Source: Actinomycetota bacterium
GTDB lineage: Bacteria; Actinomycetota; Acidimicrobiia; Acidimicrobiales; JAJPHE01
DNA: 64,000 nt
Assembly (NCBI GenBank): GCA_021325435.1
Contig: JAJPHE010000142.1
Span: forward strand, 1-64,000
Reading direction: 5' to 3'
Shown here: positions 1 through 64,000 of the stretch, piece by piece
Position numbering within the stretch: position 1 is the stretch's first letter
Layout: each line of letters starts with the position of its first letter
Program-made: the position numbers and the translations under genes
Notes under the pieces: model-generated
What the model was told of the DNA's origin: nothing
The model's input: the letters and a program-made list of their open reading frames with translations, nothing else
Database searches by the model: none

Positions 1-16
1 AGCACAGATACAAACC

Positions 17-42
17 GGCCCGGGCCATCGCTGGCCCGGGCC
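17..42 (-). terminator. hairpin terminator after tRNA-Ala
   Basis: A perfect 11-bp inverted repeat (GGCCCGGGCCA / TGGCCCGGGCC) surrounds a TCGC loop. Read on the minus strand it lies about 35 bases beyond the 3' end of tRNA-Ala and is followed by a moderately T-rich run. It fits an intrinsic terminator for the tRNA transcript, although the T-tract is weak. Confidence 0.55.
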
Positions 43-76
43 TGTGGGACACCGGTTCGTATGGGCCCACGTCAAG

Positions 77-149
77 TGGAGGTGAGCGGACTCGAACCGC
101 CGACTTCCACGTTGCGAACGTGGCGCTCTGCCATCTGAGCTACACCCCC
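77..149 (-). tRNA. tRNA-Ala (anticodon CGC)
   Basis: The minus strand folds as a complete 73-nt cloverleaf. The acceptor GGGGGTG pairs with CACCTCC (one G-U), the D arm is GCTC/GAGC, the anticodon stem is CCACG/CGTGG around loop TTCGCAA, and the T arm contains TTCGAGT. The anticodon CGC reads GCG, an alanine codon that suits the high-GC codon use here. The discriminator base is A and the CCA end is not encoded. The tRNA stands alone, followed by the hairpin at 17-42. Confidence 0.95.
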
Positions 150-198
150 CGAAGGGTGCTCCACGATAGTCGAGGGGGGTCTTCGCTCCGCCCCGGCT

Positions 199-846
199 TC
201 AGGCGCCGACGGCGCGTCGCCCCTCTTCGATGGCCGCTTGCAGCCGGCTCTGCAGGACGGTCGTGGTCAGATCGGCGCGGGTGCGCTCCAGCACGGCCCG
301 CAGGGCGTCGGTGGTGCGGCGCAGCCCTCCGGTGATGGCGTCGGGGAAGTCGACCAGCATGAGGAGGTCGTAGACCTCGTCCATGGTGGACAGCAGCTCC
401 TCCGCCCGATCGAGATCACCGCTGCGCAAGCGGTCGAGCAGGTGCCGACGCAGCTCGGACGCCGCCTCGGCGAGGCCGTTGAGCCATGCGGGTAGACCCA
501 CGGCCATCGCCTCGTGACCGGGGGGCGATTCCCCGCCGACCAGGGCGGCGGTGGCGACGGCCTCGACGTACTCCTTCTCGGCGTCGTGCAGGAACCCGGC
601 GTGGGCTACCGACGGGAAGGGGCGCAGCACCTCCTGGGCGTGGCGCACGGCGGTCTCCGCCTCGGCGGTCAGCTGGGCCGCCAGGGTCAGGTCGAGACGG
701 TGCACGGCGCGGATGGCCCGGCCGCTGGAGCGGATCGCCTGGCGGCAGCTGGACAGTCCCGCCTCACGTGCGGCATGGGCCGCCTCGAGCTGGGCGAGGA
801 TCGACGAGGCGAGGGCGCCGAGCTCCTCCCCCGGCCCTCGGCTCAC
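199..846 (-). CDS. translin-family protein (COG2178-like)
   Basis: This 215-residue all-helical protein carries the translin signature. It has an R-x-x-x-x-IR-x-x-HR segment near residue 45, an acidic E-Y-V-E patch at 92-95, ELRRHLLDRLRSGD at 131-144, a DFPDA element at 166-170, and the C-terminal family hallmark GLRRTTDALRAVLERTR followed by ADLTT. Translin and TRAX bind and process nucleic acid in eukaryotes; archaeal and bacterial members are predicted RNA-binding proteins. The EYVE acidic residues sit where TRAX has catalytic acids, but nuclease activity is inference. It starts with GTG 9 bases after the membrane protein gene at 856-1383, so the two probably form one operon. Confidence 0.75.
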   Translation of the reverse strand: MSRGPGEELGALASSILAQLEAAHAAREAGLSSCRQAIRSSGRAIRAVHRLDLTLAAQLTAEAETAVRHAQEVLRPFPSVAHAGFLHDAEKEYVEAVATAALVGGESPPGHEAMAVGLPAWLNGLAEAASELRRHLLDRLRSGDLDRAEELLSTMDEVYDLLMLVDFPDAITGGLRRTTDALRAVLERTRADLTTTVLQSRLQAAIEEGRRAVGA

Positions 847-855
847 GCGGAGGGC

Positions 856-1383
856 CTAGTTGGCCGACCTGCGGAGCAGGACCGTCCCCTCGGCGGCGGC
901 GGCCCCGGGCAGGAAGGTCAGCTTCATCTCGCGCTCGGCGGCGACGTTGCGCATCCTCACCAGCATGGCCACGTAGGCGGCCAGCAGGACCCCGGAGAGG
1001 GCGGCCAGGGCCAGAAGGGTGTGAAGGTGGGGCACCAGGCCCAGGAGGAGGAAGGCGGCCGTCGACCCGGACAGGCCGAACAGGACGTTGCGCCGCCGCT
1101 GCAGGGTCCGGCTGTGGGGAGCGGGGGTGCGGGTGGGCGAGACCCGGGCACTCCGCCCGGCGGCACCGAGGAGGGCGTTGCCGGCGGGAACGGCGGGGAC
1201 GCCCTCGAGTCGACTGTGGGCCGGGGCGATCACCTTGGGGCCGGTGCGCTGCAGGACACCCAGCTGACGGCGGAAGTCGGTGATGGAGTCGGCGCGGCGA
1301 CTCTCGGCGCCTCTCCGCAACAGCGGGGGGGCCAGCACGGCGATCCACACGACTGCCAGTAAGGCAAGAACCACGATGGTCAA
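856..1383 (-). CDS. hypothetical membrane protein, about 175 aa
   Basis: This protein of unknown function has three apparent hydrophobic segments. One is at the extreme N terminus (residues 1-22, VVLALLAVVWIAVLAPPLL); two are adjacent near residues 105-145 and are followed by a short basic tail. The region between is charged and Arg-rich, so a cytoplasmic loop is likely. The listed start is TTG; a GTG three codons in (1374) sits at a better distance from the GAGGAG Shine-Dalgarno and may be the true start. It is the upstream partner of the translin-family gene. The 200 bases between it and moaC hold no recognisable gene. Confidence 0.55.
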   Translation of the reverse strand: MTIVVLALLAVVWIAVLAPPLLRRGAESRRADSITDFRRQLGVLQRTGPKVIAPAHSRLEGVPAVPAGNALLGAAGRSARVSPTRTPAPHSRTLQRRRNVLFGLSGSTAAFLLLGLVPHLHTLLALAALSGVLLAAYVAMLVRMRNVAAEREMKLTFLPGAAAAEGTVLLRRSAN

Positions 1384-1582
1384 GCTCCTCGACCTACCTT
1401 CGTGTTCGGGGACCGTACCTGCGGTCCCGGCGCGATCGGTGGATGGTTGGTGCGAAGCCCGTCGTGGGCAGCCGCCTTGTTACTACAGGCCTTCCGCACA
1501 GGCCATTCCCATGCTAACTGACGCTAGCGGCCTGGAACAAAGCGACAGCCAGCAGCTGGTCGGAACGAGCCCGCTCCCGGCC

Positions 1583-2089
1583 CTAGAGGTCGGCCGGAGC
1601 CCGGCCGTCGGCGCCGGACCGGCGCCAGTGCCCGGAACGCCCGCCCGTCTTCTCCCAGAGGGCCAGCTCGCCGATGGTCATGCCCCGGTCGCTGGACTTG
1701 CACATGTCGTAGACGGTGAGGGCGGCCACGGCGCAGGCGGTCATGGCCTCCATCTCCACCCCGGTCCGGTCCACCGTCTCCACCTGGGACTCCACCTCGA
1801 CGTAGTCGTCCCCGATGTTGAAGTTGACGTAGACCGACCCCACCAGGAGCGGATGGCAGAGGGGGATCAGGTCGGCGGCCCGCTTGGCGGCCTGGATGCC
1901 GGCGATCCTCGCCGCTCCGAGCACGTCGCCCTTGCTGATGGCGTTGCTGGCCACCTTCGAGGTGGTGTCCGGGTGCATGAACACCTTGCACCGGGCCAGC
2001 GCCCGCCGGTGGGTGGGGTCCTTCGGCGTGACGTCGACCATGCGGGCACGTCCCAGCGGATCCAGATGGGTGAGGCCGCGGTCGGACAT
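1583..2089 (-). CDS. moaC: cyclic pyranopterin monophosphate synthase MoaC
   Basis: MoaC converts the MoaA product, 3',8-cyclo-GTP, to cyclic pyranopterin monophosphate in molybdenum-cofactor synthesis. The 168-residue protein shows the family blocks GIQAAKRAADLIPLCHPL (64-81) and TGVEMEAM (109-116). It keeps the catalytic Asp128 and Lys131 (YDMCK), with numbering identical to E. coli MoaC. The ATG at 2089 was chosen because residues before it in the open frame are low-complexity and unlike MoaC. It lies 71 bases downstream of moaA on the same strand, in the series galU-moeA-moaA-moaC. The C terminus has a short non-conserved extension. Confidence 0.95.
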   Translation of the reverse strand: MSDRGLTHLDPLGRARMVDVTPKDPTHRRALARCKVFMHPDTTSKVASNAISKGDVLGAARIAGIQAAKRAADLIPLCHPLLVGSVYVNFNIGDDYVEVESQVETVDRTGVEMEAMTACAVAALTVYDMCKSSDRGMTIGELALWEKTGGRSGHWRRSGADGRAPADL

Positions 2090-2160
2090 GGCCAGAGTGT
2101 AGAGGGGGCAGGCCCGGGGCCGTCGGGCCGCGCCCGGGCCGGGACAGGCGGTGGAGGCGC

Positions 2161-3174
2161 TCAGCCCCCTATCTGGCTCATCGACCGGGAGGGTCGGATG
2201 AAATGCACCTTTCCGATGGAGTGGCCGGCCCACTTGCGGGCGACGTCGCCGCTGATGGCGCCGGCCAGGTCGTCGTCGGTGCCGCCGCCGCGCAGGACGG
2301 CCCGGAGGTCCGTCTCGCGCACGGCGAACAGGCAGTTGCGAAGCTGGCCCTCCGCCGTGATGCGGATCCGGTCGCAGTCCCCGCAGAAGGGGTGGGTGAC
2401 GCTGGCGATGACCCCGATCTCACCCTGGCCGTCGAGGTAGCGGTAGCGCGAGGCCGGCTCCGGCCCGTGGGCGACGGCCTCCAGGGGGTAGACGGCGTTG
2501 ATGGCGGCCACCACCTCGTCCGAGGGCAGCACCTGGTCCATCGACCAGCGCTCGTCGGCGTCCAACGGCATGAACTCGATGAATCGGGGCTGCACGCCGA
2601 GCTGCCGCCCGAAGGTGGCGAAGTCGACGACCTCATCGTCATTGACGCCGCGGATCGTCACGATGTTCACCTTCACCGGATCGAAGCCGGCGTCGATGGC
2701 GGCGTGGATGCCGTCGAGGACGCGGTCCAGCTGGGCCCGGCGGGTCATGGCTTCGAAGCGCTCGGGGCGCAAGGTGTCGCAGGAGATGTTGAGCCGCGAT
2801 AGGCCGGCCCGTCGCAGGTCGTGGGCCAGCAGCCCGAGCGTCGCCCCGTTGGTGGTCATAGCCAGGTCCACCGGCTGTCCAGTGGCTGGGATCCGGAGGG
2901 TCGCCAGCTTCTCGATCAGGACCGGCAACTGGGCCCGAACGGTGGGCTCGCCTCCGGTGATGCGGATGCCGTCGAAGCCGAACCGCTCGACGCAGACGCG
3001 GGCCACCCGCAGGATCTCCTCGAACGTCAACACCTCTTGGCGGGGAAGCCAACGCATGCCCTCCTCGGGCATGCAGTAGGTGCAGCGGAAGTTGCAACGG
3101 TCCGTCACCGAGATCCGCAGGTCGCGCACCGTCCGCCCGTGGGGGTCCACCAGCGGTTGGAAGGGTGCGGTCAC
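2161..3174 (-). CDS. moaA: GTP 3',8-cyclase MoaA (radical SAM)
   Basis: MoaA is the first enzyme of molybdopterin synthesis; it rearranges GTP to 3',8-cyclo-GTP using S-adenosylmethionine. The 337-residue protein has the N-terminal radical-SAM cluster motif C27-x3-C31-x2-C34 (CNFRCTYC). It also has the second cluster C264-x2-C267-x13-C281, which holds the auxiliary 4Fe-4S that binds GTP. It ends in the Gly-Gly tail required by MoaA. The start is GTG. It lies 9 bases downstream of moeA and before moaC, consistent with one cofactor operon. No molybdoenzyme is encoded in the window. Confidence 0.96.
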   Translation of the reverse strand: MTAPFQPLVDPHGRTVRDLRISVTDRCNFRCTYCMPEEGMRWLPRQEVLTFEEILRVARVCVERFGFDGIRITGGEPTVRAQLPVLIEKLATLRIPATGQPVDLAMTTNGATLGLLAHDLRRAGLSRLNISCDTLRPERFEAMTRRAQLDRVLDGIHAAIDAGFDPVKVNIVTIRGVNDDEVVDFATFGRQLGVQPRFIEFMPLDADERWSMDQVLPSDEVVAAINAVYPLEAVAHGPEPASRYRYLDGQGEIGVIASVTHPFCGDCDRIRITAEGQLRNCLFAVRETDLRAVLRGGGTDDDLAGAISGDVARKWAGHSIGKVHFIRPSRSMSQIGG

Positions 3175-3183
3175 GTAACCAGC

Positions 3184-4416
3184 CTACGGTCGAAGAGACA
3201 GGGGGTCGGCCAGCAGGACTATGTCCGTCTTCTCCCCGGCGGACACACCGGGGCCGTCCGGCAGGAGGGCCAGGGCGTTGGCCGCGGCCAGACCGGTGAG
3301 GATGTGGGATCCCTGGCCGCCGGCCGAGCGGATCCTCAGGGTGCCGTCGGGGGTGAAGGAGGCCACCACCCTCACCAGGTGCAGCTTCCCGTCGGGAGAC
3401 CGCCGAAGATCCTCTTCGGCCACGGCGGTCGCCCGGGGCCGGTCGATGTGGGGGTGGCCCATCATCTGGCGCAGGGCGGGGCGGGCGAACAGCTCGAAGC
3501 TGACCACCGAGGACACCGGGTTGCCCGGAAGGCCGAACACCGGCTTGGCGCCGACGGTTCCGAAGGCGAGGGGCTTTGCCGGACGGATCGCCACCTGCAT
3601 CCACCGCATCCCCCCACCGGAGAGCCGGTCGAGCACCACCTTCACGTAGTCAAAGTCCCCGACGCTCACTCCCCCGCTGGTGAGCAGGGCGTCGCAGGCT
3701 GACAGCCCCTGCTCGAGGGCGTGGGTGATGGCGGCCTCGTCGTCGCCGACCGCGCCCAGGTCCACCGGCCGGCAACCGGCCTGCTCGAGGAGGGCGAGGA
3801 GGGTGGGGCGGTTGGAGTCGCGGATCTGGCCTCGTTTCAGGGGAGCCCCCGGAGGGGCCAGCTCGTCGCCGGTGGAGAGCACCCCGACGGTCGCCCGGCG
3901 GGTCACCGCCACCGGGTCCGCTCCCACGCTGGCGAGCACCCCGATGTGGGCGGCGGTGAGCGTCGTTCCGGCCGGCACGACCTCCTGGCCGGGCCGGATG
4001 TCGTCCCCGGTCCGGCGGACGTGGTCGCCGGGGGTGGCGGCCACCTCGACCACGACCTTGTCATCGCCCTGGCGCCGGGTGCGTTCGACCATCACCACGG
4101 CGTCGGCCCCCGGCGGAATCGGGGCGCCAGTCATGATGCGAGCGGCCTGCCCGGGGCCGACGGCGAGGTCTCCGGTGTCGCCGGCGGCGATAGTGCCGAT
4201 CACCTCGAGCGTCACCGGGGCCGACGAGGTGTCGGCGGCCCGCACGGCGTAACCGTCCATGGCTGTGTTGTCGAACGGCGGCACGGCGTTGGCGGCCATG
4301 ACCGGTTCCGAGGTGGCCAGCCCCACCGCCGCACCCAGGCGCTCGCGCGCGAAGGGCAGCGGCCGGCAGCCCTCGAGCACGAGGCGACGGGCCTCCTCGA
4401 GCGAGACCGCAGCCAC
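3184..4416 (-). CDS. moeA: molybdopterin molybdotransferase MoeA
   Basis: MoeA inserts molybdate into adenylylated molybdopterin to finish the cofactor. The 410-residue protein has the family order: an N-terminal PPFDNTAMDGYAVRA motif (about residues 45-60), a central MogA-like domain with STGDEL and SGGVSVGDFDYVK, then FGLPGNPVSSVVSFELF and a C-terminal beta domain. The start is GTG. It ends 9 bases before moaA and begins 3 bases after galU, so the four genes are very probably co-transcribed. Its length is normal and no active-site loss was noticed. Confidence 0.93.
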   Translation of the reverse strand: MAAVSLEEARRLVLEGCRPLPFARERLGAAVGLATSEPVMAANAVPPFDNTAMDGYAVRAADTSSAPVTLEVIGTIAAGDTGDLAVGPGQAARIMTGAPIPPGADAVVMVERTRRQGDDKVVVEVAATPGDHVRRTGDDIRPGQEVVPAGTTLTAAHIGVLASVGADPVAVTRRATVGVLSTGDELAPPGAPLKRGQIRDSNRPTLLALLEQAGCRPVDLGAVGDDEAAITHALEQGLSACDALLTSGGVSVGDFDYVKVVLDRLSGGGMRWMQVAIRPAKPLAFGTVGAKPVFGLPGNPVSSVVSFELFARPALRQMMGHPHIDRPRATAVAEEDLRRSPDGKLHLVRVVASFTPDGTLRIRSAGGQGSHILTGLAAANALALLPDGPGVSAGEKTDIVLLADPLSLRP

Positions 4417-4419
4417 CGG

Positions 4420-5301
4420 TCAGGCCTCCTCGGTGCGGCGCACCAGCTCGGTGAGGAACTCGCGCAGCGGTGGGCCGACGTCGGCGCGTTCGAGGGCCAG
4501 CTCGACCGTGGCCCGCAGGTAGTCAAGCTTGTTGCCGACGTCGAAGCGGCCCGTCTGGAAGACGAAGCCGTACACCGGGCGCTGTCCCATCAGCTGACCG
4601 ATGGCGTCGGTCAGCTGCAGCTCGCCGCCGTGGCCGGGCTCGATTCGGCTGAGGGCGGCGAAGATGTCGGGGGTCAGCACGTAGCGCCCGATGACCGCCA
4701 GGTTGGAGGGGGCGTCGGCCGGCTCCGGCTTCTCCACGATGGCGGTGACGCCCACCACCGGGGGCCGGCCCTCGACGGCGGCGCAGCCGTAGGCCGCGAT
4801 GTCGTCCTTGTCGACCTCTTTGAGGGCCAGGACCGGACCTCCGCGCTCGGCGTGGGCCGCCAGCATGTCTTCGAGCAGCCGGCTGTCGGGATGCATGACG
4901 TCGTCGCCGAGCAGCACGGCGAAGGGCTCGTCGCCCACGTGCTCGGAGGCCACGGCCACGGCGTGACCCAGGCCCCGCGGCACCTTCTGGCGCACGTAGT
5001 GGATGGTCGCCAGCTCGGCGACGGCCCGGACCTCGGCCAGCTCGTCGAGTTTGCCGGAGGCCTCCAGGTGGGCCTCCAGCTCGAGGGAGCGGTCGAAGTG
5101 GTCCTCGAGGCTGCTCTTGCCCCGGCCGGTGACGATGAGGATGTCGGTGAGGCCGGCCCGAACGGCCTCCTCCACCACGTACTGGATCGCCGGCTTGTCG
5201 ACCAGCGGCAGCATTTCCTTCGGCTGGGCCTTGGTGGCCGGCAGGAAGCGGGTGCCCAGGCCGGCGGCAGGTATGACCGCCTTGCGCACCGCTCGAGCCA
5301 C
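4420..5301 (-). CDS. galU: UTP-glucose-1-phosphate uridylyltransferase GalU
   Basis: GalU makes UDP-glucose from UTP and glucose-1-phosphate for cell-envelope glycans. The 293-residue protein has the nucleotide-binding signature GLGTRFLPATKAQPKEMLP near the N terminus. It also has a DKPAIQYVVEEA segment, a central LLGDD metal-binding motif, and VEKPEPADAPSN typical of bacterial GalU. The start is GTG, 16 bases from the CIRCE palindrome at 5317-5343, which lies in the divergent gap with the FmdB gene. It is the first gene of the galU-moeA-moaA-moaC series, so cofactor genes may share its promoter. Confidence 0.94.
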   Translation of the reverse strand: MARAVRKAVIPAAGLGTRFLPATKAQPKEMLPLVDKPAIQYVVEEAVRAGLTDILIVTGRGKSSLEDHFDRSLELEAHLEASGKLDELAEVRAVAELATIHYVRQKVPRGLGHAVAVASEHVGDEPFAVLLGDDVMHPDSRLLEDMLAAHAERGGPVLALKEVDKDDIAAYGCAAVEGRPPVVGVTAIVEKPEPADAPSNLAVIGRYVLTPDIFAALSRIEPGHGGELQLTDAIGQLMGQRPVYGFVFQTGRFDVGNKLDYLRATVELALERADVGPPLREFLTELVRRTEEA

Positions 5302-5316
5302 ATGGACACGCTACAC

Positions 5317-5343
5317 TTGGCACTCCGAGGTCGAGAGTGCTAA
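5317..5343. promoter_or_regulatory. CIRCE element (HrcA operator)
   Basis: The sequence reads TTGGCACTC, nine bases, then GAGTGCTAA. This matches the canonical CIRCE heat-shock operator (TTAGCACTC-N9-GAGTGCTAA) at 17 of 18 arm positions. It sits between divergent galU and the fmdB-mtnP pair, 13 bases before the fmdB-like start. A TACACT hexamer at 5312-5317 overlaps its left edge and could be a plus-strand -10 box. HrcA normally controls groESL or dnaK, so control of this operon is unusual. The motif is seen directly; the regulation is inferred. Confidence 0.85.
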
Positions 5344-5356
5344 CAGGGGGCCAGGG

Positions 5357-5689
5357 ATGCCGACCTACGAGTACGCCTGCAAGAGCTGTGGTGAGCACCT
5401 CGAGGTGGTCCAGTCGTTCCGCGACGACCCGCTGACCACCTGTCCGAGCTGCGGGGGCGACCTGCGCAAGGTGTTCGGCTCGATAGGCATCTCGTTCAAG
5501 GGGAGCGGCTTCTACAAGACCGACAGCCGCCCCGCGGCCAAGTCGGAGGGCTCGTCGTCGAGCTCGTCCTCCTCGTCCTCGTCGGACTCCAAGCCCAGCT
5601 CGTCGGGCGCATCGACCGGCTCGGGGTCCGGTTCCTCTTCTGGGAGCTCGGGGACGTCGGGGACCTCCGCCAGCGCCGCCGCCTCCTAG
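5357..5689 (+). CDS. FmdB-family zinc-ribbon protein with Ser-rich tail
   Basis: This 110-residue protein opens with MPTYEYAC, the standard start of FmdB/CxxC_CxxC_SSSS proteins. Four cysteines in two pairs (CKSC, CPSC) bind zinc, and the conserved GSGFYKTD motif follows near residue 53. The second half is a low-complexity Ser/Gly/Thr tail. The family was named from an amidase/formamidase regulator, but its general function is unresolved. ATG 5357 was chosen because the family always starts here; the open frame extends upstream through the CIRCE element. It is separated by 4 bases from the MTA phosphorylase gene. The CIRCE operator suggests stress-linked expression. Confidence 0.85.
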   Translation: MPTYEYACKSCGEHLEVVQSFRDDPLTTCPSCGGDLRKVFGSIGISFKGSGFYKTDSRPAAKSEGSSSSSSSSSSSDSKPSSSGASTGSGSGSSSGSSGTSGTSASAAAS

Positions 5690-5693
5690 CTGG

Positions 5694-6509
5694 GTGGCGG
5701 CCTCGGCTCGGGCCGACATCGCGGTAATCGGTGGGTCGGGGTTCTACGAGCTGCTCGAGGGGGCGACCGAGGTTTCGGTCCACACCCCCTACGGGCCGCC
5801 TTCCGCCCCCGTAACCGTCGGCGAGATGGCCGGCCGGCGGGTGGCCTTCCTGCCCCGCCACGGGCTGCGTCACGAGTTCCCGCCCCACCGCATCCCCTAC
5901 CGGGCCAACCTGTGGGCCCTGCGCGAGCTCGGCGTCACCCGGGTCTTCGCCCCCTGCGCCGCCGGATCGCTGCGTCGTGACATCCACCCGGGCGAGATGG
6001 TCGTGTGCGACCAGCTGGTTGACCGCACCTGGGGCCGCCCCGACACCTACTTCGAGGGCGGAGTGGTCAACCACATCACCTTCGCCGACCCCTATTGCCC
6101 CGAGCTGCGCTCAGCCGCCGTCACCGCCGCCGCCTCCGCCGGCCTGGCCGCCCACCCGTCGGGCACCATGGTCGTGATCCAGGGACCCCGCTTCTCCACC
6201 CGGGCCGAGTCGGCCTGGTTCCGCTCCGCCGGCTGGGACGTGATCAACATGACGGGCTACCCGGAGGCCGCCCTGGCCCGCGAGCTAGGCCTGTGCCTCT
6301 CGGCCGTGGCCCTCATCACCGACTACGACACCGGGGTGGAGGGCGTGGAGGGGATCGAAGCTGTCACCATGGATTCGGTCTTCGCCGTGCTGCAGGCGAC
6401 CGTCGCCGACGTGCGCCGGCTGCTGAGCGAAGCCCTGCCCGGCATACCGGCCGAGCGGTCGTGCTCCTGCTCGGCCGGAGCCACCGGCGGGCCCCTCGAG
6501 CGTCGTTGA
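5694..6509 (+). CDS. mtnP: S-methyl-5'-thioadenosine phosphorylase
   Basis: This enzyme cleaves methylthioadenosine, a by-product of polyamine and SAM metabolism, with phosphate to adenine and methylthioribose-1-phosphate. The 271-residue PNP/MTAP-fold protein shows the opening IGGSGFYEL, a phosphate-binding LPRHGLRHEFPPHRIPYRAN segment (about 49-68), QGPRFSTRAES, and the substrate-specificity block NMTGYPEAALARELGL with a later TDYDTG. That block also occurs in methylthioinosine phosphorylases, so substrate choice is not certain. The GTG start lies 4 bases after the FmdB-type gene, so the two share the CIRCE-controlled promoter. The last 20 residues (Cys/Ser/Gly) are non-conserved. Confidence 0.88.
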   Translation: MAASARADIAVIGGSGFYELLEGATEVSVHTPYGPPSAPVTVGEMAGRRVAFLPRHGLRHEFPPHRIPYRANLWALRELGVTRVFAPCAAGSLRRDIHPGEMVVCDQLVDRTWGRPDTYFEGGVVNHITFADPYCPELRSAAVTAAASAGLAAHPSGTMVVIQGPRFSTRAESAWFRSAGWDVINMTGYPEAALARELGLCLSAVALITDYDTGVEGVEGIEAVTMDSVFAVLQATVADVRRLLSEALPGIPAERSCSCSAGATGGPLERR

Positions 6510-6521
6510 CGGTCGGGTTCC

Positions 6522-7229
6522 TCAGTCCCCCTCGAAGGCGGACGTGGAAGGCACGATCCGCGCACGCCACGGGCGGGGGGCGTCGTAGTGGTGCCCGACC
6601 ACCTGACCCTGACGCACCGATTCGAGGAACGACTCCGGACCGTCGAAGTCGGGCATCTCGACGTAGGCCGCCCCGAAGGCGGAGGGGACATGGGCGTCGG
6701 AGCCCGCCCCGTGGGGCAGGCCGAAGCGGTCGGCGGTGTCGGCCGCCCGCCGGTTCAGGTGGTCGAGGGACGTCTTGGCGTTGAACACCTCGATCAGGTC
6801 CACCGCCCCCTCCTCGAGCAGCTGGTCCAACGCCTCCTCGCTCAGGCAGTGGCGCATCGGGTCGTAGGGATGGGGGACGTACACCACCCCGCCCTGGGAC
6901 CGGATGCGCCCGGCGGCATCGGCCGCTTTGATGCCGTGGGGCAGCCGCTCGGTGAGGAACAGGCCGATCAGCTCCCCGGCGCCGGTGCGGACCTCCTGAC
7001 CCACGATCACCCGGCACGGCAGCCGGTCGCACAGGGCCACGGCGCCCTTGATGGTGTTGTGGTCGGTGATGCACAGCACGTCGATGCCGGAATCGGCCAC
7101 CGCTTCGGCCAGCTCGTCGGGCGTCGTCGTCGCGTCCCCGGACCACATGGTGTGGGTGTGCATGTCGACCCGCACCCATCCGGGCCGCTTCGGCTGGGCC
7201 AGATGGGGGTGCACGTCCACGGCGGCCAT
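6522..7229 (-). CDS. PHP-domain metal-dependent phosphoesterase
   Basis: This 235-residue PHP-fold protein has the metal-binding signature DMHTHTMWSGD (about 22-32), then ITDHNTIKG, VGQEVRTG, VVYVPHPYD and a late GSDAHVPSAFG. These supply the His/Asp/Glu ligands of the three-metal site. Relatives hydrolyse phosphate esters or 3',5'-bisphosphates; the substrate here is unknown. It converges on mtnP with 12 bases between stop codons. It lies 16 bases downstream of the TldE-like gene on the same strand, so it is probably the last gene of that operon. Confidence 0.85.
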   Translation of the reverse strand: MAAVDVHPHLAQPKRPGWVRVDMHTHTMWSGDATTTPDELAEAVADSGIDVLCITDHNTIKGAVALCDRLPCRVIVGQEVRTGAGELIGLFLTERLPHGIKAADAAGRIRSQGGVVYVPHPYDPMRHCLSEEALDQLLEEGAVDLIEVFNAKTSLDHLNRRAADTADRFGLPHGAGSDAHVPSAFGAAYVEMPDFDGPESFLESVRQGQVVGHHYDAPRPWRARIVPSTSAFEGD

Positions 7230-7245
7230 GTCTGCCTCGGCGTCC

Positions 7246-8589
7246 TCAGGCGCCGCTGAGGCTCATCCCGTCCACGGCGAGGGTGACGCCGGCGGCGATG
7301 CCCGGGAGCCATTCGAGGTCCCCGCCGATGGCGATGACCTCCAACAGCATGCGCTGCAGGGTGGAGGCGATCGTCGCCTCGCGGATGGGCTCGGCCACCT
7401 GACCGTGGCGGATCATGAGCCCCTCAGCCCCCACCGAGAAGTCGCCGCTCACCGGGTTGACCCCCGAGTGGACGCCGGTGATCGACTGCACCAGCAGGCC
7501 GTCACCCACGGTCCGCAGCACGTCGTCGAAGCTGCCGGCACCCGGCGTCAGGGTCAAGGCCCGGCACCCGACACCGGGGCCGCTCTTGAACCCGGCCCGC
7601 ACGGCCGAGGCGGTGGAAGACGTCGACGAACGGCGGGCCGAGTAGGTGTCGTAGAGGAACCGCGAAAGGACCCCGTCCTCGATCAGAGCGTTGCGCCGGC
7701 AGGCCAGGCCCTCGGCGTCGTACGGGCTGGCGCCGTAGGCGTCGGCGTCGGTGGGGTCGTCCACCAGGGTGACCGACGGGGCGGCCACCGATTGTCCGAG
7801 CCGGTCGGCGAACAGCGAACGGCCCTTCAGCACCGCCTCACCGGAGAAGGTGCCCGACAGGACGCCGAGCAGGGTGCTGGTCACCCGGCGGTCGAAGACG
7901 ACCGGCAGCCGCGCCGAGCGGGGCTTGGTGGCTCCCAGGAGTCGCACGGCCCGGTCGACGGCCTCCTCGGCCGCCTCGTCGAGATCGAGGTCGTCCGGGG
8001 CCCGACCGACTGAGTATCCGGACCCGCTCTGGGTCTGGTCGGCGTCCCCGGCGAGGGCGTGCACGGAGAGGAAGCAGCCGGTGCGCCGGTAGGTCGCTTC
8101 GACTCCCGTCGTCGACGCCAGGGCCACGTGACCCATCCCGTCGCCGTAGTTGGATGACTCCACCTGGCGGATCCGCCCGTCGCCGGCCCTGACCCGGCGT
8201 TCGAGCTCGAGGGCCATCGACACCTTGTCGTCGGTGGCCATGGCGGCCAGCTCATCGCGCCACAGGTCGAGGGACGCCGGTTCGACTCCGTCCGGGGCGG
8301 CGAGGCCCACGGCCTCGTCCGGCGTGGCGAACGATGCGTTGTCGCGGGCCTCGGCGAGGGTTTCGGCAAGGACGTCGTCGTCGAGCGAACCGGCGTAGGC
8401 GAAGCCCTGCCGGTTGTCGGCGACGACCCGCACCCCCACCCCCTCGGACTCGGCCGAGGACAGCGACTCGATGTCCCCGCCGTAGACGCGCACCGAGGTG
8501 TCGCGGGACCAGGCCACGTACGCCTCGACCTGCTCACCGTCGCCGGCCCAGCCGACGATGCGTCGGGCCAGCTCGGCGAGGTCACGCAC
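7246..8589 (-). CDS. pmbA: TldE/PmbA-family protein (TldD partner)
   Basis: This 447-residue protein belongs to the TldD/PmbA peptidase superfamily. It lacks the HExxxH zinc motif of its neighbour, as expected for the TldE (PmbA) half of the heterodimer. In known systems TldD/TldE degrades small unfolded peptides and trims modified peptides such as microcin B17. It retains the typical opening (SRDTSVRVYGGDIESLSSAESEG in the N-terminal domain) and the C-terminal beta domain with SGDFSVGAEG. The GTG start overlaps the tldD stop by 8 bases, which indicates translational coupling. Confidence 0.88.
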   Translation of the reverse strand: MRDLAELARRIVGWAGDGEQVEAYVAWSRDTSVRVYGGDIESLSSAESEGVGVRVVADNRQGFAYAGSLDDDVLAETLAEARDNASFATPDEAVGLAAPDGVEPASLDLWRDELAAMATDDKVSMALELERRVRAGDGRIRQVESSNYGDGMGHVALASTTGVEATYRRTGCFLSVHALAGDADQTQSGSGYSVGRAPDDLDLDEAAEEAVDRAVRLLGATKPRSARLPVVFDRRVTSTLLGVLSGTFSGEAVLKGRSLFADRLGQSVAAPSVTLVDDPTDADAYGASPYDAEGLACRRNALIEDGVLSRFLYDTYSARRSSTSSTASAVRAGFKSGPGVGCRALTLTPGAGSFDDVLRTVGDGLLVQSITGVHSGVNPVSGDFSVGAEGLMIRHGQVAEPIREATIASTLQRMLLEVIAIGGDLEWLPGIAAGVTLAVDGMSLSGA

Positions 8590-9973
8590 CGGCGGTGCCC
8601 CCGACCGTCACACCGGTCACCCGCAGGGTCGGCTGCCCGCACCCCACCGGCACGGCCTGGCCGTCCTTGCCGCAGGTGCCCGGCGTCATGGCGAAGTCGT
8701 CGGCCAGGGCGTCGATCCGGCCGAGGACGTCAGGGCCGTTGCCGATGAGGTTGGCGTCGCGGATCGGATCGGTGATCTCCCCGTTCTCGATCAGGTAGGC
8801 CTCGGTCATGCCGAACACGAAGTCGCCGGTGGCGGTGTTCACCTGGCCACCGCCGAGCTGGGCGACGTAGATGCCCTGGGGTGTCTGGCGGACTATCTCC
8901 TCGGGGTCGTCGCGGCCGGCGAGCAGATAGGTGTTCGTCATCCTCACCATCGGCAGGTGCTGATAGCTCTGGCGCCGACCATTGCCCGAGGTGTCGCGGC
9001 CTTCCTTGCGGGCCCGCAACCAGTCCCACATGTAATCGGTCAGCACGCCATCCTCGATGAGGACGTTGCGGCGGGCCGGGTGGCCCTCGTCGTCCACGGC
9101 AAAGGTGCCCCACTGGTCGCCGACGGTGCCGTCGTCCACCAGGGTCACGAGCGGGCTGGCGACGCGGTCGCCCACCCGTCCGCAGTAGACCGACGAGTCC
9201 TTGATGATGTGGTCGGCCTCGAGGCCGTGACCGCACGCTTCGTGGAAGAGGATGCCCCCGCTGCCGCCCTTCAGCACCACCGGCACCACGCCGCTCGGCG
9301 CCGGGCGGGCCGACAGCTTGGCCAGGGCCCGACGGGCGGCGGTGAGGGCGACGTCTTCGATCTGCACCCGGTCGAACAGCTCGAATCCCACCGTGAAGGC
9401 GGCGGTCTCGTACCCGGTCTGCATGCCGGTGTCGCCGGTGGCCACGCAGTGGACCGAGAACCGGGTGCGGACCTGATCGTCCTCGGCCAGCAGCCCGTCG
9501 CTGTTGGCGACCTGGATCCGCCGGCGGGAGTCCCCGTAGCCCACGGTGACCTGCTTGATGGCGGACCCGGCCCCCCGGGCCGCTTCGTCGGCCCGCTGGA
9601 GCAGCTCGACCTTGCGGGCCTTGGCCACGTCTTCGGGAGGGATCCGGAACGACGGGGCCGGCGCTGAGCCGGCCGGGGCCAGGGCGACGGTGCGGACGCC
9701 GCCCCCGCCCCCCCGAGCGGCGGCGGAGGCCGCCGCCGCGGCCTCGGTGAGGCCCCGCTCGGTCAGGTCGGCGGTGTGGGCGAATCCGGTCGTATCGCCC
9801 ACCACCACGCGGATGCCCGCCCCCCGGTCGCGGCCGGAACCGAGCTCCTCCACCCGTCCGTCGTCGAGCGACGCCGACGTGCTCCGGCGGTCCTCCACGA
9901 ACACCTCGGCGAACTCCCCGCCGGTGCGCAGGGCGCCGCCCAGCACGCGCTCGAGTACGTCGTTGTGGATCAC
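8582..9973 (-). CDS. tldD: TldD-family metalloprotease
   Basis: TldD is the catalytic zinc subunit of the TldD/TldE protease. The 463-residue protein has the zinc motif HEACGH at 244-249 (HExxxH), followed by GLEADHI. A C-terminal TPGTCGKDGQ supplies the Cys that acts as third ligand in E. coli TldD. The N-terminal domain begins with a short helix and the RSTSASLDDGRVEE element common to the family. The start is GTG. The downstream TldE gene overlaps its end by 8 bases. It is divergent from the FlK-type thioesterase with a 50-base gap. Confidence 0.92.
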   Translation of the reverse strand: MIHNDVLERVLGGALRTGGEFAEVFVEDRRSTSASLDDGRVEELGSGRDRGAGIRVVVGDTTGFAHTADLTERGLTEAAAAASAAARGGGGGVRTVALAPAGSAPAPSFRIPPEDVAKARKVELLQRADEAARGAGSAIKQVTVGYGDSRRRIQVANSDGLLAEDDQVRTRFSVHCVATGDTGMQTGYETAAFTVGFELFDRVQIEDVALTAARRALAKLSARPAPSGVVPVVLKGGSGGILFHEACGHGLEADHIIKDSSVYCGRVGDRVASPLVTLVDDGTVGDQWGTFAVDDEGHPARRNVLIEDGVLTDYMWDWLRARKEGRDTSGNGRRQSYQHLPMVRMTNTYLLAGRDDPEEIVRQTPQGIYVAQLGGGQVNTATGDFVFGMTEAYLIENGEITDPIRDANLIGNGPDVLGRIDALADDFAMTPGTCGKDGQAVPVGCGQPTLRVTGVTVGGTAGA

Positions 9974-10011
9974 GGCAGCTCCGAGGTTGGCCGGGGGAAA
10001 GGGGGAAGATT

Positions 10012-10017
10012 TACTCT
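10012..10017 (+). promoter_or_regulatory. putative -10 box of a leaderless promoter
   Basis: TACTCT fits the actinobacterial TANNNT -10 pattern and lies exactly 7 bases from the GTG start of the FlK-type thioesterase. The transcript would therefore begin at the start codon. No Shine-Dalgarno sequence precedes that GTG, which supports a leaderless message. A weak TTGGCC at 9987-9992 could serve as a -35 element. Confidence 0.35.
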
Positions 10018-10023
10018 ACCGCC

Positions 10024-10404
10024 GTGCCCCTGGAGACCGGCCTCGTCGGGCGCGCCACCCTGTCGGTCGGCGAGAGCGACACGGCCATTGCCATGCGTTC
10101 CGGCGCCGTTCCGGTCCTCGCCACCCCCCGGCTGGTCGCCCTCTGCGAACAGGCGGCCTGCCAGGCCGTGGAAGAGCTGCTCGAGGAGGGGCAGACCACG
10201 GTGGGTATGCGGGTGCAGTTCGACCACCTGGCTCCCACGGCGGTCGGGGCATCGGTGACGGCGGAGGCGACGCTCGAGCGGGTCGAGGGACGCCGGCTCA
10301 TCTTCACCGTGTCGGCCAGCGACCCTGGCGGCCTCGTGGGGGCGGGCAAGGTGACCCGGGTGGTGGTGGAGGAGGAGCGCTTTCTGAAGCGCGCCCGCCA
10401 CTGA
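10024..10404 (+). CDS. FlK-type hotdog thioesterase
   Basis: This 126-residue hotdog-fold protein resembles fluoroacetyl-CoA thioesterase FlK. The FlK catalytic residues Thr42, Glu50 and His76 correspond to Thr34 (ATPRL), Glu42 (CEQAA) and His68 (FDHLAP), with identical spacing of 8 and 26 residues. FlK hydrolyses fluoroacetyl-CoA, but most relatives in non-fluorinating bacteria have unknown acyl-CoA substrates. It starts with GTG, apparently leaderless, and is divergent from tldD. It converges on the IlvG-like gene with 4 bases between stops. A housekeeping acyl-CoA clearance role is plausible but inferred. Confidence 0.8.
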   Translation: MPLETGLVGRATLSVGESDTAIAMRSGAVPVLATPRLVALCEQAACQAVEELLEEGQTTVGMRVQFDHLAPTAVGASVTAEATLERVEGRRLIFTVSASDPGGLVGAGKVTRVVVEEERFLKRARH

Positions 10405-10407
10405 CCC

Positions 10408-12021
10408 TCAGGCCAGGTTGGACGACCGGGGGTAGACCGCCTCCGGGTCGGTGATGACGTTCACCAGGTAGGGCACGCCGGCGCCGAGGGCCCGGTCGAG
10501 GGCCGGGCCGACCTCGCCGGGGGAGGTGACGGTCTCCCCCGCTCCTCCCAGAGCGCGCACCACCTCGTCGTAGCGGCAGCCGGGCTGCAGGTCGGCGGCC
10601 ACGTCGTAGCCGTAGAGGTTGCGCATCGGGTGCTTCTCCAGACCCCAGATGCCGTTGTTGCCGACGACCATCACCACCGGCAGCCGGTGCCTGACGAGCG
10701 AGTCGACGTCCATGCCGCTGAACCCGAACGCCCCGTCACCGAGCATGGCGACGACCTGGCGGTCCGGGTGGGCCAGCCGGGCCGCCATGAGATAGCCCAT
10801 CCCGGTGCCCAGGCACCCGTAGGGACCGGGGTCCATCCAGCAGCCGGGCTGATACGAGTCGACGTACTTGCCGGCGAAGGAGACGAAGTCCCCGCCGTCG
10901 CAGACGACGACGGCGTCGCGGTCGAGACGCTTGCGCAGCTCCCCGTAGACCCGGGCCGGGTTGATGGGGTCGGCGTCGGATTCGAGATCCGCCACCTCGG
11001 CATGGCGGGCGGCGTCCTCCTCGGCCCGCAGGGAGGAGATCCATGGCTCGTGGTCGGCTCGGGCCGCGCCCGCCCCGGCCATGGCCGACAGGACGCCGGC
11101 CAGGTCGCCGGCGGGCGACGCCGCCGTCTGGACGTGGGCCGCCCGCTGGTCGGGGGCGTCCACGATGTGGACGACCTTGGCCTCGCCGAAGCGGCCGAAC
11201 GACAGGCGGAAGTCGAGGGGGGTGCCGACGACGGCCACGGCGTCGGCCCGCTTGAGGGCGGAACGGGTTCGCGAGAACGCCAGCGGGTGGTCGGCCGGCA
11301 GACAGCCGCGCCCCAGCCCGTTGACGAAGGTCGGGATGCGCAGCTCCTCCACCAGGGAGGCGAGCTGCGACCATGCGCCGTTCCAGTAGACGTCGGAGCC
11401 GGCCACCAGCGCCGGACGCTCGGCCCCGGCCAGGATCTCCGCCGCCCGGCTGATCTCGTCCGGGTCGGCGTCGGGAGCCCGTTGGGACCCGAGCTCGGGC
11501 ACATCCGCCTCGCCGTGGGCGAACACCACGTCGAGGGGCAGGTCGACGAACACCGGTCCCCGGTGCGGGGTCGTCGCCACGGCCACCGCCTCGGCCATCA
11601 CCTTGGGCAGCTCAGAGGTGGAGGTGGCCGTCCGGGCCAGCTTGGTGACCGAAGCGACGATCGGAACGTGGTCGAGCTCCTGAAGCGAGCCCGAACCCCA
11701 CCGGCTCTGCGGGGCCCGGCCCCCCAGGACCACGAGGGGGGAGCCGTTCATCATGGCGGTGGTGATGGCGCTCACCCCGTTGGTGACGCCCGGCCCGGCC
11801 GTCAGCACCGCCACCCCGGCCCGGCGGGTCATCTTGGCCATCCCCTCGGCGGCGAAGGTGGCCGTCTGCTCGTGGCGCACGTCGTAGATGGGGACGTCGG
11901 CCTTAACGCAGGCGTCGTAGATGGAGAAGATGTGGCCGCCGGAAAGGGTGAAGATCTCCTCGACGCCCGCCGCCAGCAGGGGCGCCAGCGTCAGCTCGCC
12001 CCCGTGACCGGTCATCGCCAT
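10408..12021 (-). CDS. ilvG: ThDP-dependent acetolactate synthase-like enzyme (IlvG type)
   Basis: This 537-residue thiamine-diphosphate enzyme has the three domains of the acetolactate synthase family. The activating Glu lies in RHEQTATFAAEG (about residue 50), and GDGAFGFSG with VVGNNGIWG forms the ThDP/Mg motif near 430-460. The C terminus YPRSSNLA closely matches mycobacterial IlvG as I recall it. The true reaction of that group is uncertain: some relatives act on oxalyl-CoA or 2-hydroxyacyl-CoA rather than pyruvate, and no small regulatory subunit is nearby. ATG 12021 has a good AGGAGG site. Membership is strong and substrate weak. Confidence 0.85.
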   Translation of the reverse strand: MAMTGHGGELTLAPLLAAGVEEIFTLSGGHIFSIYDACVKADVPIYDVRHEQTATFAAEGMAKMTRRAGVAVLTAGPGVTNGVSAITTAMMNGSPLVVLGGRAPQSRWGSGSLQELDHVPIVASVTKLARTATSTSELPKVMAEAVAVATTPHRGPVFVDLPLDVVFAHGEADVPELGSQRAPDADPDEISRAAEILAGAERPALVAGSDVYWNGAWSQLASLVEELRIPTFVNGLGRGCLPADHPLAFSRTRSALKRADAVAVVGTPLDFRLSFGRFGEAKVVHIVDAPDQRAAHVQTAASPAGDLAGVLSAMAGAGAARADHEPWISSLRAEEDAARHAEVADLESDADPINPARVYGELRKRLDRDAVVVCDGGDFVSFAGKYVDSYQPGCWMDPGPYGCLGTGMGYLMAARLAHPDRQVVAMLGDGAFGFSGMDVDSLVRHRLPVVMVVGNNGIWGLEKHPMRNLYGYDVAADLQPGCRYDEVVRALGGAGETVTSPGEVGPALDRALGAGVPYLVNVITDPEAVYPRSSNLA

Positions 12022-12068
12022 TTCGGGCCTCCTCGCATGAGCCGCGCCCGCACGCTAACCCCGACCGG

Positions 12069-12527
12069 TCAGGGGCTCTCGGCCGAGGGAGTGAGCACCG
12101 CCACTCCGGCGCGGCGCCGGGTGAGGGTCTCGTAGTGGGCCCAACCCTTGTAGAAGGAGGTGAGTCGGGGCCACAGCGGCTGGCGGCTGTCGGCGTCGAG
12201 GAGCTCGGCCCGGGCGCCGAAGCGCCGCCGGCCCACCCGAACCTCCACCTGGGGGTCGGCGGTGAGGTTGTGCCACCAATCGGGGGTCTTGTCGCGCCCC
12301 CCGTTGGAGGCCACCACTGCCAGGCGGCCATCCTCGAGAGGCATGTACAGCAGCGGTTTGGTGCGACGCCGCCGCGTTCTGCGTCCCGTGGTGGTGAGCA
12401 GGAGAACAGGTCCGCTCCCCGAGCGGTGGCCGACCAGGCCGCGGCTGAGGTCGTACACCCACCGGTGCAGCACGTAGACGGCGGGGCCGATGGTGCGGTC
12501 CAGCCGCACCGCGTTCCTCGGCTTCAC
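12069..12527 (-). CDS. deazaflavin (F420)-dependent nitroreductase-family protein, Ddn-like
   Basis: This 152-residue split beta-barrel protein matches the length of mycobacterial Ddn and carries its landmarks. These are GPVLLLTTTGRRTRRRRTKPLLYM (about 39-62), VVASNGGRDKTPDWWHNL (71-88) and a C-terminal FYKGWAHYETLTRR. Such enzymes use reduced F420 to reduce quinones or nitro compounds and sit at the membrane face. GTG 12527 was chosen because it begins 2 bases after the WS/DGAT stop and yields the family's N terminus; the longer open frame upstream is the shadow of that gene. It is co-transcribed behind the acyltransferase. Confidence 0.82.
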   Translation of the reverse strand: MKPRNAVRLDRTIGPAVYVLHRWVYDLSRGLVGHRSGSGPVLLLTTTGRRTRRRRTKPLLYMPLEDGRLAVVASNGGRDKTPDWWHNLTADPQVEVRVGRRRFGARAELLDADSRQPLWPRLTSFYKGWAHYETLTRRRAGVAVLTPSAESP

Positions 12528-12529
12528 CG

Positions 12530-13930
12530 CTACAGGTCGGCGGCCTTCTTCAGCTCTCCCATGGAGACGGCGAAGGCGTCGGCCAGGTCCCAGAGGTCCG
12601 GCACCAGCTCGCGACAGGCGATGAGGCCGACGTCGATCTGGTCCATGTAGCTGATCACCGTGATGTTGAGGCCCGCCCCCTCCATGACGGGGCCCAGCGG
12701 GGCCAGGGCAACGAGGCGGGCGCCGGCCATGTAGAGCGGGAAGGGCGGCCCCGGCACGTTGGAGATGATCACGTTGTGGATGGGGCGGTGCCGGTCGGCC
12801 AGGCGCATCTGCGAGTACGCCCGTGAGGCCCGGGCGAACAGCGCCGGGGTGGCGAACTCCGCCCAGTTGCGCAGGGTGTCGGCGCCCAGGGCGTGGTGCT
12901 CCTCCTTGGCCCCCTTGGTGCCCGACGCAATGGCCCGCAGCCGCTCGGCGGGGTGGGCCAGGTCGCTGGCGAGGGAGACGAACATGGCCGACACCTGGTT
13001 GGCGCCCTCGGCCCCCTCGGTGCGCACCGAGATGGGGACGACCGAGACGAGGGACTCCTCGGGCAGCTCCCCCCGGCCGGCCAGATAGTGGCGCAGGGCC
13101 CCCGAGCATAGGGCGAGCACCACGTCGTTCACCGTGGCGCCGAAGGCGTTCTTGACCGCCTTGATGTCGTCGAGGGACAGGGTCGTTACCGCCACCGAGC
13201 GATGGGGGGTGAGGGCGGCGTTGAACGGGGCCCGCGGCGCGGTGAACGGGGCGGCCATCCCCCCCTCCCCTCCCCGGCGACGCTGGACGATGCGCAGCAG
13301 GGATCCGACGGTTGCTGGGATGGTCTTGGCCACCAGCGCCGGTCGGGTGGCCATCGAACGAAGGGCGTAGGTGACCAGCTCGAGGTCGGTAGGTATGCGC
13401 TCCCCGGCCGTCGCCTCGCCGTCGGTCGTCGCTTCGGACACGGCGGGGGCGTCGGGCTCAAGATCCATCAGGTGCACGAGGACCTCGGCGCCGGTGACGC
13501 CGTCGACCATCGAGTGGTGGACCTTGGCCATCACCCCGATGTGGCCTTCCTCGAGCCCCTCGACGACCCACATCTCCCACAGCGGCTTGCCGCGGTCGAG
13601 AGGCCGGCTGACGAAGTCACCGGCGAGCTCGGTCAGCTCGCGCATCGTCCCTGGAGCGGGCACCGCCACCCGGCGGAAGTGGTAGTCGAGGTCGAACTCG
13701 GGGTCGTCGACGAGCACGGGGTGGTGGAGCCGGAAGGGGACCTCGACCAGGCGCTGGCGGAACATGGGGATGAGGGGAAGGCGGGCCGCCACCAGCTGGC
13801 GCACCCGGTCGAAGGAGTAGCCCCCCGGCATGGTGGCGGGGTCGAACACGGCGACCATCGAGACGTGCATGTGCATGGTGGGCGTCTCGGCGTAGACGAA
13901 GGCGGCGTCGAGCCCGGTGAGGCGCTTCAC
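12530..13930 (-). CDS. wax ester synthase/diacylglycerol acyltransferase (WS/DGAT)
   Basis: This enzyme transfers acyl groups from acyl-CoA to diacylglycerol or fatty alcohol, making storage lipid. The 466-residue protein has the catalytic HHSMVDG motif at 138-144 (HHxxxDG). It also has the family opening LTGLDAAFVYAETPTMHMHV and the C-terminal NVIISNVPGPPFPLYMAGA block. The start is GTG 13930, preceded by an excellent AGGAGGAA; upstream residues in the open frame are not part of the family. The Ddn-like gene follows within 2 bases. Placing a storage-lipid gene beside steroid catabolism is common in actinobacteria, but direct linkage is inference. Confidence 0.9.
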   Translation of the reverse strand: MKRLTGLDAAFVYAETPTMHMHVSMVAVFDPATMPGGYSFDRVRQLVAARLPLIPMFRQRLVEVPFRLHHPVLVDDPEFDLDYHFRRVAVPAPGTMRELTELAGDFVSRPLDRGKPLWEMWVVEGLEEGHIGVMAKVHHSMVDGVTGAEVLVHLMDLEPDAPAVSEATTDGEATAGERIPTDLELVTYALRSMATRPALVAKTIPATVGSLLRIVQRRRGGEGGMAAPFTAPRAPFNAALTPHRSVAVTTLSLDDIKAVKNAFGATVNDVVLALCSGALRHYLAGRGELPEESLVSVVPISVRTEGAEGANQVSAMFVSLASDLAHPAERLRAIASGTKGAKEEHHALGADTLRNWAEFATPALFARASRAYSQMRLADRHRPIHNVIISNVPGPPFPLYMAGARLVALAPLGPVMEGAGLNITVISYMDQIDVGLIACRELVPDLWDLADAFAVSMGELKKAADL

Positions 13931-13952
13931 GGCATTCCTCCTGGGGTCGTGA

Positions 13953-13970
13953 CGGGCCCGGCCGGGCCCG
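13953..13970. repeat. 18-bp perfect GC palindrome between WS/DGAT and kstD
   Basis: CGGGCCCGGCCGGGCCCG is fully self-complementary and lies in the divergent gap between the WS/DGAT and kstD starts, 23 bases upstream of the WS/DGAT GTG. It could be an operator or a strong hairpin in the leader. In a genome this GC-rich such palindromes can also arise by chance. Confidence 0.3.
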
Positions 13971-14058
13971 GTCTCATCCTCCCACGCTGGCCGCCCCGGG
14001 CCCCAGCCGGCGTCCCGCTGGTCGAGACAGGGCCGGGGGGACCGTGCACCCCGGGGCG

Positions 14059-14064
14059 TATGGT
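14059..14064 (+). promoter_or_regulatory. putative -10 box for the kstD operon
   Basis: TATGGT fits the TANNNT pattern and ends 8 bases before the kstD ATG, so the transcript would be leaderless or nearly so. The kstD start lacks a clear ribosome-binding site, consistent with this. No KstR-type palindrome is visible here. Confidence 0.28.
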
Positions 14065-14072
14065 GACGGGCC

Positions 14073-15788
14073 ATGGGCGAGCGCTGGAACCACGAGGTGG
14101 ACGTCCTGGTGGTCGGGTCCGGCGCCGGCGGCATGACCGCCGCTCTGGCCGCCCGCCACCACGGGCTGGACACCCTCGTCATCGAGAAGCTGTCCACCTT
14201 CGGGGGGTCGAGCGCACTGTCCGGCGGGGGGGTGTGGATCCCCAACAACCCGGTGAACGTCCGGGCCGGGGTGCCCGACTCGATCGAGAAGGCCCGCACC
14301 TACCTGAAGTCGGTGGTGGGTGACCGGGTGCCGGAGGCGAGGATCGAGGCCTTCCTCCAGGCCGGGCCGGCGACCATCGACTTCCTCGAGCGCCACACCC
14401 GCCATGTCCGGTTCATGCGGGTCCCCGGGTACTCCGACTACCACCCCGAGGAGCCCGGCGGAGACCCGAACGGCCGCACACTCGAGCCGGTTCCGATAGA
14501 CGCCCGCCTGCTCGGCGAGGAGGCCGACCGACTCAACAAGTCCAACCTCATGGCGCCCCCCGGGGGCATGTGGATCACCCAGTCCGACTACCGCCGCCTC
14601 ACCCATGTCATGCGGACCTGGCAGGGCAGGCGCACGGCGCTGAAGGTCGGTGTGCGCACCTTCGTGACCCGGGCCATGGGTCGCAAGATGCTGTCGCTCG
14701 GCGCGGCCGGGGCGGCCCGCATGCGGTTGGCCCTGCGCGATGCCGGCATTCCCGTCTGGTTGGACACGCCGTTGCGCGAGCTGATCGTCGAGAACGGCGC
14801 CGTGGTGGGCGCCCGGGTCGAGCGAAACGGCGAGAGCCTGGCCGTCCGGGCCCGGCGGGGCGTGTTGCTGGCGGCCGGCGGGTTCGAGCGCAACGAGGAG
14901 ATGCGCCGCAAGTGGCAGAAGGAGCCGATCAACGGCACCTGGACGTCGGGGAGCGAGGGGAACACGGGCGACGCCATCCAGGCGGGCATGGCCGTGGGGG
15001 CCGCCGTCGACCTGATGGACGATGCCTGGTGGGGCCCGTCGATCGAGGCCGGCCCGGCGTCCATCTTCATCCTGGCCGAGCGCAGCCTGCCGGGCGCCAT
15101 CATCGTCAACAGCGAGGGGCGCCGCTACTTCAACGAGGCGGCCCCCTACGTCAACTTCGTGCACGCCATGTACCGCGGTCACGAGAGCGGGGTCGGCCAC
15201 ATCCCGTCGTTCCTGCTTATCGACGGGCTCTACCGCAGCCGCTACCCGTTCTTCTCCGTGCCGCCCCGCAAGAGCTTCCCCCGCTCGTGGGTCAAGTACG
15301 GGATCGTCCACATCCACGAGAGCCTGGAGGAGGTGGCTGCCGACATCGGAGTGCCGATCGAGAACCTTCGTCAGACGGTCGACCGGTACAACGGATTCGC
15401 CGCCACCGGCCGCGACCTCGACTTTGGTAAGGGCGACAGCGCCTACGACCGCTACTACGGCGATCCTTCCATCAAGCCCAACCCTTGCCTGGCCCCGTTC
15501 GGAGAGCCGCCCTTCTACTCGTTCCGGCTGGTGCCCGGAGACCTCGGCACCAAGGGCGGTCTGGTGTGCGACGAGCACTCGCGGGTGCTCCGGGCCGACG
15601 GCAGTCCGATCGCCGGCCTCTACGCCACCGGCAACACCTCGGCCTCGGTGATGGGCAACGAATACCCGGGCGCCGGCGGGACCCTCGGGCCGGCCATGGT
15701 CTTCGGCTACATCGCCGCCCGCCACATCGCCGACTCGCAGGTGACCCCGGGGGCGCCCACCCAGGACGCCCCCACCCCGGTGGCGTAG
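14073..15788 (+). CDS. kstD: 3-ketosteroid delta1-dehydrogenase
   Basis: KstD introduces the C1-C2 double bond in ring A of 3-ketosteroids, passing electrons through FAD. The 571-residue flavoprotein has the N-terminal dinucleotide site VVGSGAGGMTAALAARHH, then EK at 38-39, and SALSGGGVWIPNN typical of the family. Tyr120 (PGYSDYHP) and the C-terminal NEYPGAGGTLG (Tyr531, Gly535) correspond to catalytic Tyr119, Tyr487 and Gly491 of Rhodococcus KstD1. The ATG start has no strong Shine-Dalgarno. It overlaps the next gene (TAGTG), tying A-ring dehydrogenation to C/D-ring genes rather than to the hsa set. A paralogous specificity such as 5-alpha-3-ketosteroid is possible. Confidence 0.9.
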   Translation: MGERWNHEVDVLVVGSGAGGMTAALAARHHGLDTLVIEKLSTFGGSSALSGGGVWIPNNPVNVRAGVPDSIEKARTYLKSVVGDRVPEARIEAFLQAGPATIDFLERHTRHVRFMRVPGYSDYHPEEPGGDPNGRTLEPVPIDARLLGEEADRLNKSNLMAPPGGMWITQSDYRRLTHVMRTWQGRRTALKVGVRTFVTRAMGRKMLSLGAAGAARMRLALRDAGIPVWLDTPLRELIVENGAVVGARVERNGESLAVRARRGVLLAAGGFERNEEMRRKWQKEPINGTWTSGSEGNTGDAIQAGMAVGAAVDLMDDAWWGPSIEAGPASIFILAERSLPGAIIVNSEGRRYFNEAAPYVNFVHAMYRGHESGVGHIPSFLLIDGLYRSRYPFFSVPPRKSFPRSWVKYGIVHIHESLEEVAADIGVPIENLRQTVDRYNGFAATGRDLDFGKGDSAYDRYYGDPSIKPNPCLAPFGEPPFYSFRLVPGDLGTKGGLVCDEHSRVLRADGSPIAGLYATGNTSASVMGNEYPGAGGTLGPAMVFGYIAARHIADSQVTPGAPTQDAPTPVA

Positions 15789-16552
15789 TGGGATCCGTCA
15801 CCTCGACCGTCCACCCGGACGGGGTCGCCGAGGTCGTGATGGAGAACCCCCCGGTCAACGCCCTCTCGGTGGCCGGCTGGTACGAGGTGGCCGACGCAGT
15901 GCGCTCCCTCGGCGAGAACCAGGACGTCCGCGTCGTCGTACTGCGGGCCGAGGGACGGGGCTTCAACGCCGGTGTCGACATCAAGGAGATGCAGGCGACC
16001 GAGGGCTTCAGCGCCCTCATCGGCGCCAACCGGGGCTGCTACGCCGCCTTCGCCGCCGTTTACGAGTGCGCGGTGCCGGTCGTGGCGGCCGTCCACGGCT
16101 ACTGCCTGGGGGGCGGCATCGGCCTGGTGGGCAACGCCGACGTGGTGGTGGCGTCCGAGGACGCCACCTTCGGCCTGCCCGAGGTCGACCGCGGCGCGTT
16201 GGGGGCGGCCACCCACCTGGCCCGGCTGGTCCCCCACCACAAGATGCGGGCCATGGTGTACACCTCGGCCACCGCCACCGCCGCCGAGCTGCACCACTAC
16301 GGCTCGGTGCTGGAGGTCGTACCGGCCGGGCAGCTGCGCGAGGCCGCCCTCCGGGTGGCGTCAGCGATCGCCGCCAAGAACCCCACCGTCATCCGGGCGG
16401 CGAAGGAGTCCCTCAACGGGATCGACCCGGTGGACGTCAAGCGCAGCTACCGCTTCGAGCAGGGGTTCACCTTCGAGCTGAACCTGGCCGGGGTGGGCGA
16501 CGAGGCCCGCGACGCCTTCGTCGAGCGGCGGCGGCAGGACCCGGCCGGCTGA
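15788..16552 (+). CDS. echA20: steroid C-ring hydrolase EchA20 (crotonase family)
   Basis: In cholesterol degradation EchA20 hydrolytically opens a ring of the HIP-derived CoA ester before IpdAB acts. The 254-residue crotonase-fold protein has FNAGVDIKEMQ (about 59-69), the oxyanion loop YCLGGGIGLVGNADVVVASEDATFGLPEV, and a C-terminal YRFEQGFTFELNLAGVGDE block. All match mycobacterial EchA20 closely as recalled. The GTG start overlaps the kstD stop by one base. ipdA and ipdB follow directly, giving the same echA20-ipdA-ipdB order as Rv3550-Rv3551-Rv3552. Confidence 0.9.
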   Translation: MGSVTSTVHPDGVAEVVMENPPVNALSVAGWYEVADAVRSLGENQDVRVVVLRAEGRGFNAGVDIKEMQATEGFSALIGANRGCYAAFAAVYECAVPVVAAVHGYCLGGGIGLVGNADVVVASEDATFGLPEVDRGALGAATHLARLVPHHKMRAMVYTSATATAAELHHYGSVLEVVPAGQLREAALRVASAIAAKNPTVIRAAKESLNGIDPVDVKRSYRFEQGFTFELNLAGVGDEARDAFVERRRQDPAG

Positions 16553-16569
16553 GTGGCGGGGCGGACGGG

Positions 16570-17421
16570 GTGACCGTCGACAAGCGGGTCACCGAGGAGG
16601 AGGTCGCAGCCGAGCTGGCCGACGGCATGACCGTCGGCGTCGGTGGCTGGGGAAGCCGACGCAAGCCCATGTCGATCGTGCGGGCGATCGCCCGCTCGTC
16701 GCTCAAGGATCTCACGATCGTCAGCTACGGCGGCCCTGACGTGGGACTGCTGTGTGCGGCGGGCAAGGTGCGCCGGGTGGTGTACGCCTTCGTCTCCCTC
16801 GACACCATCCCCCTTGATCCTCACTTCCGGGCGGCCCGCCAGACCGGCGCCGTCGAGGACGAGCCCTGGGACGAAGGGCTGTTCCTCCTCGGGCTGCAGG
16901 CGGCCGCCTGGCGGGTTCCGTTCCTGCCCACCCGGGTGGGCCTGGGGTCGGACCTGCCTCGCCTCAACCCGAGGCTCTCCACGGTGGCCTCCCCCTTCGA
17001 CGGGGAGGAGCTCATAGCGGCGCCCGCCCTGGAGCTCGACGCCGCCATCTGCCACCTCGACCGGGCCGATCAGCGGGGCAACGCCTGCTTCCTGGGAGCG
17101 GACCTGTACTTCGACGACCTCTTCCTGCGGGCGGCGGGGCGGCGCTTCATCTCGACCGAGAAGGTCGTGCCCACCGACCAGCTGGTCGCCGAGGCGGGCA
17201 CCGAGCTGCGGCTGCGGATAAACCGGTCGATGGTCGACGCCGTGGTCGAGCGCCGGGGCGGTGCCCACTTCACCGAATGCCCTCCGGACTACCGGCGAGA
17301 CGAGAGCTTCCAGGCGGCCTACGCCTCGGCCGCCTCGTCCCCCGAGGCCTGGGCCGACTTCCGGGCCGAGTGGGTGGACGTGGACGAGGCCGACTACCAA
17401 CGACGGGTGGCGGCCCGGTGA
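16570..17421 (+). CDS. ipdA: IpdA, alpha subunit of COCHEA-CoA hydrolase
   Basis: IpdAB is a CoA-transferase-fold enzyme that acts as a hydrolase to open the last steroid ring (COCHEA-CoA). The 283-residue protein has VGVGGWGSRRKPMSIVRAI near the N terminus, YGGPDVGLLCAAGKVRRV, PFLPTRVGLGSD, and ADLYFDDLFLRAAGRRFIS with a late GGAHFTECPPDY. These are the mycobacterial IpdA landmarks. GTG 16570 was chosen; longer versions lack a start in frame after the echA20 stop. Its stop overlaps the ipdB start by four bases (GTGA), so the two subunits are translationally coupled. Confidence 0.9.
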   Translation: MTVDKRVTEEEVAAELADGMTVGVGGWGSRRKPMSIVRAIARSSLKDLTIVSYGGPDVGLLCAAGKVRRVVYAFVSLDTIPLDPHFRAARQTGAVEDEPWDEGLFLLGLQAAAWRVPFLPTRVGLGSDLPRLNPRLSTVASPFDGEELIAAPALELDAAICHLDRADQRGNACFLGADLYFDDLFLRAAGRRFISTEKVVPTDQLVAEAGTELRLRINRSMVDAVVERRGGAHFTECPPDYRRDESFQAAYASAASSPEAWADFRAEWVDVDEADYQRRVAAR

Positions 17422-18182
17422 GCGCGGCGCCGACCCGGGCGGAGATCTGCGTCGTCGCCATCGCCGAGTGCTTCCGGGGCGACGGGGAGATCCTGGCCAA
17501 CCCCATCGGCACCATCCCGATGATCGGTGGCCGGCTGGCCCGGGCCAGCTTCGAGCCGGACCTGCTCATGACCGACGGTGAGGCGCTCCTCATCGCCAAC
17601 GACGGCGCCTTCGCCTGGCCGGAGGGTCGGGTCGTCGAGTCCTACAACCCGTACCGGGCGATGTTCGACGTGGTCTGGTCCGGCCGGCGCCACGTGATCA
17701 TGGGCGCCAGTCAGATCGACCGGTTCGGCAACCAGAACTTCGCCGCCATCGGCTCGGACTACGCCCGGCCCAAAGCGCAGCTGCTCGGCTTCCGGGGCGC
17801 CCCGGGCAACACCGTCAACGACGCCACCAGCTACTGGGTCCCCCGCCACTCGCCACGGGTCTTCGTGGACCGGGTGGACGTGGTGACCGGGGTCGGATGG
17901 GACCGGGCCATGAAGGCCGGGCCTGCCGCCACCCGGTTCTTCGACCTGCGCCGGGTGGTGACCGATCTGGCCGTCCTCGACTGGGAGACCCCGGACCGCA
18001 GCATGCGGCTCCGCAGCGTCCACCCTGGGGTGACCGTCGAGCAGGTGCGGGAGGCCACCGGATTCGAGCTGGTCGTGCCGGAGGGGGTGCCCGAGAGCCG
18101 GTCCCCCACCCCCGAGGAGCTGCGCCTCATCCGAGACGTCATCGACCCCGAGGGGCGCCGTGAGGAGGAGGTCCCGGGCTAG
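17418..18182 (+). CDS. ipdB: IpdB, beta subunit of COCHEA-CoA hydrolase
   Basis: This is the second subunit of the ring-opening IpdAB complex. The 254-residue protein shows AECFRGDGEILANPIGTIPMIGGRLAR near the N terminus, then MTDGEALLIAND, VIMGASQIDRFGNQN and a central GFRGAPGNTVNDATSYWVPRHSPRVFV. The C-terminal TFxVRS-type region is replaced by MRLRSVHPGVTVEQVREATGFEL. It starts with GTG inside the ipdA stop. It ends the kstD-echA20-ipdA-ipdB operon; a 119-base gap with no clear KstR box follows before the amidohydrolase. Confidence 0.9.
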   Translation: MSAAPTRAEICVVAIAECFRGDGEILANPIGTIPMIGGRLARASFEPDLLMTDGEALLIANDGAFAWPEGRVVESYNPYRAMFDVVWSGRRHVIMGASQIDRFGNQNFAAIGSDYARPKAQLLGFRGAPGNTVNDATSYWVPRHSPRVFVDRVDVVTGVGWDRAMKAGPAATRFFDLRRVVTDLAVLDWETPDRSMRLRSVHPGVTVEQVREATGFELVVPEGVPESRSPTPEELRLIRDVIDPEGRREEEVPG

Positions 18183-18301
18183 GAGCGCCGAGGGCCGTCA
18201 TGTCTCGTTGAGCGGGACCGGGCCCGGGCGCCCGTCGCCCTGAAGGGCTTATCGTTGAGCCGAGCCCCGCCGCGTCAGGCTTGGGGACTAGGGAGCCGAC
18301 G

Positions 18302-19543
18302 ATGAGTGAGACCTGGGACAGTATCGACCGGTACGTGATCATCTCGGCGGACACCCACGCCGGCGCCGAGCTGCATGAGTACAAGCAGTACCTCGACCCT
18401 GAGTGGCACGAAGAGTTCGAGGCGTGGGCCCAGGGGTACTCCAGCCCCTACGACGATCTCGTCGACGCCACGGCGTCACGCAACTGGGACAGCGACTACC
18501 GGCGGTCCGAGCTCGAGAAGGACGGCATCTCCGCCGAAGTGGTCTTTCCGAACACCATCCCGCCGTTCTTCAACACCATCCACAGCTTCTCGAGCCTCCC
18601 GTGGGAGCGCGACGAGTTCGAACGGCGGGCCGCCGGGCTCAAGGCCCACAACCGGTGGCTGGTGGAGTTCTGCGGCAAGGCGCCCGACCAGCGTCGAGGC
18701 CTGATCCAGATCTTCCCTCACGACGTCGACATGGCCGTCGAGGAGATCCGGTGGGCGAAGGAGAGCGGGGTCATCGGAGGCGTGCTGCTCCCCGCCATCC
18801 CCGCCAACCACAAGGTCGAGCCGTGGTTCCACACCCGCTACGAGCCGCTGTGGGCGGTGTGCCAGGAGCTCGAACTCCCCGTCCATCAGCACCCGGGCAC
18901 GGGTGGCCCGGAAGTGGGCGCCGACCAGCCGGCGGCCCCGGCGGTGATGCTGTTCGAGTTCACCTACTGGACCCGCCGGACCCTCGCCCACCTCATGCTG
19001 GCCGGCGTCTTCGAGCGCTACCCACGGCTCAAGGCGGTGTGGACCGAGCAGGGCATCAGCTGGGCCGCCCAGGACCTGATGATGCTGGACTACAACGTGG
19101 CCAACATGAAGGCCGACGCCGAGAACCGCACGAGCGTCCTGTTCGGCAGCGAGGTGATCCAGTCGCTGTCGCTGAAGCCGAGCGAGTACTTCGCCCGCAA
19201 CTGCTACCTCGGGGCCAGCTTCCTCAGCCGACTCGAGCTCAAGTTTCTGCCCGCCGTCGGGCCGGACCGGGTGATGTGGGGCACCGACTTCCCTCACGAG
19301 GAAGGTACGACCCCGTACAGCCGCGAGGCCCTGCGGGCGACGTTCGCCGACATGTCAGTCGAGCAGACCAGGCGCATCCTGGCCGGCACGGCCGCCGAGG
19401 TCTACGGATTCGACCTCGACGCCCTGACCGCCGTGGCCAAGCGGGTGGGCCCTACGGTCGAAGAGATCCACACTCCCCTCACCGAGATTCCGCCGTCGAA
19501 CTCGCAGGCCTTCATCGGCCTGCCGCTGCCGAAGGCCAGCTGA
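18302..19543 (+). CDS. amidohydrolase-2 family hydrolase (TIM barrel)
   Basis: This 413-residue metal-dependent hydrolase has the opening ISADTHAG, a truncated form of the DxHxH metal motif. Further landmarks are VVFPNTIPPFF, LPVHQHPGTGG, FERYPRLKAVWTEQG and the closing GTDFPHEEGTTPYSREAL with a conserved Asp. It is close to the second amidohydrolase at 45255-46499. The family hydrolyses or decarboxylates ring-cleavage products (ACMSD type), so a steroid-linked role is plausible; no substrate can be named. ATG 18302 was chosen over an upstream GTG because the alignable N terminus begins here. hsaE starts 10 bases later, so it probably leads that operon. Confidence 0.8.
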   Translation: MSETWDSIDRYVIISADTHAGAELHEYKQYLDPEWHEEFEAWAQGYSSPYDDLVDATASRNWDSDYRRSELEKDGISAEVVFPNTIPPFFNTIHSFSSLPWERDEFERRAAGLKAHNRWLVEFCGKAPDQRRGLIQIFPHDVDMAVEEIRWAKESGVIGGVLLPAIPANHKVEPWFHTRYEPLWAVCQELELPVHQHPGTGGPEVGADQPAAPAVMLFEFTYWTRRTLAHLMLAGVFERYPRLKAVWTEQGISWAAQDLMMLDYNVANMKADAENRTSVLFGSEVIQSLSLKPSEYFARNCYLGASFLSRLELKFLPAVGPDRVMWGTDFPHEEGTTPYSREALRATFADMSVEQTRRILAGTAAEVYGFDLDALTAVAKRVGPTVEEIHTPLTEIPPSNSQAFIGLPLPKAS

Positions 19544-19553
19544 CCTCGCCGAC

Positions 19554-20336
19554 GTGAACCCCACCGATCTGGCGGCGGCCGCCGAGTCCCTGTTCGACGC
19601 CCAGGAGAAGCGGGTCCCCGTCGAGCCGCTGACCGACGTCTACGAGGACCTCGACGTGACCGCGGCCTATGAGATCCAACTGGCCAACATCCGGCGCCGG
19701 GTCGATGCCGGGGACACCATCCAGGGCCACAAGGTCGGGTTGTCGGCCAAGGCCATGCAGCAGATGCTCGGGGTCAACGAGCCGGACTACGGCCACCTGC
19801 TCGAGAGCATGTTCATCTTTGAGTGCGACACCATCGACGTGTCGCGCTTCATCCAGCCCCGAGTGGAGATCGAGGTTGCCTTCGTCCTCGGCCGCTCCCT
19901 CGCCGGGCCCGGCGTCACCGTCGCCGACGTCATCCAAGCGACCGACTTCGTGCTGCCCTCACTGGAGATCGTGGACAGCCGGGTGGCCGACTGGCGCATC
20001 AAGCTCCCCGACACCATCGCCGACAACGCCTCGTCCGGAGCGGTGGTGCTCGGCGGCTCACCCACCCGGCTCACCGACGTAGACGTCCGGCTCATCGGAG
20101 CCACCCTGCGCTCCAACGGCGAGCTGCGCGAGACCGGCGCCTCCGGAGCCGTCCTCGGCAACCCCGTCGTGGCCGTGGCCTGGCTGGCCAACAAGGTGGC
20201 CAGCTTCGGGGTCACCCTGGAAGCCGGCCACGTGATCATGCCCGGCAGCTGCACCCGCATGATCCCGGTGAGCGCGGGTGACACCGTGCGCGCCGAGTTC
20301 GACCGGCTCGGCCACGTCGCCGTGGCCTTCGCGTAG
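19554..20336 (+). CDS. hsaE: 2-hydroxyhexa-2,4-dienoate hydratase HsaE
   Basis: HsaE hydrates the dienoate released by HsaD to 4-hydroxy-2-oxohexanoate in steroid A/B-ring breakdown. The 260-residue hydratase-fold protein keeps the magnesium ligands Glu105 and Glu107 (RVEIEVAF) and Glu138 (SLEIVDSR), matching Glu106/108/139 of E. coli MhpD. It also keeps the [11 protein letters not shown] segment and the [15 protein letters not shown]-terminal loop. The start is GTG. hsaG and hsaF follow, giving the usual hydratase-dehydrogenase-aldolase order of meta-cleavage operons. A shorter, ligand-less relative lies just beyond hsaF. Confidence 0.92.
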
Positions 20337-20353
20337 GAGCCCTAGGAGAAGAG

Positions 20354-21253
20354 ATGCCTACCACCACCGCCGCCATCGTCGGGTCGGGCAACATCGGCAC
20401 CGACCTCATGTTCAAGCTGTTGCGGTCGGACCTGATCGACCTGCGCTACATGATCGGAATCGACCCCGAAAGCGAGGGCCTCGCCCTCGCCCGGCAAAAG
20501 GGGCTGGAGGCCTCCCACGAGGGCGTCGACTGGCTGTTGGCGCGCGACCCCCTGCCAGAGATCGTCTTCGAGGCCACCTCGGCCTATGTCCACGTGCGCA
20601 ACGCCCCCCGCTACCGCGAGGCGGGCATCCGCGCCGTGGACCTCACCCCCGCCGCCCGGGGTCCCTACGTCATCCCCCCGGTGAACCTGACCCAGCATCT
20701 CGACGAGATGAACGTGAACATGGTCACCTGCGGGGGCCAGGCGACCATACCGATGGTTCACGCCGTGTCTCGGGTGGTTCCGGTGCCCTACGCCGAGATC
20801 GTGGCCACCGTCGCCTCGCGCTCGGCCGGACCGGGGACCCGGGCCAACATCGACGAGTTCACCCGGACGACAGCGGCGGGCGTCGAGGTCCTCGGAGGGG
20901 CGGAACGAGGGAAGGCCATCATCATCCTCAACCCGGCCGAGCCACCCCTCATCATGCGGGACACCATCTTCTGCGCCATCCCCGACGACGCCGACCAGGC
21001 CGCCATCGAGGCGTCGGTGGACGACATGGTCGCCGAGGTCCAGGGCTACGTGCCCGGCTACCGGCTGAGGCAACGCCCCCAGTTCGACCCCGCCCCGGCG
21101 CCGGGCGGCTACGCCCGGGTCGCCATCTTCATCGAGGTCGAGGGCGCCGGTGACTACCTACCGCCCTACTCCGGCAACCTCGACATCATGACGGCGGCCG
21201 CCGCCAAGGTCGGCGAGGAGCTGGCCCGCCACATCACCAGGGTGAACGCCTGA
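20354..21253 (+). CDS. hsaG: acylating aldehyde dehydrogenase HsaG
   Basis: HsaG oxidises the aldehyde released by the aldolase HsaF to an acyl-CoA: propanal to propionyl-CoA in the steroid path, acetaldehyde to acetyl-CoA in aromatic paths. The 299-residue protein has the NAD site [12 protein letters not shown] (8-19), the catalytic Cys126 in [14 protein letters not shown], and the downstream [19 protein letters not shown] 20354 has an AGGAG site. Its stop overlaps the hsaF start by one base (TGATG), reflecting the physical aldolase-dehydrogenase complex in which the aldehyde is channelled. Confidence 0.94.
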
Positions 21254-22275
21254 TGCCTTACTCCGACCAGCTCGACATCCGCATCACCGACTCGTCGCTG
21301 CGCGACGGCTCCCACGCCAAGGCCCACCAGTTCGACGAGTCCATGGTCCGCTCCATCGTCGCCGGCCTGGCCGGCGCGGGCGTACCGGTCATCGAGGTCA
21401 CCCATGGGGACGGCCTGGGGGGGTCGTCGTTCAACTACGGGTTCTCCCACACCGACGAGCGAACCCTGCTGAAGGCGGCAGTGAAGGAGGCCGGCCGGTC
21501 GAAGATCGCCGCCCTCATGCTGCCCGGCGTCGGAACGATGGACGACATCAAAGCCATCGCCGACATCGGAGTGTCGGTGATCCGCATCGCCACCCACTGC
21601 ACCGAGGCGGACATCTCCATCCAGCACTTCGGCCTCGCCCGCGAGCTCGGCCTCGAGACCGTCGGGTTCCTCATGATGGCCCACTCCCAGCCACCGGAGG
21701 CGTTGGCCGGCCAGGCCCGGATCATGGCCGACGCCGGCTGCCAGTGCGTGTACGTGGTGGACTCGGCCGGGGCCCTCGTCCTCGACCAGGCGGCCGACCG
21801 GGTGGCGGCCCTGTGCGCCGAGCTGGGCGGTGACGCCCAGGTGGGCTTCCACGGCCACGAGAACCTCGCCCTCGGGGTGGCCAACTCCGTCTATGCCATC
21901 CGGGCGGGCGCGGTGCAGATCGACGGGTGCACCCGACGCTTCGGCGCCGGCGCCGGCAACACGCCGACCGAGGCGCTGGCCGCCGTGTGCGAGAAGCTCG
22001 GCATTCGCACGGGTGTCGACGTGCTCCGGCTCTTCGACGTGGCCGAGGAGGTGGTCCGGCCCGTGATGGACGCCGAGTGCGCCCTCGACCGGCTGTCCCT
22101 CATCATGGGCTACGCCGGCGTGTACTCGTCGTTCCTCCGGCACGCCTACCGGGCCGCCGAGCGCTATGGCGTGTCGGGGGCCGACATCCTCATCGAGTGC
22201 GGAGAGCGCCGGTTGGTGGGCGGCCAGGAGGACCAGATCATCGACATCGCCGTCGAGCTGGCGTCACGCAAGTGA
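21253..22275 (+). CDS. hsaF: 4-hydroxy-2-oxovalerate/hexanoate aldolase HsaF
   Basis: HsaF splits 4-hydroxy-2-oxohexanoate to pyruvate and propanal. The 340-residue DRE-TIM metallolyase has the signature [17 protein letters not shown] (11-27) with Arg17, Asp18 and His21. Metal-binding histidines lie in [11 protein letters not shown], and the communication-domain [15 protein letters not shown] segment follows. The overlapping start with hsaG fits the known HsaF-HsaG channelling complex. The downstream truncated hydratase-like gene begins within its stop codon. Confidence 0.94.
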
Positions 22276-22868
22276 GCGGCGGGCAGGTCGGCGTCGCCTT
22301 ATCGCTTCCGTCGCGCCCGGGGGAGGGCGTTCGGTCGGGGTGGTCGCCGGAGGCCGGGCCCGAGTTGGAGGTGGACCCGGTCCGGTCCGACGAGCTGCAC
22401 CCGGAGGAGTCGCCCCTGCCGGTGGGGGGCCCGGCCCGGGTGTCAGCCGGAATCGCCTTCGAGCTGTCGGGGGCGGTCGAAGGCCCCGGCTCGGGCCCGG
22501 GCGACGTCATGGCCGCCACCCTCGGAGTGGCGCCGGCGCTGATGGTGGAGGTGGAAGGCGGTCCTCGCCGGCTGGTGGTCTCACCCAACATCAGCAGGCC
22601 CGAGGGGATCGACCTCGGGTTGGTGGGCGTGCTCGTCGAGCACGACGGCGTTCAGGTCGCCACCGCGGCCGGGGCCGGAGCGCCCCTCGGTCACCCCGCC
22701 GCGGCCGTGGCCGGCGCCGCTCGGGCCCTGGCGGCTCAGGGGGGCAGGCTGGGTGAGGGGTTCGTCGTCTTCTCGGGCGCTCTGGCCCCGCCGGTCGCGG
22801 CCGGCCCCGGGTCGAACGTGCGGGCCACGTTCGCCTGGCTGGGCAGCGTGGGTGTTCGTCTGCTCTGA
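22272..22868 (+). CDS. short HsaE-like paralogue lacking the metal-ligand residues
   Basis: This 198-residue protein aligns with the middle and C-terminal parts of HsaE. RVSAGIAF (56-63) aligns with [28 protein letters not shown] with the [20 protein letters not shown] region, and [20 protein letters not shown] to the C terminus with the rest. The three magnesium ligands Glu105, Glu107 and Glu138 are Ser58, Gly60 and Met91 here, and the first 90 or so residues are replaced by a Pro/Gly-rich stretch. It therefore cannot be a normal hydratase or decarboxylase. The GTG start overlaps the hsaF stop by four bases, so it is translated with the operon. It may be a structural partner of HsaE or a decaying duplicate. 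Confidence 0.6.
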
Positions 22869-22940
22869 GGGGCTGCCGTCGTCCCGGTGGCCGAAACGGG
22901 GAAGCGGGCCGGTGACGCCCCCTGTGCAAGCATCGGGCCG

Positions 22941-23867
22941 ATGGGCGGCATCTGCGACGGACGAGTGGCGGTGGTCACCGGCGCCGGCCGGGGCCTCGGC
23001 CGGGCCCACGCCCTCGAGCTGGCCCGACAGGGCGCCCTGGTCGTGGTCAACGACATCGGAGTCGAGCTCGACGGCACCGGTCGATCGGAGTCCCCGGCCC
23101 ATGACGTCGTCGACGAGATCCGGGCCGCCGGCGGCCAGGCGGTCGCCAACCTGGACGACGTGGCCGACTGGGAGGGATCCCAGCGAATCGTCAACGCCGC
23201 CGTGGAGTCGTTCGGCCGCATCGACGCGGTAGTGAACAACGCCGGCTTCGTGCGCGACCGGATGTTCGTCAACGCCACCGAAGACGAGTGGGACGCCGTG
23301 GTCCGCGTCCACCTGCGGGGCCACTTCGCCGTGTCACGCTGGGCGGCGGCCTACTGGCGTGACCGGTCAAAGGCCGGCGAGGCGGTCGATGCCCGCATCG
23401 TGAACACCACGTCGGGGGCCGGTCTGCTCGGGTCGGTCGGCCAGGCCGCCTACTCGGCGGCCAAAGGGGGGATCGCCTCGCTGACCCTCGTCCAGGCGGT
23501 CGAGCTGGCCCGCTACGGGATCACCGTCAACGCCATCGCGCCGGCAGCCCGGACCCGGATGACCGAGACCGTGTTCGCCGAGACCATGGCCCCGCCCGAG
23601 GAGAGCGGCGCTTTCGACCCGATGGCTCCCGAGAACGTCTCACCGCTCATCGCCTGGCTGGTCTCAGCCGAGTCCGCCGAGGTAACCGGACGGGTCTTCG
23701 AGGTCGAAGCGGGCAAGGTCGGCGTGGCCGACGGCTGGCGTCACGGGCCGACCGCCGACAAGGGTGATCGGTGGGACGCGTCGGAGCTGGGGCCGGTGGT
23801 GAGAGATCTCATCGGGCGGGCCACGCCCCCCGAGCCGGTCTACGGGGCGACGCCCGCCGGCTCATGA
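22941..23867 (+). CDS. short-chain dehydrogenase, hydroxyacyl/hydroxysteroid type
   Basis: This 308-residue SDR has the long-form cofactor motif TGAGRGLGRAHALELARQGA, then VVNDIG with an extra acidic segment, NNAG and the catalytic YSAAK with its Ser (NTTSGAGL). The extended N-terminal loop and the C-terminal NAIAPAARTRMTE block resemble the dehydrogenase domain of MFE-2-type 3-hydroxyacyl-CoA dehydrogenases and the SDR Rv3548c of the mycobacterial steroid cluster. ATG 22941 was chosen because the SDR fold starts 8 residues later; a GTG at 22887 would add a non-conserved tail. Its stop overlaps the fadD3 start. Confidence 0.75.
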   Translation: MGGICDGRVAVVTGAGRGLGRAHALELARQGALVVVNDIGVELDGTGRSESPAHDVVDEIRAAGGQAVANLDDVADWEGSQRIVNAAVESFGRIDAVVNNAGFVRDRMFVNATEDEWDAVVRVHLRGHFAVSRWAAAYWRDRSKAGEAVDARIVNTTSGAGLLGSVGQAAYSAAKGGIASLTLVQAVELARYGITVNAIAPAARTRMTETVFAETMAPPEESGAFDPMAPENVSPLIAWLVSAESAEVTGRVFEVEAGKVGVADGWRHGPTADKGDRWDASELGPVVRDLIGRATPPEPVYGATPAGS

Positions 23868-25486
23868 GCCCCGGCGCCGATCTGCCCTGGGAGACCGTCG
23901 GGCACCTGGCCCGGTGGGCGTTCGAGCACCACGGGGAGCGCCCCGCCGTCGTCGAGGGGGGCCGCGCCACGACCTACGCCGAGCTGGGCGCCGTGTCGGA
24001 GGGGGCGGCCCGCGCCCTGGTGGCGTCGGGCGTGGAGGCCGGGGACCGGGTGGCTCTGTGGGCCCCCAACGGGCTGGAGTGGGTCGCCGCCGCCCTCGGT
24101 CTGCAGCTCGCCGGCGGGGTGCTGGTTCCCTTGTCCACCCGTTACCGCACGGCCGAGGCGACCTACATCCTCAACCGGAGTCGGGCCCGGATCCTCGTGA
24201 CCGTCGGCGAGTTCCTCGGCACCCGCTACCCCGACCTGATCGCCACCCAGGACCTCCCCCACCTCGAGCTCACCGTCGTCACCGGGGCCGGCTCGACCGC
24301 CGCCGGCGGTGCCGGCGGGCCGGCGACTTCGGCGGTGACGACCTGGGCCGACTTCCTGCGCCGGGCGGACTCGGCCGACGCGCGGATCGTCGATCGCCGG
24401 TTGGCCGCCACCGGCCCCGACGACACCTGCGACCTGATGTTCACCTCCGGCACCACCGGGGCCCCCAAAGGGGTGGTCTCCTGCCATGCCCAGACCCTGC
24501 GGGCCTTCCGCCAGTGGGCGACGATCGTCGGCCTCGAACCGGGCGACCGCTACCTGCTCGTCAACCCGATGTCGCACTCGTTCGGGTACAAGGCGGGGAT
24601 CCTCGCGTCGCTCATGACCGGCGCCACCATGGTTCCGCTGCCGGTGTTCGACGTGGACGCCGTCTTCCGCACCATCCCCACCGAGTCCATCACGGTGCTG
24701 CCCGGGCCTCCGACCTTGTACCAGTCGCTGCTCGACCACCCGGGCCGGGCCGGGGCGGACCTGTCGAGCCTCCGCCTGGCGGTGACGGGGGCGGCGGTCA
24801 TACCCACCGATCTGGTGCGCCGGATGCGGACCGAGCTCGGGTTCGAGACCGTCATCACCGCCTATGGGCTGACCGAGGCCAGCGGTTTCGTCACCGCCTG
24901 CCGGCGGGGAGACCCCGACGACGTCATCGCCTCTACCTCCGGTCGGGCCATCGACGGTGTCGAGGTGAAGGTGGTGGACGACTCCGGCGCCGAGGTGCCC
25001 CGGGGCACGCCCGGGGAGATCGTGTGCCGGGGCTACAACGTCATGCTCGGCTACTTCGAGGACCCGGAAGCCACGGCCGAGACCATCGACTCCGCCGGTT
25101 GGCTCCATACCGGCGACATCGGGACCATGGACGGAGCCGGCAACATCTCGGTGACCGACCGCAAGAAGGACATGTTCATAGTCGGCGGCTTCAACGCCTA
25201 CCCGGCCGAGATCGAGAACGTGCTGCGGGGCCACCCGGGCGTGGCCCAGGTCGCCGTGGTCGGCGCCCCCGACGGCCGCCTCGGGGAGGTTCCGGTGGCC
25301 TTCGTGGTGCCCTCGGCCGACGCGCCGGACTCGCTGCCCGAAGATCTGGTCGTCTGGGCCAAGGAGCAGATGGCCAACTACAAGGTGCCTCGCCACGTCT
25401 CGGTGGTCGAGTCGCTTCCCGTCAACGCCAGCGGCAAGGTGCTGAAGACCGAGCTGCGCAAGCTGGCGGCCCCCGGCCGCCCCTAG
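23864..25486 (+). CDS. fadD3: HIP-CoA ligase FadD3
   Basis: FadD3 adenylates and thioesterifies HIP, the C/D-ring propionate left after A/B-ring loss, opening the route to EchA20 and IpdAB. The 540-residue ANL-superfamily protein has the P-loop FTSGTTGAPKGVV near 200, NPMSHSFGYKAGILASL, the run ITVLPGPPTLYQSLLDHP, AYGLTEASG and YFEDPEATAETIDSAGWLHTGD. Its catalytic lysine is in NASGKVLKTELRKL. The FGYKAGIL and PGPPTLYQSLLDHP blocks are characteristic of FadD3. ATG 23864 lies inside the preceding stop. A medium-chain FadD with different specificity is the main alternative. Confidence 0.82.
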   Translation: MSPGADLPWETVGHLARWAFEHHGERPAVVEGGRATTYAELGAVSEGAARALVASGVEAGDRVALWAPNGLEWVAAALGLQLAGGVLVPLSTRYRTAEATYILNRSRARILVTVGEFLGTRYPDLIATQDLPHLELTVVTGAGSTAAGGAGGPATSAVTTWADFLRRADSADARIVDRRLAATGPDDTCDLMFTSGTTGAPKGVVSCHAQTLRAFRQWATIVGLEPGDRYLLVNPMSHSFGYKAGILASLMTGATMVPLPVFDVDAVFRTIPTESITVLPGPPTLYQSLLDHPGRAGADLSSLRLAVTGAAVIPTDLVRRMRTELGFETVITAYGLTEASGFVTACRRGDPDDVIASTSGRAIDGVEVKVVDDSGAEVPRGTPGEIVCRGYNVMLGYFEDPEATAETIDSAGWLHTGDIGTMDGAGNISVTDRKKDMFIVGGFNAYPAEIENVLRGHPGVAQVAVVGAPDGRLGEVPVAFVVPSADAPDSLPEDLVVWAKEQMANYKVPRHVSVVESLPVNASGKVLKTELRKLAAPGRP

Positions 25487-25494
25487 GAGGCAAG

Positions 25495-26253
25495 GTGGAC
25501 CGCTTCATCGGCCGTCGCATCATCGTCACGGGCGCCGGCTCGGGCATGGGCCAGGCCGCGGCCCTGCGGATCCTGCGCGAAGGAGGCACGGTCACCGCCT
25601 GCGACCTGTCGGCCGAGGGCTTGGCCGCCACGGCCAAAACGGCCGCCGACGAAGGGAGCTCGGAGCGGCTGACCACCGCCCAGCTCGACGTGGGCGACGA
25701 GGCCAGGGTCGGCGAGGTGGTGAGCGACGCCGTCGCCCGCATGGGCGGCCTCGATGTGCTGATCAACGCGGCGGGCGTGCTGCGGGGCTGCCACACCGAG
25801 GACTGCACCCTCGAGCTCTGGGAGCAGGTGCTGCGGACCAACCTGACCGGCACGTTCCTCGTCACCCGGGCGGCCCTTCCCGCCCTGCTCGACGGAGGGG
25901 GCGCCATCGTCAACTTCGCCTCGGTCGCCGCCTACCACGCCAGCCCGTACGCCGCCGCCTACGCCGCCAGCAAGGGAGGGGTGGCCGCCTTCACCCGGAC
26001 CGTCGCCCTCGAGTTCGCCAAACGGGGCCTGCGGGCGGTCATCATCGCCCCGGGCGGGGTCGACACGCCGCTGGTCAGCGCCGTCCAGTATCCGGAGGAC
26101 GCCGACATGAAGCTCCTCCTGCGCGACATGCCGGTCGGTCGGGCCTTTGCCACCCCCGACGAGGTGGCTGGCATCGTGGCCATGGTCGCCTCCGACGAGG
26201 GCGCCTACCTGAACGGCACGGTGATCGAGGTCGACGGCGGAGCCCACGCCTGA
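25495..26253 (+). CDS. short-chain dehydrogenase
   Basis: This 252-residue classical SDR has TGAGSGMG for NAD(P), a CDLS acidic residue favouring NAD, NAAG, and the catalytic Ser (NFASVAAY) with YAASKGG. It ends in the usual NGTVIEVDGGA. GTG 25495 follows an AGGAGG site and begins 8 bases after fadD3. Its place between fadD3 and hsaD suggests a hydroxysteroid or hydroxyacyl-CoA substrate, but the sequence alone does not say which. It is distinct from the SDRs at 22941, 31990, 34212 and 36702. Confidence 0.75.
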   Translation: MDRFIGRRIIVTGAGSGMGQAAALRILREGGTVTACDLSAEGLAATAKTAADEGSSERLTTAQLDVGDEARVGEVVSDAVARMGGLDVLINAAGVLRGCHTEDCTLELWEQVLRTNLTGTFLVTRAALPALLDGGGAIVNFASVAAYHASPYAAAYAASKGGVAAFTRTVALEFAKRGLRAVIIAPGGVDTPLVSAVQYPEDADMKLLLRDMPVGRAFATPDEVAGIVAMVASDEGAYLNGTVIEVDGGAHA

Positions 26254-26329
26254 AGGCCCCGCACCGTTCCCACTGAGCGGGAGCCTCCTGGTGCGCCGCC
26301 AGCCGCCCCGGAGTACCGTCGGCTGCGAC

Positions 26330-27199
26330 GTGACCCAGACGCTCGATTTCGACGCCACCAGCAGGAAGGTCGAAGGCAGCTACCGGCTCCACTACCACGA
26401 GGCCGGCGCGGGCCCCGCCCTGGTCCTGCTGCACGGCTCCGGCCCCGGCGTCAGCGGTTGGTCGAACTTCAAGGGGAACCTTCCCGTCTTCGCCGGGCAG
26501 TTCCGCACCGTCGTCCCCGACATGCCCGGCTTCGGCCGCAGCGAGCCTGTCGAGCTCGACCGGGCCTACCCGAAGGTGGCCGCCGACTCGGTCCGCTTCC
26601 TCCTGGACGAGCTCGGCATCGAGCGGGCCCACGTGCTCGGCAACTCCATGGGCGGATACGTCGCCGCCGAGCTGGCGCTGGCCCATCCCGACCGGGTCGA
26701 CCGCCTCGTCATGATGGGCCCGGGCGGGCTGGCCGTGAACATCTTCTCGCCCGACCCCAGCGAGGGCGCCCGTCGCCTCACCGAGTTCATGATGAACCCC
26801 AGCCGCGAGGGGATGGTCGCCTGGGTCGACTGCATGGTGGCCAACAAGAAGGTCGTCGACGACGAGCTCATCGACGAGCGGCTGGCCAACGCCACCCGGC
26901 CGGGCGCCATCGACTCGGCCATGGCGATCTTCATGAGCCTGGCCCAGCACCCCGACGACTCCCCCCTGTGGGCCCGGGCCGAGCGGATCAAGCACCCCAC
27001 TCTCGTCACCTGGGGCCGCGACGACCGGATGCTGCCCTTCGAAGGGGCGGTGTTCGCCTTCCGGCGCCTGCCCAACGCCGAGCTGCACGTCTTCTCCCGC
27101 TGCGGCCACTGGGCCCAGGTCGAGCGCAAGGAAGAGTTCGAGAGGGTCGTGGCCGAGTTCCTGACCCGGCCGGCCCAGGACCGCCCGGCCCGGGGCTAG
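26330..27199 (+). CDS. hsaD: 4,9-DSHA hydrolase HsaD (alpha/beta hydrolase)
   Basis: HsaD cleaves the meta-cleavage product 4,9-DSHA into the dienoate handled by HsaE and the HIP moiety. The 289-residue alpha/beta hydrolase has the oxyanion loop LLHGSGPGVSGW (33-44), the nucleophile Ser106 in GNSMGG, Asp232 in GRDDRMLP and His260 in RCGHWAQVE. These match the C-C hydrolase family, including the GPGGLAVNIFSPDPSEG lid segment seen in HsaD. The GTG at 26330 gives the HsaD-like N terminus (TQTLDFDATSRKVEG); a GTG at 26291 would add 13 unaligned residues. hsaC follows 10 bases later. Confidence 0.92.
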   Translation: MTQTLDFDATSRKVEGSYRLHYHEAGAGPALVLLHGSGPGVSGWSNFKGNLPVFAGQFRTVVPDMPGFGRSEPVELDRAYPKVAADSVRFLLDELGIERAHVLGNSMGGYVAAELALAHPDRVDRLVMMGPGGLAVNIFSPDPSEGARRLTEFMMNPSREGMVAWVDCMVANKKVVDDELIDERLANATRPGAIDSAMAIFMSLAQHPDDSPLWARAERIKHPTLVTWGRDDRMLPFEGAVFAFRRLPNAELHVFSRCGHWAQVERKEEFERVVAEFLTRPAQDRPARG

Positions 27200-27209
27200 G
27201 AGGATCGCC

Positions 27210-28085
27210 ATGCCCATTCGCTCGCTCGGTTACCTGCGCTGGGAGACGCCCCAGGCGGAGGACTGGCGCACCTTCGCCACCGACGTCCTCGGCCTGATGC
27301 CGGTCGCCGGCCCTGAGGCCGGCGCCTTGTACTTCCGCTGGGACGAGCGCCCCTACCGGCTGGTGGTGGTGCCCTCCGAGCGCAAGCAGGTGACCATCGG
27401 CTTCGAGGTCCGAGACGACCTCGAGCTCGAGGAGACCGCCGCCCGGCTCGAGGAGGCCGGGGTGAAGGCGGCGATGGGAGGCGAGGAGGAGGCCGCCGAC
27501 CGGCTGGTCTCCGGCTTCCTGCGCTTCGAGGACCCGTCCGGAGCGCCGGTGGAGGTGTTCCACGCCCCGATCCTCGACCACCTGCCGGTCCAGACCCCGT
27601 TGGTGAGCGGCTTCGTCACCGGCGAGATGGGGATGGGACACGTGGTGGTGGGCAGCGGCGACGTGCCGGCCGCCGTCGACTTCTACCGTGGGACCCTCGG
27701 GTTCAGGCTGCGCAACACCATGCGCATCGACATGGGCGGCCCGGCCAAGACCCCCATGTACTTCCTCGGCTGCAACCCCCGCCACCACACCCTGGGCCTG
27801 ATCGGCATCCCCTTCCCCGGGCACCTGGTGCACTTCATGGTGGAGGCGGCCAGCCTCGACGACGTGGGCCGGGCCCTGGACCGCTGCACCGATGCCGGGG
27901 TGCCCCTGGCCATGTCGCTCGGCCGTCACACCAACGACCACATGGTGTCCTTCTACTGCGTCACCCCCGACGGGGCCATGGTCGAGTTCGGCTGGGGCGG
28001 GCTGCACGTCGACGAAGCCACCGAGACGACCTACGAGATCACCAAGGTCAGCTTCTGGGGCCACCGGCCGCCGAAGCGGGGCTGA
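27210..28085 (+). CDS. hsaC: 3,4-DHSA extradiol dioxygenase HsaC
   Basis: HsaC opens the aromatised A-ring of 3,4-DHSA by iron-dependent meta-cleavage. The 291-residue two-domain vicinal-oxygen-chelate protein has the Fe ligands His144 (GMGHVVVG), His208 (LVHFMVEA) and Glu259 (MVEFGW), equivalent to His145/215/266 in M. tuberculosis HsaC. The catalytic outer-shell His193 and His240, with Tyr249, also appear. ATG 27210 has a TAGGAGG site. It stands between hsaD and hsaA, a compact A/B-ring unit. Confidence 0.94.
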   Translation: MPIRSLGYLRWETPQAEDWRTFATDVLGLMPVAGPEAGALYFRWDERPYRLVVVPSERKQVTIGFEVRDDLELEETAARLEEAGVKAAMGGEEEAADRLVSGFLRFEDPSGAPVEVFHAPILDHLPVQTPLVSGFVTGEMGMGHVVVGSGDVPAAVDFYRGTLGFRLRNTMRIDMGGPAKTPMYFLGCNPRHHTLGLIGIPFPGHLVHFMVEAASLDDVGRALDRCTDAGVPLAMSLGRHTNDHMVSFYCVTPDGAMVEFGWGGLHVDEATETTYEITKVSFWGHRPPKRG

Positions 28086-28133
28086 CCACACCTGACTGCG
28101 GCCCTCGGCGGTCGCGAGAGGAGCTGAGCGGCG

Positions 28134-29288
28134 ATGGGAACGCTTGACCGGGTGAGGCAGCTGCTTCCGGGCCTGCGGGAGCGCTCGCCGGAGGGTGAGC
28201 GCCTGCGCCGCCTACCGGACGACACGGTGAAGGAGCTGCGCGAGACGGGCCTGACCCGCCTGCTGCAGCCCAAGCGCTACGGGGGCGACGAGGCCCACCC
28301 GGCCGAGTTCTTCGAAGCGATCCTCGAGATCGCCGGCGCCTGCGGGTCGACCGGCTGGGTGGCGTCGGTCGTGGGCGTGCACCCGTGGCAGATCGCCCAC
28401 TGGGACGACAAGGCCCAGGCCGAGGTGTGGGGCGAGGACCCCGACACGTGGGTCAGCTCCTCCTATATGCCGGGAGGCAAGCTCGTCCCGTGCGAAGGCG
28501 GCTACCGGCTGTCCGGCCGCTGGAGCTTCTCGTCGGGGAGCGACCACTGCCGCTGGGTGATCCTCGGCACCATGGTCGACCGGGGAGAGGGCAACCCGCC
28601 CGAGCCCCGCAACAGCCTCATCCCCCGGTCGGACTACGTCATCGAGGACGTCTGGAACACGGTGGGGTTGCGGGGCACCGGAAGCAACGACATCGTCATC
28701 GAGGACCTGTTCGTGCCCGAGTACCGCACGCTCAACCTCATCGAGATGTTCGGCTGGAAGTCACCGGGCCTCGCCGTCAACACCTCGCCCCTGTACCGGA
28801 TGCCCTTCGCCACCCTGTTCTCCTATGCCATCACCGGTCCGATCATCGGCATGGCCGAAGGGATGGTCACCGAGGCCATGGAGCACACCCGCAAGCGGGT
28901 GAGCAACGTCTGGGGCAAGGCGCTGGAGGACCCCTACACCGTGGCCGCCCTGGGGGAGGCCTCCCGCGAGGTGGACGCCTGCCGCCTGCAGCTGTTCCGC
29001 AACCTCAACGACATGTACGCCACCGTCGAAGGCGGCGGGAAGCTGACGATGGAGCAGCGGGCCCGGGCCCGCAGGGACCAGGTGCTGGCCACCCAGCGCT
29101 GCGTGGCGGCCATCGACGACCTGTTCGACCGGGCCGGAGCCCAGGCCATCCTGCTGGCCAAGCCGATGCAGCGCATCTGGCGGGACGCCCATGCCGCCAA
29201 GCACCACACCATCAACACCCTGGAGCGGGCGTTGTTCAGCTACGCCTACGTGGCCCTGGGGCAGAACCCCACCGAGACCATGACCTGA
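28134..29288 (+). CDS. hsaA: 3-HSA hydroxylase, oxygenase component HsaA
   Basis: HsaA is the flavin-dependent monooxygenase that hydroxylates 3-HSA to the catechol used by HsaC, using reduced flavin from a partner reductase. The 384-residue acyl-CoA-dehydrogenase-fold protein has EILEIAGACGSTGWVASVVGVHPWQIAHW (about 61-89), SGRWSFSSGSDHCRW and TVGLRGTGSNDIVIEDLFVPEYRT. All are typical of HsaA/HpaB-type group D monooxygenases. A C-terminal HHTINTLERALFSYAYVALG carries a conserved His. No hsaB reductase gene lies in the window, so the partner must be elsewhere. Confidence 0.92.
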   Translation: MGTLDRVRQLLPGLRERSPEGERLRRLPDDTVKELRETGLTRLLQPKRYGGDEAHPAEFFEAILEIAGACGSTGWVASVVGVHPWQIAHWDDKAQAEVWGEDPDTWVSSSYMPGGKLVPCEGGYRLSGRWSFSSGSDHCRWVILGTMVDRGEGNPPEPRNSLIPRSDYVIEDVWNTVGLRGTGSNDIVIEDLFVPEYRTLNLIEMFGWKSPGLAVNTSPLYRMPFATLFSYAITGPIIGMAEGMVTEAMEHTRKRVSNVWGKALEDPYTVAALGEASREVDACRLQLFRNLNDMYATVEGGGKLTMEQRARARRDQVLATQRCVAAIDDLFDRAGAQAILLAKPMQRIWRDAHAAKHHTINTLERALFSYAYVALGQNPTETMT

Positions 29289-29353
29289 ACCCCGGTGCCC
29301 GGCCCCACCCCGACCGTGTTGCGCGGAAACAGTGTCAGTGGGAAACTATCTCG

Positions 29354-29911
29354 GTGGCCGGGGGAGCTGTGGCCGGGGGAGCTCTTGCGCAGGACGTCGG
29401 GGGTGGGTCCGGCGCGGCCGCCGGTGACCCCGAGACGGTCGGGAAGCTGTTCAACTCGCTGCTGAGGCTGCTGTCGACCTGGACGGCCCGCCCGGTGATG
29501 CGGGTCTACATGGCCCGGGCCGGCGCCGACGTCGACCCCGCCCACTTCCAGGTTCTGCGCTACCTGTCGGCCGCCGGCCCGTTGCGGCTGCGCGACCTGG
29601 CGGCGGGCACCAACATGACCCCGTCGAACGCCAGCAAGATCGTGTCCGAGCTGGTGAAGGGCGGCCTGGTGAGCCGGCAGGTGCCGGACCACGACCGCCG
29701 GGTGACGATGCTGGAAGCGACTTCCGAGGGACGGGCCGCCGTCCGCCAGCTCGACCGGGTCGGGCGCGAGATGCTGGCCGAGAACATGGCGGGATGGTCC
29801 GAAGAGGACGTGGCGACCCTCACCCGCCTGCTTTCACGCCTGAGTCAGGACGTCGTGGCGTGGACGTCGGCGATGAACGCCAAGGAGGGATCCGATGCTG
29901 GCCGTGCATGA
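29354..29911 (+). CDS. MarR-family transcriptional regulator
   Basis: This 185-residue winged-helix protein has a MarR core at about 45-150. The recognition region is LRLRDLAAGTNMTPSNASKIVSELVKGG and the wing is VSRQVPDHDRRVTMLEATSEG. The first 30 residues are Gly/Ala-rich; GTG 29354 and GTG 29369 are both possible starts. It follows hsaA after 65 bases that hold two GGAAAC copies 16 bases apart. It overlaps the IclR gene by 17 bases. It is a candidate regulator of the hsa operon, since no KstR-type box is seen in front of the ring genes. Confidence 0.82.
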   Translation: MAGGAVAGGALAQDVGGGSGAAAGDPETVGKLFNSLLRLLSTWTARPVMRVYMARAGADVDPAHFQVLRYLSAAGPLRLRDLAAGTNMTPSNASKIVSELVKGGLVSRQVPDHDRRVTMLEATSEGRAAVRQLDRVGREMLAENMAGWSEEDVATLTRLLSRLSQDVVAWTSAMNAKEGSDAGRA

Positions 29912-30716
29912 GATGAACGGTGATGAGGCGGAGCGCTCGGTGCGTCCCAACTCGGTTCTCGCCCGGGCGGCGACGATCCTGGACGCCTTCGACGGGAGCA
30001 CGCCGGTGTTGAGCCTGAGCCAGCTCTCCACCCGCACCGGCCTGCCCAAGTCGACGGTCCACCGCTTCGCCGAGCAGCTGCTCGGGCTGGGCTGGTTCGA
30101 GCGGGCCCCGGGCGGCTACCGGGTCGGCATGCGGCTGTTCGAGGTGGGCGGGCTGGCCGAGCGTCACAGCCGGATGCGCGACCGGGCCCTGCCCTACATG
30201 CTGCAGCTGTCGGCCACCACCCGGTGCGGGGTGCACCTGGCCGTGCTCGATCACACCGAGATCGTCTATCTCGAGAAGGTTCCCGTACGGGGCCTGAACC
30301 TCCCCACCCGCGAGGGCGGCCGCATGCCGGCCTACTGCACGTCGCTCGGCAAGGCCATGCTCGCCTTCGCCGACGAGGACGAGATCGAGCGGGTGATCGC
30401 CGCCGGCCTCGACCGGCGGACGCCGTTCACCATCACCGCCCCCGACGCCTTCCGGGCCGACCTGGAGGCCGTCCGCCGGGCCGGGGTGGCCACCGACCGC
30501 GAGGAGGCGTGCCGGGGGATCTCCTGCGCCGCCGCCCCCATCCGGGGCTCGGGCCGGGCCATCGGCGCCGTGTCGATCACCGGATTCGCCGGCACCTTCG
30601 ACTTCCGCACCGCCAGCGCCGCCGTCAAGCGGGCCACCGCGGCCATCTGGTACGACCTGTTCGGCAGCCGCCCGGGCGACGCCGAGTCCTCCTGCCCGAC
30701 CGCCGGAGTCGCCTGA
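29895..30716 (+). CDS. IclR-family transcriptional regulator
   Basis: This 273-residue protein has an N-terminal winged helix (VLARAATILDAF, then LSQLSTRTGLPKSTVHRFAEQL) and a C-terminal IclR ligand-binding domain. The domain shows GLAERHSRMRDRALPYM, VYLEKVPVRG, MPAYCTSLGKAMLAF and a GAVSITG closing strand. IclR proteins often respond to aromatic acids or CoA-path intermediates. It is translationally linked to the MarR gene by a 17-base overlap and has its own AGGAGGGA site. It converges on fadA6. The effector is unknown. Confidence 0.88.
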   Translation: MLAVHEMNGDEAERSVRPNSVLARAATILDAFDGSTPVLSLSQLSTRTGLPKSTVHRFAEQLLGLGWFERAPGGYRVGMRLFEVGGLAERHSRMRDRALPYMLQLSATTRCGVHLAVLDHTEIVYLEKVPVRGLNLPTREGGRMPAYCTSLGKAMLAFADEDEIERVIAAGLDRRTPFTITAPDAFRADLEAVRRAGVATDREEACRGISCAAAPIRGSGRAIGAVSITGFAGTFDFRTASAAVKRATAAIWYDLFGSRPGDAESSCPTAGVA

Positions 30717-30730
30717 GCCCGGCCGTGCCC

Positions 30731-31879
30731 TCAGAGTCGCTCGATGATGGTGACGTTGGCCTGGCCGCCGCCTTCGCACATCGTCTGCAGCCCGTAGCGA
30801 CCGCCGGTGCGCTCCAGCTCGTTTAGCAGGGTCGTCATCAGGCGGGCGCCGGTGGCGCCCAGGGGATGACCGAGGGAGATGGCGCCCCCGTTTACGTTGA
30901 CCTTCTCCGGGTCGGCGCCCGTCTCGATGAGCCAGGCGAGCACTACTGAGGCGAACGCCTCGTTGATCTCCACCAGGTCTATCTCGCCGATGGCCATGCC
31001 GGTCCTCTCGAGGGCGTGGCGGGTCGCCGGAATGGGCGCGGTGAGCATGTAGACGGGGTCCTCACCCCGCACGGACAGGTGGTGGATGCGGGCCCGGGGC
31101 CGCAGGCCGTGCTGTTTCACCGCCTGCTCGCTGGCGATGAGCAGCGCCGCCGAGGCGTCGGAGATCTGCGAGGAGACGGCGGCGGTGACCCGCCCATCGG
31201 GGCGGAGGGTGGGCAGGGACCGGATCTTGTCGAAGTCGGGCTCGCGCGGTCCCTCGTCGGCCTCGAGTCCGTTGAGCGGCAGGATCTCGTTGTCGAAGCG
31301 TCCCTCGGCCCGGGCCTTCAGGGCCCGCTCGTGGGAACGGACGGCGAACTCCTCCATGTCCTCGCGGCTGATCCCCCACTTCTCGGCGATCATGTCGGCC
31401 GAGCGGAACTGGCTGATCTCCTGGCTCCCGTAGCGGGCGACCCATCCCTCCGAGCCGTTGAACGGGTCCTCGTAGCCCAGGCTCTGGCCGAGCGTCATCG
31501 CCGAGGCGATGGGGATGGTCGACATCTGCTGCACTCCCCCGGCGACCACCAGGTCCTGCGTGCCCGACATCACCCCTTGGGCGGCGAAATGAATGGCCTG
31601 CTGCCCGGAGCCGCACTGCCGGTCGACCGTGGTGCCGGGAACGTGCTCGGGCAGCCCGGCGACGAGGGCGCAGGTCCGGGCGATGTCACCCGCCTGCCCG
31701 CCGACGGTGTCCACGCAGCCGAAGACGACGTCGTCGATGGCCGCCGGGTCCACCCCGGTCCGCTCGATCAGCGCTCGAATGCTGTGGGCGCCCAGGTCGG
31801 CCGGGTGGACGCTGGAGAGTCCGCCACCCCGCCTTCCGACCGGGGAACGGACGGCGTCGACGATGAAGGCCTCGCTCAT
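30731..31879 (-). CDS. fadA6: steroid 3-ketoacyl-CoA thiolase FadA6
   Basis: FadA6 performs thiolytic cleavage late in HIP degradation, yielding acetyl-CoA and shorter acyl-CoA. The 382-residue thiolase has the acylated Cys89 in DRQCGSGQQA, the NEAFA segment, GHPLGATGAR with the base His, and the second Cys in TMCEGGGQANVTI. Long stretches such as GLRPRARIHH and ERTGGRYGLQTMCEGGG match mycobacterial FadA6 as recalled. ATG 31879 was chosen because thiolases begin here; upstream codons are non-conserved. It is divergent from the SDR at 31990. Confidence 0.9.
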   Translation of the reverse strand: MSEAFIVDAVRSPVGRRGGGLSSVHPADLGAHSIRALIERTGVDPAAIDDVVFGCVDTVGGQAGDIARTCALVAGLPEHVPGTTVDRQCGSGQQAIHFAAQGVMSGTQDLVVAGGVQQMSTIPIASAMTLGQSLGYEDPFNGSEGWVARYGSQEISQFRSADMIAEKWGISREDMEEFAVRSHERALKARAEGRFDNEILPLNGLEADEGPREPDFDKIRSLPTLRPDGRVTAAVSSQISDASAALLIASEQAVKQHGLRPRARIHHLSVRGEDPVYMLTAPIPATRHALERTGMAIGEIDLVEINEAFASVVLAWLIETGADPEKVNVNGGAISLGHPLGATGARLMTTLLNELERTGGRYGLQTMCEGGGQANVTIIERL

Positions 31880-31922
31880 GGCCCCGATGCTACGTCCGCC
31901 CCGGGATGCCCCCACCGCCGGA

Positions 31923-31941
31923 GATCCCGCTGACCGGGATC
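31923..31941. promoter_or_regulatory. inverted repeat between fadA6 and the SDR gene
   Basis: GATCCCG, five bases, CGGGATC forms a perfect 7-bp inverted repeat in the 110-base divergent gap. Its position suits an operator for both fadA6 and the SDR gene. It does not match KstR (TnnAACnnGTTnnA) or KstR2 (CAAG-N2-CTTG) motifs, so the binding protein, if any, is unknown. Confidence 0.3.
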
Positions 31942-31989
31942 GCCGCCTAGCGTCCCGGTGGCGGCAGCGCCAGGAGCGGGAGGAGGGCG

Positions 31990-32745
31990 GTGAGCGAGGA
32001 CCTGTCGGGCCGGGTGGTGGTGGTCACCGGCGGAACCAGAGGAGTGGGCCGCGGCATCGCCTCGAGCTTCGCCCGGGCCGGGGCAACCGTCGTGGTCTGC
32101 GGCCGGTCGGCCCCCGACTCCCTACCGGACGGGGTCGCCGGCTTCATCGCCTGCGACGTGCGCGATGCCGAGGCGGTGGCAGCGATGGTGGGGGAGGTCG
32201 TGGGCCGCCACCGACGCGTCGACGTGGCCGTCAACAACGCCGGGGGCTCGCCTCCGGTGGAGGCGGCGACCGCCTCCCCCCGGTTCTCAGAGGCCATCAT
32301 CCGGCTCAACCTCATGGGCGCCCTGCACGTGGCCACGGCGGCCAACCGCGTCATGCAGTCACAGCCTGAGGGCGGCACGGTCATCAACATCTGCAGCCTC
32401 AGCGCCCTGCGTCCTTCGCCGAACACCGCCGCCTACGGGGCAGCCAAGGCCGGGCTGTTGAGCCTCACCCAGTCCCTCGCCATGGAGTGGGCGCCCAAGG
32501 TCAGGGTGAACGCGGTGACGCCGGGCCCGGTGCGCACCGAGCAGTCGGCCCTCTTCTACGGCGACGAGGCCGGAATCGCTCGGGTGGGGTCCACCATCCC
32601 GGCGGGACGACTGGCCGAACCCCGCGACGTCGGCGAGGCGTGTGTCCTGCTGTGCTCCCCGGCGGCGGCCTACATAACCGGCGCCAACCTGCTGGTGCAC
32701 GGAGGCGGCGAGCGGCCCCCCTACATCGACGCCGCCAACGGCTGA
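31990..32745 (+). CDS. short-chain dehydrogenase of the steroid cluster
   Basis: This 251-residue SDR has TGGTRGVGRGIASSFARAGA, CDVRD, NNAGGSPP, the catalytic Ser in ICSLSALRPSPNTA and YGAAKAGLLSLTQSLAMEWAPKVRVNAVTPG. It ends in an unusual LVHGGGERPPYIDAANG rather than the standard glycine loop; the same style of tail is seen in steroid-cluster SDRs of the Rv3549c type. The start is GTG with a strong AGGAGG site. It is divergent from fadA6. The exact alcohol or ketone substrate is not deducible. Confidence 0.78.
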   Translation: MSEDLSGRVVVVTGGTRGVGRGIASSFARAGATVVVCGRSAPDSLPDGVAGFIACDVRDAEAVAAMVGEVVGRHRRVDVAVNNAGGSPPVEAATASPRFSEAIIRLNLMGALHVATAANRVMQSQPEGGTVINICSLSALRPSPNTAAYGAAKAGLLSLTQSLAMEWAPKVRVNAVTPGPVRTEQSALFYGDEAGIARVGSTIPAGRLAEPRDVGEACVLLCSPAAAYITGANLLVHGGGERPPYIDAANG

Positions 32746-32827
32746 CGGGCTCGTTAATCGGCCCCTAACAGAGCCCGCATCGGGCCATCACGTCGCCCCC
32801 CGACACTGATGTCGGAAGGGAGGCGAC

Positions 32828-33028
32828 ATGAGCGTGGATGACATCACCCTCGAAGCACTGGTCGGCGCAGCCCTGGGCGACACCAGGCGACCGACCGGAA
32901 CGTTCGTGTGCGAGGCGTGCGGGGCACCGACTGACGAGCGGGTGGGACGCGACCTCATCCGCCTGTGCGGACCGTGCCGACGGCAGCGCCAGCAGATGAC
33001 GGGACTGGCGTGCGCCGCTCGCCAGTAG
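32828..33028 (+). CDS. small zinc-finger-like protein, 66 aa
   Basis: This is a short protein with two Cys pairs (CEAC near residue 28, CGPC near residue 48) spaced for one zinc ion, followed by a basic RRQRQQ stretch. It has an excellent GGAAGGGAGG ribosome site 6 bases from ATG, which supports real expression. I recognise no named family. It is followed by the convergent TSUP permease gene with 6 bases between stops. It could be a regulatory or RNA-binding zinc protein, but that is a guess. Confidence 0.55.
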   Translation: MSVDDITLEALVGAALGDTRRPTGTFVCEACGAPTDERVGRDLIRLCGPCRRQRQQMTGLACAARQ

Positions 33029-33034
33029 TCCCGG

Positions 33035-33697
33035 TCAAAGCAGCCTGAGGCCCCGCAGGATCGCCAGGGCCGACCCCCCGGCGGCGACGACGAGAACGGC
33101 GACCCGCACCGCCCGGGCGGGAACCCGGCGGGCGGCGACGACACCGACCGCGGTTCCGGCCGCCAGCGCCACCGGCAGGACCACCGGGACGGTGGTGACT
33201 CCGAGCGACGGTATGCCGACCAGGTTGATGCCCAGGAAGAAGGCCTGGAGGGTGGGGCGGGCGACATCGGCCGGCCAGCCGGCCGTCAGCCCGTAGATGA
33301 CGACGGGTGGGCCGCCGATGCCCGCCACCACGTTCATGGCGCCGCTGATACCGCCGGCGGTGACGGCCCCGGCCGGTCCGGGTGGCCGGTGCCGCCTCCA
33401 GCCCGTTGCCACCAGGAGGGTCGCCGCCAGGCAGACGGCCCCGGCCGCCACCGTCAATACCTGGCGGTCGGCGTGGCGGGCCACCAAGCCGAAGGCGACG
33501 GATGCCACGACCGCCGGCGCCAGCAACCGGGCCACCTCGGACCAGCGGACCCGCCGGAGCCCGCCGACCAGAAGGACCAGGTTGAGGGCCGCCGACAGCA
33601 CCAGGTTCCACTCGACCCCCCGGGGGGCGGCGGCCGCCGCCACCAGGAACGGGGCCGACACGAGGGAGAATCCGAAGCCGGTCACCGCCTGGGCCAC
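33035..33697 (-). CDS. TSUP (TauE/SafE) family membrane transporter
   Basis: This protein of at least 220 residues has about eight hydrophobic segments and the TSUP repeats: GFGFSLVSAPFL near the N terminus, and SGAMNVVAGIGGPPVVIYGL in the middle. The family exports sulfite, sulfonates or organic acids. The GTG at 33697 is the only standard start, but the first transmembrane helix of the family appears upstream in frame (LALAAAAVAIGAV). Translation may really begin at a CTG near 33745. It lies just downstream of the GNAT gene on the same strand. Confidence 0.8.
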   Translation of the reverse strand: MAQAVTGFGFSLVSAPFLVAAAAAPRGVEWNLVLSAALNLVLLVGGLRRVRWSEVARLLAPAVVASVAFGLVARHADRQVLTVAAGAVCLAATLLVATGWRRHRPPGPAGAVTAGGISGAMNVVAGIGGPPVVIYGLTAGWPADVARPTLQAFFLGINLVGIPSLGVTTVPVVLPVALAAGTAVGVVAARRVPARAVRVAVLVVAAGGSALAILRGLRLL

Positions 33698-33748
33698 GGC
33701 GCCGATAGCTACGGCGGCGGCCGCCAGAGCCAGGTGGGGGCTCAGCGC

Positions 33749-34210
33749 TCAGTCCACCAACGTGATCGTCATGAACGTGTTGTGGGGGCTGGCCGAGTAG
33801 TCGCCGAACGGGCCACAGGGCCGGAAGCCCAGGCTCCGGTAGAGGGAGCGGGCGGCGGCGAAGTCGTCACTGGTGCCGGTCTCGAGGCTGAGCCGGCGGT
33901 AGCCCTCCTTCCTGGCGTGGCCGAGGACGTGGGCGGCCAGGGCCCGCCCGATGCCACGACGGCGGTGAGCCTGGCTGGTGTGCATCGACTTCAGCTCGGC
34001 GTGGCCGGGGTCCAGCCGCTTGAGGGCGACCACCCCGAGGAGCTCGCCGCCGTCTCGGGCGCTGAAGAAGGTGACGTCCGGGCGCACCAACTGGTCGACG
34101 TCGAGGGCGAAGGAGTACTCCTCCGGCGTCACGGCTCGGGAGAACGCGAGGTGGGCGCCGAGCAGCTGGCGGACGTCGTCCGCCCGGGGATCGTCGACGC
34201 CGATGTCCAC
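33749..34210 (-). CDS. GNAT-family N-acetyltransferase
   Basis: This 153-residue GNAT protein has the acetyl-CoA pyrophosphate loop RRRGIGRA (Q/R-x-x-G-x-G/A) near residue 85. The preceding strand is AELKSMHTSQAHR, and GTSDDFAAARSLYRSLGF is the typical C-terminal motif B. The substrate is unknown; members acetylate amino acids, antibiotics or proteins. The GTG start lies 1 base after the ipdF stop, so it is read through from the ipdC-ipdF operon even though no role in steroid breakdown is evident. Confidence 0.82.
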   Translation of the reverse strand: MDIGVDDPRADDVRQLLGAHLAFSRAVTPEEYSFALDVDQLVRPDVTFFSARDGGELLGVVALKRLDPGHAELKSMHTSQAHRRRGIGRALAAHVLGHARKEGYRRLSLETGTSDDFAAARSLYRSLGFRPCGPFGDYSASPHNTFMTITLVD

Positions 34211-34211
34211 C

Positions 34212-34973
34212 CTAGGGGTGCTGGCTCGACACGCTCACGACCTCGCCGGTCATGTAGGAGGAGTAGCCGCTGGCCAGGAAGACGATGACGTTGGCCACTT
34301 CCCACACCTCGGCGGAGCGGCCAAAGACCTCCTCTGCCTCCAGGCGGGCCAGGTCGTCCTCGGAGATGACCTTCGACAGGAAGGGGTGCATGGCCAACGA
34401 GGGGGACACGGCGTTGACCCGCACTCCGAACGGGGCCGCCTCCACCGCCGCGCACCGGGTGAGGGCCATGACCCCGGCCTTGGCCGCGGCGTAGTGGGCC
34501 TGGCCGGCCTGGGCCCTCCAGCCCAGAACGGAGGCGTTGTTGACGATGACGCCGCCCCCCCGCTCCTGCATATGTACGAGGGCGGCCCGGGTGCAGCGGA
34601 ACGTGCCGGTGAGGGTCACGTCGAGGACCTTGCCCCACTGCTCGTCGGTCATGTCCACCAGATTGACGGTGCCACCCAGACCAGCGTTGTTGACCACCAC
34701 GTCGATGCCCCCGCCGAGGGCGTCGGCCGCCTCGGCGAAGAGTCTCCGCACCTGGGCCTCGTGGGTGACGTCACAGGCCACGCCGGGCATGCCCAGCGCT
34801 TCGGCCGCCTCGGCCAGCCTCCGCTCGTGGGCGTCGGACAGCACGACTCTCGCCCCCTCCTCCACGAAGCGCCTGGCGGTGGCAAATCCGATTCCCGTGC
34901 CGGCCGCCGCCGTCACCACCGCGGTCATGCCGGCGAGAAGGCCGTGGCCCTCGACGTAGGGCGCCCCGCTCAC
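34212..34973 (-). CDS. ipdF: HIP-pathway hydroxysteroid-type dehydrogenase IpdF
   Basis: IpdF is an SDR that oxidises the 5-hydroxyl of the HIP-derived CoA ester in actinobacterial C/D-ring degradation. The 253-residue protein has GHGLLAGMTAVVTAAAGTGIG at the N terminus, CDVTHEAQ, NNAGLGG, the catalytic pair NNASVLGWRAQAGQAHYAAAK, and a distinctive end GEVVSVSSQHP. All resemble mycobacterial IpdF (Rv3559c) as recalled, including the altered AAAGTGIG cofactor loop. The GTG start overlaps the ipdC stop by four bases. ipdC and ipdF act in consecutive steps. Confidence 0.87.
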   Translation of the reverse strand: MSGAPYVEGHGLLAGMTAVVTAAAGTGIGFATARRFVEEGARVVLSDAHERRLAEAAEALGMPGVACDVTHEAQVRRLFAEAADALGGGIDVVVNNAGLGGTVNLVDMTDEQWGKVLDVTLTGTFRCTRAALVHMQERGGGVIVNNASVLGWRAQAGQAHYAAAKAGVMALTRCAAVEAAPFGVRVNAVSPSLAMHPFLSKVISEDDLARLEAEEVFGRSAEVWEVANVIVFLASGYSSYMTGEVVSVSSQHP

Positions 34974-36070
34974 ACCGGCTCCTTCGGAGCCACGTCGGCC
35001 AGCCGGGCCAGGGTCTCGAGGGCCTCGGCCACGACCCCTTCGATCACCTCGGCCACCGACGGCAACGAGTCGATGGCTCCGACCACCTGGCCGGTGGGCA
35101 GAACCCCCGCCTCCGGGCGACCCTGCACCAGGGCGGCCCGGGTCAGCATGGGGGCGTTGGCCGCCATGGCGACCTGGCGCCAGCTGAGATCGCTGTGGCG
35201 GCGCATCGCCACACCTTCGCGGACCAGGGCGCCCACCGAGGTGTCGGTGAGGCGGCGCAACCGCCAGGCGTTGGCCGCCGAGCGCATGAAGGCCACCGGG
35301 CCCGAGCCTCGCTCCAAGCGGTCGACGAGGCTGGTGCGGATGACGCGCTGCGGGTATCCGTCCACCGCCGTGGTGACCACGGTGTCGGCCAGGCCGGCCT
35401 GGAGGTAGCGGGCCTTCACCGCGTCGGGCACCGTGCTCTCGCGGGTCAGCAGGAAGCGGGTGCCCATGGCGATGCCCTCCGCCCCCCACGCCAGGGCGGC
35501 GACCAGGCCCCGCCCGTCCTTGAACCCGCCGGCCCCGAGGACGGGGATGTCGACGGCGCCGGTCACGTCGGGCAAGAGGAGGCTGGTGGCGACGGGGCCG
35601 GTGTGCCCGCCGCCCTCGTGGCCCTGGGCGATCACGGCGTCCACCCCCCACGCCGCCACCTTCTCGGCATGGCGGCGCGCCGCCACCGTGGGCATGGTGA
35701 GCACCCCGCCGTCGCGCAGCGTCTTGACCAGCCGCTCGGTCGGCGCCTGGGCGAAGCTGGCCAGGGCGACCCGCTCGCGCACCAGCAGCTCGACGATGCG
35801 GGCGGCGTCGGCGTGGTCGGAGCGGATGTTGACCCCGAAGGGGCGATCGGTCCGATCCTTGACCTCGGCCACGGCCGACGTCAGGGCCTCATACGTCATG
35901 GTGGCGGAAGCCAGGATGCCCAGGCCTCCGGCGGCCGAGGTGGCGGCCACCAGCCGGGGACCGGCCACCCATCCCATCCCCGTCTGGACGATCGGATAGC
36001 GGACGCCGAACAAGGCGCAGGCCCGGGTGTGCAGCGGCCCCGAAGCCGACTCCGGGGATGGCGAGGTCAC
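34970..36070 (-). CDS. ipdC: IpdC, NMO-family flavin oxidoreductase/hydroxylase
   Basis: IpdC acts on the HIP-derived CoA ester after FadD3, in the steroid C/D-ring pathway. The 366-residue nitronate-monooxygenase-fold TIM barrel binds FMN. It has YPIVQTGMGWVAGPRLVAATSAAGGLGILAS at the N terminus, PFGVNIRSD, GVDAVIAQGHEGGGHTG and PVLGAGGFKDGRG. These match mycobacterial IpdC (Rv3553). GTG 36070 was chosen as the first start that keeps the family N terminus; no strong ribosome site is visible. It is upstream of ipdF and overlaps it. A second NMO-like protein lies at 37578. Confidence 0.87.
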   Translation of the reverse strand: MTSPSPESASGPLHTRACALFGVRYPIVQTGMGWVAGPRLVAATSAAGGLGILASATMTYEALTSAVAEVKDRTDRPFGVNIRSDHADAARIVELLVRERVALASFAQAPTERLVKTLRDGGVLTMPTVAARRHAEKVAAWGVDAVIAQGHEGGGHTGPVATSLLLPDVTGAVDIPVLGAGGFKDGRGLVAALAWGAEGIAMGTRFLLTRESTVPDAVKARYLQAGLADTVVTTAVDGYPQRVIRTSLVDRLERGSGPVAFMRSAANAWRLRRLTDTSVGALVREGVAMRRHSDLSWRQVAMAANAPMLTRAALVQGRPEAGVLPTGQVVGAIDSLPSVAEVIEGVVAEALETLARLADVAPKEPV

Positions 36071-36207
36071 GACCAAAGTGTCCCCCAGGGCCGGGTGCGG
36101 CGGCCAACGAACGGCGCGCCGGGCGTACCGTTGAGCGGAATCCGGAAGCCCCGCTCGGGCGCCGACGGCGCCCGGGCGTCGCAGGATGGGAGCGGACAAG
36201 GAGGGCC

Positions 36208-36702
36208 ATGGACCCGAGCGACCTGGTCGAGATCCACGCCATCGAGCGGCTCAAGTACCGCTACCTGCGCTGCGTCGACCTCAAGCTGTGGGACGACATC
36301 GCCGGGTGCTTCACCGACGACGCCACCGCCAGCTACGGAGGGGGCACCGTCGAGCTGAAGGGCAGGGAGGCCATCGTCGAGTACCTGCGCTCCTCGCTGG
36401 GGTCGACCGACTTCTTGACCAGCCACAAAGCCCACAACCCCGAGATCGATCTCACCGGCGCCCGCGAGGCTCGGGCCGTGTGGGCGCTCGACGACGTGGT
36501 GATCGCCAAGGCCTTCGACATCACCGTCAGGGGCGCCGCCTACTACGACGACCGCTACGTCAAGGTCGGGGACGACTGGTTGATCTCCCACACCGGCTAC
36601 CGCCGGGTCTACGAGGAGGTCCAACCCCGCTCCGGGGCGGGCGCCCCTTCGCTGACGGCGGACTGGTGGGACACCGACGGCCGCTCGAGCCTGAACGGCT
36701 GA
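36208..36702 (+). CDS. SnoaL-like/NTF2-fold protein
   Basis: This 164-residue small alpha+beta-barrel protein has IHAIERLKYRYLRCVDLKLWDDIAGCFTDDATASYGGG at the N terminus. That is typical of SnoaL-like polyketide cyclase, ketosteroid isomerase and dehydratase families. The Asp in FTDDA and Tyr residues line the usual pocket. Members isomerise, hydrate or dehydrate cyclic substrates, and in a steroid island a delta5-3-ketosteroid isomerase-type activity is conceivable but unproven. ATG 36208 has an AGGAGGGCC site. Its stop overlaps the following SDR start by one base. Confidence 0.78.
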   Translation: MDPSDLVEIHAIERLKYRYLRCVDLKLWDDIAGCFTDDATASYGGGTVELKGREAIVEYLRSSLGSTDFLTSHKAHNPEIDLTGAREARAVWALDDVVIAKAFDITVRGAAYYDDRYVKVGDDWLISHTGYRRVYEEVQPRSGAGAPSLTADWWDTDGRSSLNG

Positions 36703-37493
36703 TGTCGATGCCCACTGACCAGTTCCGGGTGGACGGCCGGGCCGCCATCGTGACCGCCGCCAGCCGGGGCATCGGCGCCGAGTGCGCCGCCACCTTGGCG
36801 GCTGCCGGCGCCGACGTGCTCATCGCGGCGCGCGACGAGGACGCCCTCGCCTCGGTGGCGGAACGGGTCCAGGAGCACGGGCGCCGCGCCGTCACCGTGT
36901 CGGGTGACCTGACCGACCTGGACCACCTGGTGTCACTGGTGGACCGAGCCGTGTCTGCCTTCGGACGGCTCGACGTTGTCGTGAACAACCTCGGTGGAGC
37001 CCTGCCCCGGCCCTTCCTCGACACCAAGGCCCGGCACCTCGAGTCCGCCTTCCACATGAACGTGAGCACGGCCTTCGAGCTCACCCGGGCGGCCACGCCC
37101 CACCTGCTCGAGTCCGGTCATGGTTCGGTGGTGAACATCACCTCGGCCATGGGTCGCCTGCGCGACCGGGGCTACAGCGTCTACGCCACCGTCAAGGGCG
37201 CCCTGGCCCACCTCACCCGGCAGCTGGCCGCCGACCTCGCTCCCAGGGTGCGGGTCAACGCCGTCGCCCCCGGCTCGGTCGAGACCGAAGCGCTCGGTTC
37301 GGTGCTCAACGACGAGATGCGGGCGACCATGATCTCGATGACGCCGATGCGCCGGCTGGGCCGGCCGGAGGACATCGCTCTGGCCGTGCTCTACCTGGCT
37401 TCCGATGCCTCGTCGTACATGACCGGCAAGGTGCTGGAGGTCGACGGAGGCATCGAGGCCCCCAACCTGCCCCTGGGGTTGCCGGACCTGTAG
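36702..37493 (+). CDS. short-chain dehydrogenase coupled to the SnoaL-like gene
   Basis: This 263-residue SDR has TAASRGIGAECAATLAAAGADVLIAARDEDAL, SGDLTD, NNLGG, the catalytic Ser in NITSAMGRLRDRGYSVYATVKGAL and VDGGIEAPNLPLGLPDL at the end. The NNLGG variant and C-terminal extension resemble SDRs acting on hydroxysteroids or 3-ketoacyl substrates. The ATG at 36702 overlaps the upstream stop; a second ATG lies two codons in. The next plus-strand gene begins after a gap holding a KstR-type box, so this SDR ends its operon. Confidence 0.78.
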   Translation: MSMPTDQFRVDGRAAIVTAASRGIGAECAATLAAAGADVLIAARDEDALASVAERVQEHGRRAVTVSGDLTDLDHLVSLVDRAVSAFGRLDVVVNNLGGALPRPFLDTKARHLESAFHMNVSTAFELTRAATPHLLESGHGSVVNITSAMGRLRDRGYSVYATVKGALAHLTRQLAADLAPRVRVNAVAPGSVETEALGSVLNDEMRATMISMTPMRRLGRPEDIALAVLYLASDASSYMTGKVLEVDGGIEAPNLPLGLPDL

Positions 37494-37529
37494 GCGGGGT
37501 GGACCCTCACGGGGGCCGGTGCTAGTTTC

Positions 37530-37541
37530 AGAACGCGTTCT
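37530..37541. promoter_or_regulatory. KstR-type operator before the NMO/CoA-transferase operon
   Basis: AGAACGCGTTCT is a perfect 12-bp palindrome flanked by TTTC and AAAA. Extended, it fits the published KstR motif TnnAACnnGTTnnA at all but the outer T. It lies 36 bases before the ATG of the NMO-like gene. The same core recurs at 45204-45215, and the regulator is probably the KstR-like TetR at 56431-57099. Confidence 0.8.
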
Positions 37542-37577
37542 AAAAGACGCCGAGGGACGAGAGCCAGGGGGCCGCCG

Positions 37578-38717
37578 ATGATGCGGAACGAGATCTGCGA
37601 GATGTTCGGAATCGAGTTCCCGATCTTCGCCTTCACCCACTGTCGCGACGTGGCCGCCGCCGTCAGCCGGGCCGGCGGGATGGGAGTTCTGGGGGCCCTC
37701 GCCTTCAGCCCCGAGCAGCTCGAGATCGAGCTGAAGTGGATCGACGAGCACGTGGACGGCCGCCCCTACGGCGTCGACGTGGTCATGCCGGTCAAGAGCG
37801 TCGACCGCGACGCCGGTCTCCACGACGAGAAGAACCTCTCCAAGCAGCTGCGCGACATGATCCCCAGCGAGCATTGGGACTACGTCGAGAAGATCCTCTC
37901 CGACCACGGCGTCCCCCCGCTGCCGGAGGAGGAGTCCGACGGGAGCCCGCTCAGCGAGGGGGTGCTGGGCTGGACCGAGGCCACCGGCTCGCCGCTGATC
38001 GACATCGCCCTCGCCCATCCCATCAGCCTGCTGGCCAGCGCCCTCGGGCCTCCGCCCAAGGAGGCGATCGACCGGGCCCACGCCCAGGGGGTGAAGGTGG
38101 CCGCCCTCATCGGCCGGGTCGAGCAGGCGGTTCGCGACGTCCAGCAGGGCGTCGACATCATCATCGCCCAGGGCTACGAGGCCGGGGGCCACACCGGCGA
38201 GGTGGCCAGCATGGTGCTGATCCCCGACGTGGTCGACGCGGTGGCGCCCGTGCCGGTCCTCGGAGCCGGTGGGATCGGCAGCGGCCGCCAGATGGCGGCG
38301 GCGATGGCCCTCGGCGCCCAGGGCGTCTGGACCGGTTCGATCTGGCTGACCACCAGCGAGTCGAACACCAGCGACATGGTGATGGACAAGCTGATCGGAG
38401 CGACCTCGACCGACACCGTCCGCTCGCGGGCGCTCACCGGCAAGCCCGCCCGCCAGCTGCGTACGGCCTGGACCGAGGCCTGGGAGGCGCCCGAGTCGCC
38501 GGGCACCCTGCCCATGCCCCTGCAGTTCATCCTGAACTCGCAGGCCATGCGGCGGGTGGCCCGGGTGAACAACAAGGAGCTCACCGGCATGCCGGTCGGT
38601 CAGATCGTGAGCCGCATGAACCGGGTGCGCACGTGCAAGGACGTCATCTTCGAGATGGTCGAGGAGTACATCGAGACGGTCACCAACATGGGATCGGTGA
38701 CGGCCGAGGTCTCCTGA
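37578..38717 (+). CDS. nitronate monooxygenase-family flavoprotein
   Basis: This 379-residue TIM-barrel protein has FPIFAFTHCRDVAAAVSRAGGMGVLGALAF near the N terminus, YGVDVVMPVKS, VDIIIAQGYEAGGHTGEVASMVLIPDVV and PVLGAGGIGSGRQMAAAMALGAQGVW. These mark FMN-binding 2-nitropropane dioxygenase-like enzymes. It differs from IpdC by a mid-protein insertion rich in acidic residues (about 85-135). The KstR-type box at 37530 links it to steroid control. The physiological substrate is unknown; redox chemistry on a CoA ester is inferred by analogy with IpdC. It precedes the double CoA-transferase gene by 37 bases. Confidence 0.82.
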   Translation: MMRNEICEMFGIEFPIFAFTHCRDVAAAVSRAGGMGVLGALAFSPEQLEIELKWIDEHVDGRPYGVDVVMPVKSVDRDAGLHDEKNLSKQLRDMIPSEHWDYVEKILSDHGVPPLPEEESDGSPLSEGVLGWTEATGSPLIDIALAHPISLLASALGPPPKEAIDRAHAQGVKVAALIGRVEQAVRDVQQGVDIIIAQGYEAGGHTGEVASMVLIPDVVDAVAPVPVLGAGGIGSGRQMAAAMALGAQGVWTGSIWLTTSESNTSDMVMDKLIGATSTDTVRSRALTGKPARQLRTAWTEAWEAPESPGTLPMPLQFILNSQAMRRVARVNNKELTGMPVGQIVSRMNRVRTCKDVIFEMVEEYIETVTNMGSVTAEVS

Positions 38718-38754
38718 TCCCAGCCTCCCCCGGGCTCCAACTCGGGCGGCCCCG

Positions 38755-41139
38755 GTGACCGACGCCTCCCCCCTTGCGGGCATCCGCGTCGTGGAGCTGT
38801 CGACCGGCATCGCCGGCGCTTACGCCACCAAGCTGTTCGCCGACGCCGGCGCCGACGTGATCAAGGTCGAGCCCCCCGGCGGGGATCCCCTGCGCCGCTG
38901 GTCATCCTCGGGGTCTCCCCCGCCCGGGGAGGACGGAGCGCTGTTCCGCCACCTGTGCGCGTCGAAGCGATCGGTGGAGGGTGAGCTCGGGGATCCTGCC
39001 GTCGAGCGGGCGGTGGCCAGCGCCGATCTGATCGTCCAAGGCCCCGACCCGCTTCTGGCCGGCACCGGCGACCCGGCGCACGACGAGTGGGAACGGAGCC
39101 ACCCCGGGCTGGTGGTCGTCTCCATCACACCCTTCGGGCGGACCGGGCCGTGGCGCGACCGGCCGGCCAGCGAGTTCACCGTGCAAGCCGAGTGCGGGGC
39201 GATCTCCGTCCGCGGCCGACCGGATCAGGCCCCGCTTCAGGCCGGCGGCCACATCGGAGAGTGGGCGGCGGGGGCCTTCGCCGCGCCGGCAGCGCTGGCC
39301 GCCCTGCGTCACGCCCGGAGGACCGGGCGGGGCGCGCTCCTCGACCTGTCGGTCGCCGAGGTCACCTGCATCTGCACCAACCTCTTCCTCGACCTCATGT
39401 GGGGGCTGTTGGGCCGCCCTCCGGTCGGCGGTCCGGCCCGCATGATCGAGTTCCCCTCGATCGAACCGAGCTCCGACGGTTGGGTGGCGTTCAACACCAA
39501 CTCCGCCCAGATGTTCGAGGACTTCCTGCTGATGATCGAGCGGCCCGACCTCCAAGGCGACCCCGGGCTGCGCAACGACCCCGCCCGCCGGGTCGAGGTG
39601 GAGCGGGCCACCCGGGCCTGGACCACCCAGCGATCGACGGCGGAGATCGTCGAGCTGGCATCTCTGCTCCGGGTGGCGGTGGCGCCGGTCGGCAACGGCG
39701 CCAACCTGCTGACCCAGGAGCACCTGGTCGCCCGCAACGTCTTCCGTCCCTCCCCCGACGGGACCTTCACCCAACCGGTCCCGCCCTTCCTCATCGGAGG
39801 CCACCGGCTGGTCGGGGCCGGGCCGGCCCCCGCCCTGGGCCAGCACAACGGCGAGGTGGTTGGCGGGCGGGCGGGCGAGCGGCGCGCCGTGGCGGCCGAC
39901 GCAGCCGACGCTCTGCCTCTGTCGAGCCTGCGGGTCCTCGATCTCACCTGCTGGTGGGCCGGACCGGGCGCCACCCAGCTGCTGGCCGCCCTGGGCGCCG
40001 ACGTCATCCACGTGGAGTCGGTCCAGCGCATCGACGGCATGCGTCCTGCCGCCACCCTGGTGTTCGCCGATCGGGACCAGTGGTGGGAGTACAGCTCGTT
40101 CTTCCTGAACATCAATGTCAACAAGCGGGGTGTCACCCTGAATCTCGACGACCCCCGCGGCCAGGAGCTGGCCCGGCGGCTGGTCTGCTGGGCCGACGTC
40201 GTCGTCGAGAACTACACGCCCCGAGTCGTCGAGCAGTTCGGGCTCGACTGGACGGCGGTCCACGACGCCAACCCGCGGGCGGTGATGGTGCGCATGCCTG
40301 CCTTCGGCCTCGATGGGCCGTGGCGCGACCACGTCGGCTTCGCCCAGACCATCGAGGCCATGAGCGGCATGGCCTGGGTCACCGGCTACCCGGACGGGCC
40401 GCCGGTCATCCCCCGCGGACCGGGCGATCCCATCGGCGCCGTCCACGCCGCCTTCGCCATCCTCGCCGCCCTCGAGACACGGGACCGGACCGGAGAGGGC
40501 GAGCTGGTGGAGGCGCCCCTGATCGAGGCGGCGCTGAACGTGGCCGCCGAGCAGGTCGTCGAGTTCAGCGCCTACGGCGAGGTGCTGCAGCGCCGCGGCA
40601 ACCGGTCTCCGTTCGCCGCCCCCCAGGGCCTCTACCCCTGCGCCGGGGAGGACGCGTGGCTGGCCCTTTCCGTCCGCGACGACATCGAGTGGGATGGGCT
40701 GCGCCGGGCCATCGGAGACCCTGAGTGGGCCCGCGACCCGGAGTTGGCCACCCACGAGGGACGGGCCCGGCACCACGACCGTGTCGATTCCGAGCTGTCG
40801 GCGTGGAGCACCAGCCGTCGTCTCTCCGAGGCGGTTGACGTCCTGGTCGCCCACGGGGTTCCGGCCGGCGCGGTCGTCGACCACCGCCAAGTGTCGACCC
40901 ACCCCCACCTGGTCGGCCGAGGATTCTTCGAGACGAGCGAGCACCCGGTGGTGGGCGCCCAGCCCATGTTCGGAATGCCTTTCCGCTGGAGCGGCATCAA
41001 CCGGTGGATCCGGTCACCGGCGCCGACCCTGGGCCAGCACAACCGGGAGGTGCTAGGCGGCCTTCTTGGCCTGTCCGACGAAGAGATCGCCGCTCTGGAG
41101 GCGGATCACGTCATCGGCCAGCGGCCCCTCGGAGTCTGA
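38755..41139 (+). CDS. double-length CaiB/BaiF family III CoA-transferase
   Basis: This 794-residue protein consists of two fused family III CoA-transferase units. The first begins GIRVVELSTGIAGAYATKLFADAGADVIKVEPPGGDP; the second begins near residue 390 with SLRVLDLTCWWAGPGATQLLAALGADVIHVE. A typical single unit is about 400 residues, so this is a tandem fusion. Where oxalate CoA-transferase has its catalytic Asp (SMQDAV), both halves appear to carry Glu (SVAEV, PLIEAA). Family members move CoA between acids or racemise 2-methylacyl-CoA. Co-transcription with a KstR-box NMO gene suggests a steroid-acid substrate. The GTG start follows a short gap. Confidence 0.85.
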   Translation: MTDASPLAGIRVVELSTGIAGAYATKLFADAGADVIKVEPPGGDPLRRWSSSGSPPPGEDGALFRHLCASKRSVEGELGDPAVERAVASADLIVQGPDPLLAGTGDPAHDEWERSHPGLVVVSITPFGRTGPWRDRPASEFTVQAECGAISVRGRPDQAPLQAGGHIGEWAAGAFAAPAALAALRHARRTGRGALLDLSVAEVTCICTNLFLDLMWGLLGRPPVGGPARMIEFPSIEPSSDGWVAFNTNSAQMFEDFLLMIERPDLQGDPGLRNDPARRVEVERATRAWTTQRSTAEIVELASLLRVAVAPVGNGANLLTQEHLVARNVFRPSPDGTFTQPVPPFLIGGHRLVGAGPAPALGQHNGEVVGGRAGERRAVAADAADALPLSSLRVLDLTCWWAGPGATQLLAALGADVIHVESVQRIDGMRPAATLVFADRDQWWEYSSFFLNINVNKRGVTLNLDDPRGQELARRLVCWADVVVENYTPRVVEQFGLDWTAVHDANPRAVMVRMPAFGLDGPWRDHVGFAQTIEAMSGMAWVTGYPDGPPVIPRGPGDPIGAVHAAFAILAALETRDRTGEGELVEAPLIEAALNVAAEQVVEFSAYGEVLQRRGNRSPFAAPQGLYPCAGEDAWLALSVRDDIEWDGLRRAIGDPEWARDPELATHEGRARHHDRVDSELSAWSTSRRLSEAVDVLVAHGVPAGAVVDHRQVSTHPHLVGRGFFETSEHPVVGAQPMFGMPFRWSGINRWIRSPAPTLGQHNREVLGGLLGLSDEEIAALEADHVIGQRPLGV

Positions 41140-41147
41140 GCGGAGAC

Positions 41148-41828
41148 CTACCCGGCGTGGCGGTCCATGGCCCCGCTGGGGTGCTGGGCCCGGGCTTCAC
41201 CCATCGCCAGCTGCCGGAGGCGGGCCCCGGCCACCGTGGCCAAGCCGTCCAGCACCTCGAGCTCGGCCGAGCGGAGGGGGTGCTCGGCCCGCCCCACCAC
41301 CAGATCGGGGCCCTCCGGGCCCAGAGAGGCGACCCCCACGGTGCGGTCGGCGCTGCCAGGCAGCGAGCCGCACCGCAGACCGGCGCACAGCGCCGCCGTC
41401 CAGCGGGGATGGGGCGCCGGCCCGGCCGAGGCCAGCTCGAGGTTGTCCTGGACGACCAGGACCCAGTCCGCCCGGGCCGCTTCGAGAGCGGCCTCCGCCA
41501 GGGCGGCCGGCACCGCCGCCGGGTCGCCGGCGTGCTCCAGGGCCCCGACCAGGTCGGCGATCACCCTGACCGGGCTGGGCGGGGCCGACCGGACCCGGCG
41601 GCACTCCTCCACGCCGCACCCGTCGACCTGGGCGATCTCGCGCAGCAGAAGCGGTATCAGCTCCTCCGAGGGCAGCTCGACGTCCAGTTCGTCCACCGCC
41701 ACTCCGCCCTCGCGCTCGAGGACCTCGAGGCCGAGCACGTCCCCGCGCAGCGCCCCGATCCTGCTGGCTACCGCCCCCAGGGCGCCGGGACGGTCAGGCA
41801 GCCAAACCCGCAACAGGTATCTCGCCAT
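41148..41828 (-). CDS. ACT-domain protein, 226 aa
   Basis: The N terminus (YLLRVWLPDRPGALGAVASRIGALRGDVLGLEVLE) is an ACT ligand-binding domain, as found in amino-acid-sensing regulators. The remaining 150 residues form a second region resembling a GAF-like sensory domain: DWVLVVQDNLELASAGP, RTVGVASLGPEGPDLVVGRAEHPLRSAELEVLDGLATVAGARLRQL. A small-molecule sensor role is therefore likely, but no output domain is present. It converges on the CoA-transferase gene with an 8-base gap. It is divergent from the ABC substrate-binding protein. Confidence 0.65.
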   Translation of the reverse strand: MARYLLRVWLPDRPGALGAVASRIGALRGDVLGLEVLEREGGVAVDELDVELPSEELIPLLLREIAQVDGCGVEECRRVRSAPPSPVRVIADLVGALEHAGDPAAVPAALAEAALEAARADWVLVVQDNLELASAGPAPHPRWTAALCAGLRCGSLPGSADRTVGVASLGPEGPDLVVGRAEHPLRSAELEVLDGLATVAGARLRQLAMGEARAQHPSGAMDRHAG

Positions 41829-41885
41829 GACAGGAACGTAACGGGACGACGTGAACGCAACGGGTCGCCTCCGAGAACACCGTGT

Positions 41886-41924
41886 TAAAGGACCGTCGCA
41901 ACGCTGTGTCGTGTAGGTCCTTTA
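41886..41924. repeat. 9-bp inverted repeat upstream of the substrate-binding protein
   Basis: TAAAGGACC and its exact complement GGTCCTTTA are separated by 21 bases in the gap between the divergent ACT-domain gene and the ABC binding-protein gene. A smaller repeat (AACAC, one base, GTGTT; 41876-41886) abuts it on the left. The pair could form an operator for either gene or a hairpin in the binding-protein leader. Confidence 0.4.
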
Positions 41925-41954
41925 CCCGGGAGCCGGAACGCGCTTGACTTCGGC

Positions 41955-43526
41955 ATGAGGCACCACAGGGGAATGAAGCGGACAAGCGCCGCGATGCTGA
42001 CGCTGTCCGCCATCGTGGCATTGGCCCTGAGCTCCTGCGGAGGCAGTTCGAAGACCGCCTCGGGGACCACCTCCACCACGGCAGCCTCGGGCCCGGTGAA
42101 CGGCGGCACGCTCACCGTCGGTGAGATCTTCGACGCCTTCAGCCTCGACCCCACCAAGATGATCGGCAGCGTCACCGACGGCACCATCGGGCTCACCCTG
42201 TACGACCCGCTCACCGACTACGACGCCCAGGGGAACGTCCAGCCGTGGCTGGCCCAGTCCTTGACCACGACCGACCAGCAGACCTGGACCATGAAGCTGC
42301 GCCCCGGGGTGACCTTCAGCGACGGGTCACCGTTCAACTCCGCCGCCGTGGTGTTCAACATCAACCGGCACAAGGACCCGGCCAACGGGTCCCGCGAGAT
42401 CTTCACCGCTCAGCAGATCACGTCGGTCTCGGCCCCGGACGACCTCACCGTCGTGTTCAAGCTGAAGGACCCGTGGTCCGACTTCCCGGGGGCCCTGGCC
42501 GGCCCGCTGGGCTTCATGGCGTCGCCCACGGCCATCCAGAAGGAAGGCGCCGACTACGGGAACCACCCCGTCGGCACCGGACCGTTCACCCTGGTCGAGT
42601 GGGTGAAGCAGGACCACCTGACCGTGCAGAGGAACCCCCACTACTGGCGGCCCGGCGAGCCCCACCTCGACCAGATCGTCTTCCGACCGATCGTCGACCG
42701 CCAGACCAGGGTCGCCAGCGTGGTGAAGGGCGAGACGCAGGTGGGACAGACGATCAACATCGACGACGTGGCCACGGCCCAGGGAGTGGGGTCATCGGTC
42801 TCACCCCCCCAACAAAACCTCATTGTGATGAACACCAAGGTGGCGCCGTTCAACGACGTGCGGGTCCGCCAGGCCCTCGCCTACGCCACCGACACCTCGG
42901 CGCTCAACAAGGTGGTGTTCGGCGGCCACGGAACCCACACTCCGGCCTTCATCGAGAACGACTCCCCCTACCTGGACCCGTCGGTGAAGTGGCCGAGCTT
43001 TGACCCGGCCAAGGCCATCCAGCTGATCAAGTCGTACGAGGCGGAGCACGGTGCGATCTCGTTCACCTATTCGTGCTACACCGATCCCGACCAGATCAAG
43101 ATGACCGCCCTCCTGCAGCAGATGTGGCAGCAGGTGGGTCTCAAGATCACCACCAAGACCAGCGACCAGCAGACCTTCGTGGTCAGCGTCTTCCTGCACA
43201 ACTACCAGGTGGCCTGCTTCGGCGGGGCGGCGACCAGCGACCCCGATGCCGCCTACTACCCGATCTTCTTCAGCACCAGCGCCACCAACTGGACCCAGTT
43301 CTCCAACCCTCAGCTCGACGCCGCCCTCACCACCGGCCACCAGAGCGCCGACCCCAACGTGCGCCGGACCGCCTACGACACGGCCCAGCAGATCCTGGCC
43401 GAACAGGTGCCGGAGTTCGCCACCGTGGCGTCGCCGTGGGGGTGGCTGTTCACCCGGTCGGTCCACGGGCTGGTCGACCTGTCCGACGGCACCTTCTTCC
43501 CCTCGGAGGTGTGGCTCTCGCACTGA
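41955..43526 (+). CDS. ABC transporter substrate-binding lipoprotein (family 5)
   Basis: This protein of up to 523 residues has a lipoprotein signal: a basic start (MKRTSAAM), a hydrophobic run (LTLSAIVALALSSC) and Cys as the lipidated residue, followed by a Ser/Thr linker. The mature part has the family 5 oligopeptide/nickel-binding architecture, with NGGTLTVGEIFDAFSLDPTKM, a YDPLTDYDAQGNVQPWLAQS block and RQALAYATDTSALNKVVFGG. ATG 41955 and ATG 41973 are both possible. No permease is adjacent; the opp-type permeases and ATPases lie 6 kb away on the other strand. The ligand could be a peptide, metal or hydrophobic acid. Confidence 0.88.
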   Translation: MRHHRGMKRTSAAMLTLSAIVALALSSCGGSSKTASGTTSTTAASGPVNGGTLTVGEIFDAFSLDPTKMIGSVTDGTIGLTLYDPLTDYDAQGNVQPWLAQSLTTTDQQTWTMKLRPGVTFSDGSPFNSAAVVFNINRHKDPANGSREIFTAQQITSVSAPDDLTVVFKLKDPWSDFPGALAGPLGFMASPTAIQKEGADYGNHPVGTGPFTLVEWVKQDHLTVQRNPHYWRPGEPHLDQIVFRPIVDRQTRVASVVKGETQVGQTINIDDVATAQGVGSSVSPPQQNLIVMNTKVAPFNDVRVRQALAYATDTSALNKVVFGGHGTHTPAFIENDSPYLDPSVKWPSFDPAKAIQLIKSYEAEHGAISFTYSCYTDPDQIKMTALLQQMWQQVGLKITTKTSDQQTFVVSVFLHNYQVACFGGAATSDPDAAYYPIFFSTSATNWTQFSNPQLDAALTTGHQSADPNVRRTAYDTAQQILAEQVPEFATVASPWGWLFTRSVHGLVDLSDGTFFPSEVWLSH

Positions 43527-43537
43527 GGGCAGCCGGT

Positions 43538-43543
43538 TAGCGT
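43538..43543 (+). promoter_or_regulatory. putative -10 box before the EthD-like gene
   Basis: TAGCGT fits TANNNT and ends 7 bases before the GTG start at 43551, again pointing to a leaderless transcript. No Shine-Dalgarno precedes that start. It lies 11 bases after the binding-protein stop, so a separate promoter for the EthD-like gene is possible. Confidence 0.28.
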
Positions 43544-43550
43544 CGGCGCA

Positions 43551-44273
43551 GTGGAGAAGGTCGTCTATCTGCTGTGGCCCGACGGGCGGCCCGGTGACGC
43601 GGACGTGCTCCTCGGCGCCCTACCGGGCCGTCTGGTCGAGGTGGGCGCCCGCGGGGTGCAGATCAACGTGGCCGACCGGGGACCGTCGCCCTTCGCCGTC
43701 CGATCGGCGCCGCTGCCGGCCGCGGTGGTGTCGGTGTGGCTCGACACGGCCACTCACGCCTTCCGCCGAGGTGTCGACGAGGAGGTCGGCCAGATCGCGG
43801 CCCGGGCCGCGGCGTACCTGGTCACCGAGTCGGAGCCATTGGCCAACACCGCCCATCCCGCGCCGCTCGGCCAGCGCACCCCCGGGCTGGCCCAGATCGC
43901 CCTTCTGCGCCGGCCCGAGCAACTGGAACGGGGGGCCTGGCTGCGGGCATGGCAGGACGACCACACCTCGGTCGCCCTGCGGACCCAGAGCACCTTCCGC
44001 TACGTGCAGAACGTGGTCGTGCGACCCCTCTCCCCGGACGCCCCGGCCTACGACGGGATCGTGGAGGAATGCTTCCCCGAGGAGGCGGCGTCGGACCTGC
44101 ACGTCTTCTTCGACAGCGCCGGCGACGAGGCCAGGCTGGCCGAGCACATGGCCACCATGGCCGACAGCTGCGCCCGCTTCATGGACGTGGACCGCGTTGA
44201 GGTCTTCTGGACCAGCCAGTACGTGATGTCGGACCCCTTCGCCGACCGGCGGGGCGACCCCTCGACCCGGTGA
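43551..44273 (+). CDS. EthD-domain-like protein
   Basis: This 240-residue protein appears to contain two ferredoxin-like alpha+beta halves. The second half has RGAWLRAWQDDHTSVALRTQSTFRYVQNVVVRPL with the EthD-type WxxDHxxxA motif, and it ends in RVEVFWTSQYVMSDPF. EthD proteins accompany ether- or ring-degrading oxygenase systems, but most have no assigned reaction. The start is GTG. It converges on the LLM gene with 3 bases between stops. It could process a steroid side-chain fragment, which is inference from context only. Confidence 0.65.
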   Translation: MEKVVYLLWPDGRPGDADVLLGALPGRLVEVGARGVQINVADRGPSPFAVRSAPLPAAVVSVWLDTATHAFRRGVDEEVGQIAARAAAYLVTESEPLANTAHPAPLGQRTPGLAQIALLRRPEQLERGAWLRAWQDDHTSVALRTQSTFRYVQNVVVRPLSPDAPAYDGIVEECFPEEAASDLHVFFDSAGDEARLAEHMATMADSCARFMDVDRVEVFWTSQYVMSDPFADRRGDPSTR

Positions 44274-44276
44274 CGG

Positions 44277-45152
44277 TCAGGCGGCTTTGGCGATGACGTC
44301 GTCGGCGTAGCGGCGCAGGGCGTCGAGCTTCTTCTGCAGCGGCTCGGTGTCGGGCCCCTCGCGGTAGGGGTAACGGAAGCCGACGATGGCGTCGGTGACG
44401 CCGGCTTCCTCCAGTCGCTTGACCCCGTCGAGGCTGTAGGCCTCGATCGAGGCGGCGAACACCCGGAACGGTTCGGACTCGCGCCCGTACTGCCGGCGCA
44501 GCTGGGACAGCCGGGCCAGCATGTCGTCGAGGGACTCGGGGCCGCCTCCGGCGTGCATCCACCCGTCACCTAGCCGGGCGGCCCGGCGCAGCGCCGCCTC
44601 GGAGTGACCGCCCATCAAGATGGGCACGGGCCGGTCCGGCGCCGGGCAGATCTTCACCGCCGGCAAGTCGTAGACCGAGCCGTGGTATTCGAAGTAGTCG
44701 CCGGACATGACGCCCCGCAGCACCTCCACCGCCTCGTCCATGCGGCGGCCCCGACCCTCCCAGGGCACGGAGCAGACGTCGTAGTCCTCCTTCCACGGGC
44801 TGGTTCCCACCCCGAGGATGAGGCGGCCGCCGGTCAGGGCGGCGACGGAGGTGGCCTGCTTGGCCACCAGCAGGGGGTGACGGACCGGAAGTTTCAGCAC
44901 GAAGGTGGCGAAGGACAGCCGTTCGGTGACCGCCCCCAGGGCCGACACCAGACAGAACGGGTCGATGAACGGCTTGTCCTCGAGGAACTGGCGGGTGCCG
45001 TCCGGGTTGTAGGGGTAGACGGAATCGGCGTCGCGGGGATAGCAGATGCTGTCGGCGATGGTCATGGCGTCGTACCCCGCCTCCTCGGCCGCCCGGGCCA
45101 GGGGCACGTACAGCGACGGGTCGATCATCGACTCGGCGTAGGTGAACCTCAC
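44277..45152 (-). CDS. LLM-class F420-dependent oxidoreductase
   Basis: This 291-residue luciferase-like TIM barrel has RFTYAESMIDPSLYVPLARAAEEAGYDAMTIADS at the start. It also has ATFVLKLPVRHPLLVAKQATSVAALTGGRLILGVGTSPWKEDY and PVPILMGGHSEAALRRAARLGDGWM. The ILGVGTS and GGHSEAALRRAA blocks are typical of actinobacterial F420-dependent enzymes. GTG 45152 was chosen for its GGAGGAG site. It is divergent from the amidohydrolase at 45255, with a KstR-type palindrome at 45204-45215 between them. The substrate is unknown; reduction or oxidation of a steroid CoA intermediate is plausible. Confidence 0.84.
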   Translation of the reverse strand: MRFTYAESMIDPSLYVPLARAAEEAGYDAMTIADSICYPRDADSVYPYNPDGTRQFLEDKPFIDPFCLVSALGAVTERLSFATFVLKLPVRHPLLVAKQATSVAALTGGRLILGVGTSPWKEDYDVCSVPWEGRGRRMDEAVEVLRGVMSGDYFEYHGSVYDLPAVKICPAPDRPVPILMGGHSEAALRRAARLGDGWMHAGGGPESLDDMLARLSQLRRQYGRESEPFRVFAASIEAYSLDGVKRLEEAGVTDAIVGFRYPYREGPDTEPLQKKLDALRRYADDVIAKAA

Positions 45153-45203
45153 GACGCTCCTCCCCGCCGGGCCACCGCCCCAGCCGCCGGCTCGCACGAT
45201 ACG

Positions 45204-45215
45204 AGAACGCGTTCT
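45204..45215. promoter_or_regulatory. KstR-type operator between LLM and amidohydrolase genes
   Basis: AGAACGCGTTCT is identical to the core at 37530-37541 and lies midway in the 102-base divergent gap. On the plus strand its last T begins a TAGTAT -10 hexamer (45215-45220), so bound repressor would cover the promoter of the amidohydrolase gene. The minus-strand LLM start is 52 bases away. The arrangement suits joint control of both genes. Confidence 0.82.
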
Positions 45216-45254
45216 AGTATAGGGGGCCAGCAAGCCCGCAGCCGGGGAGGGACC

Positions 45255-46499
45255 ATGACCAAGGCCAGCACCAACGGCGCCAGCGAGCATTACACGATCA
45301 TCTCGGCCGACTGTCACGCCGGGGGCAGCCACGCCACCTACCGCGAGTACCTCGATCCGAAGTTCCACGACGACTTCGACGCCTGGCGGGGCAAGTACAA
45401 GAACCCGTTCAAGGACCTCGGTGACCAGCGGCGCTACCGCAACTGGGACAACGAGATGCGCAACAGCCAGCAGGAGGCCGACGGCGTGGTGGGCGAGGTC
45501 ATCTTCCCCAACACCGTTCCGCCGTTCTTCCCGAGCTTCGTCCTGTTCGCCCCCCCGCCCCAGCCCGACGACTACGAGCACCGCCGGGCCGGCATCCAGG
45601 CCCACAACCGGTGGCTGGTCGACTGGTGCGGCGAGTTCCCCGAGCGGCGGGCCGGCATGGGCCAGATCTTCCTCAACGACGTCGACGACGCCATCGAGGA
45701 CGTCCGCTGGATCAAGGAGCACGGCCTGCGCGGAGGGGTGCTCCTGCCCAACATCCCGCCCGACGTGAAGTGGCTGAAGCCGCTCTACGACCCCGAATAC
45801 GACCGGCTGTGGGCGGTGTGCCAGGACCTCGACATCCCGGTCCACATCCACGGGGGGACCGGCGCTCCCGACTACGGCAAGTACCCGGTCGCCATGCTGC
45901 TCTACATCAACGAGGTGAGCTTCTACTCGCAGCGGCCCTTCGTCCAGCTGCTGCTGTCCGGAGTGTTCGAGCGCTTCCCCCGCCTGAAGTTCGTGATGAC
46001 CGAGCAGGGCTGCGCCTGGATCCCGCCGCTGCTGGCCAGGCTGGACAAGACCCTCGCCCAGATCCGCAAGACCGGCGCCACCGGTGAGATCCGCTACGGC
46101 CCCGACGCCATCCTGCCCAAGTCGGCCACCGAGTACTTCCACCAGAACTGCTGGGTCGGCGTCAGCCAGCCCGGGCCGGACGACGCCTCCGCCCGCTACG
46201 AGATCGGCATCGACCGCTTCATGTGGGGCAGCGACTACCCCCACGACGAGGGCACCCACCCCTTCACCCGCGAGCACCTGCGTCAGCTGTTCTGGGACGT
46301 CGACCCGGCCGAGATGCGCCAGATCCTCGGGGCCAACGCGGCGAAGCTCTACGACTTCGACCTGAAGGCGCTCCAGCCGCTGGCCGACAAGTTCGGTCCC
46401 ACGGTCGAGGAGATCTCCCGGCCGCTGGACCGGCTGCCCGACAACCCCAACGAGGCGCTGCTCAAGGCGGCGCCGGTGGGGGCCTCAGCCGGGGCCTGA
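45255..46499 (+). CDS. amidohydrolase-2 family hydrolase, KstR-box controlled
   Basis: This 414-residue hydrolase is related to the protein at 18302-19543. Both share ISADxHAG at the N terminus, GxVxEVxFPNTxPPFF, AHNRWLVxxCGxxPxRRxG, FERxPRLKxVxTEQG and GxDxPHxEGTxPxxRExLR near the C terminus. Metal-binding His/Asp positions of the ACMSD-like family are kept in these blocks. ATG 45255 has a GGGGAGGG site and lies 40 bases beyond the KstR-type operator. Two such enzymes in one island suggest two related ring-cleavage or hydrolysis steps, though neither substrate is known. Confidence 0.82.
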   Translation: MTKASTNGASEHYTIISADCHAGGSHATYREYLDPKFHDDFDAWRGKYKNPFKDLGDQRRYRNWDNEMRNSQQEADGVVGEVIFPNTVPPFFPSFVLFAPPPQPDDYEHRRAGIQAHNRWLVDWCGEFPERRAGMGQIFLNDVDDAIEDVRWIKEHGLRGGVLLPNIPPDVKWLKPLYDPEYDRLWAVCQDLDIPVHIHGGTGAPDYGKYPVAMLLYINEVSFYSQRPFVQLLLSGVFERFPRLKFVMTEQGCAWIPPLLARLDKTLAQIRKTGATGEIRYGPDAILPKSATEYFHQNCWVGVSQPGPDDASARYEIGIDRFMWGSDYPHDEGTHPFTREHLRQLFWDVDPAEMRQILGANAAKLYDFDLKALQPLADKFGPTVEEISRPLDRLPDNPNEALLKAAPVGASAGA

Positions 46500-46524
46500 C
46501 CGGCCCCGTGGGGCCAAGGGAGGG

Positions 46525-47670
46525 CTAGGTCGGCTCGGCCCGCAGGATGCCGAGGGCGAAGTACTGGGCGGCGCCCCCGTAGGCCTGGGCCAGGGCCGTG
46601 CGGGCCCCGTCCACCTGGTGCTCGCCGGCCTGTCCCCTCACCTGGAGGGCCGCCTCGGCGAAGCGGACCATGCCCGAGGCGCCGATGGCGTTGGTCGACA
46701 GCACCCCACCGGAGGGGTTGACGGGGAAGCTGCCGGTGATCTCCGTCTCGCCGCTGTCGACCATCTTCCAGCCCTCACCCGGCCCGGCGATGTCGTGGCC
46801 TTCGAGCCACATGGGCTCGTACCAGCTGAACGGCACGTACAGCTCGGCGACATCGATCTGGCTGCGGGGGTCGGTGATGCCCGCCTGCCGGTACAGGTCG
46901 TGGGCGCAGTCCACCCCCGCCTGGGGCTTGACCGGGTTGCGCCCGGGGAACTGGGCCAGCTCGCTGCGAACCGACAGGGCCTCCACCCAGGCGGGGGGGC
47001 GGGGCGCCCTTCGTCCCCCGGCTTCGTTGGTGAGCACGACGGCGCACGCCCCGTCGGACGACGGGCACGACTCGAGGAACCGGATGGGGTCCCACAGCAT
47101 CGGGGACTCCTTCACCTTCTCGATGGTGATGTCGGCGATCTTCAGATGGGCGTAGGGGTTCTTGACCGCATTGAGCCGGTCCTTGACCGCCACCTGCCAC
47201 CCGATGTACTCGGGCGCCCCCGACTGGTGGATGTAGGCCCGCATCCAGGGGGCGAAGGCGCCTCCGGCGCCGATGCCCCCACTGCGGCCCCCGGCCAGGC
47301 CCCACTGGGCGTTGCCCTCCGACTGCTTCTCCCACGCCACCGCCAGGACCCGCTCGTGGATGCCGGTGATGATGTGGTGGGCGCCGACCACGAACGTCGA
47401 GCCGCCCACGCTGCCGGCGGTGTGCACCCGCAGGAGCGGCTTGCCCGCCGCCCCCAGGGCGTCGGCCAGGAACAGCTCGGGCTGGATGATGCCCTCGAAG
47501 GCGTCGGGCGCCTTGCCGATGACCACGGCGTCGATGTCGGCGATGGTGCACTCGGCGTCCTCCAGGGCCCGGTCCACCGCTTCGCGGATCAGCCCGGCGA
47601 TGGTCACATCGTCGCGGGTCTTCTTGAAGTGCGTCTGACCGATGCCAACGACCGCGCAGCGCTCCATCAC
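46525..47670 (-). CDS. ltp3: thiolase-like lipid-transfer protein Ltp3-type
   Basis: This 381-residue protein has the thiolase fold of the SCP-x/Ltp group. Landmarks are VVGIGQTHFKKTRDDVTI at the N terminus, VHTAGSVGGSTFVVGAHHIITG, and VNPSGGVLSTNAIGASGMVRFAEAALQVRGQAG with an AQAYGGAAQYFALGIL close. The usual nucleophile Cys segment is replaced by HTAGSVGG, as in steroid side-chain aldolase-type Ltp proteins, which work with DUF35 partners. Length and block order fit mycobacterial Ltp3 (Rv3523). It is the last of four overlapping genes DUF35-DUF35-ltp4-ltp3, overlapping ltp4 by four bases. Confidence 0.82.
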   Translation of the reverse strand: MMERCAVVGIGQTHFKKTRDDVTIAGLIREAVDRALEDAECTIADIDAVVIGKAPDAFEGIIQPELFLADALGAAGKPLLRVHTAGSVGGSTFVVGAHHIITGIHERVLAVAWEKQSEGNAQWGLAGGRSGGIGAGGAFAPWMRAYIHQSGAPEYIGWQVAVKDRLNAVKNPYAHLKIADITIEKVKESPMLWDPIRFLESCPSSDGACAVVLTNEAGGRRAPRPPAWVEALSVRSELAQFPGRNPVKPQAGVDCAHDLYRQAGITDPRSQIDVAELYVPFSWYEPMWLEGHDIAGPGEGWKMVDSGETEITGSFPVNPSGGVLSTNAIGASGMVRFAEAALQVRGQAGEHQVDGARTALAQAYGGAAQYFALGILRAEPT

Positions 47671-48725
47671 TCACCCTCCAGGAGACAGACCAGGTTCTGC
47701 TGCAGCAGCTGACCGCCCGTGGCGTGGGCCACGGCCCGGTTGGCCGAGCCGTCGATGATCCGGGCGGCCGCTTCGATGATCCGGATGAGGCCGGCGGCCA
47801 TCACCGGGTTACCGGCCAGCGGACCGCCGGACGGGTTGATCTCCGTCGCCTCGGGCAGCCCGATCGCCTCGCGCAGGATGATCTCCTGGGGGCTGAAGAC
47901 GGCGCACAGCTCGGCCACGTCGACCGGCCCGCCGTCGTAGCCGGCCTTGCGGGCGGCCAGGGTGGCGGAGGGCGCCGTGGTCAGGTCGCGCATGCCCGGC
48001 TGGTGGGGATCCACTCGGTGGTCGAGGCCGCGGATCCACGCCGGCCGGCTGCAGAGCTGGCGGGCCTTGTCCCCTCTCGCCAGCACGACGGCCGCCGCCC
48101 CGTCGGTGATCGGCGGCAGGTCGTGGCGGCGCAGGGGCGAGGAGAAATAGGGCTCGGCCAGCAGGGCGTCGGCGTCGACGTCCCCCTTGAGCTGGGCGTT
48201 GGGGTTCGACCGGGCCGCCCGCCGGCTGCGGGCCACCACCTCGGCGAAGTCGCGCTCGGTCGCCTTGCCCGACTCCAGCAGGGCCCGGGCCTGGATGCCG
48301 GCCAGAGACGCCGGGTCCACTCCGAGAGGGGCCAGGTAGTAGGGGTCGAGCTGCTGGGGCCACAGCTCGAGGGGGTTGGCCGGCGAGGACTTCCCCGAGC
48401 CGAACACCAGGGCGGTGTCGATGTCGCCCTCCTGCAGCCGCACCCACGCCTCGTAGAGGGCCCAGGCCCCGTCGGCCTCGACGTGGGACTCGGCGATCGG
48501 CGGCCAGGCGCCGGCCGCTTCGAGGTTCTGTACGAAGGCGAAGGGGCCACCGGTCAGGTAGTCGCAGCTGCCGGCGCAGGTGAAGCCGATCTCGCGCCGG
48601 TCGACCCCGGACATCTCGATGGCCTCGGCCACGGTCGGCACCAGCAGCTGGACCTCGCTGCGGGCGTCGTCGCGCACGGACGGAGTCTGGGCGAATCCGA
48701 TGACGGCGATGTCTGTGGCGGGCAT
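47667..48725 (-). CDS. ltp4: thiolase-like lipid-transfer protein Ltp4-type
   Basis: This 352-residue thiolase-fold protein is close to the length of mycobacterial Ltp4 (Rv3522). It has DIAVIGFAQTPSVRDDARSEVQLLVP, FTCAGSCDYLTGGPFAFVQNLEAAGAWPPIAESHVEADGAWALYEAW, and a C-terminal INPSGGPLAGNPVMAAGLIRIIEAA. SCDYL gives a Cys near the usual nucleophile region. In mycobacteria Ltp and DUF35 partners shorten the steroid side chain by retro-aldol cleavage; this role is inferred by homology. The ATG start overlaps the preceding DUF35 stop (ATGA). Confidence 0.82.
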   Translation of the reverse strand: MPATDIAVIGFAQTPSVRDDARSEVQLLVPTVAEAIEMSGVDRREIGFTCAGSCDYLTGGPFAFVQNLEAAGAWPPIAESHVEADGAWALYEAWVRLQEGDIDTALVFGSGKSSPANPLELWPQQLDPYYLAPLGVDPASLAGIQARALLESGKATERDFAEVVARSRRAARSNPNAQLKGDVDADALLAEPYFSSPLRRHDLPPITDGAAAVVLARGDKARQLCSRPAWIRGLDHRVDPHQPGMRDLTTAPSATLAARKAGYDGGPVDVAELCAVFSPQEIILREAIGLPEATEINPSGGPLAGNPVMAAGLIRIIEAAARIIDGSANRAVAHATGGQLLQQNLVCLLEGE

Positions 48726-49276
48726 CAGAAGATGTGCTCCATGTACTCCTCGGGGGCCGCGTCCGGCTCTCCGGTGGGCTCGAAGGCCTCCACCACCGAG
48801 CCCAGGCCACCCCATCCACGGTTGGAGATGCCCTCGACCGTCCTCTCCCCCTCCGGCTTCCAGACCGCCCGCACCCGCATGCCCATGCGGATCTGCTCGT
48901 GGGGGATGCCGACGATGTCCTGCCCCCCGAGGGGGCTGTCAGCGTCGTCGAGCAGCACGGACGCGTACACGAACGGTTCGGTCTCCTTCTGCCCGTAATA
49001 GGCGACGGGGGTGATGATGGTGAAGCCGGTGACGATGCCGCGGTCGCGGCACTGGACCTCGTTCTCCGGGCCGGTCGCCACCACGCACAGGGGGCAGTAG
49101 CCCTTGGGCGGCACGTAGACCCGGCTGCAGGAGGGGCAGCGGTGGCCGACGATGCGGCCGGCCAGGAGCTCGTCGACGAACCGGTTGAGGGTGGGGGTGA
49201 GCTTCTCGTGGTAGGTGAGGGAGACGAGGTGCTCCATCACCAGGTTCTCCTTCTTGTCGCCGGAGGTGGTGGTCAT
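48725..49276 (-). CDS. DUF35 OB-fold/zinc-ribbon protein
   Basis: This 183-residue protein has an N-terminal zinc rubredoxin-like ribbon, CPSCSRVYVPPKGYCPLC (about residues 47-64), and a C-terminal OB fold (GIVTGFTIITPVAYYGQKETEPFVYASVLLDDADSPL then GMRVRAVWKPEGERT). This is the classic DUF35 layout, in which the protein pairs with thiolase-like Ltp proteins to form acyl-CoA-handling complexes. ATG 49276 overlaps the upstream stop by four bases, as does its own stop with ltp4. Together with the gene at 49273-49710 it looks like a split version of Rv3521. Confidence 0.82.
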   Translation of the reverse strand: MTTTSGDKKENLVMEHLVSLTYHEKLTPTLNRFVDELLAGRIVGHRCPSCSRVYVPPKGYCPLCVVATGPENEVQCRDRGIVTGFTIITPVAYYGQKETEPFVYASVLLDDADSPLGGQDIVGIPHEQIRMGMRVRAVWKPEGERTVEGISNRGWGGLGSVVEAFEPTGEPDAAPEEYMEHIF

Positions 49277-49710
49277 CGCACCGGCTCCCACGCCTCGAGG
49301 TCGGTGACGATCCCCTTGGCCTCCTGGCGGAACCGGGGTGCCACCCTCATGCCGGTCGACATGGTCGCCTCGTCGCCTGCGTCCACGGCGTGGACCATGG
49401 CGGTGTCGGCACCGTCGGGGCGGATGAGGGCGAAGGCGAAGGGCCGGTCGAGGGGGTGCTTCGGCGTGGGATGGGCCACCCAGGTCCACCCGTCGACGGT
49501 CCCCTCGGGGCCGACCTCCACCGTCTCGGTCAGCGCCTCGCCGGTCTCCGGGTCGTACTCGACCGCGGGGAAGAGCACCCGTCCGTCACGGTTGCGGGTG
49601 CCGAGCAGTTTGCCGTCACGCAACCCGGTAAGAAAGGCGCCCACGATGGGGCCGACCGTGCGGGTGTAGGGGAACTCCAGCTTGGTCTCGGAAGTCCTCA
49701 GCTCGGTCAC
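49273..49710 (-). CDS. DUF35-type OB-fold protein, first gene of the ltp operon
   Basis: This 145-residue protein begins TELRTSETKLEFPYTRTVGPIVGAFLTGLRDGKLLG and continues PAVEYDPETGEALTETVEVGPEGTVDGWTWVAHP and FAFALIRPDGADTAMVHAVDAG. This OB-fold region resembles the N-terminal half of Rv3521 as recalled, and no zinc Cys pairs are present. GTG 49710 was chosen because it begins 9 bases after the KstR-type box and upstream codons are unlike the family. Its stop overlaps the next DUF35 gene. It is probably the non-zinc half of a two-subunit DUF35 partner. Confidence 0.75.
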   Translation of the reverse strand: MTELRTSETKLEFPYTRTVGPIVGAFLTGLRDGKLLGTRNRDGRVLFPAVEYDPETGEALTETVEVGPEGTVDGWTWVAHPTPKHPLDRPFAFALIRPDGADTAMVHAVDAGDEATMSTGMRVAPRFRQEAKGIVTDLEAWEPVR

Positions 49711-49719
49711 CCCGGAATC

Positions 49720-49731
49720 AGAACACATTCT
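49720..49731. promoter_or_regulatory. KstR-type operator and promoter of the DUF35-ltp operon
   Basis: AGAACACATTCT lies 9 bases upstream of the GTG of the first DUF35 gene (minus strand). Read in the gene direction it is ATAGAATGTGTTCT, identical over 14 bases to the copy before echA19. TAGAAT (49732-49727) is a good -10 hexamer, so operator and promoter coincide. An outer inverted repeat CCCGGAA / TTCCGGG (49711-49717, 49734-49740) surrounds it. Confidence 0.82.
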
Positions 49732-49797
49732 ATTTCCGGGTGACAAGTGCCCCACCCGGTCGGCCGCCGGGAGGGGGTCCGGGTGGGCCCCCGGCGG

Positions 49798-50805
49798 TCA
49801 GGGGCGGGGGGCGCCGGCCGTCAACGGGAAATGGCAGGCCACGAATTGCTCGGGGGCGACCGCCCTCATGATGGGCTCCTCCTCGGCGCAGCGGGGTTGG
49901 GCCCGGGGGCAGCGGGTCCGGAACCGGCAGCCGCTGGGCGGGTCGACCGGAGACGGGGGCTCGCCGTCCAGGACCTCCTCGTCGCTGGGGCGGACGCTGG
50001 GGTCGGGCACCGGAACCGACTCGAGGAGGGCGGCGGTGTACGGGTGGGCCGGGCCGCCGAACACGCTGGCGGCCGGCCCGATCTCGCACAGCTTGCCGAG
50101 GTACATGACCGCCACCCGGTCGCTGATGTGACGGACCACCGACAGGTCGTGGGCGATGAACAGCATGGTGGGCCGGTAGCGCTCCCTGAGGTCGAGCAAG
50201 AGGTTGAGGATCTGGGCCCGCACCGACACGTCCAGGGACGAGACGGCCTCGTCGCACACCAGCACCTGGGGCTCGAGGACCAGGGCTCGGGCGATCGATA
50301 TGCGCTGGCACTGCCCGCCCGAGAACTGGCTGGGTCGCCGGTCCCCTACGGCGGCGGGGTCGAGGCCGACGGCCGAAAGAAGCTCGTCGACCCTGGCGTC
50401 GATGTCGGGGCGGGATCGGTTCCAGACCCGCATGGGCTCGCCGACGACGCCACGCACCGACCGTCTCGGGTTCAGGGAGGACAGCGGGTCCTGGAACACC
50501 ATTTGCAGACGGGGACGGACGGCGCGCACCTGGCGGCGTCCGAGGGTGGTCAGGTCCACCCCGTCGAGGAGCACCCGGCCCGACCGAGGCGGGGGCAGCT
50601 GCATGACGGCGCGGCCGATGGACGTCTTGCCCGACCCGGACTCCCCCACCAGGCCGAGGGTCTCCCCTTCGAGCACGTCGAAGCTGACGCCGGAGACGGC
50701 GTGGACGACCCGGCCGCCCGGGGCGGGGAACTCGACGACGACATCCTCCACCCGCAGCAGGGCGCCGGGGCGGAGGGGTCCGTCCTCCACCGTCGCCGTC
50801 GTCAC
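49798..50805 (-). CDS. oligopeptide-type ABC transporter ATPase (OppF/DppF-like)
   Basis: This 335-residue ATP-binding subunit has Walker A GESGSGKTSIGRAV, Q-loop QMVFQDPLSSLNPR, signature FSGGQCQRISIARAL and Walker B VLVCDEAVSSLDVSVRAQ. Its C-terminal extension has CRFRTRCPRAQPRC, the Cys-rich motif of Opp/Dpp ATPases. GTG 50805 overlaps the preceding ATPase stop by four bases (GTGA). It is the last gene of a permease-permease-ATPase-ATPase operon on the minus strand. The substrate is unknown; the nearest binding protein is at 41955 on the opposite strand. Confidence 0.93.
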   Translation of the reverse strand: MTTATVEDGPLRPGALLRVEDVVVEFPAPGGRVVHAVSGVSFDVLEGETLGLVGESGSGKTSIGRAVMQLPPPRSGRVLLDGVDLTTLGRRQVRAVRPRLQMVFQDPLSSLNPRRSVRGVVGEPMRVWNRSRPDIDARVDELLSAVGLDPAAVGDRRPSQFSGGQCQRISIARALVLEPQVLVCDEAVSSLDVSVRAQILNLLLDLRERYRPTMLFIAHDLSVVRHISDRVAVMYLGKLCEIGPAASVFGGPAHPYTAALLESVPVPDPSVRPSDEEVLDGEPPSPVDPPSGCRFRTRCPRAQPRCAEEEPIMRAVAPEQFVACHFPLTAGAPRP

Positions 50806-51809
50806 GTCGCCGCTGCCGGAGGCTCCGGGTCCCCCAGCGGAAACCAGCAGGCGAAGCGGTGGCCGTCGGCGCCGGCGAGCGGTGGCTCCTCGGCCCGGCA
50901 CCGGTCGGCGGCGCGCGGGCAGCGGGGCGCGAACCGGCAACCGGAGGGTGGGTCGACGAGGCTGGGCGGCTGACCCGGGATGGTTGCCAGCCGCTCACCG
51001 GGACGGGCGTCGGCCCGGGGGATGGCCTCCAGCAACGCCCGGGTGTAGGGGTGGCGGGTGGCGCTGAACACCGTGGCGGTCGGGCCCTGCTCCACCACCT
51101 TGCCGGCGTACATGACCGCCAGGTCGTCCGTGCTGCCGGCCACCACCCCCATGTCGTGGGTGACGAGGATCACGGCCATGTTCCGTTGGCGTCGCAGCCT
51201 TCCGAGCAGGCGGAGGATCTGGCTCTGCACGGTCACGTCGAGGGCGGTGGTCGGCTCGTCGGCGAGCAGCAGCGAGGGATCGCAAGCCAGAGCGATGGCG
51301 ATGGTCACCCGCTGGCGCATGCCGCCCGACAACTGGTGGGGGTAGTCGCGCAGGCGTCGCTCCGGATCGGGGATGCCCACCGCCTCAAGGAGCGCCCGGG
51401 CCCGGCGCCGGGCCTCCTGGCGGCCGACACCGAGGTGGTGGCGCATGCCGTCGGTCAGCTGGGTGCCCACCCGCATCACCGGGTTCAGCGACGTCATCGG
51501 GTCCTGGAACACCATCCCGATGCGCCTGCCCCTGACGTCACGAATGACGGCCGGGGGCGCTCCGGCCAGCTCGAGTCCCTCGAAGCACACCGTGCCACCG
51601 GTCGAGGCGATGGCCCGACGGGGCAGCAGGCCGACGATGGAGCGCAACAGGACCGTCTTGCCGGAACCGGACTCGCCCACCACGCCGAGGCAGCGGCCGG
51701 GCTCGACGCCGAGCGAGACGCCGTCCACCGCCCGCAGCGGGCCCTCCGGCGTGGCGAACCAGGTGCGCAGCTCGTGCATCTCGAGCACCGGCGCGGACTG
51801 CGCCGTCAC
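50802..51809 (-). CDS. oligopeptide-type ABC transporter ATPase (OppD/DppD-like)
   Basis: This 335-residue ATP-binding subunit has Walker A GESGSGKTVLLRSIV, a Q-loop in MVFQDPMTSLNPVMRVG, signature LSGGMRQRVTIAIALACDP and Walker B LLLADEPTTALDVTVQSQ. It ends with the C-terminal Cys motif CRFAPRCPRAADRC shared by Opp/Dpp ATPases. The GTG start overlaps the permease stop by four bases. It is the partner of the ATPase at 49798-50805, giving a heterodimeric motor on the inner face of the membrane. Confidence 0.93.
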   Translation of the reverse strand: MTAQSAPVLEMHELRTWFATPEGPLRAVDGVSLGVEPGRCLGVVGESGSGKTVLLRSIVGLLPRRAIASTGGTVCFEGLELAGAPPAVIRDVRGRRIGMVFQDPMTSLNPVMRVGTQLTDGMRHHLGVGRQEARRRARALLEAVGIPDPERRLRDYPHQLSGGMRQRVTIAIALACDPSLLLADEPTTALDVTVQSQILRLLGRLRRQRNMAVILVTHDMGVVAGSTDDLAVMYAGKVVEQGPTATVFSATRHPYTRALLEAIPRADARPGERLATIPGQPPSLVDPPSGCRFAPRCPRAADRCRAEEPPLAGADGHRFACWFPLGDPEPPAAAT

Positions 51810-52705
51810 CGCCGGCCACCTCGAGCATCGATCATCGACCGCAGACGTTCACCGGCGAGGTTGAGGGCGAAGACCGTGAGGAACATGGCCACCGACGGGA
51901 ACAGCACGATGAGCGGGTCGGTCTGGATCTCCTGGCGCCCGCCGGCGATGATGTTGCCCCACGTGGGCGTCTGGGGCGGCACGCTCAGCCCCATGAAGCT
52001 GAGCGCCCCTTCGGCGACGATGGCGACGGCGGCGGCCAGCAGCCCGAAGGTGAGAAGGCTCGGCAGGATGTTGGGCGCCACCTCGCGCCAGAGCACCCGC
52101 CACGAGGACGCGCCGGTGCTCCGGGCGGCCAGCACGAACTCGCGCTGGGCCAGGACGAGAGTGTTGGCCCGGGCCAGGCGCAGGAACACCGGCACGGTGA
52201 CCACGGCGATGGCGATGATGATGTTCACCAGCGTCTTGCCGAAAAAGGCGGTGATGAACAGCAGCAGGATGAGGGCCGGGAACGAGAGCATGGCATCGGC
52301 CACGGTCATCAGCGCCGCCTCGACTTTGCCCCGGAAGTAGCCAGCCACCGCCCCCAGGGGGGCACCGACCGCCAACCCGATCAGGATGGAGAAGAGCCCG
52401 ACGGCTAGCGACACCCGGGCCCCGTAGATGATGCGCGAGAGCAGGTCGAGTCCCACCGCGTCGGTGCCGAGCCAGTGGTGAGCGCTCGGGCCGGCGGCCA
52501 GTGAGGAGAAGTCGCTGATATTCGGGTCGCGCAACGGAAGCAGCGAGGCGGTGGCGGCCAGGACTCCCACCAACGCCAGCCATCCGACGCTCAGCCAGAA
52601 CACCGGCCCCAGCCGAGCGGAGGCCCTCAGGGAAAGCGTGGCGCTGGGCAGGGAGGGGGCGGCCTCGGCCGCCACCAACAGGTTGGGGTCAGGCTGCTGC
52701 GACAT
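51806..52705 (-). CDS. ABC transporter permease (OppC/DppC-like)
   Basis: This 299-residue membrane protein has the N-terminal extended tail and about six hydrophobic helices of type C oligopeptide permeases. The cytoplasmic EAA-type loop (FVLAARSTGASSWRVLWREVAPNILPSLL) contacts the ATPase, and HWLGTDAVGLDLLSRIIYGARVSL is the standard family block. Its start overlaps the OppB-like gene end by 17 bases, and its stop overlaps the ATPase start by four. It is the second permease of the importer. Confidence 0.92.
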   Translation of the reverse strand: MSQQPDPNLLVAAEAAPSLPSATLSLRASARLGPVFWLSVGWLALVGVLAATASLLPLRDPNISDFSSLAAGPSAHHWLGTDAVGLDLLSRIIYGARVSLAVGLFSILIGLAVGAPLGAVAGYFRGKVEAALMTVADAMLSFPALILLLFITAFFGKTLVNIIIAIAVVTVPVFLRLARANTLVLAQREFVLAARSTGASSWRVLWREVAPNILPSLLTFGLLAAAVAIVAEGALSFMGLSVPPQTPTWGNIIAGGRQEIQTDPLIVLFPSVAMFLTVFALNLAGERLRSMIDARGGRR

Positions 52706-53639
52706 GGCGGGTTCGGGGGTCGAGAACGGCGTATAGGAGGTCGACGCCCAGGTTGATGGCGACGTACACCACGACGGTGAAGAGGATCACACCCTGGATC
52801 ATCACCAGGTCGTGGGCGAAGATGGAGCTCACCAGGAGCATGCCCACGCCGGGTAGGCCGAAGAGAAACTCGACGACCACCGCCCCGCTCATGAGCTGGC
52901 CCACGTTGAGCCCGGCCAGAGTGATGAGCGAGAAGGAAGAGGGCCGCAGGGCGTAGCGGAAGAGGATCTGCCAGGTCGGCAGGCCTTTGGCCTCGGCCAT
53001 GGTGACGTGGTCCTCGCGCAGCGTGGCGATCATGTCGCCCCGCAGAACCCTCGAGTAGATGGCGATCTGCGGCAGAGCGAGGGTGAGAGCCGGCAGGGTC
53101 ATGGACTCGAGGTTGCCGCCCACGCTGTGGGTTAGGTGGGTGAAGCCCGATATCTGCAGCACGTTCAGCTTCACCGGGAAGACGATGATGAGAAGCAGCC
53201 CCAGCACGAAGCTGGGCAGGGCGATGGTGGCGAAACTGAGGCCCGACCACGCCCGGTCCACCAACCCCTCGGCCCGGTAGGCGGTGAGGACCCCGACGGG
53301 GACGGCCACCGCCAGGCCGAGCACCTGGGCCAGCAGCATCAGCTCGATGGAGACCGGCAGCCGCTGGGCCAGGGCCGACACCACGCTCTGGCCGGTCTGG
53401 TAGGACTGGCCCAGGTCCCCGTGGAAGGCGCGAGCCAGCCAGTGGCCGTAGGCGGAGATGATCGGACGATCGAGGCCGATCTGGTGGCGGAGGAGGGCCA
53501 CCTCCTGCTGCGACGCCTGAGGGCCCAGGAAGGCTCGAGCCGGATCGCCCGGAAGCACCCGGACCAGGGCGAAGGTGGCGAAGCTGACGAGCAGCAGGAC
53601 CGGCGCCAGCTCCAACAGCCGGCCCTTTACTTGCTTCAA
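52689..53639 (-). CDS. ABC transporter permease (OppB/DppB-like)
   Basis: This 316-residue permease has a first helix (LLELAPVLLLVSFATFALV), the family run PGDPARAFLGPQASQQEVALLRHQIGLDRP, and the EAA loop ATLREDHVTMAEAKGLPTWQILFRYALRPSSFSL. It also has a terminal GVDLLYAVLDPRTRH. It is first in the four-gene importer operon, divergent from the LLM gene at 53785. The 145-base gap between them contains no KstR-type box, so this importer appears independently controlled. Confidence 0.92.
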   Translation of the reverse strand: MKQVKGRLLELAPVLLLVSFATFALVRVLPGDPARAFLGPQASQQEVALLRHQIGLDRPIISAYGHWLARAFHGDLGQSYQTGQSVVSALAQRLPVSIELMLLAQVLGLAVAVPVGVLTAYRAEGLVDRAWSGLSFATIALPSFVLGLLLIIVFPVKLNVLQISGFTHLTHSVGGNLESMTLPALTLALPQIAIYSRVLRGDMIATLREDHVTMAEAKGLPTWQILFRYALRPSSFSLITLAGLNVGQLMSGAVVVEFLFGLPGVGMLLVSSIFAHDLVMIQGVILFTVVVYVAINLGVDLLYAVLDPRTRHVAAA

Positions 53640-53784
53640 ACGGCCCCCCTTGGGCTACTGCGACGTGATTGCGGATACCAGGGTCCGGCGCCATTACTAA
53701 CGCGTCCGACCCGGTCCTGCAGGGACGCCCGCCGGTAGTGTCCCGCCCGGCGGCCGCCGGCCGCCGGACCCCGGGAGGCGTGGG

Positions 53785-54825
53785 ATGAAACTCGGTCTGC
53801 AGCTCGGCTACTGGGGCGCCCAGCCGCCCGCCGACGCCAGGGACAAGGTTCTCGAAGCCGAGAAGCTGGGCTTCGACACGGTGTTCGCCGCCGAGTCGTG
53901 GGGATCCGACGCCTTCACGCCCCTCGCCTGGTGGGGTTCGGAGACCCAGCGCATCCGGCTGGGAACCTCGATCGTGCAGATGTCGGCCCGCACCCCCACG
54001 TCGACGGCGATGCACGCTTTGACCCTCGACCACCTGTCCGGCGGCCGGGTGGTGCTCGGCCTCGGCCTCTCCGGCCCCCAGGTGGTGGAGGGCTGGTACG
54101 GACAGCCCTTCGGCAAGCCTCTCGCCCGCACCCGCGAGTTCGTGGGGATCGTCCGGCAGGTGATGGAACGCAACGGCCCGGTGACGAGCGCCGGTCCGCA
54201 CTACCCGCTTCCCTACTCCGGGGCCAACTCCATCGGCATCGGCAAGGCCCTCAAGCCCATCACCCACCCGTTGCGGGCCGACCTGCCGATCTGGCTCGGA
54301 AGCGAGGGGCCCAAGAACATCGCCCTGACGGCGGAGATCGCCGACGGCTGGCTTCCCATCTACTACTCGCCCACCGTGGCCGACATGTACAACTCCTGGC
54401 TCGACGAGGGCTTCGCCCGTCCCGGCGCCCACAGCAGCCGCGACCGGTTCGAGATCGCCGCCAACTGCCAGGTGGTGGTGACCGACGACGTCGACCGGAC
54501 GCTCGAAGCCATGCGGCCGATGTTGGCCTTCTACATCGGCGGCATGGGCGCCAAGGAGATGAACTTCCACAAGAACGTCTTCGCCCGCATGGGTTACGAG
54601 AAGGAGGCCGACCACATCCAGGACCTGTTCTTCGAGGGCAGACGGGACGAGGCCACCGCCGCCGTCCCCCTCGAAGCGGTCGACGACATCTCCCTCGTCG
54701 GCCCGCCCGAGCGGATCCGCGACCGGCTGGCCGCATGGGAGGAGGCGGGCGTCACCATGCTGGTGATCGGGGCCCGCTCCCTGCAGGAGATGCGTGGGGT
54801 GGCCGAGGTGATCCTGGAGGCCTGA
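53785..54825 (+). CDS. LLM-class F420-dependent oxidoreductase, Rv3520c-type
   Basis: This 346-residue luciferase-like protein closely follows mycobacterial Rv3520c as recalled. It has GLQLGYWGAQPPADARDKVLEAEKLGFDTVFAAESWGSDAFTPLAWWGS at the start, RIRLGTSIVQMSARTPTS, RVVLGLGLSGPQVVEGWYGQPFGKPLARTRE and GKALKPITHPLRADLPIWLGSEGPKN. Rv3520c sits beside the DUF35-ltp genes in mycobacteria, and the same gene set is present here about 4 kb away. F420-dependent oxidation or reduction in steroid metabolism is inferred. ATG 53785 has a GGGAGG site. Confidence 0.88.
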   Translation: MKLGLQLGYWGAQPPADARDKVLEAEKLGFDTVFAAESWGSDAFTPLAWWGSETQRIRLGTSIVQMSARTPTSTAMHALTLDHLSGGRVVLGLGLSGPQVVEGWYGQPFGKPLARTREFVGIVRQVMERNGPVTSAGPHYPLPYSGANSIGIGKALKPITHPLRADLPIWLGSEGPKNIALTAEIADGWLPIYYSPTVADMYNSWLDEGFARPGAHSSRDRFEIAANCQVVVTDDVDRTLEAMRPMLAFYIGGMGAKEMNFHKNVFARMGYEKEADHIQDLFFEGRRDEATAAVPLEAVDDISLVGPPERIRDRLAAWEEAGVTMLVIGARSLQEMRGVAEVILEA

Positions 54826-54855
54826 GCGGCCCCCGCCCGGCTTTGCCACGGTTTG

Positions 54856-54867
54856 AGAACAGGTTCT
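54856..54867. promoter_or_regulatory. KstR-type operator before fadD at 54911
   Basis: AGAACAGGTTCT has perfect 5-bp arms and is followed by TATTCT (54867-54872), a plausible -10 hexamer, giving the same operator-then-promoter layout as the other copies. The fadD GTG start lies 43 bases downstream with a GAGGAG ribosome site. On the plus strand it fits TnnAACnnGTTnnA at every position except the outer T. Confidence 0.8.
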
Positions 54868-54910
54868 ATTCTGGCGCGGCTGGGAGCGGCACCGGGGAAG
54901 AGGAGCGACC

Positions 54911-56461
54911 GTGACCGACATCGGATTCTGGCGTCTGGCCCAGAACGACCCGTCGAAGCTCGCCGTGGTGGACCCCGAGGAGAGACAGGTCACCTACGGG
55001 GAGCTGCTGGCCGAGTCCAACCGGCTGGTGCACGGCCTGCGCCGCCTCGGCCTAAAGGAGGGCGACGGGATCGTCACGGTGCTGCCGAACGGCATCGACA
55101 TGTACGCCCTGTACTTCGCCGCCCTGCAGGCCGGCTGGTACATCACCCCGGTCAACTTCCATCTGGCCGGGCCGGAGATCGCCTACATCGCCGAGGACTG
55201 CGAGGCCAAGGCCATCGTCGTCCACGAGCGGTTCTCGGAAGCCTGTGAGGCGGCGGCCAAGGAGCTGTCCATCCCCGCCGAGGGCCGTTTCGCCATCGGC
55301 GACGTCCCCGGCTTCCGGCCCTACCGCCAGCTGACCGACGGCCAGCCCGAAACGCTGCCGGAGGGCCGGGTGGCGGGCCAGGCCATGCACTACACCTCGG
55401 GCACGACCGGCAAGCCCAAAGGGGTGCGGCGGTCCCTGAGCGGCGCCAACCCCGACGAGGTGGCCGGCGGCCTCTCCGGCGTGCTCTTCATGTTCGGGCT
55501 CCAGCCCGACGACGGCAACGTGCACATCTGCGGCTCTCCGCTCTACCACACCGCCGTCCTCGTCTTCTCCTCGGCGGCGCTGCATCTCGGGCACCCGGTC
55601 GTCCTCATGGACAAGTGGGACCCCGAGGACATGCTGCGCCTGATCGAGAAGTACCGGGTGACCCACAGCCACATGGTTCCCACCCAGTTCCACCGGCTGC
55701 TGGCCCTGCCCAACGAAGCCAAGCAGCGCTACGACATCTCGTCGCTGCGTTGCATGATCCACGCCGCCGCCCCCTGCCCTCCCGACATCAAGCGGGCCAT
55801 GCTCGACTGGTGGGGGCCGGTGATCTACGAGTACTACGCCGCCACCGAGGGCGGAGGGACTCTCGTCACCCCGGAGGAGTGGCTCAAGAAGCCGGGCACC
55901 GTCGGGCGCCCCTGGCCGACCTCGGAGATCCGCGTTCTCGACGACGACGGCCGCGACGTGCCCACGGGTGAGACCGGCACCGTCTACATGAAGCTGCCGG
56001 CGGCCACCTTCGAGTACTTCAAGGACAAGGAGAAGACCGAGGAGAACCGCCGGGCCGGGTTCTTCACCGTGGGTGACGTCGGCTACCTCGACGAGGACGG
56101 CTACCTGTTCCTCTGCGATCGCAAGTCCGACATGATCATCTCGGGCGGGGTCAACATCTATCCGGCCGAGATCGAAGCGGCGTTCCTCACCAACCCGAAG
56201 GTCGCCGACGTTGCCGTGTTCGGCATCCCCCATCCGGACTGGGGCGAGGAGATCAAGGCGGTGGTCGAGCCGGCGGCTGGTGCGGAGCCCGGTCCGGAGC
56301 TGACCGAGGAGCTGCTGGCCCACTGCCGCGACCGCCTGGGGCGGTTCAAGATCCCGCGCAGCATCGACTACATCGACGAGATGCCGCGTGACCCGAACGG
56401 AAAGCTGTACAAGCGCAAGCTGCGCGACCCCTACTGGGTCGGGCGCGACCGGGCCATCTGA
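54911..56461 (+). CDS. acyl-CoA synthetase (FadD) of the KstR-box group
   Basis: This 516-residue ANL ligase has the P-loop YTSGTTGKPKGV near residue 160. Other landmarks are ICGSPLYHTAVLVFSSAAL, YEYYAATEGGG, FFTVGDVGYLDEDGYLFLCDRKSDMIISGGVNIYPAEIE and the catalytic lysine in PNGKLYKRKL. It has a TEGGG rather than TEAxG adenine motif, as in several actinobacterial steroid and medium-chain FadDs. It does not resemble FadD19 or FadD3 in block detail, so the acyl substrate (side-chain acid or fatty acid) is open. The KstR-type box at 54856 implies steroid-linked expression. Confidence 0.85.
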   Translation: MTDIGFWRLAQNDPSKLAVVDPEERQVTYGELLAESNRLVHGLRRLGLKEGDGIVTVLPNGIDMYALYFAALQAGWYITPVNFHLAGPEIAYIAEDCEAKAIVVHERFSEACEAAAKELSIPAEGRFAIGDVPGFRPYRQLTDGQPETLPEGRVAGQAMHYTSGTTGKPKGVRRSLSGANPDEVAGGLSGVLFMFGLQPDDGNVHICGSPLYHTAVLVFSSAALHLGHPVVLMDKWDPEDMLRLIEKYRVTHSHMVPTQFHRLLALPNEAKQRYDISSLRCMIHAAAPCPPDIKRAMLDWWGPVIYEYYAATEGGGTLVTPEEWLKKPGTVGRPWPTSEIRVLDDDGRDVPTGETGTVYMKLPAATFEYFKDKEKTEENRRAGFFTVGDVGYLDEDGYLFLCDRKSDMIISGGVNIYPAEIEAAFLTNPKVADVAVFGIPHPDWGEEIKAVVEPAAGAEPGPELTEELLAHCRDRLGRFKIPRSIDYIDEMPRDPNGKLYKRKLRDPYWVGRDRAI

Positions 56462-57099
56462 CCCCCCAGGTGGGGATGGGCCGCTAACAGGAGCCGGGCG
56501 GCCCGCTCGAGCTCGTCCCCGACGGTGGACAGCGGCGTGCGCCCGCTGGCCCAGCTGGTGAGGGACGAGTACCAGACGTGCTGCAGCACGGCGATGATGC
56601 CTTCGAGCTCGTCGTCGCTGACGCCCACCACGATCGAGCCGGTCATGGCGGTGATGTGTCCCCGCACCTCGGCGGCCGCCGCCGCCACCCCCGGCTCGGC
56701 CGAGGCCAACGCCTTCACCAGGGCGGCGGTGAGCACCGGGTGGCGCTCGAGCGCCCGGCAGCCCCGGCGCAGGACGTCTACCAGCCGGTCGGCGGGGGTG
56801 GCGCCCCGGGCGGGGACCTGGGCGAGGCGTCCCTGCAGCTGGCCGGACCACTCGACCATGGCCGCGGCCAACAGGTGGTCCTTGGAGCCGAAGTAGCGGT
56901 AGATGGTGCCGAGGGCGACCCGGGCCCGGTTCGCCACCTCGCGCATGTTGACCGCCTCGTAGCCGCCTTCCGCTCCGAGCTCCAGGGCGGCCTGGATGAC
57001 CCGATCGCGGCGGGCGAGCTGCTTGCCGCTCAGGGGGGACCCGTCCATGGTGGTCGTGACCGGCGGGTGCTCGGCACCGTCGGCGCGCGGGATGGCCAC
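56431..57099 (-). CDS. kstR: TetR-family repressor, KstR-like
   Basis: This 222-residue TetR protein has a DNA-binding domain (about 27-75) with AALELGAEGGYEAVNMREVANRARVALGTIYRYFGSKDHLL. GGYEAV-x-MR-x-VA-x-RA-x-VA-x-GT-x-YRYF-x-SK-x-HLL is shared with mycobacterial KstR, the repressor of cholesterol uptake and side-chain genes that is released by steroid-acid CoA esters. The ligand domain (ERHPVLTAALVKAL, VLQHVWYSSLTSWASGR) is also similar. It lies 5 bases downstream of echA19 in one operon behind the box at 57926, so it probably represses itself. Its 3' end overlaps the convergent fadD by 31 bases. A later ATG at 57048 is possible. Confidence 0.82.
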   Translation of the reverse strand: MAIPRADGAEHPPVTTTMDGSPLSGKQLARRDRVIQAALELGAEGGYEAVNMREVANRARVALGTIYRYFGSKDHLLAAAMVEWSGQLQGRLAQVPARGATPADRLVDVLRRGCRALERHPVLTAALVKALASAEPGVAAAAAEVRGHITAMTGSIVVGVSDDELEGIIAVLQHVWYSSLTSWASGRTPLSTVGDELERAARLLLAAHPHLGGQMARSRPTQ

Positions 57100-57104
57100 C
57101 CTGG

Positions 57105-57917
57105 TTAGCGACCCTTGAAGACCGGCGCCCGCTTCTCCATGAAGGCGCGCGGCCCCTCCTTGGCGTCCTCGCTCATGAAGACCTGCATGCCGATGGCGCT
57201 CTCGACCCGCATGGCCTCGTCCTCGGGCAGAGACTCGGTCTCGCGCAGCGCCCGCAGGACGGCCTGGACGGCAACCGGCCCGTTGGCCGCGATCTTCTCG
57301 GCGATCTCCAACGCCTGTTCGAGAGCGTGGCCGTCGGGCACCACGTAACCGATGAGACCGATGTCCTTGGCCTCCTGGGCGGTGATGTGGCGACCGGTCA
57401 GGAGTATGTCGGCGGCCAGCGTGTAGGGGATCTGACGGCGCAGGCGCACGGTGGAGCCGCCGAGCGGGAAGAGCGACCAGCGCACCTCCGACACCCCGAA
57501 GCGGGCGCTCTCGCCGGCCACGCGGATGTCAGTGGCCTGCAGGATCTCGGTGCCCCCGGCGACGGCGGCCCCTTCGACCGCGGCGACCAGGGGCTTGCTG
57601 AGACGGAAGCCCTTCAGGAGGGGCTTGATGACGCCCGACGCGATGCCGCTCGCCGGGGACTCGCCTTGCTGCTCGGCCTTGAAGGAGTCCCCGGGATGGG
57701 TCTGGGTCATGGCCTTGAGGTCGGCGCCGGCGCAGAAGGCGCCACCGGCGCCGGTGAGGATGGCCACCCTGATGTCGGGGTTGGTGTTGACCTCGTCCCA
57801 GGCCTCGCCCATGAGCTGCAACATCTCGCCCGACAGGGCGTTGCGCGCCTCCGGGCGGTTCATGGTGAGGACCAGGGTGTGCCCGACGCGCTCGGTCAGC
57901 AGGTGAGGCTCGCTCAT
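57105..57917 (-). CDS. echA19: steroid side-chain enoyl-CoA hydratase EchA19
   Basis: EchA19 hydrates steroid-enoyl-CoA in the first round of side-chain beta-oxidation. The 270-residue crotonase has [36 protein letters not shown] (oxyanion loop), [45 protein letters not shown], and [19 protein letters not shown]. The C terminus [17 protein letters not shown] matches mycobacterial EchA19 (Rv3516) almost word for word as recalled. ATG 57917 was chosen because it lies 8 bases after the operator and begins the conserved region. It leads the echA19-kstR operon. Confidence 0.92.
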
Positions 57918-57925
57918 CCCGGCAG

Positions 57926-57939
57926 TAGAACACATTCTA
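57926..57939. promoter_or_regulatory. KstR-type operator/promoter of echA19-kstR
   Basis: TAGAACACATTCTA lies 8 bases upstream of the echA19 ATG. Read toward echA19 it is ATAGAATGTGTTCT followed by ACTGCCGGG, nearly identical to the copy before the DUF35-ltp operon including the CCGGG leader. TAGAAT serves as a -10 hexamer. Its first three bases are also the TAG stop of the upstream amidohydrolase gene (57939-57937). Confidence 0.85.
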
Positions 57940-59442
57940 TTTTCGGCCGGCAAGCCCGCCCGGTGCCCACACCTCGGCGGGCAGGGCGTCCGAGCCGTGG
58001 GCCGCCGCCCCCTCGATGAGGGTGGCCAGCACGGTGGCCCCGGCGGCCGCCTCGGCCGTGTCCGGGAAGCGGTCGAGCACCACCAGATCGGCCGCCGCCC
58101 CCGGGCGCAAGGGCCCCGACAGGCCGCACACGCCGGCGGCGGACGTGGTGACGGCGCCCAGCGCTTCGCTCAGACGCACCCGTTCGGGACCGGGCCGGGA
58201 GGCGGCCGCGGCCACCATCCCGAGAGGGTCGGGCACCCCCGTGGGAGAGTCCGACCCCGCCGCCACCCGCACCCCCGACGAGACGAACGAGCCCATGCGG
58301 TAGAGCCACTCCTGCTCGGGCTCCGACAGCTGACGGCGGTACTTGAGGGCCCGGTCCACCATGAACCGGGGGTTGGTGACTACATCGGCTCCCGAGGACG
58401 CCACCGCCGCGACCTGTTCCGGCAGGCACAGGCCGACGTGCTCCAACCGGTCCGGCCACGAAGCGTTCCGGTCACCGGCGAGGGCGAGGGCGGCGCTGAG
58501 CTCCTCGACGTCGACGCAGTGGACGGCCACGGGCCACCGGTGGGCCCGGCACTCCTCGATGCCAGCCGCGATCGACCCGCTCGGATCGGCCGGATCCGGC
58601 ATCACCTTGCCGTGGCCCAGCCGAAAGGGCCCTCCGCCGTCGCCCCCGGAGACGGGGTCGCCCGGTCGGAGGCCGGCCCCCCTCAACAGGCCGACCGAGC
58701 CCGAACCCACCATGGCCACGATCCGTTGGGCGACGACGCCGTCGACCGACAGCTCCTCGAGCCGTTCGAGGGCGAGGCGGTCGTTGGTGTGGGTGGCGTC
58801 GCCCACCGCCACCAGGCCGGCGGCGGCCATGGCGGCGCTGACCGCCCCGCTGGCCCGCCGCAGCTCCTCCCAGCCCAGGGGCGGAACCAGCCCAGCGAGG
58901 ACCGCAGCCGGCTCGGCGACGACGCCGGTCGGGCGACCCTCCGCTCCCCTCTCCAGCCGCGGGTCGTCAGTACCCACCTGCCGGAGGGCGGCCCCGTTGA
59001 GCAGAGCGGCGTGGCCGGTGGCGTGGTGCACGACCAGGGGCCGATCAGGAACGGCCCGGTCCAGCTCCGCGACGGTCGGCTGGCGGCCCTCGGTGGTGAG
59101 GGACTCGTCCCAGCCGTGGGCCCGCAGCCACGCACCCCGCCCGGCGGAACCCCACGCCGATTCGGCGGCGAGCCGGGCCAGGAGGGTCTCCACATCAGGG
59201 ACACCCGCCAGGTCCACCGACAGGACGCCCGCCGCCGTGGCCAGGAGGTGGACGTGAGGGTCGACGAAACCGGGCAGGACGGCCCACTCGGGCGCCAGCC
59301 GGAGAACTCTCTCGCCCGGCGCCGCGGCCCCCTCCGCCAGCACGGCCTGGACCCGGCCGTCGGCCACGACGAGCCCCCCGGCCCAGGGGCGGGAAGGGTC
59401 ACCGGTCCAGACCCGGCCCACCACGGCCAGCCCGGCGCTCAC
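57937..59442 (-). CDS. amidohydrolase (imidazolonepropionase/YtcJ-like)
   Basis: This 501-residue metallo-hydrolase has the entry motif [12 protein letters not shown] (HxH at His63 and His65), a mid-barrel [25 protein letters not shown], and [16 protein letters not shown] with the late catalytic Asp. The C terminus returns to the small beta sandwich ([14 protein letters not shown]). Family members hydrolyse cyclic amides, amidines or similar; the substrate is unknown. GTG 59442 was chosen because the N-terminal beta domain starts there. It lies 4 bases after the FadD at 59447 in one operon. Its stop codon overlaps the echA19 operator. Confidence 0.82.
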
Positions 59443-59446
59443 CGCC

Positions 59447-60979
59447 CTAGTCGCCGCCGGTGAAGACCGGAAGGAGATTGCGCCGCACCAGCTTGCCGGT
59501 GGAGGTGCGGGGGAGCGCATCCATGATGATCACCCGCTCGGGGCGCTTGTAGCCCGGAAGGCGACGGGCGCAGAAGGCCAGCACGTCCTCGGCCGTCAGG
59601 CCCGAGCCGGGGCGGGCGACGACGGCGGCGCCGACCCGCTCTCCCCACTCCTCGTCCGGCACCCCGACCACGCCGACGTCGGCGACATCGGGGTGCTCGA
59701 ACAAGGCGGCCTCGACGTCCTCCGGAGACACGTTCTCGCCGCCCCTGATGATCAACCCGCCGGCCCGACCGCCGAGGAAGAGATAGCCGTCCTCTTCGAG
59801 ATGACCGAGGTCGCCGGTGTGCAGCCACCCGGCGTCGTCGACGGTCCCCCGGGCCTCGGCGGAGGGCGCGCCCCAGTAGCCGGCCATGGTCCGGGCGGTG
59901 CGGATGAGGACCTCGCCGGTCTGGCCGGCCGGAAGGTCGTTGCCATCGTCGCCCACCACCCTCAGCTCGACGTCGTCGACCGGCCGCCCCACCGACGAGA
60001 GGCGGCGGGTCTTCGCCTCCACCTCCTCGGGCCCTCCGCTCAACCGGTGATCGTCGGGGCTCAGAACGGCGACGGTCGCGGTGGTCTCGGTCTGGCCGTA
60101 GGCGCCGGAGAACGAGACGGTCGACGGAAACGTCTGCAGCGCCCGCAGGATGAGGCTCGGCGGCATGGGCGCGGCCCCGTAGGTGACCAGTTCGAGACTG
60201 GAAAGGTCGCGCTTGGCGACGTCGGGGTGGGCCAGGAGGCGGGCCAGCATGGTGGGCACCAGGAAGCCGTGGGTCACCCGGTGTCGCTCGACGGCGTCGA
60301 GCCACTCGCCGGCGTCGAACTGCGCCAGCAGGACGGCGGGACGGCCTCCGTAGACGGCGGACAGAAGGGAGGAGATGGCCGCCACGTGATGGAGCGGCGC
60401 GGCGACGATCGTCCGGCCCCGGTCGGTCCCGTCGGCGCACTCGGACCGGTTCATGACGTAACCGGTGAGAGCACCGTGGGTCAGCATGACGCCTTTCGGC
60501 AATGACGTGGTGCCGCTCGTGTACAGGACCACGGCCACGTCGTCGTCGTCCACGTCGGCCGCCTCGACGACCGGGTCCCGTCGCTCGAGCTCCGCCTGGT
60601 AGTCGGGGCCGAACACCGTCACCGGCACGCCGCCGGCCTGAGCGCGCACCAGGTCGGAGTAGCGGCCCTCGGTGAACACGATCCTGGCTTGCGAGTCACC
60701 GAGCAGGTGGGCGAGCTCCTCCCCACCCGCCCGGCAGTTCATCGGCACCGCCACCGCTCCGAGCACGGCGGCACCGAAGAGCACCTCGGCGTAGGCCGCC
60801 TGGTTGGTCGAGAACACACCCACCCGGTCGCCCCGCCCCACGCCATGGTCGGCGAGAGTGGCGGCCACCCGGCCGGCGGCGTGGCGCAGCTGGCCGTAGG
60901 TGCGGGGCTGGCGGCCCAGGAACACCTCCTGCTCCGGCACGATCGACGCCGGGATGTCGAGCAGCATGGCCAGGTTCAC
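59447..60979 (-). CDS. acyl-CoA synthetase (FadD-like)
   Basis: This 510-residue ANL ligase has YTSGTTSLPKGVMLTHGAL as P-loop. Other landmarks are APLHHVAAISSLLSAVYGG, TYGAAPMPPSLILRAL, AYGQTETTAT, WLHTGDLGHLEEDGYLFLGGRAGGLIIRGGENVSPEDVE and a lysine in STGKLVRRNLL. The hinge GGRAGGLII lacks the usual Lys-Asp pair (commonly R-x-K-D/E), a mild deviation. GTG 60979 has a GGGAGGA site. A degenerate KstR-type half-palindrome lies about 55 bases upstream. The acyl substrate is unassigned. Confidence 0.84.
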   Translation of the reverse strand: MNLAMLLDIPASIVPEQEVFLGRQPRTYGQLRHAAGRVAATLADHGVGRGDRVGVFSTNQAAYAEVLFGAAVLGAVAVPMNCRAGGEELAHLLGDSQARIVFTEGRYSDLVRAQAGGVPVTVFGPDYQAELERRDPVVEAADVDDDDVAVVLYTSGTTSLPKGVMLTHGALTGYVMNRSECADGTDRGRTIVAAPLHHVAAISSLLSAVYGGRPAVLLAQFDAGEWLDAVERHRVTHGFLVPTMLARLLAHPDVAKRDLSSLELVTYGAAPMPPSLILRALQTFPSTVSFSGAYGQTETTATVAVLSPDDHRLSGGPEEVEAKTRRLSSVGRPVDDVELRVVGDDGNDLPAGQTGEVLIRTARTMAGYWGAPSAEARGTVDDAGWLHTGDLGHLEEDGYLFLGGRAGGLIIRGGENVSPEDVEAALFEHPDVADVGVVGVPDEEWGERVGAAVVARPGSGLTAEDVLAFCARRLPGYKRPERVIIMDALPRTSTGKLVRRNLLPVFTGGD

Positions 60980-61034
60980 GGCGTCCTCCCGGTGGCTGCC
61001 GACGCCGGGCGTCGTCGGGGACCGGCCGTAAAAT

Positions 61035-61046
61035 AGAACCTCTTCC
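61035..61046. promoter_or_regulatory. degenerate KstR-like site upstream of fadD (59447-60979)
   Basis: AGAACCTCTTCC keeps one perfect arm (GTTCT read on the minus strand) but only part of the other. On the minus strand it continues into AGGTTCTATTTT. The AGGTTCTATT segment is shared with the clear site at 54856, and TATTTT could be the -10 hexamer. It is probably a weak or decayed site of the same regulon. Confidence 0.4.
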
Positions 61047-61156
61047 GAGGCCGTCCGGCCCCCGACGTCCCGCCAGGCGGCACGGGCCGTGGCCCGACGC
61101 CGAGGAGGCGGCCGGGCCGACAGAAGGTGCGGATAGGGTGACCGGCGGAGGGACCG

Positions 61157-61273
61157 ATGGCGAACGACACCGGCAAGAGGTACGGCTGCGAAGAGTGCGG
61201 CGGGGAGATCATCGTGACCAAAGGCGGCCAGGGAGAGGTCCGGTGCTGCTCGAAGGTGATGGTCCGCAAGTGA
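61157..61273 (+). CDS. desulforedoxin-like mini-protein, 38 aa
   Basis: This 38-residue protein reads KRYGCEECGGEIIV in its first half and VRCCSKVMVRK at the end. The spacing C-x2-C, then an adjacent C-C pair followed by x2-M, matches the desulforedoxin/desulfoferrodoxin N-terminal iron site. ATG 61157 follows a GGAGGGA site. It is followed 27 bases later by a second, similar mini-gene. Such proteins bind Fe(SCys)4 and act in electron transfer or oxygen defence; in actinobacteria their role is not established. Confidence 0.72.
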   Translation: MANDTGKRYGCEECGGEIIVTKGGQGEVRCCSKVMVRK

Positions 61274-61300
61274 CGATCACGCCGGCCAGGGGGTGCCACG

Positions 61301-61438
61301 TTGCAGATCGGTAAGCGGTACCGGTGCGAGTCGTGTGGCACCGAGGTGCTGGTGACCAAGGCCAGCGACGGGCAGCTGTCCTGTTGCGACTCGGACATGG
61401 AGCTCGTCAAGCCGAAGCAGACCGCTTCGGCCGACTAG
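61301..61438 (+). CDS. second desulforedoxin-like mini-protein, 45 aa
   Basis: This 45-residue protein has KRYRCESCGTEVLVTKASDG then LSCCDSDMELVK, the same C-x2-C and C-C pattern as the preceding mini-protein, with extra C-terminal residues. The only in-frame start before the motif is TTG 61301, preceded by an AGGGGG ribosome site; a stop lies upstream in frame. Two related genes side by side look like a tandem duplication. It is followed 20 bases later by the crotonase gene on the same strand. Confidence 0.65.
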   Translation: MQIGKRYRCESCGTEVLVTKASDGQLSCCDSDMELVKPKQTASAD

Positions 61439-61458
61439 CCGGCCCCCGCCCGGTCGCC

Positions 61459-62184
61459 GTGCAGCTGAGCCGGATCCGGGTGGCCAGCCAGGGGCCGGTT
61501 GCCGTCCTGACGCTGCCGGGCGGCCCGCTCGACGCCCGCACCATCGTCGAGTTGGACGAGGTCGTCGCCGGCCTGGACGAGGGGGCCGAGACACGGGTCG
61601 TCGTGCTCGAAGCGGAGGGCCCCGACTTCTGTAGCGGGACCGAAGCCGGCTCAGACCCCGGGAGCAGCGGAGTCGACCCGCCCCGACGGCTGGCGACAGC
61701 TCGAATGCCGATCGTGGCCGCGGTGCGGGGGGCATGCCGGTCCGCCGGGCTGGAGCTCATCCTCGGCGCCGACATGGTCGTGGCCGAAGAAGGATCGGTC
61801 TTCGGCCTGTCCGAGCTGGCCGAGGGCCGCCTGACCCGTTGGGGGGGGATCCAGCGGCTGGTACGCGCCCTCGGAGCGCCGACGGCAACCGCCATGGTGC
61901 TGCTCGGCCAGGAGATCAGCGCCGGGGACGCCCACCGGCTCGGTCTGGTCCACGAGGTGGCGCCCCCGTCGCGGGCCCGGGCGATCGCCGAGGAGCTGGC
62001 CCGACGGGGGCCGCTGGCCCTGGAGTACGCCAAGGAGGCCGTCCGCCGGGGCGCGGAGCTGCCCTTGGCCCACGCCCTCCGGCTGGAAGCCGACTTCAAC
62101 CACCTGCTGGCCACCTCGGAGGACCGGGCCGAGGGACTGGACGCCTTCTTCGCCAAGCGGCCGCCGCGGTTCAGAGGCAGATGA
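61459..62184 (+). CDS. enoyl-CoA hydratase/isomerase (crotonase) family protein
   Basis: This 241-residue crotonase-like protein has AVLTLPGGPLDARTIVELDEVV, FCSGTEAGSD, a mid-section VAAVRGACRSAGLELILGADMVVAEEGSVFGLSELAEGRLTRWGG, and LLGQEISAGDAHRLGLV. The oxyanion loop is CSGTEAG in place of the usual SAGxD, and the GGxE segment reads SAGLE, so catalytic competence is uncertain. GTG 61459 was chosen because the open frame upstream covers the mini-protein region. Its stop overlaps the CoA-transferase gene start by four bases. Confidence 0.72.
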   Translation: MQLSRIRVASQGPVAVLTLPGGPLDARTIVELDEVVAGLDEGAETRVVVLEAEGPDFCSGTEAGSDPGSSGVDPPRRLATARMPIVAAVRGACRSAGLELILGADMVVAEEGSVFGLSELAEGRLTRWGGIQRLVRALGAPTATAMVLLGQEISAGDAHRLGLVHEVAPPSRARAIAEELARRGPLALEYAKEAVRRGAELPLAHALRLEADFNHLLATSEDRAEGLDAFFAKRPPRFRGR

Positions 62185-63752
62185 CGGCCGACGGCCCCCT
62201 GACCGGGCTGGTCGTCGAGCGGCGGTCGGGCTCGGTCGAAGCGGAGGTCGCCGCCTGGTACCTGGCCGGCTTGGGCGCTGGCGTACGGGCGGCCACACCG
62301 TCGGCCTCGCCGTTCGCGGTGGCCGAGACGGTCCGGGCGAGACCCGGCGGCGAGCCCGACGTCGTCCTGGCCGACACCGGCACGACCGGCACCGGCACGA
62401 CCGGCGCCAGCACGCCGACAGCCGAGCTCGAGGTTGACCCCGACCGCCGCCGGGCCGGCGGTCTGCCGCCGGGCACCTTGCCCTACGCCACCGGTTTGGC
62501 CTTGGCCGGTGCCGCCCTGGCCTGCGTCCGTTCCGGTACCCGGGTGTCGGTGAACCCGCTCGACGTGGCCCTGCAGCTCTTCCTCCCCGAGGTCATGGCG
62601 GCGTCGTACCGCTCGCCGACCTGGCCGCGACCGCCCGACCCGCTGCCGGCGCCGGGCGGCGGGTGGCTGAACTGCGAGCTGGGCGCGCCGGGCGCCGGCG
62701 ACGACTTCCGACGCCTGCTCGCCACCCTGCCGGCGGGGGCCGACGCCGGCGAGATCGCCGCCGCCGCTCAGGACTGGCGGCTGCCGGTCTGCGAGTACCT
62801 CCCGCGGCGACCGGAAGCAGACGAGCCGGTGGTCCAGCTCGGGGCCGCCTCCTCCCCGTCATCGACCGGGCCCGCCGCTGCCTACCGCCCGGATACGACC
62901 CGAGCGGCTCACCAGAGCGGAGCCCCGTTGGCGGGTGTCGTCGTATGCGACCTGACCGCCATGTGGGCCGGACCGCTGGCCACCTGGCTGCTGGGCCGTC
63001 TCGGCGCCGAGATTCGCAAGGTCGAGTCGGATGCCCGGCTGGACGGCACCCGGGCCGTGGACGGGCGCGGCATCCACCCCCGGGGCCGCCAACTCCCCCC
63101 TGGCGACGACTCGGCCCTGTACAACGCCCTCAACTCGGGCAAGACCCGCTTACCTCTGGACCTCTCCCGCCACGACGACCGCGACCGGCTGTTGGAGGTG
63201 ATCGCCGACAGCGACGTGGTGATCGACAGCTTCTCGCCCCGCGTCATGCCCAACCTGGCCCTGTCGCCCCGCCACCTTCGTCGGTTCGGGGACCGCCTCG
63301 TCACCGCTTCACTGCCCGCCTTCCCCGATGGGCCGCTCCGGCCGTGGGTGGCCTACGGCAACGGCGTCCACGCCATCAGCGGCTTGGGTGATGCCGGAAA
63401 CGGAACCTACCGGGCTCCTTCGGTGACCTATCCCGACCCGGTCGCCGGCCTCGCCGTATGCGCCGCCGTGCTCGCCGCCCTGGTCGGGCGGGACCGGGGC
63501 TCGGCGTGTGGTCATGTCGAGGTGTCTCTACTGGCGGCCATCCGGCCGCTGCTCCGCTTCCCCGCCGAGGCCTGGGCCGCGGCGCCGGCGAGCCGGGGAA
63601 GAACGCTGCTGCGCGCCGCCGAGAGCCGCGCAGGCGTGGCGTGGCTGGACGATGGGGCAGGCCGACACCTCTACCCCGTGGGTCCCTTTCGGGGCGGGGC
63701 CCTCCCCCTGCCCCTCTCCCCTGCCCCCGGCCTGGCCGCGGTGACGGCATGA
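62181..63752 (+). CDS. degenerate CaiB/BaiF-type CoA-transferase
   Basis: This 523-residue protein appears to be built from two CoA-transferase pieces. The first 230 residues are a poorly conserved half (GLVVERRSGSVEAEVAAWYLAGLGAGVRAATPSA). The second unit starts near residue 250 with GVVVCDLTAMWAGPLATWLLGRLGAEIRKVESDARLDG and ends early after LFLHPxxx-type sequence is lost. At the position of the family's catalytic Asp it has SLLAAIRP (Ala), so activity is doubtful. ATG 62181 overlaps the crotonase stop. It contains a 15-bp tandem duplication. Confidence 0.68.
   Translation: MTADGPLTGLVVERRSGSVEAEVAAWYLAGLGAGVRAATPSASPFAVAETVRARPGGEPDVVLADTGTTGTGTTGASTPTAELEVDPDRRRAGGLPPGTLPYATGLALAGAALACVRSGTRVSVNPLDVALQLFLPEVMAASYRSPTWPRPPDPLPAPGGGWLNCELGAPGAGDDFRRLLATLPAGADAGEIAAAAQDWRLPVCEYLPRRPEADEPVVQLGAASSPSSTGPAAAYRPDTTRAAHQSGAPLAGVVVCDLTAMWAGPLATWLLGRLGAEIRKVESDARLDGTRAVDGRGIHPRGRQLPPGDDSALYNALNSGKTRLPLDLSRHDDRDRLLEVIADSDVVIDSFSPRVMPNLALSPRHLRRFGDRLVTASLPAFPDGPLRPWVAYGNGVHAISGLGDAGNGTYRAPSVTYPDPVAGLAVCAAVLAALVGRDRGSACGHVEVSLLAAIRPLLRFPAEAWAAAPASRGRTLLRAAESRAGVAWLDDGAGRHLYPVGPFRGGALPLPLSPAPGLAAVTA
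62376..62405 (+). repeat. 15-bp perfect tandem duplication inside the CoA-transferase gene
   Basis: ACCGGCACGACCGGC occurs twice back to back and encodes TGTTG twice in a linker of the degenerate CoA-transferase. The period is a multiple of three, so the frame is kept. It looks like a recent slippage product in a weakly constrained linker. Confidence 0.85.
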
Positions 63753-64000
63753 GCTCGAACGCCGACCCCCCGCCCCCGGTACGGCTCGAGCTCGACGCAG
63801 GGGTGGCGGTGGTGCGGCTCAACCGACCACCGCTCAACATCTACGACCTCGACATGCGAGACGCCCTGATCGAGGCGTTCACGGCCGTGCGCGACATGCC
63901 CGCCGCCAGGTGCCTCGTCCTGGCGGCGGAGGGTCCGCACTTCTCGGCCGGCGCCGACCTGCACGAGTTCGGCTCCGCCGAATCGGTGTTCGAGGGCCGC
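63749..64000 (+). CDS. enoyl-CoA hydratase family protein (cut by window end)
   Basis: The first 84 codons are visible. They show PVRLELDAGVAVVRLNRPPLNIYDLDMRDALIEAF, then RCLVLAAEGPHFSAGADLHEFG, the crotonase oxyanion loop (FSAGADL) with its conserved Ala-Gly-Ala-Asp. Unlike the partial match upstream, this one has the normal motif. ATG 63749 overlaps the CoA-transferase stop by four bases, so it continues the same operon. The 3' part lies beyond the window. Confidence 0.88.
   Translation, partial: MSSNADPPPPVRLELDAGVAVVRLNRPPLNIYDLDMRDALIEAFTAVRDMPAARCLVLAAEGPHFSAGADLHEFGSAESVFEGR

Follow-up and report, generated by a model that had tools for sequence, protein, structure and literature searches.

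The KstR repressor of Mycobacterium smegmatis and M. tuberculosis is described as recognizing the palindrome TAGAAC(N2)GTTCTA, with the core AACnnGTT, beside the -10 element, and as regulating its own gene; the published core is a consensus from which the published sites vary, and one such site lies between Rv3520c and Rv3521 (PMC1995591). KstR is said to control the opening of rings A/B in M. tuberculosis (PMC6678751), and the KstR and KstR2 motifs of Nocardioides simplex reportedly resemble those of mycobacteria very closely (PMC7593942). KstR3 of Mycolicibacterium neoaurum is reported to be a TetR repressor whose target operon includes an aldolase gene and a DUF35 (ChsH-type) gene (PMC10398937). 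Here, we describe a set of palindromes in the steroid island of a 64,000-nucleotide stretch of Acidimicrobiales DNA (the window), which is part of a 96-kb contig. The sites are predicted to serve as operators for a repressor system of the KstR family whose genes lie in this island too, a reading to which we give a probability of about 0.87. They outline a putative regulon of the KstR type, outside the mycobacterial class of the phylum, that has two KstR paralogs and no sites at the ring genes.

A pattern scan of the window located exact copies of AGAACNNRTTCT (AGAAC-N2-RTTCT) at 37530, 45204, 49720, 54856, and 57927. These are the five clear copies of the initial annotation, which had placed the last one a base off, at 57926. 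Across the 4,008,378 bp of the genome, the exact pattern occurs in six places, five of them inside the window, and the sixth (C53:51276-51287) coincides with the 3' end of a 323-amino-acid open reading frame ending at C53:51289. The probability that at least five of six exact places would fall within 20,409 bp of 4,008,378 bp is 2e-11, for an interval picked post hoc. The expected genome-wide clustering is seen for exact matches, with five of the six places in 20.4 kb. With up to one mismatch, the genome yields 92 forward matches versus 79 for a reversed control pattern, which is background level, so that weaker sites elsewhere in the genome are indistinguishable from noise. With up to two mismatches, 56 matches were counted on both strands of the window, versus 22.3 ± 5.8 in shuffles.

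The resemblance to the published motif depends on how it is scored. A matrix made from 22 published mycobacterial KstR sites alone and scanned on the 96-kb contig placed the five exact window sites at ranks 1 to 5, with scores from 18.0 to 26.4, and the claimed match stands in that form. It does not hold for the strict core TnnAACnnGTTnnA, which has no exact match in the window: four of the five sites carry one mismatch to it and the 49720 site two, through a missing outer T or an A in place of G in the 14-bp core. The training sites themselves score between 21.3 and 34.0, and four of the five window sites fall below the weakest of them. Seven contig positions score at least 12, compared with 0.1 per contig in forty simulated contigs, among which the highest score was 24.9, in one. 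Two more promoter sites at or above this threshold, ranked after the five, are located outside the window at C141:74766 and C141:77617, the latter being the only exact TnnAACnnGTTnnA in the whole contig. The seven best positions have their centers 15 to 57 bp from a start codon, next to putative -10 elements placed by eye.

The best-scoring operator, AGAACGCGTTCT at 45204..45215 (26.4), lies between a leftward LLM oxidoreductase gene and a rightward amidohydrolase gene, whose orthologs carry a site in 0/2 and 1/4 cases, respectively. The second, AGAACACATTCT at 57927..57938 on the minus strand (20.7), is centered 15 bp 5' of the gene for an EchA19-type enoyl-CoA hydratase (57105..57917, minus strand; NF051848, 405.9 bits, over the cut-off of 400), which is followed by the KstR-like gene discussed below; three of eight EchA19 orthologs have a site. 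The third, AGAACAGGTTCT at 54856..54867 on the plus strand (19.5), is centered 50 bp 5' of a FadD4-like acyl-CoA ligase gene (54911..56461, plus strand; NF038341, 518 bits, under the cut-off of 850), with a site in 2/4 orthologs. At 49720..49731 on the minus strand, AGAACACATTCT (AGAATGTGTTCT towards the gene; 18.2, rank 4) is centered 15 bp 5' of the OB-fold gene heading an operon (46525..49710, minus strand) of two OB-fold proteins of the ChsH2 C-terminal type (PF01796) and two thiolase/lipid-transfer proteins (PRK07937, 497 bits, and PRK08313, 595 bits, both over cut-off), which we take to be Ltp4- and Ltp3-like, in an OB-OB-Ltp4-Ltp3-like order; a site precedes 8/9 orthologs of this OB-fold gene (OB_a). 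The fifth, again AGAACGCGTTCT, at 37530..37541 on the plus strand (18.0), has its center 43 bp 5' of the start of a nitronate-monooxygenase-like (NMO) gene (37578-38717), four of whose six orthologs have a site. The gene for an LLM F420 oxidoreductase of the Rv3520c family (53785..54825, plus strand; TIGR03559, 495.7 bits, over the cut-off of 335) has no site of its own in the window, and sites are found before 6/6 of its orthologs. The steroid island also contains an Opp-type ABC transporter gene set.

The initial annotation had added a decayed copy at 61035..61046 (minus strand), before a FadD acyl-CoA ligase gene (59447..60979, minus strand; PRK06187, 433.9 bits, and CasG, 325.8 bits, under the cut-offs of 476 and 750). 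With two mismatches and a score of 6.4 (rank 13), this copy alone is not above background; what speaks for it is that orthologs of the ligase gene carry recognizable sites in 3/3 genomes, scoring 15.8, 15.8, and 20.5.

Comparison with relatives supports the KstR reading. Sites scoring at least 12 were present upstream of 35/56 orthologs of operon heads, 1/38 orthologs of inner genes, and 0/43 orthologs of ring-cluster genes, in a scan that dropped hits with identity below 48%, a start beyond residue 45, or coverage below 45%, and in which starts were mapped by homology and may err by tens of bases (for example, for OB_a in G101). The 43 ring-cluster orthologs include no KstD, and the KstR-A relatives and MarR belong to none of the three classes. 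In G070 and G101, the OB_a and LLM genes are still a divergent pair with one site in between. The exact palindrome also lies 127 to 257 bp 5' of the matched region in 5/5 KstR loci over the NCBI cut-off, and G004, a relative assembled as a single contig, has 14 of its 19 exact sites within 90.7 kb carrying both of its KstR-like genes. The excess of sites in KstR-bearing genomes is modest (median of 4 versus a control of 1.5, p=2.6e-4), and this presence correlation across 118 genomes, confounded by base composition, lends the KstR reading weak support. Several KstR-bearing relatives have few sites (two each in G046 and G047, none in G073). Among the genome families, we take f88 to be Mycobacteriaceae and f83 to be Streptomyces.

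As the initial annotation noted, a KstR-like TetR gene lies in the region. Its product, KstR-A (56431..57099, minus strand; PF00440 and PF17925 by Pfam), has NF033703 (KstR) as its best NCBIfam model, with about 139.6 to 139.8 bits, and matches the KstR structure PDB 5aqc with E=3.5e-30. Outside the window, C141:77667-78260 encodes a second paralog, KstR-B (150.6 bits), and the next-best protein of the genome reaches 37.3 bits; neither paralog attains the NCBI equivalog cut-off of 280 bits. Both contain PF17925 (TetR_C_20), are about 35 to 44% identical to over-cut-off KstR proteins, and have a nearly unchanged helix-turn-helix (VALGTIYRYF versus VAVGTLYRYF); in the KstR-A of G004 and G021, this recognition region reads VALATIYRNF, though both genomes are rich in sites. 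Searching genome contigs with KstR-A confirmed at least five relatives, the best among the matches listed being 42% identical, in a metagenome-assembled genome named Deltaproteobacteria; this search may omit near relatives of the window. A single-sequence AlphaFold model of KstR-A was of low confidence (mean pLDDT of 55) and was left unused. By domain architecture (TetR_N plus TetR_C_20) and, for KstR-A, by best match, we classify both proteins as KstR-related TetR repressors.

Which of them acts on the sites can be weighed from their positions and from relatives. It is rather unlikely that KstR-B alone does so, with KstR-A binding few or none of the sites (for instance, its own promoter or a variant). 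KstR-B scores higher on the KstR family (150.6 versus 139.8 bits), the canonical site at C141:77617 lies in its divergent promoter, and G002, whose only hit at E<=1e-20 is a KstR-B ortholog, keeps sites before OB_a, amidohydrolase, and LLM_Rv3520c. Conversely, the only hit at E<=1e-20 in G101 is a KstR-A ortholog, and this genome keeps sites before NMO, OB_a, and LLM; KstR-A itself directly follows EchA19, downstream of the site ranked second in the contig. That KstR-A acts alone, as the initial annotation proposed, appears improbable as well. This protein is encoded amid the sites, and its clade includes G004, G021, G048, and G003, with 18, 10, 13, and 8 exact forward sites; however, each of these genomes has a second KstR-like gene, KstR-B has its own canonical site, and G002 keeps its sites with no KstR-A ortholog detected. 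G002 and G101 are both incomplete (97% and 92%), so a missing paralog may reflect an assembly gap. Since sites persist in relatives where a single paralog was detected, KstR-A and KstR-B probably share one operator. The presence of two paralogs makes it unjustified to credit the sites solely to the protein encoded at 56431-57099, KstR-B being an equally good candidate.

It is very unlikely that an unrelated regulator happens to use a KstR-like palindrome: the genome does hold 18 weaker matches to the KstR model, but the KstR-site matrix, the conserved recognition region, the sites at regulator genes, and the matching gene content all favor KstR. That the palindromes are artifacts of chance or composition, as background-level one-mismatch counts might suggest, is hardly tenable, because exact matches cluster, lie in promoter regions, and show conservation in other genera, which argues strongly against chance for the five exact sites, not for 61035 alone.

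The reading of the sites as operators of a KstR-family system is thus supported by their clustering, the published-site matrix, the palindromes at 5/5 KstR loci, and their conservation in front of orthologous operons in other genera. The DNA itself shows the operator, where it sits relative to promoters, that it is conserved, and that both proteins are kin of KstR; the steps of regulation are drawn from mycobacterial KstR. By this analogy, a dimer of KstR-A, of KstR-B, or of either would occupy AGAACnnGTTCT beside or over the -10 region and block transcription, until a steroid side-chain acyl-CoA, presumably made by the regulon's own acyl-CoA ligases, releases it. In the lineage of the window, the predicted operators cover side-chain and acyl-CoA genes and the regulators themselves. 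Sites precede both regulator genes, at 57927 (EchA19-KstR-A) and 77617 (the divergent promoter of KstR-B), and as KstR-A directly follows EchA19 behind the former, its autoregulation is likely. Exact or one-mismatch sites also occur close 5' of KstR-like genes in G003, G021, G007, G059, and G001. Overall, of 76 KstR-like genes inspected, only 16 showed a site with at most one mismatch within 450 bp, and one of eight KstR-A relatives has a site scoring at least 12 before its homology-mapped start.

The ring genes are most likely controlled by another regulator. They form a co-directional run on the plus strand (14073..29288; KstD, EchA20-like, IpdAB-like CoA-transferase, HsaE, HsaG, HsaF, FadD3, HsaD, HsaC, and HsaA), in which HsaA and FadD3 are over their cut-offs and several other names were given by similarity or position. 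No KstR matrix site scoring at least 12 was found in this run, nor, on the 96-kb contig, upstream of kstD, hsaE, fadD3, hsaA, or ipdC, just as the initial annotation had seen no copy there; no site was listed in the kstD neighborhood of G002, G101, or G070. The exact KstR2 pattern AnCAAGnnCTTGnT occurs 0 times in the genome of the window and in G101 (control, 2 each), once in G002, and 5 times in G070, with none of the matches in these last two genomes on their ring-cluster contigs C43 and C32; the exact count alone does not discriminate (in G166, 5 versus a control of 15). As a candidate in the window, the KstR2 motif was considered and rejected. Its only one-mismatch match, at 57586, falls inside EchA19, and 22 further matches have two mismatches. 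These 23 KstR2-like matches exceed the 6.2 ± 2.5 of shuffles, but 18 are inside listed genes, the other five being at 4049, 5174, 6165, 9192, and 29633. A run of this kind with neither KstR nor KstR2 site points to a separate regulator, in line with the earlier suggestion that ring and side-chain genes are under different controls, a suggestion backed by site absence alone, as in the ring-cluster orthologs. The best candidate is the gene for an IclR-family regulator at the end of the run (29895..30716, plus strand; PcaR/PcaU/PobR-like by Pfam and TIGR02431, 129 bits, under the cut-off of 284.75), a guess with about even odds. HsaA and an IclR gene are present in the same 4 of 42 KstR-bearing genomes. 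Inspection by eye of a small set of intergenic stretches revealed no shared palindrome around kstD (four genomes), fadA6 (three genomes), or iclR and ipdC (the genome of the window).

HsaA was not found in the other 38 of the 42 KstR-bearing genomes, which raises the question of what KstR senses without the ring pathway. A speculative reading, less likely than not, is that the KstR-operator pair predates steroid ring degradation in the phylum and that the ring genes came later under KstR in mycobacteria and under an IclR regulator here. If so, the original switch would have governed side-chain-type acyl-CoA breakdown (of branched or isoprenoid acids), and this ancestral role may persist in the KstR-bearing genomes of the order in which HsaA was not detected. 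The recurrence of the palindrome, of KstR kin, and of matching targets in another class suggests a phylum-level switch of the cholesterol type.

In comparing these sites with known systems, we take Rv3521 to be the OB-fold gene of the Rv3520c/Rv3521 pair, and part of the matching between mycobacterial KstR targets and window genes is our own presumption. Nocardioides simplex falls in the same class of the phylum as the mycobacteria. As far as its clusters are described, the main cluster A, including ring genes, is under KstR/KstR2, unlike the window, whereas the ring genes of cluster D, like those of the window, are reported without KstR or KstR2 sites (PMC7593942). The described KstR2 regulon includes ring C/D-type genes (PMC3068626), and fadD3-, ipd-, and fadA6-like genes, named partly by similarity, are also in the window, whose genome differs in having no exact AnCAAGnnCTTGnT. 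The operon reported under KstR3 is comparable, by gene content, to the OB-fold/Ltp operon (PMC10398937). Relative to mycobacterial KstR as described (PMC1995591), the system of the window differs by its two paralogs, its less conserved outer T, and the Opp-type transporter in the island, and it has no sites before the ring A/B genes (kstD, hsaA-D) that are reported under KstR in M. tuberculosis (PMC6678751). It shares with mycobacterial KstR the palindrome and, as predicted targets, the Rv3520c/Rv3521, EchA19, and acyl-CoA ligase genes; autoregulation and a place beside the -10 region may be further parallels. In particular, the site published for the Rv3520c-Rv3521 interval (PMC1995591) has its counterpart in the OB_a/LLM sites described here, TIGR03559 being the Rv3520c family.

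The five exact copies of AGAACNNRTTCT claimed in the initial annotation are all found by pattern search in the window, at 37530, 45204, 49720, 54856 and 57927 (formerly placed at 57926). They account for five of the six exact places in the whole genome (4,008,378 bases in 160 contigs, 96% complete), the sixth being 3′-terminal in a long open reading frame (C53:51276). The proposed genome-wide clustering therefore holds for the exact form but not for the form with one mismatch, which stays at background (92 forward places versus 79 for the reversed control pattern), so that only the exact form is informative at this scale. The contig (C141, 96,083 bases) extends past the window and carries two more promoter sites there: 74766, upstream of an acyl-CoA dehydrogenase gene, and 77617, between the divergent genes for an amidohydrolase and for KstR-B, a second KstR-like protein (C141:77667-78260; L026:17667-18260). 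Among the genes between 64 and 78 kb, some of them named from weak or partial matches, is one for a ligase resembling steroid-22-oyl-CoA synthetase (670.8 bits, below the cut-off of 900); others encode a P450, two acyl-CoA dehydrogenases, CaiB-type CoA transferases and a ferredoxin. The island also holds genes for Opp/Dpp-type ABC transporters and a substrate-binding protein (49798-53639 and 41955-43526), upstream of which the C141 scan gave no KstR matrix site of at least 12.

Kendall and colleagues describe KstR as bound to TAGAAC(N2)GTTCTA, with the core TnnAACnnGTTnnA, its sites lying upstream of the -10 region with partial overlap (PMC1995591). We built a matrix from 22 sites, a part of the table in that paper, trimmed it to a symmetric 18 bp and scanned C141. 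The top seven ranks go to 45204 (26.4), 57927 (20.7), 54856 (19.5), 49720 (18.2), 37530 (18.0), 74766 (15.2) and 77617 (12.7), each 15 to 57 bp from a start codon; the eighth (8.9) falls within coding sequence. In 40 Markov-simulated contigs, positions scoring at least 12 arose 0.1 times per contig, one of them reaching 24.9 by chance. The asserted match to the published motif is thus upheld by rank but not in detail: four of the five window sites score below the weakest training site (range, 21.3 to 34.0), the outer T is absent in four, A replaces G in the core of two, and the only exact TnnAACnnGTTnnA on C141 is at 77617. Judged by sequence, the window sites are recognizable as KstR-type, yet they are not textbook mycobacterial sites.

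A KstR-like TetR gene had been reported among the sites, and we recover it as KstR-A (56431-57099). The KstR family model gives 150.6 bits for KstR-B, 139.8 for KstR-A and 37.3 for the next match in the genome; since both fall below the NCBI cut-off of 280 bits, they are KstR-related rather than certified KstR proteins. They share 51% identity and the TetR_N and TetR_C_20 domains, and the solved structures closest to KstR-A bear the name KstR (E about 4e-30). The recognition region of KstR is nearly conserved, with deviations in the KstR-A relatives of G004 and G021. In a midpoint-rooted tree of 75 KstR-like proteins (76 found, one short row omitted), KstR-A is one of 10 proteins in a clade with support 100/96, and KstR-B groups with proteins of G001 and G002 (100/99). 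A recent mycobacterial origin of the two by transfer is unlikely under this rooting, since a branch with support 100/98 separates them from the five KstR proteins exceeding the cut-off. The KstR-like proteins of L191, L196 and L198 (G073, G021 and G108; family f20, of the window's order) fall on the mycobacterial KstR side. A third KstR-like gene of G070 (L122; G070:C32:154353-155006), beside EchA20-like and IpdB-like ring genes, clusters with distant paralogs. All five loci above the cut-off have an exact site 127 to 257 bp upstream, and 16 of the 76 KstR-like genes have a site with at most one mismatch within 450 bp; none of the seven loci L148-L154 (family f83, large genomes, 188 to 202 bits) has an exact operator within 1.5 kb.

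Among 118 genomes, this one included, 42 match KstR-A at E<=1e-20, many of them twice. The excess of exact sites over control has a median of 4 in these 42 versus 1.5 in the other 76 (p=2.6e-4); as genomes differ in base composition, this supports the reading weakly. In G004, a single contig, 14 of 19 exact sites lie within 90.7 kb containing both KstR-like genes. Orthologs were scored over 652 kb in 21 stretches of nine genomes selected for carrying KstR-like genes (eight genomes at first, then additional stretches from four of these and G002). Sites of at least 12 precede OB_a, the OB-fold gene heading the 46525-49710 operon, in 8/9 cases, the F420 oxidoreductase gene LLM_Rv3520c (53785-54825) in 6/6, ACAD1 in 6/8, the nitronate-monooxygenase-like gene NMO (37578-38717) in 4/6, EchA19 in 3/8, FadD4 in 2/4, amidohydrolase_b in 1/4, o76709 and KstR-B in 1/3 each, and LLM_44277, left of site 45204, in 0/2. 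The reported decayed copy at 61035 is equivocal: it is a degenerate match with two mismatches, scoring 6.4 and ranking 13th, but all three orthologs of the adjacent FadD_59447 (59447-60979) have a site. Altogether, 35/56 operon heads carry a site (29/50 excluding LLM_Rv3520c, counted as a head though it lacks its own site in the window), versus 1/38 inner genes and 0/43 ring-cluster genes; KstR-A relatives, placed in none of these classes, carry one in 1/8. LLM_Rv3520c and OB_a diverge around a single site in G070 and G101; in the window, Opp transporter genes separate them. We take Rv3520c and Rv3521 to be the counterparts of this pair. A KstR site has been published between Rv3520c and Rv3521 (PMC1995591). 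The identity of the operator as KstR-type is well supported by these comparisons, which point to a real, conserved operator set with KstR-A and KstR-B as its likely regulators.

The ring-degradation genes, several of them named by similarity below cut-off, form a co-directional run from 14.1 to 30.7 kb (KstD, EchA20-like, IpdAB-like, HsaE, HsaG, HsaF, FadD3, HsaD, HsaC, HsaA and an IclR gene). As originally noted for kstD, hsaE, fadD3 and hsaA, no matrix site of at least 12 precedes them on C141, in line with the ring-cluster orthologs, and the exact KstR2 pattern has no match in the whole genome. The IclR-family gene (29895-30716) ends the run. It (E<=1e-30) and HsaA (E<=1e-60) occur in the same four of the 42 KstR-bearing genomes (G000, G002, G070 and G101); as they share one cluster, this co-occurrence is no proof of regulation. 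By eye, no palindrome is shared by a small set of intergenic stretches inspected for an IclR operator (around kstD in four genomes, fadA6 in three, and iclR and ipdC in this one). KstD-like proteins (E<=1e-100) occur in 7/42, the three beyond these four genomes at 43% identity. In 38 of the 42 KstR-bearing genomes, HsaA was not found beside the KstR system, a count in which the threshold could conceal a few HsaA and seven of the 42 genomes are <90% complete or >5% contaminated.

At E<=1e-20, G002 has only the KstR-B ortholog and G101 only that of KstR-A, both genomes being incomplete. Sites at OB_a and LLM_Rv3520c are kept in both, with additional ones at NMO in G101 and at the amidohydrolase and FadD_59447 in G002, where none precedes NMO, ACAD1 or KstR-B. 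The simplest reading is that KstR-A and KstR-B would use the same operator. All five sites centered 15 bp from a start codon have AGAAT in the gene-distal half, versus 4/35 farther sites (p=2e-4; 35 ortholog and five window sites, 74766 and 77617 omitted, relatives' starts mapped by homology). These five include 49720, 57927 and orthologous promoters, and four belong to OB_a. Since AGAAT, instead of AGAAC, converts the half-site to TAGAAT, a plausible -10 element, we hypothesize that the operator may also act as a putative -10 box in these short promoters.

Across the phylum, 20/198 sampled genomes have a KstR-like gene (E<=1e-30), and the five above the cut-off all lie outside the window's class. 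The 14-bp pattern TAGAACnnGTTCTA was searched in 13 of the 20: it occurs in 4 to 9 places in each of these five (control, 0 to 2), in two places in G142 and three in G152 (control, 0), where one place per genome shares a contig with the KstR-like gene, at a distance of about 9 kb and 7 kb respectively, and in two each in G219 and G240 (control, 0), with no match in G133, G140, G156 and G168. Our literature search found no publication naming both KstR and Acidimicrobi. The ligands of KstR are given as steroid acyl-CoA in a review (PMC6678751) and in PMC9782250. A 2012 paper traces KstR and its sites back to an origin in the common ancestor of the genera Mycobacterium and Rhodococcus (PMC3388012), a claim that looks too narrow. 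KstR motifs outside mycobacteria are already published for Nocardioides simplex (PMC7593942), so that the step taken here is to another class rather than to the first nonmycobacterium: a known kind of switch is extended to a further class of the phylum, with altered regulon membership.
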